From Owenia fusiformis (taxonomy: Eukaryota > Annelida > Polychaeta > Sabellida > Oweniidae), in NCBI GenBank assembly GCA_903813345.2, contig CAIIXF020000012.1, positions 12,258,932 to 12,322,931 of the forward strand: a DNA stretch of 64,000 nucleotides, given 5' to 3'. Below, piece after piece: positions 1 through 64,000 of this stretch. The position numbers and the translations under genes are program-made. The notes beneath the pieces were generated by a model. That model searched no databases and was not told the DNA's origin. It saw only the letters and a list, made by a program, of their open reading frames with translations. The stretch's first letter is position 1; each line of letters starts with the position of its first letter.

Positions 1-23
1 AATTTTTGTTTTTATTTCTTCAG

Positions 24-9115
<9,092 letters not shown>

Positions 9116-10385
9116 TGCCAGATTTCACTGAAATAATATTGAAGAATGCTTTAACGAGATATAGGTGCTATGTAGATTGCGGAAGATATTGTTAATGCAT
9201 AAGAAATTTGCCGAAACTTTGAAAAAAAAGTATCTACAACTAATTTGGATATCTTTAATAGATTCTGGGTTCCTAGTATAAAGAAAGCATAGGATTTCTG
9301 CAAGGAATTGTACATTTTTGTATTTTTAAAATGAGAATGTGTATCTACATGTATTAAACTAAGATAACATGGATCATTCCGCATAATAAAAAAATTGTAT
9401 TATCCATTCACCCTTGATACCCACATAACGTAATCCACTGTTCTGGGTAAATTATTTAGTCTCTCATAAATTAGTGTTTTATATAAGAAAACCAATTGTC
9501 AAACACTTTGATAATCTAAAGGTTTATTGTATCATGTACTAGATCAACCAGCTACTGAATTGTTGATTGTTGCTGAACCACTGGTAGATATAAGGGACAA
9601 GGTCATTATATCTGTCAACACACATAATTATTTACATTTGGGGAGGGGGCAAGTGTCCATTATGTTATGTTAAAAGCGATTTTCAAAAGAAAGCACTTTT
9701 AGTGTGAAATTTTCAATGAGAGATTCACCTGAGATGAGGGAGGATAGTATTGAAATGTAATTAATTATATGGTATATGCTTTGACATTGAATTATTGACA
9801 TAGTATCATTTTCTTGCCAGTCTATTTCCTCTCATCAGTTATATAGTTGTTTTTCATTGGAACCCTAGATATTGATATAGTTATAATATTTGGCTAAAGC
9901 GAAATGGCCAATATACAATAAAAAAATATATAGAAATGTCATGCAAATGATTATCGATTATTAAAATTGCTAAATGTAAGTTGTAGGAAATAGATAATTG
10001 AATTGTTAATATCTTGTAAAAAGGTGTGTTTTGCAGATGTGCTCAATGTAAATATTGTTTTTTGTATTTTTAACCAAAAGTTTGATTGATAAACGCTTTA
10101 ACCAACCTGCTTTTTGGAATTTTTATACTGTAAAAAGTGGGCTATTTAAAGATCTTATTTGTAAGTTCATAAATATGGCCCACTCTGTGTGTATGTTGTA
10201 TGACATGATATTATTGCAGATTATATCATTTAATTGTGTGCAATATTGAAATATCTATACACATCATTTACTTACTTAGTGCAATTGACGTTGCCAGAGT
10301 ACTTCTAGAAAACTGTATCTCTTGTTCACAACCAATCAAAACCAGCTTGTAATATCTAGAGATTTTGATACTGATGTAAGCATGC

Positions 10386-10575
10386 CAGGCCCATAGCCAG
10401 CTTTTGCTAGGGGGGTTCAGTTTTTAAAAAATTCTGGGGGGGGTTCAAAATTGATCTGACAATGTTGGATGAAATTACTTCAAAATTGATCTGACAATGG
10501 TGAAAAAGATTTTTGAAAGAAGTTTTAGCCAGAGGGCCTTGAGCCACTGAACCCCTACTCCTGACTACGGGCCTG
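10386..10575. mobile_element. CAGGCCCGTAGCCAG-type MITE
   Basis: Starts caggcccatagccag and ends ctacgggcctg, giving inverted termini. A second copy is at 12534-12729; the two share ttaaaaaattc(t/c) and tggtgaaaa blocks. Confidence 0.55.
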
Positions 10576-11312
10576 CATGTACATGTACACTGTAGTTCCT
10601 TATTGTACTGTATATAATGAGTTTGTGGAATCTCTATCAGATACTTCACACTCATGGAAACTATAAAGCTTCATGTACCATGAACCATCTTTGTGAAGCC
10701 AAACTATGATTAATGTTCATTTATAAGGGGGTAATTTAACATAAACTTTGTAAAGTTAAGCATTCGTAAAGTCCATCGTTCTCTTACTGTGATGTCATTT
10801 TATCCATGGTAACAACAATTAATTTAAGAATTCTCAATTTTATGAAGGTTCTGTTAAGCTTTCAATAAGTATATGGAGAAGTTGGTGTGGTTTGAGGCAA
10901 GCCTTTAAGATTTAAATCCAAATCAAATCCAAAAGAAGATGCACAACAAAAATGTAGATATTTCATAAAATATGGGCACATTAGAATCAGAGTTTGAAAC
11001 TAATAATTGCCTGACTACCTTATATGGCAATCACTTTTGGCTCTTGGCAATGAACAACAACAATGAGTGGCCTCATGAAAATGTACTGGATCCAATATGA
11101 TGATATTGAGGCAATCATGTTTTCAACTTTAGTAGTGAACCCTGATTAAAGAATCTCTCAAGCTTTACACTGTACAAATTTAATAGGCCATTTTGTACAT
11201 TCTTTGTTCCCTCTTTGATATGGTGCTTCTAGGTTTTGATATTTTAATCTTTTAATCTTTTACACAAGTCTGTGCAATACATTCCAAGTAAACACTAAAT
11301 CTTCTAGTTTTT

Positions 11313-11444
11313 ATGTCACCACCAGAAATGATGACATATTGTTACGGTCCCCAACTTTTTATGAACAGTGGCTGGTCTTTGGTGTTTGTAAGTTGGTGTT
11401 TGTCGTAACAAATAGCAGGTGGTGACATTTTGCATGTTAATGCC
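11313..11444. mobile_element. GTCACCACC-type MITE
   Basis: Starts tgtcaccaccagaaatgatg and ends ggtggtgacattttgcatg. This is the most complete copy of the family described at 5555-5660. Confidence 0.55.
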
Positions 11445-11708
11445 TGGTCTCTTTCTTACTTCATGCATTGAACATTCTATGTTACTATGTACACAAATGT
11501 TTTGAGTACACAAATCTCTTGCTCTTAACTAAATTTTTACAATTCAGTAGACATAACAGAAGTGAATATATATTGTCTGAGAATTGTAGAGTAGACTTAG
11601 TATCAGTGATGCATATTTGTATAATACAATACTTCACACCACATTCACAAAACTATAATATAATATTATATGTATCTCATATATTTAATAAATATATATT
11701 TCTATTGA

Positions 11709-11752
11709 AATAAACAATTTATAATCTTTATATGTACATTTGTTCTTTTATT
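11709..11752. terminator. Convergent poly(A) signals of LIMK and IFT22
   Basis: AATAAA on the + strand at 11709-11714 and AATAAA on the - strand (tttatt at 11747-11752) face each other. Cleavage 10-30 nt beyond each hexamer would make the two 3' ends overlap by a few tens of bases. Inference from hexamers only. Confidence 0.4.
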
Positions 11753-12037
11753 CACATCCTTGAATTATCTATGCTCCGATGATATGTAATATATTCTGTA
11801 ATCGTTCAAGATGACTGGAGGAATTCTTGATCAATTTACTTTTTCAGGAAAATATAATTTCAGGTGTGTAGCCAGAATCCAAAAATAATGGAGGCAATAT
11901 TGAAATAGCAAGGCAAACCTCTATGGGACATAATTTCCTAAAGTATGTTTAGAATGAAGTTTCATTCATTGAATGAATGTGCTCCTGTATCCTCTATAGC
12001 TATCCATGCACTGTATTTACAAAAGATCACAAATATT

Positions 12038-12151
12038 CAGTAAAACCTGTCTAAGTGGAACACATTGCAGTTAACCTATGTCAGTGTTCAGTCAGTGTTC
12101 CACTAACAGGTGTTTCACTTCTAGAGGTGTTCCACTCTACAGGTTTTACTG
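12038..12151. mobile_element. CAGTAAAACC-type MITE, full palindromic copy
   Basis: Begins cagtaaaacctgtctaagtg and ends with the inverted form caggttttactg. 114 bp, the cleanest copy of this family here. It lies just beyond the IFT22 stop codon. Confidence 0.65.
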
Positions 12152-12273
12152 TACATTTAATGAGATTTATCTCTAGAAGTCAGATCACAAATGCATGTTT
12201 AATATATACATGTAAGTTCATGATGCGCCAGCTCCATTTTGTGATGTCATAAATATAAAAACACAGGCTCCAT

Positions 12274-15200
12274 CTATCTATTATTCATGATGTTAAGCTC
12301 ATCCTGTTCCCGCTTAGCAGAGACCAAAGTCAGTAGATTAGCCATGAACTTTTTGAACTCTTCTCGGAGATTGTCTGGTTCATCTTCTATGTTGCTATGG
12401 ATATTCGGCATCTTTAGAAACTGACTGGCTGAAAAAAAAGTACGAGTTCATGGCGATTCTCAATTTAACAAATTTTCTCCTCAAGCAATGGAGTAGAACA
12501 CCCCAAAGGGGTCATTGCCTACGTTGAGGATATCAGGCCCGTAATCATCTTTTCTTAAGGGGAGTTCACTTTTTAAAAAATTCCAGGGGGAGATCACAAA
12601 TGATAATTTGGGCCCAAAATTATTAAATTACTTCAAAAAAGTGCTCAGAATGGTGAAAATTGCATGATTTTGAAAGAGTTTTTGGCCAGGGGGAACCCAT
12701 TGAACCCCCCTGGCTACGGGTATGGGTCTAGATACAATATTCCATTTAAAACAAATTTTGCTTCCAAATAGTTGAATTAATTCCCAGTTCATTGAATGTA
12801 TTTCAACAAATCTCACACTTACTGCAAATGCCAATAGTGTGTTAAATTCATGCTTTCATAAATATCAAAGACGAGTAAGACTTTTCATGAGAAATACCAA
12901 ACTGAACTTACGTAGAGCTACTCTGTTTTTATCAGTTGAGTTTGGTTTATGGTGAGCCACAACAATGCACTGATTTTCCTTGATGCCCTGGTTCTGGACA
13001 AATGCAGAGTGCCTGCAAAACAAAACAACATATTAAGAACAAAACATAGAGTAAAGCCTATCTAAACTGAACACTACTGGGACAAGCCAAAAGTGTTCAG
13101 ATTGGCAGGTGTTCACATTTCAAAGTTTTTTGATACAATAATACAGTGAAACTTGTAAAATGGAACACCTCTGTTGGTAGAACACCTTTAAGAGTCCCAA
13201 GAACAACTTACTTCATGTTAAATGAACCTCTATAAGTGGCAGATTAGAAAATGGAACAGAAAAAGTGTTCACATATTGAGAGGTGTTCAAATATACAGGT
13301 TTTACTGTAGTTGGAGCCATCTTTTGGTTATCTTTATTTATGGGTTAAGCATCTTCAAAAAGGTTTATGAAGAAAACCTGTAATCTTGCATTATGACTAT
13401 GGATCCTAAATCTCATTTTCTCTGACCCCCCCCCTCCATCTACTTCCTCTTCTGTGTGTAGGTGAGGGGTATGTAGGGGAGGGATGAGAAGGAAAAATTT
13501 AAAAAAAGATTGTAAAGTTCTAAGACACACATTAAACTGACTGATTTTGAGTGATAGATACATATTATATATGGTCAGTGCTCTGCAGCGTTTTTATTTG
13601 AAAAGTGGATTGAAATTACACTCACCAAGATTCTAGTTCCCGTTCATGAGAAGCAACATCAGCATTGTACACAAAGATGATTCCACTTGTGTCTCTTGCT
13701 ATTGCAGGCCAACAGCCTTCATACCTGGAAACGTAACAACAAATTAAGACGAGGCTTAAAGAGAGCATCCTCCTAAGCATGTGTCCAGAATCCATACCTC
13801 CTTCTTCCCCCTGCTATAACCAATTTGGAACCCCCGATTAAACTGAATCACGTGATCTAATTATGCACAATGACTTATTATGATTTCTGTCGAAGGGTTG
13901 CGACAGCCAATCAGATTGCGAGTTCTTAACCTCTTGAATACCCAGAGTGACGGATATATCCGTCACAAATGAAATAAGACTGGTGCCCAGAGGGACGAGA
14001 AAATCCGTCACAAAATTTTTCACAAAAATTGCTCTCATTTGAACAATTTTCATCCAATTTACACAAAAATTGTTTTAAAACGTGTAGAAATGATCTTTGC
14101 CGTCCAATTTTACTAAGCTAAGCATCTAAAGTTGTATAGGTATGTAATAAAATGTCAAAAGGTGGCAAAAAATGAAAAATTCTCTGGTTTCATGCCAATT
14201 TTAGAGCCTGGAATTCAAGAGGTTAATCGGGGAAATGCTAACTGCCTATCGCAGGGGGTAAAAAGGAAGAATATATTCTGGATTTTGAAGCCCTGTGATC
14301 GGAGGATGTAAAGGGAGATGAACATGTGTTTAGTTTAGCATATCTACTTTTGGGCATTTGCTAGTATAAGGCAACAAGCGATTTGCTCGGGTTGTTTTTA
14401 TCAAAGCTGCAACCTGTTGTTTTAGGGAATTTGACCACTGTCTCCATGTTAAAATTATAATATAATTTTGCATAATGTTCTACATTTACATGCATTTTTA
14501 AGAAACAGATGATTGAAAAACCAGAATTGGAGATCTATGATATTTGGCCTTTAGAATGATTATTAGGATCATTAAAAAGGTTGGCACATAATTTTCTTAA
14601 GAGAATACTGATTTCATTTTTACATAAAATTTCAGTCAGATAAAGCAATTCTGCTATTTTCATCCAAAAATTTATATGATATTGCAATGATCTCCCCAGC
14701 ATTAGAGGAAATTTGTTTTTAGATCCTATAAAATATATTTTGAGAAAAACAGGTAAAGTTGAGATTTACATTAAATGTAGTGCCAGTACAGGATTGAGAA
14801 AAATCCTGTGGAGATCAGTGCTTATTGTAAATGAATTGTATGATACATAAGACATTACTTCTTGTCTCCGCTGACATCCCACAGCTCAACTTCTGCGCTT
14901 GAGTTCTTCCCAGCAACATTCAAATTGTTAGATTCAAACTCAAGAATCCTGCAAATATACGGAATAGTTATACAATTACAGAGCCCAGATCATCATCCAT
15001 AGCAGGTGAATCCACTGAATGAAACAATATATTCTGGATATTTGAGCCATGGTCCCAATTAATTCTAAATGCTAATGAACCTATCTCTGTAAGGAGCACC
15101 TGTCTACAAGAAATGTGATCATAATGGCTGACCAGTTCAGTTAGTTGTTCCATTATACATGTACATGGTTCACTCTGTTTTTTTTTTACTTTCTAAAGCC

Positions 15201-16834
15201 TGTTTCTTTACCTTACTCCAACAGTAGGGTGGTACTCAGGCGATTTTTACTGGTTGTTTTCACAAAATTGCCTGGTGTTTTTAGGGACTTTTCAACTTTT
15301 GCATTTTAAATTCATGATTCCATTGATTTTGCCTGTTGTTTTCATTTATTTAGCCTGTTGTGAGAAATTCTAGTGAAACCCCTGAAAGCCTGTTTCATAC
15401 CTTACTCCAACTGTAGGGTGGTACTCCCCGCCTGATGTATCCGTAGCATCTGACAGGAAGTTAGACAACACCGTTTTACCACTCTGCAATGAAAATCAGG
15501 GAAGAACTATTAAATTATGAGGCTCCAACTTGTGCATTTTGCATATTTTATTGCTCAGTGGTAGAGCAATCGCCTGGAAAGTGTGGGGTCGTTGTTCAAT
15601 CCCCACTAAAGTGGACTGCCTTTTTCACATCAGCCCTTAGCGCAGGATTTAATTCTGTGTTTTATCCTGTAAGTTTTGGAGTTACTTAGTATTTACATGT
15701 ATCTTAGAAAAATATAACATAGTAACAAAAGTGGTGTTCTCAGGGCTGTCAACTTGGGACCACCTAACATGAGTGACTTCCAAATGTTGAACACCTTCCT
15801 TCAAACTTTGGACAGCTTCAGTGAACACTGGCAGATTTTGGACACCTAAAATTTTTCCAGCTGGGGGGGGGGGTTAGGTGTGAATATTTTCGAAACAAAT
15901 GAATATACACATATTTTGTACAAAATGCGTGAGATAAACGGCAATCGCGTGCAAAGACCGAACGGAATGCGTTCGCTTTTTTTAGCCGTTCGGTACTTTA
16001 CCGTCTCGGCATTTCCCAAAAAAATGATTTTTAAAAATTTCAACAAAATGCGTGATTTACGTGATATTTGATCATACACGCTAAATTGATGCGTGATTTA
16101 TATTTTTCCAGCAAATGCGTGACAATCACGCCTAATGCGTGAGGGTTGACAGGGCAGTGTTCTGTATGGTTATTTTTCTAATTTTAAAAACTGAACCTTG
16201 CAAAGACCATGTTGATGACAGGTTCAACAGCTTGCCTTTGAAGCAGTTTAACAGACTGTACCTTTGGGTTGATGCAACATAACCAGCAAACCATTGTTTT
16301 ATCTGATTAAATGGTTTTCAAGTAACTTAATTCCTACTACCCTGGCCTATATGGGCTACTTTCTTTGGGGTAATAAAAATTCTGATCGATTTGTTTATTG
16401 TTGCCAAGTGGGCGATAATAGGTGAAACTATTTTACTCACAAATAAATTACAAATTTCGCAGATAAAAAACCAATAGATTTGTCCAAACCATATATTTTC
16501 ATGATCCTGGTTACTCGAATTTTTATTTAAATGTAAACTATAATATTATAAGAAGACAGGAACAAATAAAATCATAGAAAGAAAATTCACAACATTTTCG
16601 GATTTTTATTTTGCTCAGGAATGTCGAACATTTCAAGCCGATGTATTTATGGTTACGAACCCAAACTGGCAATGAAACTAATGTAATTACAAACTTAAAT
16701 ACTCCATGTTAGTATAATCATACCGTACTTACTTCACATGGCCCCAGAACAAGCACTTTTGTCTTGAACATAATGTTCCTTCTTTTCTGGACCGGAACCT
16801 TAGTGATTTCTACTCCAACTGGCATGCGCTCCAT
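12274..16834 (-). CDS. IFT22: IFT22 / RABL5 small GTPase-like intraflagellar transport protein
   Basis: Six exons on the minus strand: 16771-16733 (from the conventional Met), 15483-15401, 14948-14859, 13724-13626, 13012-12912, 12428-12274. They join in phase to 188 residues; human IFT22 has 185. The P-loop GPCESGKT (residues 10-17) is split by intron 1 between E and S. Further family marks are GVRILEFE, ELWDVSGDKK in place of the Rab DTAGQ, GIIFVYNADV, QCIVVAHHKP and the C-terminal HSNIEDEPDNLREEFKKF block. There is no C-terminal prenylation cysteine, as in RABL5. IFT22 is a subunit of the IFT-B ciliary transport complex (family knowledge). An in-frame Met at 16834 would add 21 residues (MERMPVGVE...); ctaccaatag directly before it looks like an acceptor, so an upstream noncoding exon is possible. 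I favour the Met at 16771 by family length. Confidence 0.93.
12534..12729. mobile_element. CAGGCCCGTAGCCAG-type MITE in the last IFT22 intron
   Basis: Starts caggcccgtaatcatc and ends ccctggctacgggtatgggt. It pairs with the copy at 10386-10575. Confidence 0.55.
13054..13307. mobile_element. Two CAGTAAAACC-type MITE remnants
   Basis: A decayed copy at about 13054-13130 (gagtaaagcctatctaaac) is followed by a fuller copy at 13144-13307 (cagtgaaacttg ... caggttttactg), in an IFT22 intron. Confidence 0.5.
15191..15240 (-). repeat. Duplicated IFT22 exon-2 end with donor
   Basis: About 50 bp here (ccttactccaacagtagggt core) repeats the 3' end of IFT22 exon 2 plus its donor, whose real copy is at 15380-15431. 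On the minus strand the decoy lies about 185 bp downstream of the true donor, inside intron 2. It lacks the rest of the exon and has substitutions, so it is not a functional exon. Confidence 0.7.
15549..15675 (+). mobile_element. tRNA-derived SINE-like repeat
   Basis: The head has tRNA-like internal promoter blocks: an A-box-like region gctcagtggtagagcaa and a B-box-like ggtcgttgttcaatccc. The body (gcctttttcacatcagccc, gcgcaggattt, tatcctg) matches the reverse copy at 1335-1485. It is not a real tRNA: acceptor stem pairing is absent. Confidence 0.55.
15741..16157. mobile_element. hAT-like non-autonomous element
   Basis: Starts cagggctgtcaac and ends gttgacagggcag. Internal motifs atgcgtga and tcacgc recur in both orientations, and a hairpin centred near 15960 carries gaacggaatgcgttcg. 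The flanks share only tgttct, so the target duplication is imperfect. It lies in IFT22 intron 1. Confidence 0.45.
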
Positions 16835-18182
16835 CTATTGGTAGAGAATAAAACAGGAACCTGTCATTCTTATCCTCGGAATAAAATACAACATGTTGAA
16901 GTTGCCAGACTGACTAGAACTACAAGTATTATCATATCTTGCCAATTTTGTAAAAATACAAAGGAGCTCGTAGGTTATCGCAAACAATTTACCTATCTCA
17001 AAGAAAATTACATACAGTAAGCTTAATAATAAAGTCAAAGAAACTCGGAGATATTTAACTAGCAATCAACCCATCAACACACTTGTTGACCCCATTTTCA
17101 CCAAAAATTCAATAATTTTTACATCGTTCAATGCATTACTATTCTTTATCTTATGTATCCGAAATATTTCTTGAAAGAAAAACTAATTGCTGATAAGTGT
17201 TCCCCATGTTACTTCTCCATTGAAAAATCTCATGCTATCCATTCCAATCCAATCCATCCAAAATGAAATATCTGAAATTACATGTATATTTTTTACTTGT
17301 GTTTAATTGGCGATTAATGTCCACGTTATTATGCTGAAGTTGTTCCGGTTTGCCCATGAGATATTTGCCCCTAGAGCTTCACATGGGCAATGTCTGTATT
17401 AATAGCCTACATTTTTTCAAAACATGCCCCTGCGTTCTGAATTCTCTCTATCTATTTTAGGGAAACGGGCCCACAGTATGTCTATGTCTATGTCAATAAT
17501 CTGCAAAAGGCTAAAAAAAAGCAGAGATATGATTTAACGCAGTGATAGAAATTGAATAGAATATAATTTAAAACCTTAACATTTAAAAATAGATCTATAA
17601 TTCACAACTCAGAATTGAAAGGAACCTTCCTGGTTGGCCCCTGTACCCCCTAATTAGCTCTTATGCATTGGATGTTCGAAACCTTAATATTTATCACTAA
17701 GGGAATTTTTTTATTAAATCGTTATTTTCACATATTATTTTACAGGTTATTAATGATGTTTACTGTAGAAAGAGAGAGAGAAAAGGGAAGATTGTAGATT
17801 TTTGTCACTTTTTATAAAGTGTTGATTTGACTGTGAAGGTATATTTTAAAAGGACCTAGTTCAGGTCTATTGTTCTGGTTTATTGATGTTAGAAACTTGG
17901 CTTTTGTGTGTTTGTTAAAGTGTTCCTGGTGTCTGCAATTTCTTAAAATGGCAATGTACATGGCACATTGAAAAACGCTTCCACTTTTACAAAACACTTG
18001 CCCCCTCTTGCCCCGTGTCCCGTTTTGCCCCAGGTCTTCCCTGACATGGCCCTATATTTATGCAAAGTTTAATGATCGCTTTGGGCCGTAGAAAGCAAAA
18101 CAATTTTCGGGAAGGACACAATCCCCTTAAGCTTTCCCTCGTGTCCCCAAATATTACACGTAAACTTACCTGGACAGCCTTC
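16835..18182. other. Upstream region of IFT22, no gene seen
   Basis: AT-rich spacer. It should contain the IFT22 promoter. A single gttgcc half-site occurs near 16899 but no complete RFX X-box (GTTGCCATGGCAAC type) was found. No coding or RNA feature could be supported. Confidence 0.35.
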
Positions 18183-18345
18183 AATGTGCGTCCCAAGTAG
18201 TAAGCTTAAGGTACTTATAGAAATTAAATAATCTTTAGCAAATGCAACTTGTCCCAGAGTGTGGCCTACATCTAGTCCCAACTTAGTTGCACCTTTGACA
18301 TGCTCTTTTTGATGACGCTCTTCAACAGTCTTCAGTGTGGTGTTA
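18183..18345 (-). pseudogene. Orphan coding-like fragment ending in a splice donor
   Basis: On the minus strand an open frame gives about 54 residues, including KGATKLGLDVGHTLGQVAFA and STLSLLLGTHIEGCP, and ends in TGTCCAG|gtaagt at 18183. The composition looks protein-like, with no low complexity, but I do not recognise the family. No partner exon was found nearby, so it is either one exon of an unseen gene or a relic of a pseudogene or transposon. Confidence 0.3.
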
Positions 18346-18844
18346 CTAGTATACAGTATATGAATTCATCAATTAACGATTCCCCGTGGAACGGACTCCC
18401 TGCCGTAGTTTGCATTGGTTACGTTTACATCAAAAATCTATAGAGCATCGGTAATTTGTTATGTTTACTAGCATGACTAGGCTAGGGAGCGTGTCTATAA
18501 ATACTTACATTCCTATTGTTATGACAAGGCTTCATAATTAACAGATTGAATAGCCGATGGAGTTGATCGAATAGTGCTTCTTTGTTTGTATTGAATTCCA
18601 TGAATAAACAGAATTTGAGTGGTACTTTTGATATGTGTGATCATTGATTTAAAATCCAGACACACAAATATGTACTACCTATTAAGATTTTCAAATGTTT
18701 CTTTTCTGTAAACTTTGAAAGTTAGCATGGAAATGAAGAAGGGTAGCGGCCAAATAGTAAGTTATGGTAATATAATCGATATTTATTAGGCCAAAAAGGC
18801 TTGTTTTCCAAAGAAAAATCAAAAGTGTCTTCCATAATACTTTA

Positions 18845-19744
18845 CAGTAAAACCTGCATATCTCTCTGAACGCCTCTTTAATCTGGAATTGAAACCGCTC
18901 AATGGGAACACTTGTTCTTTCTTTGTCCCAACTTTAATTGTATTCACCCATTGATAACTAACATGTCAAAAAACTTCAAATGGGAACACCTGTTTTACAA
19001 ATCTGAACACCTTTTGGCCAGTATAATTGCCTGATGTTCAGATTGGACAGATCTTACTGCATTTCTACATCATTTCTACATCATGTATTTCCTCAATATG
19101 TAACCATCACGGAGACGTTAGCTGTAGTTATAAATACAACCATGTAGTCATGGTACCCATACTTGAGTCATAACATAACTGCGCTTATGCTGTCATGGCT
19201 TCCTTTACCCTACGCGCTGTCTATTTATAAACTACCGAAGACGATACTCTGAATTGTTTTAAGAAGTTAAGGCGAACGAATGCAAAGGGGAGCCATTTGT
19301 GACAACGGTATCTGACTTAATCGTTTTCAGGCTATTCGGTGTGCTATGCTATGCGAATCAATGGTTGTACTATTTATTGACTGCCATAATAAACTGTAAA
19401 CATCGTACTACGAGGACTGCCACTCGATAAAAACAATAGCCTGAATAGCTGTCATTGTAACATTTTTCCTTTTTATAGAATCCGATATTACATTACAACA
19501 GCTAAGGACTCTGTGATCGTTACATATTAGGGAAATGCATAATATAAATACAGTAAAATCTTTCCAGTCTGAACACCAATTTTACTGGCCAAAAGTGTTC
19601 AGATTAGTAAAGCAGGTGTTCCCATTTTAAGTTTTTAACACGCAAGGTAGTCAATGGGTGAATACGTGAAATTGGAACAAAGAATAAAATGATCCCATTG
19701 AGTGATTGCTAGATTATAGGCGTTCAGATATGTAGGTATAACTG
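18845..19744. mobile_element. Two CAGTAAAACC-type MITE copies
   Basis: Copies at 18845-19059 (cagtaaaacctgcatatc ... cagatcttactg) and 19551-19744 (cagtaaaatctttccagtc ... taactgc). Both contain the gtgttcagatt block of the longer subtype. The sequence between them and on to 21000 shows nothing else I can support. Confidence 0.45.
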
Positions 19745-21059
19745 CATCGTGCCATGAATGACAATTTTGAAAATGTCCCTCACTTTGAAAAAAGCCTTAG
19801 CTTAGTATCATGATCAGAGTTAGTTGAGCTTACAAAAAATTTCAAAAATAGCTGTACAAAGAACCCATATTCTTACTATTGAAAAGTGATCCTACCAATA
19901 GTCTCCCACATGAATCACTTTTTGAGACTCGATAAACTTGAGTTGAGATAATGATGACATTCATGATGATAGGCAGCTTTTTAAATACCTCGGATATTTC
20001 CCTATTACACTGGAATACCATATAATTATATAAATTGTATAGATGATTGGCTTATTCTCAATGATGGAGTTTATTCCAATCAACGCCTATCTAAGCCTAC
20101 GATGACCACAGGGGCTTAATCAGAGTAACATATGGACCGCGCATACACAAAACATTGACTTGTACATTTCATATCAAATTAATACTATATTCAATGACTA
20201 TTGATACATGTGCATATACATACTATGAAGTTAGATTAATTGGCGGTTAAATAGGGAATAAGACAAAAATAGAATAAAACAAAATATGAAATTATTGTAG
20301 TTTGTTAAATTTTTTCTGTGTTGACGTTGATCAAAGAATTTTGTTTATCCAAGAACCCTGTCTCTAATACTATCTTGACATTGAAAATAGAAGCTGTTTT
20401 TTCACTTTATGAACTAAGCATTTACTCTTTGTTGTTATTTTATTCAAGTTTTCATTTACAGAGAAACAATTATTAAACTAAAGTTTCAGTATTTGATTTG
20501 TGTCACACGGTCAATAAATTTTAGTATACGACAGTAAATGCCTCTTTTGTCAATTCATAGCTTACTATTGACAACGGTTTATTGACATGTATATACAGAA
20601 AGACAATCTGTTTTAACAACGTTATTTTTGAGTTCGTAAATAGCAAACAAAACTTAACATTATTTGAAGAAGGTACCAAACAATATGTGGAAACTCAATC
20701 CTCAAAGACTGTTAAAAGGGTACAAATTTATTTAACGTCGCACTTTACATCCTTCTTAAAGAATGCGTGTACTTGAAACCAAAAACAAAAATGAAACGCA
20801 GTTGATATCAAATATTTAATTAAAAGTAAAGTATATAGCATATTTTGATTTTCAAGATATTATGTGAAATTAAAGTTTTCTGAATATAACTTTATATGGA
20901 TTCACAAATCGACGAGTTTTAATGAATATAAGTACCCGGATGTACAGACAAGAACGCGGTGGTACTTTAAGATATTAGGGATGTTGAACAATAAATGACT
21001 AATGCTTTAATACCACCTAAAAGTCAACAAGAGGAAAACAACAAAACGACATCATGGGG

Positions 21060-24000
21060 TACTGAATAGGTAAGTAACATTATTTTTACATATTTATCCA
21101 AAAATAATATCGAAAAATACAATCTAAAACTTTGTTTTTCTTTGACGGATACCCAAATTATTTCGCAATTTTAGTTTAAATGTGACACAACAGCCACCCG
21201 ATTCAGATAGATTCAGATAGTTCTATTATCAAGAAACATCTTCTCGTTCAACAACCTCTTCCGTCATTAACTGACAATAACGAAGATAACATTAGTTTTT
21301 GTTTTAGGTACCACTTTCTCAAGAGGACAATGAGAAAAATCCTTAAGATTCCGATGATGTAAAAGATATGAGACGCTTCATGAATTCAGTGTTAGAAATA
21401 GCACTTTTCTTCGCCTTGATAGTATGTAGAATAGACTTAACCAAAGGTATGTTGAAAAATATGATCTAAAACCCAAAACTAAAAAACAAAAAAGTAATAT
21501 TTTGAGAAACCAGAGCAAACGTAACTGCGTCACACTATTGATAGAAAAAGAATAGATAGACAGTAATTTTGTTAAAACCATATTGAAACAACTCTCAATA
21601 AACCACTTAGCGGATACTGACTTAACTTATTGTCAGTTTTAGGAGTTTCAATATATATTTTAAGAAACAAAAGGGCTGCCATTTTGAATTCAAGAGTCTA
21701 ATATGGTCGTTACAACTGTCCTGTTTACCATTGCCACTACAGGCGAAAATACAAGTTCTGTTTAAAAAATACATTATCTGTTGATGCACATGTTCTCCAT
21801 ATTGTTTGAAATCTGACAACATGCTAAAGTAATCGGTTTTGTGTTTAAGTGGCCACTGAAAGAAGGCCCGAATTTAATATCTGTTTTACAATTTTAGCAA
21901 CATACATGTTCCAAAATAATGCAAAAAATGTTAGTGTCCAAATACCATGTGTATAAAATATAGCAGGATTATTCAGGGATAGCTCTCCTTTAAGGTGGAT
22001 ACACAGCGACTGTACAGACAAGTAGCGACTGGTACGCTGGTACGGACGGAGACGTAAAGATTAGAGTATACGGAGTCAAGACCGGTTATTCTACTTACGA
22101 CACGGGGTACATCTTGCTAGATAGTGCTGCTAATGACTTTGAAGGAGGATCGTAAGTAGTTGAATATATCAAAGTCTTCCATGAGGCCTCTGTCTCCCCC
22201 ATTTTCATACCTTCGTAGGAAAATATGGGCAGTGGCGTCGCAAGGAACAAAGATTTGGCGAGGCAAACGTAAAAATAGGCAACGCAAAGGATAGGTATCG
22301 ATATGGTGAACTGAATTTAACAATGTTTTTCTCTTAAACCAATTATTGAAAACATTCTGTAAAAAATACGATCCTTTATGTAATGTTAACTGATTTACAA
22401 CAATTTAATGCGAGAATTATTTATTTATATTTCATATAACTGTTTTTGTTGACATTTTTTTGTTTTTAGTGCAATTGTTTTTTGTTCCTTTCTGATAATA
22501 CTTCAGAATGAAATAAAATGTGTTTCCGCACTTTGTTGGAACAAAATGGCATAAACAACATTTTCTTAGACCTCTCAATATTATAGTTATACAAATGAAA
22601 TTTTGGTTGATTTAACAAAAAGTATGCCAAAAAAATAAAACAAAATCCCCAAAAAATAAGATAAATCTTTTATTTCATGAACAGGATACTTTTTATAAAT
22701 TATAATCAACCAAACTTTCCTTTGTACAATTACAATATTGAAAGACCTAAACACGTTGTGTTTATGTCGTTTTGTTCCAATGAGGTTCGGATAGATGTTT
22801 CATTTTATTCCGAACATATGGTACCAAGAAGAAAAGAAGTGTCTGATGTGTTTTCTAAAACAATATAGAGAAAAGTGTAATATATATATTTCAAATTATA
22901 ATGTTCCAGTCCAAAAGATGATCATTAAATTGACGATGTGTAAAATTTTCAGAATTTTTTGATGACTGGTTTAGGGGAAATGTGTGTTCACAAAGTTCAC
23001 CATATCGAAACCACTCCTTTAAAAGAAAGAAGACATATTACTATAGTTACTCTACTATATGTTGACTTCATTTACACAGTTTTAGTTGAAAAAAACGTCA
23101 AAACTGCCCCGCCCGCCTCGTGCCTGGCTACGCACAGTATATGGCGTTTATTAGTTTGGGGTGGGGGCGGCTTAGAAGGATTTCACGCAAGGAAGACAAA
23201 ATATATAATCGCATTATTCGCAGTCTTATGTTCCCGCGAAATAGTGGCCAATTGTGACATTTGTCGTAAATGTAACTTAATAGGTATAGACGTCCCTTCG
23301 ATGAGGTGATATTGAATACATTTTGTTTCCCGTACACTGCGTACATGGATAATTTACTAGTCCTTCGACTGAAATATGTATACAGGGTAACCCAAGTTCT
23401 GTACCGACACAAACATGGAATATTTATCGTGACGAAGGATTCTTGAAATTAGGTCATCGGATGTTAATTATCATAAACAACAGAAAGTGTATCATAAAGT
23501 AACTACATCAACTGTGTAGAATAAAGCTTGTTTTGGCACCATCGCTCATTTTTCAAATTTTCAACATTAAGGGTTCAGCATTTTTTGGACACTCAGTATA
23601 TAAAAATATGAAATATAGTCATTAGAAACATCTTTGATTCCAGGATTCTCTGGGGAACTATGACGCCGGTTACGTATACCAAGTGGTCATTGGATTCAGT
23701 ATTAATGCAAAATAGTCATTTAAAAAATTTATGATTCCAGGACGAGAGCGTATTCTCTGGGAAGCTATGACGCCGGTTACGTATACCAAGTGATCATTGG
23801 ATTCAGTACAAGTTGTTGCTGTGGATCGGATTGGAAACTTAATAGGGTAATACGGATTATTCAATTCAATTTAATCCATCTTACAGTATTTCATATATAA
23901 CATAAATATACACCCCATAATATTTGTAAGTTTGCGAATAAAATGACCTGATAAAATTTAAAATAGTTTGTAACACGGTATCCATCCTCCGAATATAGTT

Positions 24001-27000
24001 TGCTCATAATTTCTTGAACTTACACAGATTTCATAGATACATGTACTTTGGCAGGGCGTTCCGAAAGTATTGGACCCTCAGCCTAGGCAGACATCCATTT
24101 TCTCCAATGTGTATGTCATGTATCATTTTAAAGCTTATCCAAAGTTGATTTGCCAAGTATACTGTTTCACCTCAGAAATAGGAAAAGGTTACAGGTACTT
24201 TCTATGTATATGTCTGCCTGGGGATCCGTGAGGGACACCCTGATTGATGTTTCTATATGATACCATCTAATCATTGTAGGTATTACTATATATGATAATA
24301 TGTAATCATTGTAGATTTTACTATATGTGATAATATGTAATCATTGTAGGTATTACTATATATGATAATATGTAATCATTGTAGGTATTACTATATATGA
24401 TAATATGTAATCATTAGGTATTACCATATATGATAATATGTATAATCATTGTGGGTATTACTATGTATGAAAATATGTAATCATTGTAGGTATTACTACA
24501 TATGATAATATGTAATCATTAGGTATTACCATATATGATAATATGTATAATCATTGTGGGTATTACTATGTATGAACATATGTAATCATTGTAGGTATTA
24601 CTACATATGATAATATGTAATCATTGTAGGTAGTGCTACAGGATAATATGTAATCATTGTAGGTATTACTATATATGATAATATGTAATCATTGTAGATT
24701 TTACTATATGTGATAATATGTATTCATTGTGGGTATTACTATGTATGAAAATATGTAATCATTGTAGGTATTACTACATATGAAAATATGTATTCATTGT
24801 AGGTATTACTACATATGATAATATGTAATCATTAGGTATTACCATATATGATAATATGTATAATCATTGTGGGTATTACTATGTATGAAAATATGTAATC
24901 ATTGTAGGTATTACTACATATGATAATATGTAATCATTAGGTATTACCATATATGATAATATGTATAATCATTGTGGGTATTACTATATATGATAATATG
25001 TAATCATTGTAGGTATTACTACATATGATAATATGTAATCATTGTAGGTATTACTATATATGATAATATGTGATCATTGTAGGTATTACTACATATCATA
25101 ATATGTAATTATTGTAGGTATTACTACATATGATAATATGTATTCATTGTGGGTATTACTATGTATGATAATAAGTAATCATTGTAGGTAGTGCTACATA
25201 TGATAATATGTAATCATTGTAGGTATTACTACATATGAAAATATGTATTCATTGTGGGTATTACTACATATGATAATATGTAATAATTGTAGGTATTACT
25301 ATATATGATAATAATTAATCATCGTGGGTATTATTAGATATGATAATATGTAATAATTGTAGGTATTACTAGATATGATAATATGTAATAATTGTAGGTA
25401 TTATTATACATGATAATAAGTAATCATTGTAGGTATTACTATATATGATAATATGTAATCACTGTAGGCATAACTATACATGATAATTATAGGATATCCT
25501 ATGATTTTGAGGAATATCATTTTTATCTACGAGGTGATATTGATATCTGCACGAGAGAGCGAAGCGAACGAGTGCATATATCAATATCACCGAGTAGATT
25601 AAAATGATATTCTGAAAAAAATCATAGGATGTTCTTATTATCCTACACTTACAAGGAGTGTACTAAATGTATAATATCATTGCAAAATGAATTCCATGGC
25701 AAATATAGTCAGTTTGGCGGGAAATCAACAAGCGGAGTATATCGTCACAATATCCTCCGCATATTGGGTTTTCCGGAGTATATCGTCACGATATCCTCCG
25801 CCCGGAGTATATCGTTACGATATCCTCCGGATATTCATTTTGCCAATAAATATCAAATTTATTTTTTAATGTTATTATACATTTAGTACACTAAGTGTAG
25901 GATAATATGTAATCATTGTAGGTATTACTACAAATGATAATATGTAATCATTGTAGGTAGTGCTACAGGATAATATGTAATCATTGTAGGTATTACTATA
26001 TATGATAATATGTAATCATTGTAGGTATTCATTGTAGGTACACGAATTACTACATATGATAATATGTAATCATTGTAGGTATTACTATATATGATAATAT
26101 GTAATCATTGTAGGTATTACTACATATGATAATATGTAATCATTGTAGGTATTACTATATGATAATATGTAATAATTGTAGGTATTCATTGTACAGGGTG
26201 ACAAAAAAACTGGAACCCACTTAAGTCTTAATAACTTCGTCAATTATGCATATTGAGCTTAGTTATGTGGTACCTGTATAGTAAACTGAATGTATGACAA
26301 GATGTCAACGTTTGAGCATTCTAGCTCAATTAGTCTCAAAATGAGGCACGTTTAGATAATGTGCTCCGAATGTGCACCACGACGTTGGATGCAGAGCTGG
26401 ATTCTTCTTGCAAAATTGTCAATGACCCGACAGCATTCATCTCTGACCATCTCTCTAATTAGTCTTCCTATGTTGAGTTTGAGGTCATCAATTGTCAGTG
26501 GACTATCTGAATACACATTTTCCTTGAGATAACCCCGCAGATAAAAATCTGGGGGGGTTCAAATCAGGGGAGTGGGGGGGGCAGATGTGGTGGGTATGGT
26601 GACTGATTAATCGATCACCAAAGTGAGCCTGAAGCCTTCGAATGGACTCATTTGAGGTGTGGGGTGTGGCAACATCTTGTTGGAACCATTGCTGGTCCCT
26701 TCTCACGTCACGTCGTCTACCCAGCGCTCTCCAAAACTTTCGAACGTAAGGGATGTAACGTTCTGTGTTGACTGTTGAGTTTTCTCGAGTTCTGACAGAC
26801 CTCTGTCTCCCAGAATAGGTTGGTTTACCATCACTTTTCTTCTTTGTTGGTTTTACAGTTCCTTTTGAATCAAACTTCTGTACAAGCCTAAAGATCTGTG
26901 ACTTGCAAGGGGCTCTTCTTCCCCTGTGATCTCTCCTATAGGCAGTTTGTGTCTCTTTATATGATTTCGTCTCGATATACTTTCTCACAATATAAGTCCT

Positions 27001-30000
27001 TTGTTCTGTTGTCCATGGCATGATTAATATCTAAGCTACAGTACTCATTATGGTGTCATTTTGTCATGCATTCAGTCTAGTTTCTACCCTGAAGAAATGA
27101 AGAATGTAGGTATAATACTTTCCGAGAAATTTGATGATTTATGGGTTCCAGTTTTTTTTGTCACCCTGTAGGTACACGTATTACTACATATGATAATATG
27201 TAATCATTGTAGGTATTACTACATATGATAATATGTAATAATTGTAGGTATTACTATATATGATAATATGTAATCATTGTAGGTATATGATAATATGTAA
27301 TCACTGTAGGCATTACTATACATGATAATATGTAATCATTGTAGGTATTCATTGTAGGTACACGAATTACTACATATGATAATATGTAATCATTGCAGGT
27401 ATTACTATATATGATAATATGTAATAATTGTAGGTATTAGTATATATGATAATATGTAATCATTGTAGGTATATGATAATATGTAATCACTGTAGGCATT
27501 ACTATACATGATAATATGTAATCATTGTAGGTATTACTATATATGATAATAATTAATCATTGTATGTATTACTACATAATATGATAATATGTAATCATTG
27601 TAGGTAGTGCTACATATGATAATATGTAATCATTGTAGGTATTACTATACATGATAATATGTAATCATTGTAGGTATTACTATACATGATAATATGTAAT
27701 CATTGTAGGTAGTGCTACAGGATAATCTCCGTAGTATCACTTACCTCTTCAACTATTACAATTGGGTCTACTGTGACAACTGGGTCACCTTCACTCATCC
27801 AGGTCAGTATAGGATCAGAACCAACAATCAGTTTAACAGACACACGTACATTTTAACTAAAGGCCGGGTTCACGGTATTTTGTGAAATTATATCCCAGTT
27901 TCGAAGCATCCTTGGTTATTTTTGTTATGTCATAAGTTCTAAAATTTTCCCATACTTGGACGTTTTCAGAGGTACTGTATACACCCTATGCAGACAGAGC
28001 CTGTGGGAAATATTGGGTGCGGCGCAAATGAGCGGAGGGTGCGGAGCTAACGGTCATTTTTGAACTTAAAATTGGGATATTTCTGAAACTAAGCCGTTTT
28101 GGGACTTCAAATATAGCAAGATATGTGTATTTGACACCAAATATCAATAAAATTGTGAAAATAGTAGTGCAATTCATTTTATAGCGACGCAGTATGCCTT
28201 AAACATTTCCCAGACCTATATATTTTGAGACTATCCTTTTAATACTGCGTCCCCAGCATTCATAAAAAATGGTGTTCAAGATACACTACCCATGCAAATT
28301 ATTTTTGCATCTTGGAAGCCAGGCAGTATCTGTGTGATTTTATAAAAATTCGGAAATGTTCTTCAGATATGAGCCCCTCTAAATATTGGGTGCGGAGCTA
28401 CGTTTATGGAGCTGCTCCGCACCCAATATTTAGAGGGGGCTCATATCTGAAAAAATTTCCGAATTTTTATAAAATCACACAGATACTGCCTGGCTTCCAA
28501 GATGCAAAAATAATTTGTATAGATAGTGCACCTTGAACACCATTTTTTATGAATGCTGGGGACTCAGTATTAAAAGGATAATTTCAAAATATATAGGTCT
28601 GGGAAAGGTTTAAGGCACACTGCGTCGCTAAAGAATGAATTGCCCTACTATTTTCACAATTGTATTGATATTTGGTGTAAAATACACATATCTTGGTATA
28701 TTTGAAGTCCCAAAACGGCTTAGTTTCAGAAATATCCCAAATTTAAATTCAAAAATAACCGTTAGCTCCGCACCCTCCGCTCATTTGCTCCGCACCCAAT
28801 ATTTTCCACAGGCTCTGTCTGCATAGGGTGGTATATATAAAACAAGTTTGTAAAATGTCTGTTTTCAACAGCGAGCATGATCTAGCTTTACGTCCCGGTT
28901 GAGCGGGAAAATCAAAAATTAAATTAAATTTTACTCTACATGTATATTGTACATGTATATATATATAAAAATAATGATGCTTAGAAATAGTCGTTGAAGT
29001 AAAAATCAAAAAGTACCGGAAATACGAGTAAGTAATTTTGCAAAATCTATATTTTTAAGATGAAACCATCGGAGTTTAATCATCGTACATATATCCTTTA
29101 TTTACCATTTGATCTAATTCACAGTGAATGGTAACTGGGCGAGCTGGGGTTCCTATGGCTCGTGTAATAGGGCTTGCGGTGGCGGTCAGAAAACGAGAAC
29201 CAGGTCATGTACCAATCCTGTACCGAAGAACGGAGGTAATAGCTGTTCAGGAAGTAGCGGCCAGACTATAGCGTGCAACACACATTGTTGTCCAGGTAAC
29301 CCAAACCAAACCAAACTGGAGTGTACCCGCTCGATTTAAAATGGCCACCATTTTTATAAAAGATTACGTATAATCTTGGATCATAACATACACCCTATGC
29401 AGACAGAGCATGTGGGAAATATTGGGTGCGGAGCAAATGAGCGGAGGGTGCGGAGCTAACGGTTATTTTTGAATTTAAATTTGGGATATTTCTGAAACTA
29501 AGCCGTTTTGGGACTTCAAATATACCAAGATATGTGTATTTGACACCAAATATCAATACAATTGTGAAAATAGTAGCGCAATTCATTCTATACCGACGCA
29601 GTGTGCCTTAAACCTTTCCCAGACCTATATATTTTGAAATTATTCTTTTAATACTGAGTCCCCAGCATTCATAAAAAATGATGTTCAAGGTGCACTATCT
29701 ATACAAATTATTTTTGCATCTTGGAAGCCAGGCAGTATCTGTGTGATTTTATAAAAATTCGGAAATTTTTTCAGATATGAGCCCCCTCTAAATATTGGGT
29801 GCGGAGCAGCTCCATAAACGTAGCTCCGCACCCAATATTTAGAGGGGCTCATATCTGAAGAACATTTCCGAATTTTTATAAAATCACACAGATACTGCCT
29901 GGCTTCCAAGATGCAAAAATAATTTGCATGGGTAGTGTATCTTGAACACCATTTTTTATGAATGCTGGGGACGCAGTATTAAAAGGATAGTCTCAAAATA

Positions 30001-33000
30001 TATAGGTCTAGGAAATGTTTAAGGCATACTGCGTCGCTATAAAATGAATTGCACTACTATTTTCACAATTTTATTGATATTTGGTGTCAAATACACATAT
30101 CTTGGTATATTTGAAGTCCCAAAACGGCTTAGTTTCAGAAATATCCCAATTTTAAATTCAAAAATGACCGTTAGCTCCGCACCCTCCGCTCATTTGCGCC
30201 GCACCCAATATTTCCCACAGGCTCTGTCTGCATAGGGTGACATATTTTGTTTTAAAATCAGTATTCGTATAGCACAACATGATCACGTGACCAGTTTAAA
30301 GTTACATGTATTTGTTTCCCCATAGGTAGGCCATGAAACTCTCTGGGCAGGCGCAGCAATCGCCTCACCAAGACTACAGAGAAATAGTTTTGAACGTTTT
30401 TAGACTGGAACTTTGAAAAATTAGATCGAAACTATGAACAAAGCACAGCAAGAAAAACATCCATGGAAAGAAAATAAATCTTAGATATCACAAAACTATA
30501 ATCTAACTATAATCTAAAGAAACAATACAATACAATATCAAATGGCTACGTACCCCTCCCTCTCTATATAGGTTACCTTCGGCCCTCGGTCCAATATTTC
30601 ACTATATATGTATATTGCCTTTCGAAATGACGTGATTGTACTATTGTAGTGAATGGAGGATACAGTGGATGGTCGGGATGGGGGTCATGCAACAAAGCAT
30701 GCGGGGGAGGTCAGAAATATGCATCCCGAACATGTACGAACCCGTCCCCTTCCTGTGGTGGAAGCTCCTGTGGAGGTTCTTCTACGAAATCATCTTTGTG
30801 TAACACGCATTGTTGTAGAGGTAAATTTTATAATGGCCTGTAGCCAATATACTATTAAATGGTCACATTCTGCTCAAATCAGTAATTTCTCAAAAATTAT
30901 ATTTCACTGTACAACATACAGTAGGATATTATCCAAAAGACGTTCCTGTTTTTATTTTTTAATACCTTATTTTTCATAATGCATTGCTTATTTTTTTTAA
31001 GTTATGCAGCAATCAATTCAGAATTACATAGCTATATCTAAAACAGTATTTGAATGTTAAGTGTGCACGTACATGTATCATACGTTATTTTAGTAATGCG
31101 CCATATATCGGAATGAGATGGACTTAACGGTCTGTCAGAGCGACACATTATGTATGGTGCAAATTGAAAGGGAAATGAGACGAATGAGGATTAGATGGAC
31201 AATTTCAAAATCGTATTTGAGCTTCTCTAATTGGCCAATTAACCACTTCATTGATTTTACTACATTAAAATATTATTCTGATACAGTCTATAAGTGCGGA
31301 ACACTCATAAATAAATGGCTTTCGTAAAGTACAGAATTTAAGATCTAATGGTTAGAGTATTTTGATAGAGAAATTCCCAGCGCTGTAACGCCAGATATTC
31401 CATACTCGTTTACCAGTTTGATTTTCAATCTAACCTTGGTAATCCAAGATGCAGATATTCAAGTCTATAGTAAATTATCAAATCCATGGGAATATAATGT
31501 AGTCCCATCTGCTGCCACCAAGATTGTAACGACCTTCAGAGGTATTCATTCCTCCTACAAGGTGGGGAAATAAACACATTTATTTGGCCACTGGGTAAAC
31601 AGAAGCAAATAGAAATTACAGTTCGTCTGCTGCACATTCATATTTTCAGTAAATGGTGGATGGCGGATCTGGAATTCGTGGCAATCATGTAGCAGGGCCT
31701 GCGGTAGTGGAACACGTGTTCGGACAAGGTCATGTACCAATCCATCACCATCCTGTGGTGGTTCGTCGTGCTCCGGGTCTTCTACATCATCATCTAATTG
31801 TAACACTCATTGTTGTGCAGGTAACTACCATATACATTAAGTTTCTTATTTGTTTTTGTTTGTTTTTAGGGGGGGGAGGGGTCGAATAACTTTTTATTTT
31901 GAGTTAATCTTATGTTTTTTCATTGCCCTAATTTATTTCTAGACGTTACTCTATTCCTGGTATCGTACTTCCATATTTAATCACTCATCTTCAATAGAAA
32001 GCATTTAACAGTATAACCAAGATGTCACTTCTTCAAGAATTTAGGATTTAAGCTGTCTGTACATATATGTATATTTAGTGAACGGTGGTTGGCGTAGCTG
32101 GAGTGGCTGGCAGTCATGCAATAAGGCGTGTGGCGGAGGGATACGCTCTCGGACTAGGGCGTGTGACAATCCCTCGCCATCTTGCGGCGGAGCTACTTGT
32201 TCCGGGGTTTCTACATCAACGTCCACTTGTAACACACATTGCTGTCGAGGTATATGTTTGTTCATAAATGAATTTTACAATGTTTTTTTTTAAAATTATT
32301 GTATGCAAGCTTATTGACTTTAAGCACCTCGAGGACGATATATCTGCCACATTGTGTGCTGGCACTATACATGTTATTAATAAATGACAGAAAGCAGTGA
32401 GAACCCAGTAAAATAGTCCACAAGTAAACACAGGAGTCCATTTCATTTTAGTCGATGGTGACTGGGGAGATTGGGGTGCGTGGCAGGCATGTAGCGTGGC
32501 TTGTGGTGGTGGGACAAAATCGAAAACAAGGTCCTGTAACAACCCGGCGCCATCTTGTGGAGGAGCGACGTGTATCGGCTCGGCGACATTAACGTCCAAT
32601 TGCAATACACACTGTTGTGCAGGTATGTATTCTGTCTGCGTCACGGTAGGCTGTCGGCTCATTAAGCAGGGTAAGGTAGTCAAAAAGAAACAAACGCGAT
32701 CGAGATTTGATAATTGGTATATCCTGGTCGATGGTGGTTTGGGGAATAGGGGTACGTATGTAGTCAAAGTCGGGTGAAATCTAAAAATACCGTGTAGCAG
32801 AGACAGGTTTTTTATGTCTCTGCATGTAGTAATTTTGCGGAGAGGGTGCGTTCTCCGGTTCTTGGGCAATAACGTCTGTTTGTAATTTTCATCGGTGAAC
32901 TTTGCATCTTGGAGACAAAAAACAATCTATTCAATTTACAGTGTACCTTGTCATATTGTTGTTTGTATGTTTTCAGTTAATGGCGGTTGGAGTACCTGGG

Positions 33001-36000
33001 GAGTTTGGGATGCATGTAGTCTACCATGTGGTGGTGGTACTCAATCAAGAACTAGAACATGTGATAACCCAGCGCCATCTTGTAGTGGAGCAAGTTGTTC
33101 CGGTGATCTGACGTCCACATCTGCATGTAACACCCAATGCTGTCCAGGTAAAGATATGTGGCAGAAGACTTGGGTATGAAATCCTGAAAATGTAGAAAAA
33201 TAAACCAATTTACTTTTTGAGTTAGAGCATGTTGCCATTTAACACCCATCACATTCAAAGAGCATGAATATTGACCTTTAAAGATTACGTTCATTTGTTG
33301 GTTGCAATTGATCGGTTATTTTGCTGAGCCCATTTGGTGCTACATCAATAAGCTACATCAGGTTTATTTCTTTTCTTTACTCCCACATGAGAAACCTCTC
33401 GGCCAAATAGCACCGTGGACCCCTACATCATTTACCTTTTGTAGTCTCCCTAAATAAACTGTACTGTAGTTATGATCCCCTACCTGAATGTCGTCACTGC
33501 TTGCGTCCACACCTCTAGCTTCATTTCAATAACAAATTATTGCAGTTGACGGGGGATTGTCATCATGGAGCTCGTGGAGTGTGTGTACTGCTGTATGTGG
33601 TGGTGGACAACAGACCCAGACAAGAACCTGTGATAATCCTACCCCATACTGCAGTGGTAACTCTTGTATAGGTGTCACTACCAACTCCACAGACTGTAAT
33701 ACGCATGCGTGTCCGAGTAAGTCACTGATTCTGCACTGTTCTACCAACTGTTATTTAAAAACCAATGATTTGCATTTTATTTAGCTGTAGGTTACAAAAA
33801 ATCGTGCCGATTGCGACGAAATATTATTTAATGTAAGAAGACAAGATGTCTGCTTCGACAATTATATGAATGAGCCCCACTCATCTGCTTGAACATTGAC
33901 TCAAAGAAACCACGGATTTTATAAAAGCTCGTATTGAAGAGTGATCACTAAAACTTAGTTCTTGGTTAATCGTTTGTATTTTTTCAACTTCTTAATCTTT
34001 CAGTTGACGGGGGTTGGAGCGTATGGGCAAATGGTACATGTTCGGCGTCGTGTGGACCCGGTATAGAGACGCAAACTCGGACGTGCACGGACCCAGTCCC
34101 CGCCCATGGTGGTGCAGACTGTCTGGGAGAATCCACACGGAACCTGACATGTGACATACAGCCGTGTCATGGTAAGATAATCATGCAAAAATGTAACAAA
34201 ATCTGTAAAGTGGAACTACTTCATTAGTGAAACAATTTTCAAAGTCATGTTACCTATTAATTACCCTACCTTAATGTGAATGGACCTCTTTATGTTGAAT
34301 ACTACCCATGCAAATGAAAATTGTAAGCATCATTTTGCATCTCAACAATTGAAGTTACATTTTCATCAGGTACATCAACAATTGGAGCCACAACTCCATT
34401 AAATACAGACACAACTATTGAAGCAACAACTTCATTGTGTACAGACACAGAAATTGAAGCCACAGCTCAAATAAATTCAGCCAAAGCAGTCGAAGCCACA
34501 ACTTTATTGGATACAGCCATAATAATTGAACCTACAGTTCCGTTAAATACTGTCACAGCAATTGAATTAACGAATTCATTGGATACAGACACAACAATTG
34601 AAGCAACAACTCCATTGGATACAACCACAGCAATTGAAGACATAACTCCATTGAATTCAGCTATAGCAATTGAAGCCATAGCTTCATTTGATACAGCTAC
34701 CATAATTGAAGCCACAAATCCATTGGATACAGCCACAACAACTAAAGCCTCAATTCCTTTCAATACTGTAACAGCAACGGCCGAATCAACACTTCCATTG
34801 GATACAGCCATTGAAGCCACTGTTCTATTGAATGAAGCCACAGCAATTGAACCTACAAATTCATTAGATACAGACACAACAATTGAAGCAACATCTCATT
34901 TGGATGCAAGTACAATCACGGCAATTGCAACCACACCTCCATTGACTTCAGCCATATCAGTTGAACCCACAACTTCATTGTATGTAGCCACACTAACTGA
35001 GGTCATATCTTCTTCAGGTACAGACCCAACTGAAGCTACAACTCCATTGAACACTGTCACAGCAATTGAAGCCATAACTTCATTGAATACAGCCACCATA
35101 GCTCTGAACACAGCCACATCTACAACTGAAATAAAAACCACAACATCACTAGATACAACCACAATAATTGAGACCACAACTCCATTGGATACCACCACAA
35201 CAATTCAGGCCACAACCTTAGTGGATACAACCACATCAATTGAGGCCACAACTTCACTGGATACAACCACAACAATTGAAGCCATAACTCCATTGGATAC
35301 AACCACACTGATTGAAGCCACAACTTCACTGGATACAACCACAACAATTGATGCCACAACACCATTGGATACCACAACAAATGAGGCCACAAACTCATTA
35401 GATACAACTTCAACAAGTGGGGCCACAACTCTATTGTATACAACCACAATACTTGAGGCCACAACTCCATTGGAAACAACATCAATAATTGAGGCCACGA
35501 CTCTATTGGATACAACCATAACAATTGAGGCCACAACTCCGTTGGATAAACCACAACAATTGAGGCCACAACCTCATTAGTTGCAATCACAACAAATGAA
35601 GCTACAACCTCATTAGATACAGCCACAACTCAATTAGGTACAACCACAACAAGTGAGGCCACAACTCCATTGGATACAACCACAGCAATTGAAGCCACAA
35701 CTCAATTAGATACAACCACAACAAGTGAGGCCACAACTCAATTGGATATAGCGACAACAATTGAAGCCACACCTCAATTAGATACAACCACAACAAATGA
35801 GGCCACAACTCCATTCGATACAACCACAACAAGTGAGGCCACAACTCCATTGGATACAACCACAACAATTGAAGCCACAACTCAATTGGATACACCCACA
35901 ACAATTGAAGCCACAACTCGATTGGATACAACCACAACAATTGAAGCCACAACTCAATTAGATACAACCACAACAAATGAGGCCACAACTCCATTGGATA

Positions 36001-37415
36001 CAACCACAACAATTGAAGCCACAACTCAATTAGATACAACCACAACAATTGAAGCCACAACTCAATTGGATACACCCACAACAATTGAAGCCACAACTCG
36101 ATTAGATACAACCACAACAAGTGAGGCCACAACTCAATTGGATATAACCACAACAATTGAAGCCACAACTCGATTAGATACAACCACAACAAATGAGGCC
36201 ACAACTCCATTGGATAAAACCACAACAAATGAGGCCACAAACGCATTAGATACAACCACAACAATTGTGGCGACATCTTCATCTGGAGCAACCACAACAA
36301 GTAAAACCACGAGTGACACAACTAATGCTAATGCTGAAGACAATGCTACTAATGGTAATAGTAACAGCAATGGAGGCGCACAAAATGACATTAACAGTAA
36401 TGTTGATAACAGTAGCAACAATGACAAAACCAATCAGCTCAACAATGCGAATTCTAACTCCCAAGCAGCAATGTGTACGAGTGATCAGTACCTCTGTAAA
36501 GATGGCGCTGCGTGTATAGTGTCCACGGCACAGTGTGATGGCATAGAACAATGCCCGGGTGGCGATGATGAAATAAACTGTGAAGCAGGTGAGATACAAT
36601 TCATATTCACCTATACCAGGTCGATCAATAAGTTCCGAGAAAATCTCTCTAAATCAAGAATTGTAGACTTTTTATTTGAAATTTAATTTTCACATGAGAA
36701 ATAAACTAATGGCACGAGTTTTATTGATCCACTTCCCGGTGTGAAAGAAATTATGGTCCCCTGGGGATTATGGTCTCCTTTCTAAACGGCCCTTACTGGC
36801 CCTGATTGTGTACAAGATAATAAAGGAAAGAGTTGTATTTAGGTCACCATATAAATCAATGGAGAGTAGGACCATAATTTGATAGGACCTCCTACCCTTT
36901 TACACCGGGATCAACTTATTGAGAGAAATATGGTTACCAATGACTCCTGTTTTAGGAAGGCGGGAAAACATTTGTAAACGTGTATGTACAAGTAATTGAC
37001 ACTGTTGAAGTGTAAATGGATATATTGGAACCGATTAAATTAGCCAAACAGTGCCTTAATTATACTTCTCAAACAATGCATATTTCTAAGGGTAATGCAG
37101 AAGGGGGGGGGGCAGTAATTCACTGATAAAAATAATCTTTAAAAAGCGGCCTCTATCTTTAGATAATTTTAGATCCATTTCATTGCAGGTTCACCAATGA
37201 GTCCCCTCGCTATAGGATTGTCATCATTTGGTGCATTGGCAATATTAGCTGGAATTGTTGCATGCATCGTGGACAGAATAAAGAAACGTAAAAAGAAAAG
37301 CGTAGATATAACAACTGACAAGGGATCTCAACGTTGGGCCGAAAGTAGACCTCCAAGCAGAACTAAGAGTCCCGTCTCAGCAAAAAGCGTAGAAGCCATC
37401 ATTTCAGACATTTGA
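21060..37415 (+). CDS. PLAT-TSP1(x8)-Thr-rich mucin-LDLa type I membrane protein
   Basis: Coding exons: 21368-21446 (signal peptide), 21995-22151, 23741-23846 and 27721-27802 (PLAT), eight TSP1 exons 29125-29295, 30650-30820, 31650-31820, 32079-32249, 32452-32622, 32977-33147, 33546-33716 and 34004-34171, 34370-36588 (Thr-rich repeats and LDLa), 37189-37415 (TM and tail). A noncoding first exon probably ends at 21069 (gtaagt), joining 21308. All phases fit a 1411-residue protein only if one missing base near 35548 is allowed for. Residues about 1-27 are the leader (VLEIALFFALIVC), 27-141 PLAT, 142-596 TSP1, 597-1296 Thr-rich, 1297-1335 LDLa, 1342-1362 the membrane helix, then KKRKKK and a Ser/Pro tail. 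Likely a cell-surface, heavily O-glycosylated adhesion or barrier protein (inference). I know no named orthologue. Confidence 0.85.
21330..21362 (+). promoter_or_regulatory. uORF just upstream of the PLAT/TSP1 gene start
   Basis: In the inferred 5' UTR exon (acceptor ttttag at 21307), an 11-codon ORF (10 residues) starts at 21330 and ends TAA at 21360-21362, five bases before the main ATG at 21368. A second mini-ORF (ATGGGGTACTGA) sits just before the putative first donor at 21070. Such uORFs could dampen translation; inference. Confidence 0.4.
22230..23137. mobile_element. hAT-like non-autonomous element in PLAT intron
   Basis: Left end cagtggcgtcgc, right end gcctggctacgcacag. Flanks aatatggg and tatatggc are an imperfect 8-bp duplication. 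About 0.9 kb with no recognisable transposase. Confidence 0.4.
23620..23702 (+). pseudogene. Partial duplicate of PLAT exon 2 with its acceptor
   Basis: gattccag|gattctctggggaactatgac and onward repeats the start of the real exon (23741-23846), including the acceptor and about 45 exonic bases, but lacks the first 11 exonic bases and everything after GGATTCAGTA. The intron flank gtcatt(a/t)(g/a)aaa is also duplicated. Without the deleted bases the frame is lost and no donor follows, so it is a dead copy lying about 95 bp upstream. Confidence 0.8.
25490..25903. mobile_element. Two palindromic MITE-like insertions in the minisatellite
   Basis: First, about 25490-25630: ataggatatcctatgatttt ... 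aaatcataggatg, with inverted blocks gaggtgatattgatatctgc / gcatatatcaatatcaccga. Second, about 25640-25903: tcctacactta ... taagtgtagga, carrying three copies of a ggagtatatcg/cgatatcctcc palindrome at about 25735-25830. Confidence 0.55.
26194..27168 (-). mobile_element. Internally deleted Tc1/mariner element
   Basis: Termini cagggtgacaaaaaaactgg and ccagttttttttgtcaccctg are inverted repeats flanked by TA on both sides (26192-26193, 27169-27170). The minus strand (27021-26503) keeps the transposase N-terminal helix-turn-helix region (MPWTTEQRTYIVRKY) joined directly to the C-terminal catalytic part (WFQQDVATPHT, PPHSPDLNP), so the middle is missing. A one-base frameshift near 26550 ends the ORF early; the lost frame continues toward GYLKENVY and beyond. 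Non-functional. It sits inside the 35-bp minisatellite. Confidence 0.85.
27982..28830. mobile_element. 849-bp foldback element, copy 1
   Basis: Almost perfect palindrome with arms of about 420 bp, termini CACCCTATGCAGACAGAGC and its reverse complement, flanked by the 5-bp direct repeat GTATA (27977-27981, 28831-28835). A central hairpin carries attgggtgcggagc and its inverse. A second copy of identical length lies inverted at 29391-30239. No transposase. Confidence 0.85.
29391..30239. mobile_element. 849-bp foldback element, copy 2 (inverted)
   Basis: Same length and termini as 27982-28830 but in opposite orientation, flanked by a different 5-bp duplication ACATA (29386-29390, 30240-30244), so it inserted independently. 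The two copies bracket the first TSP1 exon. Confidence 0.85.
32715..32895 (+). pseudogene. Dead TSP1 exon between repeats 5 and 6
   Basis: gtcgatggtggtttggggaa at about 32728 matches the start of the TSP1 exon at 32452. Further on, ttttgcggagagggtgcg, tctccggttcttg and ataacgtctgtttgtaattt match the second half of that exon. Key cysteines, the CGGG motif and the splice donor are lost and stops occur. It looks like a duplicated and decayed repeat exon. Confidence 0.65.
34370..36470 (+). repeat. Thr-rich 36-bp coding repeat (mucin-like) with a 1-bp deletion
   Basis: About 58 degenerate units of 12 codons, consensus TTTTIEATTPLD, rich in Thr and ideal for O-glycosylation. The exon 34370-36588 is 2219 bp and starts and ends in phase 1, so it should be a multiple of 3; it is one base short. 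The break is at about 35546-35551, where ttggataaaccacaac replaces the usual ttggatacaaccacaac. Upstream the frame runs on to TAG at 35578-35580; downstream the original frame resumes open from 35550 through LDLa. Sequencing error, somatic slippage or a real null allele are all possible. Confidence 0.85.
36471..36588 (+). other. LDL-receptor class A module
   Basis: Reads CTSDQYLCKDGAACI then CDGIEQCPGGDDEINC: six cysteines and the acidic calcium cage (CDG ... DDE) of LDLa. It is fused to the end of the Thr-rich exon and precedes the membrane exon by a phase-1 intron. Confidence 0.9.
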
Positions 37416-39022
37416 TTAAGTCATTTGTACTTAATTTTAAGCCCCTCGAAAACATCGGTCCAGACAGATATTTTAAATATCTATGTAAATACTATAGGCT
37501 TTCAGACATCTGAGCAATTTGCTCAGTTTAAGGACAATCTTGCTCAGTTTGAGTCGTGTTCAGTTCAAAGGACAGTTTCTCCAGTTTAATTACAGGTCGG
37601 TTTTTCTCAGTAAATTGAAGGACAGTTTTATAATTTTCATAATATTTCTAACTATTTCGTATATATAAAATAGTTTTTCGCTTTCGTATCTATAGAATGT
37701 TTTTTTACTTTCGAATATATGAAATGAGTTATTAACCTAAAATCTATTTTTGATAAAAATTGACACACCATTTCGCATTTTGAAATTGTGTGTAAGATCT
37801 TATTTTTCTAACATTAATTATTCCTCGTTCTTTTATATTTTGATCTTTAGCGGGATCCTTGCTTTTAAGATAATTTTAGTGAAACGAATAAATCAAAAAA
37901 GCTTAAAACAAGTTGTATATTTTGACTTCTATCCGAATATATATTTTAAGGTACATTGACATGTCATAATATCATGCGTCGTAAGTATCACTGGGTGTTT
38001 GGGTTACCTTTTTTGACCCACTCTGCAAAACTGGGTATATGTGTAATATTTAATATTAAACATAGTTTTTTCAACATTTATCCCTAATTCTCAACCACAT
38101 ACAAACTCACTTGAAAGCACACCTCAGGCCTCGTAAAAATTTAGACTGATTCGCTGATCAACAAAATCACCATCATGTTGGAACCATCCACTAAGATATA
38201 TGTCACATATAATTCAATCTACAGGGTGAGCCATAAAAACGGGACATTGTATTTTTGTTAAAAATACTTAGGTTCATATACAGTAGACGAATCGTGTGTA
38301 ACATACCAAAATAGGCAATTTACTAAGATATATTCAAATGCCACATATCTTGCAAATTGTATGTTGCAGTAAGTTGTGAAGCTATAATTTGAGATTGTGA
38401 TGTCACGATTCACTTAAATCCGACTTTGCTCACTACAATGAAGAAATCTGTGAAAGAACGTATTCGTTACATCCACCTTTACCAGCAATGAAAGCTCTCA
38501 ATCCGAAAAAGTCTATAATTTACAATTATTTATATCATTTTAGCTACTATTTATTGATATTTTATCCTCAACTTGTTTTAAAAACTCCGATGTACGTAGC
38601 TAATCGTCGTAATCTATAGTCCCATTTAACGCAAACACATAATTTCAGTCTGCAAAATTCTTCCATTTAGCTCACGGGTTTGCTGAAATTGTTCACGGCG
38701 CGGTATCGATATGCATGCAATTTTTCGGACTAAAGATGATGGATAGCTTAATGGAAATATTTCATCTCACCATATTTGGGGCACTGGGGTCATAAAACTA
38801 GCTGGTACCACCTGAGACAGAGTCACAACTAATGGCAGATTTCTAGTTGAAAAAAGAGAAAGACGTGGTAAATATTAAAATGCTCTTCGGCAAAATGTAC
38901 AGGTGCAGGTACAGGTCTGTATTTATTTCTGTTATTTCGATTCAAACATGAAATATTGATTATTCATTCTCAAAGAGCAAATATGAGCTATCAAAAACAT
39001 TTTGACTGAATAGTTTGGTTAT
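37416..39022 (+). other. Spacer between the mucin gene and receptor A
   Basis: AATAAA at 37887-37892 is a plausible poly(A) signal for the upstream gene. At about 38223-38520 a mariner-like left terminus (cagggtgagccataaaaacg) is followed by a short N-terminal transposase-like frame (KKSVKERIRYIHLYQQ) ending in a stop; no right end was found. The rest is unremarkable. Confidence 0.4.
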
Positions 39023-39060
39023 ACTTCCTGGTCCTATAGAACTATTTTACTGCGCATTTT
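39023..39060 (+). promoter_or_regulatory. Conserved promoter block of receptor A with ETS-like site
   Basis: acttcctggtcctatagaac here matches acttcctggtttatagaact upstream of receptor B (58509-58544), the best conserved noncoding stretch between the two genes. acttcctg is the reverse of the ETS consensus caggaagt. It lies 138 bp before the ATG (90 bp in B). Function inferred from conservation. Confidence 0.45.
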
Positions 39061-39160
39061 ATGCGTTCGTGTGATATTTTACAGCGCTTAGATACATAAC
39101 TGGGTAAACCTTAATACGTATATGAGGGTGACTAAAGTACCTGCTTGACGCACTTCAGAA

Positions 39161-42100
39161 ATGGAACATTTCTTGAACATATGGATTCTAATATCACTTC
39201 ATTTGATGGGCTTCACAGCAGGTGGTACATGTAGTTCTTTTAGTCCACGGTTTGATTCCGGAATATGAATAATCCGTAACACAATATAGTGCAGCAACAT
39301 TTGAACCAATATTCAAGAAGGTCCATACGTCGGGCTTTTTGGTCGAAATATGCCTCTCATTACAAGGGGTCAAAAACGTAAATATTTTTATTCGAATTTT
39401 TACACGTTTTGCATATCAAGAATATCACGTCATTTTACCACGTGCTTTTTTGATTGTTTATGTGAATAATTACATGACGTCACATCTCGATTATCAAATC
39501 ACGTCAAAGGCTGCTATGTTAATGAATAGAATTATAATTGGCCATTTGATAAATGACCCATTTTCATTTTCTGGGGGAAGCTTATTTTTTAAAGCCCTGG
39601 TATTGATCTTTTTTTATTACGTAAGTTCAATCAAGATCTTCCAATAATCATTTCGAGTAAATTCTGATATTAACAAAAAGGTTAAAGACGTTGAATATGC
39701 CCATTTTTACCATATTTTCGCTAAAACTATGACGTCACGCTACCACTCCCCATACAAAGTGATTTTAAAACACGTTTTTTCTGGGGGAAGCTTATTTTTT
39801 AACGTTGGGAATTCAATTTTTCGCTGTCTTACTCATAATAGTGTCATGCATAATATGCCATTTCGAGTAAATTCAAGTTCGTAATTATCACACACTTTAT
39901 CTACTTTTAAAGTTTTCCTATAGTAATTTCCCATTGACAATAATATGTGACGTCATATGTCAGAATTTATGTTAATGAGCAAATGACGTGATATTCTTGA
40001 TATGGTTAGACTCAAAACATTAATGAAAGCATATTTACAATAAATTAGGTTATCATTGTGTCAAATCTAATTCTAATTTCAATGTAATTTCTAGTGGTTA
40101 ATTAGTGTAATTTTATAGATGTGCTTATTTTGTTTATTTTTTCAAATATTGGTAAAGCAGATTCTGCAAAATTGTTTGAATTATTCTAAAAGAATCATAA
40201 TTTCAAATATATTATGTTTTCACTTTTTCAAAGTTTTATTTAAAGAATTTATACCTATCATCGCCAGAAGTCAAACAAGAAATAATTTTATAAAACATAA
40301 AACAATGACAAATACGTAAAATATATATCTATTTGAATGTTATAGAGGTATTAGAACGTTTATATATTAAGAGAGCATGTCTAATAGTTTATAAGAGATA
40401 TATGCAATCAAACTCCTTACATTTATCTTACGACGTTACTGCTGCATAACAAGATTTTCTGATGGTAATACATTCTTGTATTTCATACCTACTGAGGTTC
40501 TAGGTACATAACGAGCGGGAATATACACTGTATCTAGCCAAGGTCCGGGGCGGGATGGATACATGATGTATCCATCCCGGTCCCGCTCCTGAATTTTTTT
40601 TCACAATTTTTTCAAATTTTTTTTTGAATTTTTTTCAAATTTTTTTTCCCAAAATTTTTTTCCCAAAATTTTTTCCAAAATTTTTTCACATTTTATTTAA
40701 AAAAATGTTCACATTCTTTTCAATTTTTTCAAACTATGAGTTATATGAGTTTGAAAATCTCAGAAACTTAAAAAACACTTTATAACACCAAGAAAATGTG
40801 TATCTTAAAATATTTTTGATTTTTGGAACTTTATAAGGTATATGACGTACCTAGAACATCAGTAGGTATGAAATACATCTGTTATGTACGGTCGGTTTTG
40901 GATACAGGGTATTTCCCTTGGGATAAAACCTGTATCCAAACCCTCCCAGTACATAACCCTTATATAAATAACTTATACTGGTTATCAGCAGATTTTTTGT
41001 GAAAATCAAAACCATTTTTTCTCAAAGCTTCATGAATCCGACCAGATCTTAATTGGTGGTTGTTTTATAAACAACTTTGCAATATCTAATCGGGGGGAAA
41101 TAGTTTTAGCCGAAGTAACAGTAAGTCATTGAAGAACAATAGGCCTACGTCCCCCTTTATTGATAGTTGACCCCTGGCGGTGACAGTCCATATCTCAAAA
41201 CGTATTAAGACCCATTTTTTCGAAAAACTACAATAATTTCAGCATATTTCATTCTTTCTCATATAAAAACGATTCATTGATACCATTTACATCACCAATA
41301 TTGAAAAAATAATTCAAAATGTTGATGTGCTGATAATGTAATTTTGGCTATTTCTAAGAAAAGTAACATCAAATTTATAGTTGAAAAACCTAAAACATAC
41401 ACTCAAAATTTATTTCATATAGTTTTCTGTAGCAGTATGTACTCCAAATTGTAAAAAGAGGTACTTAGTTTTTACTAATATTTTTGACCCCTGCTAATGA
41501 CACGCACAATTCAGCCCAAACGCCCCAAGAATATTGAACGTCTGTAATAAAAAACTATACTTGACATGTATAATTATGTTAATATTAGGTCAAATGTATC
41601 GCTGCAATATATTGTGTTACCAGCTCCTTAATTAGGCGTCCTCGGAATTTCATACCATAGACTATTTCTTATTTGTCAGATTGCAATTACACGGACGCAA
41701 ACTAGACCTCGTGATACTGCGAGTTGCTTCATTGGTAATGTTGCTCATGCTCTGGTCAGTTTTTGTGCTGTACCAATCTTTATTGCTACTGAGATTGTTC
41801 CCATTGATCATCTTCGTAGCAATACAGAAAATATTGGCACGGAGTTGACAATCTCAGTAGCAATACAGAAAATACAGAATATTTCCTAGGGATCATTTCC
41901 TAAGTAAAATGTAGAACCGTTATAGAATGATTTGAAGTGCAATCTAGGATATACTGTATTGTGCTCTCTGTATTCTGTATTGACTTCGTGTCGTGCAAAT
42001 TCAGAATTTCAAATCATTCAATAACTTATATTTCTTATATTAAGTTGAATCTAACATTTTAGCGTTTAGAGAAATAAAAACGTGTCCTGGTGTCAAGGGA

Positions 42101-45100
42101 ATAACAGGCGGGTGCCAGGGTGGTGGAATTATCAAACTGGAATCGCTTATCCAAGGAGCAAATCAAAGAAATCCTGCGTCGTCATGTGGTCTAATTGGAG
42201 CAAACGACTGTAACGATGCTGAACATACGTTTGATTTCTACAGATTTGTAGGACTTGATGCTTCGAGGTTTGATGAAAGTGCAACAGTCCCTGACTTCGA
42301 GAGCACTTGCTATGACAAAAATCTTGTACAAAATAAATACATTCATCTTAAATATGAATGTATAGCAGGTAATATTTTTATGTTGAATGTGTATTGAATG
42401 GCCGTTATCTGTACGTTTTAAAGTGTATGTATAACCATGCAGTATACACATGTAATGTGCACAGGGTTTTCATAATGGGTGCCCGTCCCCCTCCATTTCA
42501 CAGCCTATCCTTGATCAGAATAGAATAGAATACTTGCTAAATTCTAGATATTTTCTGGTAAAATGTCATCTCTGACAATTTACCAAAATTAGACTTCCCC
42601 AATCAGTTCATTTTGCGAAAATCCCCCTTTCGTTTATTATTACAGTTAACAGTTTTCTTTCGTTCTTATTTTCAGCTGATGCTATAGCAAGACTCGGGGA
42701 AAATAAAACCATTTCTAGTTTTCATGAAATCCAAATATTAAATAAGGCATATCCACATATAACACTGAGCAACGTTGATAATCATATTTGTAATATATAT
42801 GGGCCTACTGACTCTACCACTATAGTCACTTTGATAAGATCTCGTGTTATCAATGGGGATAAAAACATAGTGATTCGAGATTCTAGGATGGAGAGATGTT
42901 CTGTCATCCCCTTGCAAACGTTTGAAAGCAATTTTGGGAAGGAGATCTACCGAGGGGTGTACCCCATAACACTTTACCTCAATTCATCACAAACTGCTTT
43001 ATCAATGATGTGGCTCTCAATAAAAGGTAAATATGTATATGGGCAGTTGGTCGACTGGACCGGACATTTAAAAAAGTAGTCCACTTGCTATAGTACAAGA
43101 TCTTCGTCGTCCAAAAGTATCATTTTGTTCGTTGTTCTGCAGAAATCGTGAATCTTTGTATGATGAAACAACATTAAATTGCAATAAATTTTAACTGCCC
43201 GAGCAAGTTGAAGCGTAGGTATTACAAGAGAAAATGAGGGTAGACCCCCTCTCCCAAATTATTTTGGGGGGGGGGGCTAAAAGAAAAAAATTTGTGGGCA
43301 CAAGTTATTACTCATAACTATGCCCAAGATGGTCAATTAATATGAAGACACCATTTATTAGGCATTTTGCAGGATATTTTGAATTAATTTGTGATTTTAA
43401 GCATTTTACTATCCTCAAATCAATTTTGAGTATATCTAATTTCAAGAATATTCCCTCATAACTTTTGTTGAAGCGCATTTATGGCTATGAAAAAAATTGT
43501 CAACCTTGCTCAAGTATCATTTGAGAGAGTCTGAAAGTATGACAGTGATGTGTCCTATTAATATGGAGAGAAAAAATCCCAACCACCCTACCCCTTCTTG
43601 AACAGTGGGGTAGGGGTCAATATGAAAAAAGAAATTTGTGAGTACATTATTTATGCAAATTATTTTTTATCCTGCTTAAGATGGTAAATTAGTATGAAGT
43701 TCACTATACATAAGACATTTTGCAGAATATTTTAAATTTATTTGTGATTTTAAGCGTTTTACTAACCCCCAATTCAATGTTGTGTTTACCTATTAACAAG
43801 AATATTTACTCATAGCTTATTTTGTATGACATTGATACCAATGGAAAAAAATTCAACAACATTGCTCATGTATCATTTTATAGATCCAGAAAGTATGGCA
43901 GTAATTTGTCAAATAATTGTGAAGAAAAATAATCACAAGAACCTCACCCCTTCTTCAACTGAGGGTAGGGGGTCATTTTGAAAAAATATTTTCAAAGTAC
44001 ATAATTTGTGCAAACTCCTTTTTATCATGCCTAGTATAGTAAATTGATTTAAAATTCGCTATTTATTAGCATTTTGCATGATATTTTGAATTGATTTATG
44101 ATTTTAAGCCTTTTACTATCCCCCAATTCAATGTTGAATATACCTAATTTCAAAAGTATTTTCTCATAACTGTTTTTCGAGTGCACCGACGTCTATGAAT
44201 AAATTCAAATATCGTTTGGACAAATCCTGAATGTATGACAGAGATGTGTCTAATCAATAACAAGAAAAAAAATTATAACAACCCCACCACTTCTTCAACA
44301 TAGTGGAAGGGGGGAAATATGAAAAAATATTTTGTGAGAATATAATTTGTGCTCACTCTTTTTTAACATGACTAAAATGGTTGATGAACATACAATTTAC
44401 TATTTATTAGACATTTTGCAGGTTATTTGGAACCTATTTGTGATTTTAAGCTTTTTTACTAATATCCCATCCCATCTTTAGTATTATCTTATTCCAAGAA
44501 ATTCCCTCATAGTTTTTTTTGTATTGTATTGATGCAAATGAAAGAATTCCACAACATTGCTAAATAGTGGGGGGAATTTAGTGGAAAATATTTCAAATGG
44601 TGATACAAGCAAATTTATTGGCTTAATCTGTTATTTAAACTATTTGGAAAAATTTTGTCCCTGTGATCGATCAAACTGAACACTATTTCAGGAAAAAATT
44701 CAAGATGGCTGCCGTAAATGTGTAATTCGGTACAAATGACACTCTAGATTCATATATAGAGATAAATTTGGTTTAAAATTATATTGATTCAGTAGTAAAG
44801 CATGTACATTATATCTAGAAATACAGTTTCATTCATTAATGAGCTGAATTTGGGCAAAATGACTTTATATAGGGATTCTACAAGGTTCTATTTTGGGAGC
44901 ACTCTTATTTTGCAACAACTTTAGTCATTAAACTTGTTTTCTTGAAAAATGTTGATATTTCACAAATGATTCAATCTAATATTTCAAGTTTACATAAAAA
45001 CACTGTCTTACAAGTACCAAGGAGACTTTGAAGGAGTCCCGCAAGGTTCTACTACACTCCATTATTATCACAATCTCTTGGAATTCGGTGGAAAATATTT

Positions 45101-48100
45101 AAAATTGTGATACATGCAAATTTATGGGCTAGTCAGTTATTTATGCAAATAAGAAAATTCCATCCCTCAAATCAGCCAAACCTAATACTATTTCAGTAAA
45201 AAATTTAAGGTTGTCGAAATATGTACATAATTCGGTAAAAATGACACCTTAGATTCATACATAGAGATAATATGGTTAAAAAATAGGTTCACTCAGTACT
45301 AAGACATGCAAATATATTTAGAAATACTATGATCTTCTTTGATTTGAATTTTGGCATAAAGAGTTTTATAGGAGTTCTTCAAGGTTCTATTTTGGCCCTC
45401 ACTGTTAGAACTTGAATTACTTTATAACATTCTCTAATACATTTAATACAAGTATCTAAGACATAATTCAAGAATATATTTCAAGTTTGAATGAGAATAT
45501 TGTCAACTAAGTATCAATGCAAACATTGAAGTAGTCTTCCAAGGTTCTACCTTAGTCTATTATTATCACAATCTCTTAATAGTATGATGAAATAAGGGCA
45601 GGTAGACAAAAACTTATCAATTATACAGCATTACATGTGGAATTGCACAATACTGTACATTTAAGTACAGATTTTTTACAAAAGCAAACTAAACATGTCT
45701 AGAGACTTGCTGGGTTTAGAGCCCCATGACGAGTTGTCTACAGTGGGGTCAACAGTAAAGGCCATGTGATGTTGCAGCTATAACACAGCTAATAGCAGAA
45801 ACAAAGCAACACAAAACCAACGTGCCAATTGTATGGCTTGATATAACTAAGGCAACAGGGTGCCACACAAATGAACTCAACAGCTTTGAAGCATTATAAT
45901 GTTCCTCAACATGTGATTGGCCTTGAGATAGAGCACCTTGAAGGTATTCAGTTGAGATTATTGACTGAAACAATCACCACTGGTTGGCAGCCTTTAGAGA
46001 AGGGAATCATGGCAGGCTGCATATTACTATTCATGGCAGCTATGAACATCCTTCTGAAGGGAGCCACAAGGAGTGCAATGAATTTAAAATGAGAAATGGT
46101 AACCCACATCCAGCATACTAGTATCACATTTTCATGGATTGATGACAAATGACACTAAAATAGCCATTCTGTGTTGTAGTTGTAAAACATGGTAAATACA
46201 TTGATAAATCTGCAAAACTCATTCAGTACTCAATGTTCAATTGTTTTGGCAACTTCAATTGTTTTGGCAATTTACACAAATTGATTTTGTTGTAAATTAG
46301 TGCATTTGTAAGTGTAAAGAATAAGAAGGGTGTCAAAAGTGAACCTTAAATGGCTCCTATGTAATAATGACTTATAAAAACTGATTTTGTCGTAAATTAG
46401 TGAATGTATATTCCTAATTATAGAACAGTAGTACCAATGATGTTAAATTCATTAAATTAAATAGAGTATCCATTGTACCAATTTGTGAGTATACAAAATA
46501 AGAAGGGTGTCAGGAATGAACCTTGCTTAACTCCTAATTATTTATTTTGACTTGAGTTCATAACAGTATTATGTGTTATGTGTGTATGTTGTATACTACA
46601 TCTCTAAACATAGAGATAAACATGTCTAATCATACTCTGATGAAATCATTGCAACCTCTCTATTTTATGATTACATTACATTACATAGTGATACATGTAC
46701 TACATAAACATATAATCATACACATATATAAAATATGTTGTGTTCTATATAGTTATAATAATCATATTATAATATCCAGTTACCTTTGAAGATGGTCTGA
46801 ATGTACTTATTTGTTTTCTGTTGATACACGTTTCTAACTTAATCCTACAGAATGATAAAATTGACCACAACTTCCTTTTCCAATAATATGGGGTAGGGCA
46901 CTTTCAACGCTTTTTAAAAAATACTTCCAATTTTTCAATAATTGAAATCTTCATATTGTATTATCAGGCAAAGTTATTAGATGTTTTTTAAATAATAATT
47001 AATGTTATTTGTCATTGCATTCTTTATTTGAACCTAGAAAATGAACATTATTTCCCATTTTACGCCAAATCGTCACACTTTGGGGCCATGGGAGAGGGCT
47101 AAAATTCAGTTTAAAAATTTGAAAAAAATTCACATGACTATTTTCATCTTAAAGAACAACATTTCACCATGAGAGCATGAATTTTCCAACAAAAAAAATA
47201 TTTTGCCCACCCAACATGTTATTTAAGTCATACTTTGTCGGCCATCTTGGATTTTGGGGGGAAGGAGTGAAATATTCCGTCGATCACAGGGACAGATTTT
47301 TTGAAAAAGGTTTTAAGAAGCAGAAAAACCAAAGTTTATACTTGTATCACCATCTGAAATATTCTGCCTAATATTGTGCAAACTCTCTTTTATCATGGTC
47401 CATTGATATTGACATTTGCTATTTATTAGATATTTTCAAGATATTAATATGTGATTTTAAGCCTTTTACTGCCCCCCCCCCCCCCCCACTCCAATTCAAT
47501 GTTGAATATATTTAGTTTCAGGAGTTTTCTCTCATTAGTTTTTATTGTAGTGCATCAAACCCAATGAAAAAATTCAACAACAGTGCTTAAATATCATTTG
47601 ATAGATCCATAAAGTATGACAGTGATATGTCAAATAGATATGGAGAGAAATATTTAAAATAACCCTACTCCTGCTTAAACAGAGGGTGGGGGTCAATGTG
47701 AAAAATATATTCAGCGGGTAAATTATTTGTGTAAATTCTTCTTTATCATGCCTAAGATGATCAATTTATATGAAGCTCATTGATTATAAGGCATTTTGCA
47801 GGATATTTAGAATGTATTTATGATATTAATCCTTTTGCCCCCCTCCCCCCCCCCCTCCAAATTCAATTTTGAGTTTATCTGATTTTCAAGTGTAATACTC
47901 TCATCACTTTTCCTGTAGTTCAGGGAAGCCAATGAAAAAGTTCTCAAATTAAATTACCAGGAATATCATTTACTAGATCCCAAAATTATGGCAGTAATGT
48001 AACTAAATAATATGGATAAAGATCACTCCATCCTGTTCAACCTCTTTTGGAGGGGATTTAATATTGATTCATACAATAGATATATTATCCTTATTATTGC

Positions 48101-51100
48101 ATCAACCATAAGATTTCTATTACTATTATTAAGTATGTCTATTAACATTTTGTTCATATAAAAACTGATCCTTGTAGGGGGAAGGAAGGAGAAATGTACA
48201 AAAAAACATGATTTTTGGCTCACACAGTGAGCATATTACCCTGCGTGCAGAGTCTAGTTAAACTAGACAAAGCTCTATTTTAAGAAGTGAAGTCAAACGA
48301 ATGCAAAGGGTATGAGCATATGGGATTTGACTAGTTACCATTTATAAACCATGATCTTCCAAGTTATTTGATGCACATAGATATGTTATCCTACGCGATG
48401 GCCAATCATGATATCAGTCTATTAGTATAGTAGGAACAAGGGGTTCCCATGCACCCATAAGGTGTGAATAAGTTACATACATTTTTGTAATCCATGGGGT
48501 GTCTATTTAATGAATTCATTTGTTAACATTGCCAACTAATGTCCCATAGTACTTTTATGGCGGCATTCAGTTACCATGGTTACGCATCTTTAGACATCTT
48601 ACCTTGGTATCTTAAATCATTTGTAGCTCTGTCATTATTTGGTCTATAGAAATGATATTGGTACCAAATTAAACCTCGTTGAATTTCCAATAAATTTCTG
48701 ATATTCAATTATGCAAATTATCTAATTTGCATAAATTATGACGTCATCAATCTATTTTTGGTTCAGAATTTCCAACTATAGCAACGTATCTATAAGAACT
48801 GAGGCCGTATGGCAAAATTTCTGAACGGTTTTGTCCTTTATTCTATTAGAAGAAGGTATAAGCAACATAAAAGTGAAAACAGATTCAAAATTGAATCAGT
48901 ATTACGAAAGTTATGTAACTTTCGAGGCAGCTATCGTGAATGTCATTATTTGACAATAATATACATACATCTTACCTTGGAGTCTTGAATCAATGTAGCT
49001 TCGCCATTATTTGGTCTATAGAGATGATATTGATATCTAATTAAACCTTATTAAATTTACTATATGGTTACAATATTCAAGTATGCAAATTAGCTAATTT
49101 GCATTAATTGTGACGTCATCAATCCATTTTTGGTTCAGAATATCGTAGTATAGCAACATATCTATTAGAACTGAGGCCGTATGACAGAATGTGTGCATAG
49201 TTTTGTCCCTTACTTGATGAGTGGAAGATATAAGCAACATTAAAGAGACAACAAATCTTCAAAATTGGATCAGAATTAACAAAATTATCCAGCTTTGGAG
49301 CGGGCAGCTACTGTGAACGTCATTGTTTGACAATTATAAAAAGAACATTAAATTAACAAAAAAAGTAACAACCATCGTTGTTTCAATCTTATTGAGTAAA
49401 AATGTACATGTATTGAACTGAACTAATAAGTATGTGGAAAGGTTACATGCATTTTGACTATCATTCACAGGGGTCAAAACGGTTATCTCGACCCTGTATA
49501 TTAAAGATCCAATCTTATAATTTACCATGCACTTTCAATGATTCATATAAATAGTATACATTTAGTCTGATTTTCATCATATTCTTCATATTCTTGATTC
49601 TTAAAGCATCTGAAGTATATAGCATGATTAGAAGTGAAGATGATTCATCATATGGTTTATGTAATATTTCTAACATTTCAGATGCTATGGTAACATCACT
49701 TGATAATGAGGTTTTTACATTTCACGTTCTTAATGAGTTAAAAGGAAGTTATTCTCCCTTTGCTTTAGAGATAAATAGTCGCATGAATTTGTTTAGAAAA
49801 ATTATAACTTAATTAATTTAACCCCCCCCCCTGACAGCCCCCACTTTTGAAGATTTTGGTGAAACCTGGCAAAATACATTAATTATTAGGTTCCAGAAGC
49901 CCCCAGAAGCTTTATGATGGCCCCAAGTGGCCCCAAGAATCTATACAGGGGCCCCAAGTAGCCCCAAGAAGCTATACTGTGCTCCCCAGAAGCTATATGT
50001 TGGCCCCCAGAAGCTGAATAGTGGCCCCCAGGAGCTATACGGTGGCTCCCAGAAGCTATACAGGAAACCCTGTGCCCCTTAGGAGCTATACGGTGGCGCC
50101 CAGAAGCTATACAGGGGCCCCCAGAAGCTATACAAGGGCCCCCAGAAACTATACTATGGTCTCCAGAAGCTATATGGTGGCCCCCAGTGGCCCTCAGAAG
50201 CTATATGATGGCCTCCAGAAGCTAATTAGTGGCCCCCAGGAGCTATACGGTGGCTCCCAGAAGCTATACAGGGGACCCCAGTGGCCCCAAGAAGCTAAAC
50301 GATGGCCCCCAGAAGCTATACAGGAGCCCCAAAAAGCTACATGATGGCCCCAAGAATCTATATGATGGCCCCCAATGGCTCCCAGAAGATGTGAAGGGCC
50401 CCCAGTAGCCCCTAGAAGCTATACGGTGGCCCCCAGTGGCCCTCATAGGCTATATGATGGCCCCCAGAAGCTAAATAGTGACCCTCAGGAGCTACATGGT
50501 GGTTCCCAGAAGCTACACAATGGCCCCCAGAATCTATATGGTGGCCCCCAATGGCTCCCAGAAGCTATAAAGGGTCCCCCAGTAGCCCCTAGAAGCTATA
50601 CGGTGGCCCTCAGTGGCCCCAAAGCTATATAGTAGCCCCCAGAAGCTATACAAGGGCCCACAGTGGCTCCCAGAAGCTATACGATGGCCCCCAGAAGCTA
50701 TGCAAGGGCCTGCAGGAACTGTACTGTAGCCCCCAGAAGCTATACAGGGGCCCCCAGTGGCTCCCAGAAGCTATAAGATGGCCCCCAGAAGCTATGCAAG
50801 GGCCCGCAGAAACTATACGGTAGCCCCCATAAGCTATACGATGGCCTCCAGAAGCTATACAGTGTCCCCCAATGGGCCACCATATAGCTTTGGGGGCCAC
50901 CGTATAGCTTCTAGGGGCTACTGGGGCCCTCTATAGCTTCTGGGAGCCATTGGGGGCCATCATATAGATTCTGGGGGCCATCGTGTAGCTTCTGGGTGCT
51001 GCTGTATAGCTTCAGGGGGCCATCGTATAGCTTCTTTGGGCCACTGGGGTTCCCTGTATAGCTTCTGGGTGCCATCATATAGCTCCTGGGGGCCACTAAT

Positions 51101-54100
51101 TAGCTTCTGGGGGCCATCATATAGCTTCTGAGGGCCACTGGGGGCCACCATATAGCTTCTGGAGACCACAGTATAGTTTCTGTGGGCCCTTGTATAGCTT
51201 CTGGGGGCCATCGTATACCTTCTGGGGGCCACTTGGGGCCCCTGTATAGATTCTTGGGGCCACTGGGGGGCCATCATATAGCTTCTAGGGGCTTCTGGAA
51301 CCTAATAATTAATGTATTTTGCCAGGTTTCACCAAAATCTTCAAATATGGGGGCTGTCAGGAGGGGGTTAAATTAAGTTATAATTTTTTTAAACAAATTC
51401 ATGTGACTATTTATCTCTAAAGCAAAGGGAGAATAACTTTCTTCTAACTCATTAAGAACGTGAAATGTAAAAACCTCATTATCAAGTGATGTTACCATAG
51501 CATCTGAAATGTTAGAAATATTACATAAACCATATGATGAATCATCATGAAAGTGCATGGTAAATTATAAGATTGGATCTTTAATATACAGGGTCGAGAT
51601 AACCGTTTTGACCCCTGTGAATGATAGTCAAAATACATGTAAGCTTTCCACATACTTATTAGTTCAGTTCAATACATGCACATTTTTACTCAATAAGATT
51701 GAAACAACTATGGTTGTTACTTTTTTTGTTAATTTAATATTCTTTTTATAATTGTCAAACAATGACGTTCACAGTAGCTGCCTCCAAAGCTGGATAATTT
51801 TGTTAATTCTGATCCAATTTTGAAGATTTGTTGTCTCTTTAATGTTGCTTATATCTTCCACTCATCAAATAAGGGACAAAACTATGCACACATTCTGTCA
51901 TACGGCCTCAGTTCTAATAGATATGTTGCTATACTACGATATTCTGAACCAAAAATGGATTGATGACGTCACAATTAATGCAAATTAGCTAATTTGCATA
52001 CTTGAATATTGTAACCATATAGTAAATTTAATAAGGTTTAATTAGATATCAATATCATCTCTATAGACCAAATAATGGCGAAGCTACATTGATTCAAGAC
52101 TCCAAGGTAAGATGTATGTATATTATTGTCAAATAATGACATTCACGATAGCTGCCTCGAAAGTTACATAACTTTCGTAATACTGATTCAATTTTGAATC
52201 TGTTTTCACTTTTATGTTGCTTATACCTTCTTCTAATAGAATAAAGGACAAAACCTTTCAGAAATTTTGCCATACGGCCTCAGTTCTAATAGATACGTTG
52301 CTATAGTTGGAAATTCTGAACCAAAAACAGATTGATGACGTCATAATTTATGCAAATTAGATAATTTGCATAATTGAATATCAGAAATTTATTGAAAATT
52401 TAACGAGGTTGAATTTGGTACCAATATCATTTCTATAGACCAAATAATGACAGCTACAAATGATTTAAGATACCAAGGTAAGATGTCTAAAGATGCGTAA
52501 CCATGGTAACTGAATGCCGCCATAAAAGTACTATGGGACATTAGTTGGCAATGTTAACAAATGAATTCATTAAATAGACACCCTAGGGATTACAAAAATG
52601 TATGTGACTTATTCACACCTTATGGGTGCATGGGAACCCCTTGTTCCTACTATACTATATCTTATGGTGGATTTAAACAATTGATTCATCCTTCTGGCAA
52701 TTAAATAATATGGTAAAAGTATTTTTATGGTAATTATGGTAGACTATGAAAACACAACAACCTCAAAATGCCATGAAATGAGAGGAACAGTACATTTATG
52801 GCAAATTGCAAAGGACGAATCTCGGTTTGGAGAACAGCCTCCTGGGCTAAAATTTTTTTCATGAAAAATATAGAAATATTACCCAAATTAAACTATGAAT
52901 ATTCAAAAGAGGACAATTAAATCTACAAGATGTAAAAATAACAAATTGGTCTGAAGCAGGAATAATGCTCAAATAGACCGATTCAATAAAATACAAGTCT
53001 CGATTTGGGGAAAGACGTTCATCAGTGTACTGCGCTAATATTTTTTCGCGAAAAATCTAGAAATATTACCCAAATTAAATTATGACTATTCAAAAGAAGA
53101 CATTCAAATCTATATTATGTAAAAAAATCAAATTTGTCCGAGGGCAGGGGTAATGCTCATTTAGATTGATGAACTTCGTTCTCTAAACCGAGAATCGTCC
53201 TTTCCAGGGGACTAGCATGCAGTTTGCTGTTTATTTTTCATATTATAATAGATATTAGTTCTTTCAAATTTGCTAGAATTGATAAACTCGCTAACTCGAA
53301 TCAATAAAATCAAAGTTTCTTTAAGTTTCTTTAAAATATCTTCTCAGTTGTACCCCATCTCTGTCTCTGAGGGAAACATTAGTTAACCAGTTATGATGAA
53401 GTTTTTTCAAGACAGTCAGGGAGAGTTTGGTAGCCCCCCACCCTGACGTCACGCCCCCCCCCCCTGCCGCCACCCCCCCCCCCCCCCACACACACACACA
53501 CACAGTGGAGAGGCAAAATCTTTTTTCTCCATCATTAACATTTTTTATAATTTGAAATTAAAGATTCATAGAAAAACTTTATACCTGATTTTTCTTCACT
53601 AAATATCAAAATATCTTAGAATACTGATATAAAATCCTCGAAGTCAGTGTAAGCAAAATTTGAAAATGTGTACATGAAAGGGTTAAAATATCAATTTTAC
53701 AAGGGAACAATGAAAAATAAACATCTACAATGATTATTAGATAATAGTAGCAGTTATTTCATGAAAATCTGGGAAAAAGTTTGCTCAGAATATTTACTTT
53801 TAGTTTTACCCCGCAGGGGTGGGGGTAAAACATAAATTTTGAGACAAAAAGTGACTGAGAAACTTGCTAGGGTGGATTTTTCATTTGAAATCAAAACATA
53901 CATGAAATATTAATGGCTTAATTTCTGCAGTGATTCTAAAAAAAGATGAAGATCTTGGACCCCCCCCCCCCCCCATCTTGCTTCTTAGCTGAGTGTGAAA
54001 ATAATTTTCTCATTCATTAATGATTTTTATGATTTGAAATTCATTAAACTTATAGAGTGATATAAGAGCTCTCTTATTGAATTTTTTCATTAATAAATAT

Positions 54101-56895
54101 GAAAAGATCTTAGAATTATGACAAAATATCTTCAAAATCCAATTTACCAACATTTAGCATCACTGGACATTAAGTGATTAAAATATTGATTTTGCAAGGA
54201 AATATTAATAAAAAAAACATTGAAAACAATTTTTCATTATATCTGCTGATTGTATAAACTTATTTAATGGTGGCATATGAAGAACTGTCCACAATTTTTT
54301 TTCCTTTGCCCCCCTGCTCCCCCCTGGGGGTGGGGGTAAAACATAATTTTATGGGACGAAAAGTGACCCATGAACTTGCTCGGGTGCATTTTTTCATTTG
54401 AAACAACCAATATATTCATAAAGTCACAATGGTTTAATTTCTGCAGAGATTCGAACAAAAAATAACGAAGAGCCTAGACTACTAGTAGTAAGTGAACATT
54501 TAAAAAAGAATAGCAGGACTTACCGTGTAGATATATTTTCTTATCCATTCACATAAACTTTGTTTTGTAGAATAATACAGGTAATTAGACGTGGCCATCA
54601 TATATAATGCAATGTACTATCCATCTGATAATTCTTCTCTTAAAATGTTTCGCTAAACAAAGTTCAATTTCTAGATGCCAATGGTGGAAGAATCTCTGCT
54701 GAGTGTTATAATGTTGGGCACATTACACCTCCTCGTCTACCAGAAGTCTGTTTACCACCTGTTACCACACCATCACCAATAGTGGCGTCCACATCATTAT
54801 CACCATCCCAAAACCTATCAGCTAATACATTTACATATACATCCGGAGATACAACCGCAGTGTATGCAACTACTGAAGTTGGTATTACAAGCGCACAGGT
54901 ACAGTATGAGTGTTTTGTTGATGTAGTCCTCTCGTCAGTTTTCAAGGACGTTTTTTAATTAGTTATGAAGTCAGACTGAGTTACATTATTCCCATTAACA
55001 TTATGAACTGCGTATTCACTGGTGATCCACTCGATTACGCTGGTTACCAAAACGGTTCGTTTTGGTAACAAAATGTCGGAACGTCGAAGGTACGATTTTT
55101 CTCTTCCTTATGTCACACGTTGTTGGCAGAATTCCCACGACATTTTTAACATAAACGTGTATCAGTATCATATGTTTAAGAAAATGTACAAATGTGCGAA
55201 CAAATAGTTCAGAAGGCAACAGAATCGTCGATTTAATTCTTCACTTAAGTTACATAAACGGTTTTTCGAAAAACAGTTAAGATCTGCACTTTTAACCCAA
55301 ATCGTTTATGTAACTTAAGTGAGGAATTAAATCGACGATTCTGTTGTCTTCTGAGCTATTTTTTCGCAAACATGAACTTTTTCTAAAACATATGATACTG
55401 ATACCCGTTTTTGAGAAAAAACGTCGTGGGGATTCTGCCTACAACGCGTGAAATAAGGAAAAAAGAAAAATCGTACCTTCGACGTTCCGACATTTTGTTA
55501 CCAAAACGAACCGTGGATCACCAGTGGTATTTTTAGCCAATAATTTCAATTGTAAAGATATACGTTACCTTGTCTTAACAGTATTATTGTATTTCTAAAT
55601 TATTGAAAGAAAATGTAAACAATTTCAAATGAAGCTTTTCTTCAATAACAAAAATATATGCTGTAGGAATCAGAAACCTACGGGAATGGAGCCCAGAAAG
55701 AGGTGTCAGGGATGAAAACACAATACGACATTACAACAGAAAGTATGACAAATGTAACTGATCGGGATACTCTAAGCGAGGAGCAATTCAATTTAGAGGA
55801 AGGTATCTCATTAATTGTCCCTCACTTCAAGACCAGTCCTTCTAGATTCCTATATGGACACTCACTTTTTTAAGAACGTATTTTTAAATGCTTCAATTTC
55901 TGATTTTCGGAGACTCTGCCTTATAAGCTTATCATGATTGACTGTGTCATCTTCTAGTTTCAACTCACTCAGACTTCATATTTCATTTTCAGGGGTTATC
56001 ATCGGAATTGTAGTGGCAGTATTCGTCGTTGCCCTCGTTATACTAATTCTCACAATATTTTTTGTGAGGAGACGATTGGGGTGAGTGAATAATAAATATC
56101 ATGGATTTTAGGTCGATTTAAAGATGGCAGCAACTAATGTAGTCCATGTTATTATTTAAAGAGAAGCTGTATAGACAGGTTGACAGAACTGATAATATTT
56201 GATACCATTTATGAACCTTCTTTTTATCATCCTTAGTCTATTAGTAGATGAAACGCCATGGTGAATGGTATGCGTCAATTTAGACTTTATTGGGATCACC
56301 TTATGTCATTTGCCACGCTTAATAATGTTTGAAACTGGCTACGCCACTCCAGTGTACACTTTGATTTTATTTCAGTAAAAGTCGGGAGGGCCCAAATGAC
56401 AATGATGCTGAGCTCGAAGCAACGTATGCTAACATACATGAGGGACACCAACACACAATTACTACAGCAATTGATACCACACAAGAATCTGGTGACCTAA
56501 ATAGGGCCGGACGGATAAATTACGAATATGTAAATCCCAAATGCGACAATCGGAAATGTGCAAATACAGCATACGATCATCAAGAATACGCAAATACAAC
56601 ATTTTATCATCGGGAATGTGCAGATAAAGCTGTCCAAGATCAAGAATATGCAAACACAGCATATGATCATGAAGAATATACAAATATAAAATACGACAAA
56701 CCAGAATATGCAAATATCGCATGCGAAAAACACACGTATGTGGATACAGAAGAGCCATATGCCAGACTCGCACCGGAAGGAATGCATGTGTCTAATGATT
56801 ATGAAAGACTTGCAACACAGCCTGTTAAACATGATGAACAAAGCTCAGAACCCAAAGCTAAATATGAAAATGTGAATATAAATACTAGGCAGTGA
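39161..56895 (+). CDS. Receptor A: SUEL-like ectodomain, TM, YxN/ITAM-like tail
   Basis: Exons 39161-39221, 42063-42368, 42676-43026, 54675-54898, 55667-55802, 55993-56080, 56376-56895 join in phase to 561 residues. Residues 1-20 are a signal peptide (NIWILISLHLMGFTA). Domain 1 (21-122) has TCPG...GGCQGGGIIKLESLIQGAN and ends FESTCYDKNLV...KYIHLKYEC, resembling a divergent SUEL/rhamnose-binding lectin fold. Domain 2 (123-239) is unrecognised, possibly CUB-like. A Thr/Ser/Pro stalk (240-359) and a membrane helix (VIIGIVVAVFVVALVILILT) follow. The 173-residue tail has 15 tyrosines: seven YxN (Grb2-type SH2 sites) and Y517ARL-x10-Y531ERL, which fits YxxL-x(6-12)-YxxL. Likely a phagocytic or immune receptor (inference). 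Intron 3 is 11.6 kb. Confidence 0.85.
39400..40015. mobile_element. Foldback-type element in receptor A intron 1
   Basis: Left end catatcaagaatatcacgtc, right end gacgtgatattcttgatatg, inverted. Inside, tctgggggaagcttattttt occurs twice about 213 bp apart (39579, 39780), and tgacgtca-type palindromes recur. No coding capacity. Confidence 0.6.
40478..40876. mobile_element. Inverted-repeat element with T-rich core
   Basis: gtatttcatacctactgagg at the left is mirrored by atcagtaggtatgaaatac at the right. A nested hairpin gggatggatacatgatgtat/ccatccc lies near 40550, and 40587-40740 is runs of T with aaattt interruptions. Confidence 0.6.
40877..42062. other. Rest of receptor A intron 1
   Basis: AT-rich. 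Short inverted repeats occur near 41780-41865 (ttgctactgagattgt / acaatctcagtagcaa). No exon, RNA gene or transposon end could be supported. Confidence 0.3.
43230..44560. repeat. Degenerate long-period (~350 bp) tandem repeat
   Basis: The block attttgcaggatattttgaa ... tgtgattttaagc ... ttttact begins at about 43358, 43709, 44067 and 44408 (steps of 351, 358 and 341 bp). Each unit also holds a C-rich accccttcttgaac segment and aagtatgacagtgatgtgtc. Two further units are at about 47380-48060. Confidence 0.7.
44560..45560. repeat. Two ~490-bp degenerate direct repeats
   Basis: tggtgatacaagcaaattta / tgtgatacatgcaaattta, aattcggtacaaatgacac / aattcggtaaaaatgacac and aaggttctattttggga / aaggttctattttggcc recur in the same order in the two halves. 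Confidence 0.6.
45757..46165 (+). pseudogene. Non-LTR reverse-transcriptase fragment
   Basis: One frame gives AITQLIAETKQHKTNVPIVW then LDITKATGC (the RT region A with its Asp). After a frame shift come NVPQHVIGLEIEHLEG, TTGWQPLEKGIMAGC and a decayed ...FSWIDD (the YxDD box region). Stops and frameshifts make it a relic. It lies in receptor A intron 3. Confidence 0.6.
46166..48422. repeat. Intronic sequence with further ~350-bp repeat units
   Basis: 46166-47370 has only short duplicated phrases (ataagaagggtgtca twice, ttgattttgt(t/c)gtaaatta twice). 47380-48060 carries two more units of the 43230-44560 repeat and two poly-C runs (about 47471-47488 and 47839-47856). 48230-48420 shares a short dispersed phrase (aacgaatgcaaagggg) with 19275. 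Confidence 0.5.
48423..52657. repeat. 4.2-kb inverted repeat with a minisatellite core
   Basis: The arms are about 48423-50635 and 50878-52657. The outer ends are tagtatagtaggaacaaggg and its reverse complement at 52640-52657. About 1.4 kb of unique arm sequence on each side matches with few differences. The inner parts of both arms are a G/C-rich minisatellite of ccccagaagctatac(g/a) + gtggccc units (about 49880-50870), inverted on the right (about 50880-51290). A short plus-oriented spacer, 50636-50877, separates them. No transposase was seen. It resembles foldback elements with internally repetitive termini, or an inverted segmental duplication. Confidence 0.85.
52808..53206. mobile_element. 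MITE with duplicated internal block
   Basis: Termini aaaggacgaatctcggtttg and taaaccgagaatcgtccttt are inverted. Inside, agaaatattacccaaattaa and the following attcaaaagagacatt(c/a)aaatct block occur twice, about 190 bp apart. Confidence 0.65.
53400..54480. repeat. Two ~500-bp degenerate direct repeats with poly-C and CA tracts
   Basis: Units at about 53450-53960 and 53960-54470 share cattaatgatttttatgattt-like, atcttagaat, gggtgggggtaaaacataa, gtgac(t/c)(g/c)a(g/t)(a/g)aacttgct and ttaatttctgcag blocks. Poly-C runs (about 53449-53463, 53471-53486, 53960-53974) and a (CA)n run (about 53486-53504) lie at unit boundaries. Confidence 0.6.
55017..55526. mobile_element. 510-bp foldback element in receptor A intron 4
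   Basis: Arms of about 240 bp, termini CACTGGTGATCCAC / GTGGATCACCAGTG, flanked by GTATT at 55012-55016 and 55527-55531. The left arm has a ~22-bp insertion after the first 14 bases. The 5-bp duplication and CAC...GTG ends resemble the 849-bp foldback pair at 27982 and 29391. Confidence 0.8.
56758..56811 (+). other. ITAM-like motif in receptor A tail
   Basis: Encodes YARL-x10-YERL preceded by DTEEP. The spacing and the upstream acidic residues match the ITAM consensus (D/E-x(0-2)-YxxL-x(6-12)-YxxL). The same motif at the same place is in receptor B (62817-62870). Confidence 0.75.
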
Positions 56896-56904
56896 ACCAT
56901 AGGG

Positions 56905-57120
56905 AAAAGTGGTGACAACGAGGGAAAAGTGGTGACAACGAGGGAAAAGTGGTGACAACGAGGGAAAAGTGATGACAACGAGGGAAAAGTGGTGACAACG
57001 AGGGAAAAGTGGTGACAATGAGGGAAAAGTGGTGACAACGAGGGAAAAGTGGTGACAACGAGGGAAAGTGGCGACAACGAAGGAAAAGTGGCGACAACGA
57101 AGGAAAAGTGGCGACAACGA
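56905..57120 (+). repeat. 20-bp minisatellite in receptor A 3' UTR
   Basis: About 11 tandem units of agggaaaagtggtgacaacg starting 10 bp after the receptor A stop (56893-56895), the last two or three with gcgacaacga. AATAAA at 57477-57482 would place the array inside the 3' UTR. Confidence 0.9.
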
Positions 57121-57155
57121 CTAGAACGTGTAGAGTAATAGAAGCAATCTTTTCA

Positions 57156-57288
57156 AAATGCCATTCGAACCCTTATTTTATCTGAACAAAATGCCATACA
57201 TACATCATCAGAGGCAAAAGAAGATTTAGGATCAAGTACTGATGAAGATGACAAAATTAATAACAGTGAATCGGGGTTTCATATTTGA
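57156..57288 (+). pseudogene. Coding-like fragment in receptor A 3' UTR
   Basis: Open frame of 43 residues ending at TGA, reading NAIRTLILSEQNAIH then EAKEDLGSSTDEDDKINNSE. The acidic, Ser-rich end looks protein-like. No start codon and no recognised family. Perhaps the former C-terminus of another gene or an alternative last exon. Confidence 0.25.
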
Positions 57289-57289
57289 A

Positions 57290-58508
57290 TCAGGTTCGAG
57301 TAACCGTCAATCAATTTTTTACGTTACCGCAAATTCAAAATACATTATTATGGCTTGAGTAGAACATATTAGGTGGTTTAATTTCCAATGCTCACTTGGC
57401 TTTGCATGATCGTATGTAGGTTACACCTATATACCCCAAGGTTTTTAGGCAATGTAGACCATGCCCTAACAACAAAAATAAACAAATTACTAAATTTTGT
57501 GTAGTTTTGAATTTTAAACTCGACAGTTTTTCTCTTATTTCATGTTATCCCCGGGCATCAATTTGCAAAGACTACGTTCAAAATATACATTACTGAATGC
57601 ATCACCAAATGCAACGCTTACATAAATCGTTCATCCTTTCATTGATACACAGTAGTAGAAAATAATGCACCAACCTTAGTTTCCTCTTCCATCGCGGCCA
57701 TTTTATAGAAAAAATCAGTGAACGTAGCCGTCCAACCTCGTTTTCAGAGGTCGCGTAACCGTCATGCTATAACACCGTGACTACCTACGCTGTTCAAAAC
57801 AGGTGATGCTAAAGTAGCACTGTACATCGCTGTACAGCGCAGTACTCGAAATTGCACTGTTCAGTACTGTTTACAGCATAGGCAAAGGTCGATAGAAATA
57901 TTAATTTTTTTAAATAAAGATGGCATGGTAATCGATCTGTGTTTATGTTTCTCTTTCAGAGAGAAAAGATAATACTGGATTCTTTTTGTGCTGCCATCTT
58001 TATATCGGCCCAGAACCTATGGTTTACAGCACTGTACAGCGCTGCAAGATGATGTTGCAGATTGGGGGTGCAGTGTACACTTTGGTTTTAACATATGTTA
58101 TGGATTATATTCAAGTTCCATTAGCAGCTTTAAACTAGTCTTCGAAATATGAGTAATATTGTTGCCAAATTCCAGAAGGGCGATGTGACAGCCCTGCTGA
58201 GCTCACTTGAAACTTTATGTAGGTTCTCCTTTGTGATTAGGTTGCAAATTTGATAATTAAAATACTTTTTAAATGACAAAGTATGAAGTTATTCAATTCA
58301 TTCAATTTCGAAATGTAATTTTTCTACTTCATTGCTTTTTATATAAATGAATAGAAAGGGAAGAAACACATATTTTTTATTCATGGCACTTAAGTTATAA
58401 TTATAGAATTTATGAATCGGCCAAAGAGCACGAATTAATGTATGTTTAATTTTCAAAAGAAAGCGTGAGCTTAAATACATTTTACTTAGTACTAATTACT
58501 TCAGCATT
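57290..58508. other. Spacer between receptors A and B
   Basis: Contains the poly(A) candidate at 57477. Near 57805-58050 is a cluster of tacagcgctgtacag-type palindromic phrases (small decayed MITE). Otherwise featureless. Confidence 0.35.
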
Positions 58509-58544
58509 ACTTCCTGGTTTATAGAACTATTTTTGTTAAATGCG
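58509..58544 (+). promoter_or_regulatory. Conserved promoter block of receptor B with ETS-like site
   Basis: acttcctggtttatagaact, matching receptor A at 39023-39060 while flanking sequence has diverged. It begins 90 bp upstream of the ATG. Confidence 0.45.
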
Positions 58545-58598
58545 AGGTTGTCCAAAATGCATACTTACCAAAGGAAACGGACAGGACGCATTTTAGAA

Positions 58599-61500
58599 AT
58601 GGGAGAACGTTTGAACAAATGGATTCTGGTTTCAGTTTTTGTGGTAGATTGTATGTCAGGTACACGTACTTATTTTTCCTATATTTCCTATTTTTCCTGA
58701 TTGATTATTTACCAGTTTACAATTGGCTAATTTGATTTGATAAAATAAAACACATCTTATGATCATGTCGGAACTATAATGAACTGGGGTTTAGCCTAAA
58801 AATAGGCTGGGTATACTAAGCTTGTATTCGGCTGTCGGTTACCGGATTAACCTACTGTTTTATGACCTCATTTAAATATGAATGGAATGGCTAAAGAGAC
58901 AGAAAAGTGGCAATCCCTAAGATGTAATATCGTGACTTCTAATTCTAGTCATGTCATCCCAATAAATAGTTGGCTCGCAACAGCGTATTTGCTTTTCTTA
59001 CGGACCATATACAATGGGCGATCTAGAAGTTTTGATAAAAATGCTCTTACTTAAAAGTTCATCGTTTTCCACAATATTTTTAGAGTAAATGGGTCATTAA
59101 TTTCCTAGTAAGCTTAGTTATTAGAGATATAGCGTTTTTTATCAGAACCTCAGGATTCCTATATATATGGTATCTTTCTCATAATTAGGATTATAGGATT
59201 CCTTTAACATTTTAGCGTCTGGAGAAGTAAAAACGTGTCCTGGTGCCAAGGGAATAACAGGCGGGTGCCCGGATGGTGGAATTATCAAACTGGAATCGCT
59301 TATCCAAGGAGCAAATAATAGAACCTCTGAAATACAATGTGGTCTAATTGGAGCAGACGACTGTAAAGATACGATACATGCGTTTGAATTCTACAAATTT
59401 CTTGGACTTAGTCCAACAAAGTTTGATGAGAGTGCCGTAGTTCCCGACTTTGAGAGTAGTTGCTATGACCCGGAACTTGTAAGAAATAAATACATCCAAC
59501 TGGAATACGAATGTAGAACAGGTAAAATTTCAATCTGAAAACGTAAATGTTAATATAGGTATTTAATACACGTAACGTTTAATATTAACTTATTTGTGCA
59601 TTTTTGAACCCTTTATAGTACTTGAATTTGATTTCGCTTCTTTGAAAGAAGTAGATTCTGATCCTGATGGTAGATCTTGCTTTCAAGAGTATCATCTTCA
59701 TCTGTTGAGATTTCATTGTTGCTTTCATTATCTGTGGTCTGGCCATTATCTGGGACCATAAAGGTCTGTTGTTGGATTCTTTGTGCTTGACTTCTCTGGG
59801 CATCCTTCTTCAAAGGACTTCATTTATTCTTAAATTCATGGAAAGAAGTGAAATACCCTTGGACCAAGGATGTTCACTGTGGACCCCTTGTCTGATTTGT
59901 AGTGAATCTTCTTATGATCTTGTTATCTCTGATGATTAATTCCTTTCACTATTACTCACTCTTCTCCTCAATTCCTGTCTTAGCTCAAAGGCAGCCTTCC
60001 TCTCATATTTAGAGATCTGCTTGAATGAAGATTGTTCCCCACTGAACACTCTGAGTTTAGGGGCAGCTCTGAGGATTTCATTTCTATTGTACTGGTCTAA
60101 GGTGATTTTCTCTCAGTGTGGTGTAATCTGGACAGGGTTACTCAAAACATAGCCATCTGTCATGCAGATTGTGCATTTGTTTGTTAAAAGGAATTATTTG
60201 TAGTTGCGAAACTCATCATTCAAATCATTCATATTAAAAGTTAACAATTAATTTACATTCGTTTATTCTTATTTTCAGTTGATACTGTTGCGAGACTCGG
60301 AGAGAATAAAACCATTTCTAATGTTCGTGAAATCCAGTTATTGAATAAAGCATACCCAAATGTAACACTTGGAAAAACTGATGATTATCTTTGTGAAATA
60401 GATGGCTCTGTTAATTCTACAGTTATAGTGACTTTAATAAGATCACGTGTCATACTAAATGGGGATAAAAACATGTTGATTCGAGATTCTGAGATGGAGA
60501 GATGTTCTGTCATCCCCTTGCAAACGTTTGAAAGCAATTTTGGGAAGGAGATCTACCGAGGGGTGTACCCTATAACACTTTACTTCAATTCATCACAACC
60601 TGCTGTATCAATGATGTGGCTCTCAATAAAAGGTAACAAGGCATTAACGTGCAAATGTCGCAACAAGCCATTTGTTACAGACGCCGACCGCCGAAAGCCG
60701 AACACCGACCACAACACACCGAACACCATCAACAAAAAAGTTGGAGACGATAACAATATGTCAGTACTTCTGATGGGGACATGAAAACTATAATTATTAA
60801 TTTGAAGCATGGTGCTTTTAGTCAAAAAATGGTCACTTGTAGCCGTCCAGCAAAAAGTATAATGAAACATTTTATTTGTATGATGCATCGCTTTTAAAAT
60901 GTCCCATAACCATCGTGATAACGGGCCATTTATAAGTAGTATAGTGTGTCCGATACAACCCAAGTTCGCGCGGCGGGACTGTTAATTATTGTATGATATT
61001 TTAGTATGTATATTGTTAACTACAGTGTGAGACTTTAATAAATATTTTACTAACTAACTAACCTATACTTGTCTTACATGACACAATTTAATTTATAGAT
61101 GCTCGTGGTTTGAGTTTCTCGGCAAATTGTTATAACGTTGCAGATACTACACGTCCTCAGCTACCTGAAATATGTCCGTCACCTATTAGCACACCGGCAC
61201 CAACGTCAAGCTCCTTTGTATTAGATTATAAAGGTAACCTATTAAGTATGATCCCTTACCTCTAGATCACTTCCTCTAGCAGAAAAAATAGATTTACAAA
61301 ATGCCCTGGCTATTTTTGAATGTTATATACATCACACAAAATATGATTAAGTGGAAATATGTACGAAATCAACCCTCAAAATATGAAAATGAGTACGATA
61401 TAAATGTAATGTATATGAATTTAAGGCATGGAACCTATCACACGTGTACATGTATGGCAGTTACATAACTATATCGGCCCAAAACATATGATATTGAATA

Positions 61501-62888
61501 TGAATAAACCAACTATTATTATTATATCACTGTCATATTCCTCACTCTCTGATTGGTCCATGTCCTACACGTGACTGAAAAGTAGCACGCGATATTCAAC
61601 GGAAGTCACGTGACTTCCATTGAATATCAAATGATGTTCACCAGTCCGACTTGGTCCAGTGCAGTTTTAATTTTATATATATCCCCGGGAGTACATTGTT
61701 ATGATTAATTAGACATCAATAGTTTGTTATTCCATTAATGTGAGTAGGGAATATAACAGTGAATAATAATACAAATATTTAATTCTCGGTGAATACCTGT
61801 TACACTTTCACGAGATGATATTCCACTATCACTTGTGAAAGATGCACAGGTATTCACCTCAATAGAATTAAATATTTGTATATTGTCTTGTATATTATAT
61901 ATTCCATAATGGCTTCATTCTTGTATTTCCAGAACTATTCACCGGACCTGCTCTATTGGGAGTATTCGGCCTTGCTCTCATTTTACTGACTCTTACAAAT
62001 GTTTTAGTAAGGCGACAATGGAGGTGAGTAAATATAAGTAAATCAAAAATAAAATACTTCGAGCATGAGCCAGTTGATTAGGTAGAGAACACAGCGAGTG
62101 ACAGATTTTATCTAACACTTGATAGATTTCCTCTTATCCTTACTTTTAATTGTACGAAGAATCACAAATGAGCAAATTGAAATGTATCTGTTAGGTACCA
62201 GGATTATTTCCAAATATTTATTGAACTACCTGTAAATAGGCATGAACGTTGCCAAGCTTGCGGCATCAACTGCCCCTGCAAGATTGTAAAGTTATTAGAC
62301 GTACGCGTTTGCCCAATAAAACTTCGGAAATGAAGTCCAAATGTACTATTAGACCTCCTTTATCTTTTATTTGCCTCGTTTATTAATATTTGCCTCGCCT
62401 ATTTACATTTGCCTCGTCTATTTACATTTGCCTCACTTATTTACATTTGATTCGTCTATTTACATTTGCCTCGTCACTGATACGTTTGCATGTTTAATTC
62501 TAGACACGTTCTAGAGGTTCGATATGAAAACGATGTTGAGCTCGAAGTAAAGTATGCTCACATGCACGAGGAACGCCTAAACATACTAACTACACCAACA
62601 GATACCTGTCGTGAATCTGGCTCTTCAAAAACCAAAGCCACCGGATATGCTAATGCAGCTAATCTTCATCAGGAATATGAAGATACATTAGTACATCATG
62701 AAGAATATACAGATACAGAAGTACGTCATCAAGAACGTTACAATGAAAAACATGGCAAACAAGAATATGCAAACACAGAATGCGACAGACACGAATATGC
62801 CAATACAGAGGAGGTATATACCAGACTCGAACCGGAGGGAATGCTTACTCCTAATGAATATGAAACACTTGCAACGCAGCATGTTTAA
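58599..62888 (+). CDS. Receptor B: SUEL-like ectodomain, TM, YxN/ITAM-like tail
   Basis: Exons 58599-58659, 59216-59521, 60279-60632, 61099-61233, 61933-62023, 62504-62888 join in phase to 443 residues. Same plan as receptor A: signal peptide (KWILVSVFVVDCMS), domain 1 (21-122; GGCPDGGIIKLESLIQGAN ... FESSCYDPELV ... KYIQLEYEC), domain 2 (123-240; RCSVIPLQTFESNFGKEIY), stalk (241-285), helix (LLGVFGLALILLTLTNVLV) and tail (316-443). The stalk is much shorter: receptor A's exon 55667-55802 has no counterpart. The tail has ten tyrosines, four as YxN, and ends Y421TRL-x10-Y435ETL, the same ITAM-like pair as A. GCPDGGIIKLES resembles the CPEGKVIxIxSA start of SUEL lectins. Probably binds glycans and signals through tyrosine phosphorylation (inference). 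Confidence 0.87.
59600..60180 (-). pseudogene. Retroelement-like coding relic in receptor B intron 2
   Basis: On the minus strand: a frame with NRNEILRAAPKLRVFSGEQ and KYERKAAFELRQELRRR (about 60110-59960), then, after stops, KKDAQRSQAQRIQQQTF ... NEISTDEDDTLESKIY (59813-59613). The first part resembles the C-terminal part of LINE ORF1 proteins. Identification is tentative. Confidence 0.35.
60636..60786. mobile_element. GTCACCACC-type MITE, reversed
   Basis: Reverse-orientation relative of 11313-11444 (ggcattaacgtgcaaatgtc ... gacgataacaatatgtcag ... ggggacat). It begins only about 4 bases after the receptor B exon-3 donor at 60633. Confidence 0.5.
61770..61880. mobile_element. Palindromic MITE in receptor B intron 4
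   Basis: tacaaatatttaattctcgg and tagaattaaatatttgta are inverted, as are ggtgaatacctgt / acaggtattcacc and ctttcac / gtgaaag. A separate palindrome around gaagtcacgtgacttcc lies at about 61600-61617. Confidence 0.65.
62370..62482 (+). repeat. ~20-bp tandem repeat before receptor B last exon
   Basis: Five to six units of tttgcctcgtctatttaca, ending about 20 bp before the acceptor of the tail exon (62503/62504). Confidence 0.75.
62817..62870 (+). other. ITAM-like motif in receptor B tail
   Basis: YTRL-x10-YETL preceded by NTEEV, aligned with receptor A's motif at 56758-56811. Around it EPEGM and LATQ are conserved. Confidence 0.75.
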
Positions 62889-64000
62889 CATGAATATATA
62901 GAGGTTATTTAATGGGAGGTTTTTGATACAGGGTATATCTGAGGAAAATACAATATATCAATCCGAAGGAGCGTAGGGACCGAGGGTTGATATATTGTAT
63001 ATCCTGTTATAAAGTAATGCAGTTGAACTTCGATTTTTTTTAATAGGCGTGACATTAAATGATGAATGCTTTTTTCGAAATCTACTATCAGCTCGTCGCA
63101 AGCAAATCACACAATACCATATATCACTTGCCACAACATACCATACCAAATTGCTCTCCCATACCATGCTATATTGTACCATATAAAACCGTATTCCTCA
63201 CCACACCAAATCGTGTTGTACAGTAGCACACCGATTAAATCACACACAATACCATATCGTACAATACCAACTGCACTACACTGCACCATACCACATCGCA
63301 CCATATCAAAACACAGTACCATATACCACACCATATGATATTGTATGGCGCCATGCCATACTAAATTTATATCGCACCGACCGCATTACACCGCACCATA
63401 CCGCACTATCGTACAATACGGTAATTATTACAACGTTAACATAAACATTCACTCTATTTTAACAATTACTTTTGAAGCTGTCAATATATTCAGAAGAGAA
63501 TGATTCATGAGCATTAAACTCAGATATCTCGATTGGTAGATGCTCTCGATGAATCGAAATGTACAAAATCGAGTTATAATCACGCATACAAGTACGAAAT
63601 TGAGTTATTATAATTCTGGCGAAATTGAGTTATAATCACGCATACAAGTACGAAAATGAGTTATTATAACGCATACAAGTACGATATTGAGTTATTATAA
63701 CGCATACAAGTACGAAATTGAGTTATTATAACGCATACAAAACGATATAATCTATAGCTGGGCAGTGTAGCTGGGTTTGATTGATGAACCATTAGAAAGG
63801 ACAAACTGACAATAATATGAATAAAATGCATATTGATTTAAAACTTGATGTTTGTGATTTTGTAAATATGGAACAATATTTCAGTTTGTATCTGGAAATA
63901 TTGGAACGTGTTAGAGGACAGTTTTGTTCCATAAAACAGGTTTTAAAGAAGATAAAAATTGGGAACTCAGACACCATTCGTGAAAAGTCAATGTTAGGCA
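62889..64000. repeat. Downstream region with simple and tandem repeats
   Basis: A short palindrome at about 62965-63000 (acaatatatcaa / ttgatatattgt). 63105-63425 is quasi-repetitive accatacc/accatatc. 63570-63740 holds five or six ~31-bp units of cgcatacaagtacgaaattg + agttattataa. No exon recognised. Confidence 0.6.

Follow-up and report, generated by a model that had tools for sequence, protein, structure and literature searches.

Two tandem paralogous genes, here termed A and B, lie in the window (the whole 64-kb stretch of Owenia fusiformis DNA that was analysed) and raise the question of whether a SUEL-lectin-like ectodomain has been coupled in this annelid to a cytoplasmic tail with ITAM-like and YxN motifs. 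Three matches above the cut-off to PF16915, the annelid erythrocruorin linker family, are in keeping with an annelid genome. The original prediction located such a receptor pair at positions 39161-62888, and this extent proved to be right.

Gene structure of the two receptors

Both genes are predicted to encode single-pass receptors. Gene A (39161-56895) comprises seven exons and 561 amino acids, and gene B (58599-62888) comprises six exons and 443 amino acids (Table 1). The models are predictions from genomic sequence, in which AG/GT sites allow both genes to be spliced with frames that stay open up to the stop codon. Shared exon junctions have the same intron phases in A and B, including the phase 2 intron between transmembrane helix and tail, and exon 5 is an extra exon of A. 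The signal peptides were assigned by eye, and in exon 1 of gene B a 19-residue hydropathy window never peaks above 1.5. Gene A is interrupted by an 11.6-kb intron with repeats. By-eye inspection of intron 3 of gene A revealed an inverted repeat and a minisatellite-like stretch.

Table 1. Predicted features of genes A and B (positions in the window)
Feature	Position	Strand	Basis and remarks
Gene A exon 1, putative signal peptide	39161..39221	+	GT donor and phase as in gene B; peptide by eye
Gene A exon 2, domain 1 (divergent SUEL homologue)	42063..42368	+	profile comparison
Gene A exon 3, domain 2 (candidate degenerate CUB)	42676..43026	+	gene model and profile comparison
Gene A exon 4, final ectodomain strand and Thr/Ser/Pro-rich linker	54675..54898	+	gene model; comparable piece in the corresponding position of L036, L060, L061 (by eye)
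Gene A exon 5, stalk; without counterpart in gene B model	55667..55802	+	gene model, A/B alignment
Gene A exon 6, transmembrane helix	55993..56080	+	hydropathy 3.65
Gene A exon 7, cytoplasmic tail, 15 Tyr and 7 YxN	56376..56895	+	30-bp coding repeat 56555-56716
Gene A tail module YVDT...RLAPEGM...YERL, ITAM-like Y517 and Y531	56737..56811	+	gene model and tail alignment
Gene B exon 1, putative signal peptide (weak)	58599..58659	+	gene model, hydropathy
Gene B exon 2, domain 1 (divergent SUEL homologue)	59216..59521	+	profile comparison
Gene B exon 3, domain 2	60279..60632	+	second half almost identical to A
Gene B exon 4, final ectodomain strand and linker	61099..61233	+	gene model
Gene B exon 5, transmembrane helix	61933..62023	+	hydropathy 2.44
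Gene B exon 6, cytoplasmic tail, 10 Tyr and 4 YxN	62504..62888	+	gene model
Gene B tail module YANT...RLEPEGM...YETL, ITAM-like Y421 and Y435	62796..62870	+	gene model and tail alignment

Domain 1 is a divergent SUEL homologue

The SUEL model of Pfam (PF02140, E≤10) matched neither A nor B, nor their domain 1, nor C11 domain 1, and none of its 18 matches in the genome falls within the window. Above the Pfam cut-off, no family was found for A (12 weak matches), for B (0 matches) or for their separate domains, and none for C11 domain 1, C7-2 domain 2 and two paralogue tails. A phmmer search of gene B against PDB returned 0 matches at E≤10. AlphaFold prediction of domain 1, for which two window rows were the only input, gave a mean pLDDT of 33.3. 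Profile-profile comparison with seven SUEL rows scored 97.7% (E 1.4e-12, 88 columns), a result equalled by 0 of 150 column shuffles, and the reversed profile scored 0.6%. As the seven-row set contains L037, which was recruited by a family query, the 97.7% may be flattered. L037 was absent from two further hhalign comparisons, which scored 95.9% against four SUEL domains of the same genome (chosen by eye from 13 loci, seven of them with a readable frame) and 92.8% against a SUEL set including PDB sequences. The start and end of the domain and tail rows of the paralogues were likewise set by eye. A genome search with the family member C7-4 directly matched C11:21764688 (E 1e-3) and C11:22093434 (E 0.029), and the domains at these two loci match PF02140 at 2.1e-6 and 1.2e-6, slightly below the family cut-off.

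In the joint alignment, domain 1 keeps part of the SUEL cysteine frame and the KYxxLxYxC end. The motifs ANYGR and DPC...KYL contact the sugar in SUEL lectins. At the ANYGR position the rows mostly read IQGAN or IQGSN, and also IQGAY or IVGAN; DPC is lost and KY is kept. On the profile evidence, domain 1 is a divergent SUEL homologue. The lectin identity originally proposed stands as homology, recovered by profile-profile comparison and missed by Pfam, but does not extend to the ANYGR sugar motif.

Domain 2 is a candidate degenerate CUB domain

No PF00431 (CUB) match was obtained by Pfam in domain 2 of A, B or C7-2. Comparison with a CUB profile scored 4.2% at first and 1.2% at full length (3 of 150 shuffles were as good), and the N-terminal half scored 10.3% (1 of 400 shuffles as good). 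The AlphaFold model, again with only the two window rows as input, had a mean pLDDT of 35.5. The position of domain 2 within the gene is that of the true CUB domain in SUEL-CUB relatives encoded on C11 of the same genome. In these genes, a SUEL exon is followed by a CUB exon matching PF00431 (3.5e-11 and 2.1e-13 in L036, 7.1e-9 in L037) or, as judged by eye, by a CUB or CUB-like exon (L060 and L061). L036 holds two SUEL-CUB units and a hydrophobic stretch at its end. A short strand-like piece and a linker follow in L036, L060 and L061 as in gene A, and L060 and L061 have a transmembrane exon. By-eye inspection of 8-9.5 kb of each of the four genes showed neither a YxN array nor the tail module, unlike in A and B. 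Domain 2 is considered a candidate degenerate CUB domain.

Tyrosine motifs in the tails of A and B

YxN is the binding site of Grb2-type SH2 domains. The spliced models bore out the predicted seven YxN motifs in the tail of A (Y406, 440, 460, 480, 490, 500, 552) and four in that of B (Y323, 364, 404, 414), compared with 1.39 and 0.63 expected from 5,000 composition shuffles per tail. Much of this excess is held in 30-bp tandem repeats. The ITAM consensus was also found as predicted, as PYARL-x10-YERL in A and VYTRL-x10-YETL in B, in both cases preceded by acidic residues; the two motifs align column for column. The tail of A contains a second match to the consensus, YTNI-x6-YANI. By chance, at least one YxxL/I-x6-12-YxxL/I occurred in 3.3% of shuffled A tails and 2.2% of shuffled B tails (5,000 each). 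Because A and B are paralogues, their agreement does not count as two independent events.

A family of at least nine receptors

A genome search for the family yielded 20 matches at E≤1, which were assigned to nine gene loci. As judged by these matches, A and B are members of a single-pass receptor family with nine or more genes, and the architecture claimed for the pair was recovered at nine loci. All nine have a transmembrane exon and a tail frame with 10-23 tyrosines (C7-3 counted as its twin C7-2), and a phase-2 GT donor at the junction between transmembrane helix and tail was present at five of six other loci tested. C7 carries near-identical tandem copies; C7-3, a copy of C7-2, was omitted from alignments and tree. 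With the tail of C7-4 as genome query, all nine matches lay within the receptor family, and the tail of A retrieved A, B and four matches elsewhere at E 0.011-0.78.

The tails differ considerably among the paralogues. All six module-bearing tails share the second tyrosine of the aligned module. The first ITAM tyrosine is found in A and B only (2/6), and the other four tails have R, K, S or M there. The tails of C7-1/2/3 are without the module, yet hold YxN arrays, and C7-1/2 carry a different ITAM-consensus pair near the membrane. An excess of YxN was detected in A, B, C7-1 and C7-2, and tandem repeats bearing YxN in A, B and C7-1. Ordinary proteins contain about 3% tyrosine, and four of the eight distinct tails have only 3.4-4.0% and no YxN excess. 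Across the family, 1.7-5.9% of shuffles per tail gave an ITAM match. Conservation of the ITAM tyrosines, which the original prediction had expected in orthologues and which was tested on paralogues only, thus fails for the first tyrosine and for the C7 tails without a module. Within these alignments, the ITAM-like motif is genuine in A and B and not common to their relatives.

Divergence between A and B

A/B identity is low in the signal peptide and in the tail, where the aligned residues are 47% identical. The dN/dS ratio is about 0.77 for the tail and 0.73 for the module over 33 codons, values that do not suggest the ITAM is under strong constraint. Domain 1 shows dN (0.169) above dS (0.099) over its first 39 codons, a small sample. 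Signs of gene conversion were also found. From the aligned pair, the tail is seen to change faster than both ectodomain domains, partly by growth of tandem repeats.

Possible signalling and alternative readings

A potential partner is encoded in the same genome. The gene from C1:53027444 onward has two SH2 domains that are nearest to ZAP-70 and SYK (N-SH2 exon closest to ZAP-70, 1.6e-13; downstream C-SH2 exon, ZAP-70 4.1e-8), a Syk/ZAP-70-type tandem arrangement; no kinase domain was seen in the 9 kb read. A surface ligand, either glycan or protein, would cluster the receptor, and a Src-family kinase would phosphorylate the tail. The tail would then be a multivalent SH2 docking platform made of YxN sites for Grb2-type proteins and the module YVDT...RLxPEGM...Yxx[IL]. 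The extra module tyrosine, which only A and B have, would create an ITAM-like pair that could bind the Syk/ZAP-70-type protein and set off actin or MAPK responses like those of Draper/MEGF10. Draper is phosphorylated by Src42a and bound by Shark (PMC8092387). Most likely the receptors would serve haemocytes or epithelia in recognising microbes or altered self, and an immune function may be supposed. We regard this reading, a SUEL-type family with a multivalent SH2 tail and possible Syk engagement by A and B, as evenly balanced between right and wrong.

The tails could also act without any ITAM function, as collections of single phosphotyrosine sites in which YxN recruits Grb2-type adaptors and the others recruit other SH2 proteins, the A/B pair being a by-product of a tyrosine-rich repeat. 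The first ITAM tyrosine missing from four of six module tails, the YxN repeats of A, B and C7-1, the frequency of chance ITAM matches and the C7-1/2/3 arrays without a module all point this way. Yet spacing, acidic lead and both YxxL are kept in A and B despite the low tail identity, C7-1/2 carry another consensus pair, and a Syk/ZAP-70-type gene is present. We consider this explanation less probable than the first. A receptor for gametes, self/non-self recognition or adhesion, whose tail signals upon cell-cell contact, is unlikely. Sea urchin eggs are a known source of SUEL lectins (PMC8878817). The poor likeness of signal peptides and tails, the excess of dN over dS in the small sample of domain 1, the gene-conversion signs and the near-identical C7 copies would all suit such a fast-evolving family; but equally fast evolution is possible for immune receptors. 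Very improbable is that the exons of gene A, spread across the 11.6-kb repeat-bearing intron, are not one transcript and represent a partial gene or pseudogene. The model of A is a prediction from genomic sequence, and intron 3 contains, by eye, the inverted repeat and minisatellite-like stretch. Against this reading stand the splice sites, the unbroken frames, intron phases that agree with B and paralogues with the same exon order.

Relation to known receptors and evolution of the tails

SUEL-type domains are mostly found in secreted lectins or adhesion GPCRs. Domain 1 of A and B is homologous along its length to the SUEL / L-rhamnose-binding lectin domain (PF02140; CSL3, latrophilin), with the partial cysteine frame and KYxxLxYxC end, and departs from it in being missed by Pfam, in the replaced ANYGR and in the lost DPC. 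The engulfment receptors Draper, MEGF10 and CED-1 are single-pass like A and B, and the ITAM of Draper and MEGF10 is read by Src- and Syk-family kinases. Unlike A and B, Draper combines a NIM/EGF-like ectodomain with an NPxY motif, and a SUEL-like domain is not described in the accessible text (PMC8092387); no EGF domain was matched by Pfam in A or B. The oyster receptors CgCLec-TM1 and CgCLec-HTM are lectins that span the membrane and carry a tyrosine activation motif, and CgCLec-TM1 is Syk-associated (PMC13027682). They have a C-type lectin fold and a hemITAM instead of a two-tyrosine pair or YxN array. Further invertebrate ITAM receptors are oyster CgIgIT2, which unlike A and B is described with five Ig domains, and an ascidian (Halocynthia) haemocyte glycoprotein with two ITAMs (PMC11999971, PMC5465252). 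With these in print, the claim that a lectin-ITAM receptor is new to invertebrates was too strong. Bdelloid rotifers have SUEL domains within large multidomain membrane-associated proteins (PMC8878817), which share membrane association with A and B; their tails are not described in the available text. Among the matches listed in the open-licence literature, no SUEL receptor with an ITAM or multi-YxN tail was described.

Separate origins by tandem repetition are probable for the YxN arrays of A/B and those of the C7 genes. A bolder and rather doubtful extension is that one ancestral tail would have become a multivalent SH2-docking array on two or more parallel occasions, as tandem repeats expanded around the same ancestral tyrosine, with ITAM-type pairs then arising de novo at two places, a repeated independent invention of immune-receptor tails. 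The repeat units have 10 residues in A/B and 12 in the C7 genes, with a 27-residue unit also in C7-1; the ITAM-type pairs sit in the C-terminal module in A/B and next to the membrane in C7-1/2/3.

Judged by homology and gene structure, A and B represent a real SUEL-type receptor family with fast-changing tails. With SUEL domains coupled to phosphotyrosine tails, such a multigene family would bring a lectin fold into the set of known invertebrate recognition receptors. Its paralogues include an apparently ancestral tail as well as two derived types, so the family may offer a natural series for the origin of ITAM and YxN sites.

Gene models and family members

Genes A and B, which encode putative receptors, form a head-to-tail pair with 58% identity. 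Intron phases match at the junctions common to both genes, and A has an additional stalk exon. Inspection by eye suggested a putative hydrophobic N-terminus in both proteins, weak in B. Exon 2 encodes domain 1 and exon 3 encodes domain 2, followed by a short strand and a linker, a single transmembrane (TM) helix (hydropathy 3.65 in A and 2.44 in B) and a cytoplasmic tail that corresponds to the last modelled exon.

A genome search with the B ectodomain yielded 20 matches at E<=1, which were assigned to nine gene loci: A, B and paralogues named by chromosome, one on C4, five on C7 and one on C11. The 20 matches obtained with C7-4 as query fell on the identical nine loci and on two SUEL-CUB relatives. 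A long tail frame and a TM exon were found at all nine loci. The TM-tail intron is in phase 2 in A and B; a phase-2 GT donor was listed in C7-1, C7-2, C7-5, C4 and C11, where the several candidate acceptors include a compatible AG. In C7-4, the sixth paralogue checked, the likely donor is GTTAGT (by eye). C7-2 and C7-3 share 1,746 bp with zero mismatches, representing either a very recent duplication or an assembly artefact.

Features of the receptor genes and their surroundings (unprefixed positions lie within the window, C12:12258932-12322931 of the 498-Mb genome)
Feature	Position	Description
Gene A	39161-56895	Predicted model; 7 exons, 561 aa, clean splicing
Gene B	58599-62888	Predicted model; 6 exons, 443 aa, clean splicing
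C7 paralogues	C7:4874810-4905347	Five loci
Mismatch-free stretch	C7:4880243-4881988	Copy 3,519 bp downstream; regions L017, L018
Exon 3	42676-43026 (A); 60279-60632 (B)	Second half near-identical between A and B
Inverted repeat	48803-52279	Gene A intron 3; opposite-strand translations near-identical (by eye)
Minisatellite-like stretch	~49886-51301	Enclosed by the inverted repeat (by eye)
30-bp repeat units	56555-56716	Gene A tail
30-bp repeat units	62666-62735	Gene B tail
20-bp minisatellite	56901-57120	11.1 copies, 96% match; few bases past gene A stop
81-bp repeat	L017:5339-6470	14 units in C7-1 tail, each coding a YVND-type site
Open frames	32412-36686	Thrombospondin-1-like and LDL-receptor-A-like pieces; long mucin-like threonine-rich repeats (by eye)
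Open frame	4940-5332	Start protein-kinase-like (by eye)

Origin of the ectodomain

A Pfam scan did not detect domain 1 of A or B as SUEL, and none of the 18 genome matches to PF02140 (14 over cut-off) lies within the window. Profile-profile comparison matched domain 1 to four genome SUEL domains (95.9%), to a seven-row SUEL set with five PDB-derived rows (92.8%) and to another seven-row set (97.7%, E 1.4e-12, 88 columns). For this last match, 0/150 column shuffles were equally good and the reversed control reached 0.6%. The C7-4 query directly matches C11:21764688 (E 1e-3) and C11:22093434 (E 0.029), to which PF02140 itself gives 2.1e-6 and 1.2e-6, both slightly below the curated cut-off. The family alignment retains the KYxxLxYxC end of the domain. 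Domain 1 is thus supported as a divergent SUEL homologue. The original prediction of a lectin holds for this homology, but sugar binding is unsupported. The ANYGR-type stretch, a SUEL motif, is not retained in the family alignment.

The C11 genes L036 and L037 carry a true CUB exon directly after the SUEL exon (PF00431 3.5e-11, 2.1e-13 and 7.1e-9). SUEL is over cut-off in two further C11 genes, L060 (33.8 bits) and L061 (41.3 bits), where the SUEL exon is followed, in identical order, by an exon reading as CUB or CUB-like and then by a TM exon (by eye). These four SUEL-CUB genes resemble less derived kin of the A/B family. At the place where CUB domains usually have C-x-W, C-x-C was seen by eye in 5/5 CUB or CUB-like exons of the C11 relatives; it also occurs in domain 2 of C7-1, C7-2, C7-4, C7-5 and C11, and is absent by eye from that of A, B and C4. 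Profile comparison of domain 2 with CUB gave a weak 4.2%, and in similarly weak profile tests 3/150 shuffles were equally good over the full length and 1/400 over the N-terminal half. Domain 2 is therefore a candidate CUB that may have decayed.

The A/B pair has a dN/dS of 0.62 for domain 1, 0.45 for domain 2 and 0.77 for the tail. Within domain 2, synonymous distance drops from 0.58 in the first half to 0.035 across alignment columns 195-240; over the opening 39 codons of domain 1 it is 0.099 (dN 0.169). These values point to gene conversion between A and B, likely for the second half of exon 3.

Tail motifs and possible signalling

Seven cytoplasmic YxN motifs (Grb2-type SH2 sites) in A and four in B had been noted and were recovered by direct count, and the A/B alignment confirmed YxxL-x10-YxxL at the identical aligned position. 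Chance occurrence was assessed by 5,000 composition shuffles of each of the eight distinct tails. The ITAM consensus arose in 3.3% of A and 2.2% of B shuffles (1.7-5.9% across all eight) and is actually present in five related, non-independent tails (A, B, C7-1, C7-2 and C7-5). An excess of YxN sites over expectation is seen in A (7 versus 1.39), B (4 versus 0.63), C7-1 (18 versus 3.65) and C7-2 (9 versus 2.0), and not in C4, C7-4, C7-5 and C11 (1, 1, 1 and 0 sites). Much of the excess in A, B and C7-1 is held by tandem repeats, which in C7-1 have 36-bp and 81-bp units. Tyrosine content is 8.7% in A, 7.9% in B, 4.9% in C7-1 and 7.3% in C7-2; as it is just 3.4-4.0% in the other four tails, the term tyrosine-rich fits part of the family.

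An SH2 family search of the genome listed 48 matches, part of which were followed up in 20 short regions. The N-SH2 exon at C1:53027444 is nearest to ZAP-70 (1.6e-13), then SYK (1.7e-12), and is followed downstream by the remainder of N-SH2 and by C-SH2 pieces (ZAP-70 4.1e-8). The genome therefore has a Syk/ZAP-70-type tandem-SH2 gene; the 9 kb read contained no kinase domain, and no ankyrin exon was seen by eye between the two SH2 domains.

Tail anatomy and the Draper/MEGF10 precedent, as reported in PMC8092387, suggest that a ligand would cluster A or B, a Src-type kinase would phosphorylate the clustered tails and SH2 proteins would dock on them. We give even odds to the tails being a docking platform with an ITAM option, in which Syk would bind the ITAM-like pair. 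That the tails use adaptors only, via the YxN sites enriched in both, is a possible but less likely reading. Related systems have been reported: oyster lectin receptors with a hemITAM and Syk association (PMC13027682), an oyster IgSF receptor with an ITAM (PMC11999971) and an ascidian haemocyte glycoprotein with two ITAMs (PMC5465252). What SUEL lectins do in lophotrochozoans is described as 'elusive' in a rotifer study, which also mentions SUEL domains in large membrane-associated bdelloid proteins (PMC8878817); three SUEL lectins were counted in Aplysia (PMC9334734). No SUEL receptor family with such tails was described among the matches listed from the open-access literature.

Probable history of the tail

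A module, Y-x-x-T/A...R-L-x-P-[DE]-G-[MI]...Y-x-x-[LIV], is common to 6/8 distinct tails. The predicted ITAM conservation stood, among these paralogues, for the second tyrosine (6/6) but not for the first, which is Y solely in A and B and R, K, S or M in C4, C7-4, C7-5 and C11. For the single pair A/B, the module (dN/dS 0.73, 33 codons) shows no indication of being under strong purifying selection. In C7-1 and C7-2 a different ITAM-consensus match adjoins the membrane.

An eight-row ectodomain tree separates A/B/C4 from the C7 genes and C11 (split support 100/99), with C11 on a long branch whose join, according to a program warning, is possibly false, and with no settled order inside A/B/C4 or C7. 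By eye, the tails of C4, C7-4, C7-5 and C11 combine a conserved juxtamembrane stretch with NDIYN-type sites, and those of C4, C7-4 and C7-5 also have W-G-D-Q-x-Y-S-D units. As such tails are found on either side of the split, this type is probably the ancestral one, and separate origins are therefore probable for the YxN arrays in A/B and in C7-1, C7-2 and C7-3. Of the whole finding, this history of the tail, read from the paralogues of one genome, is of most interest.
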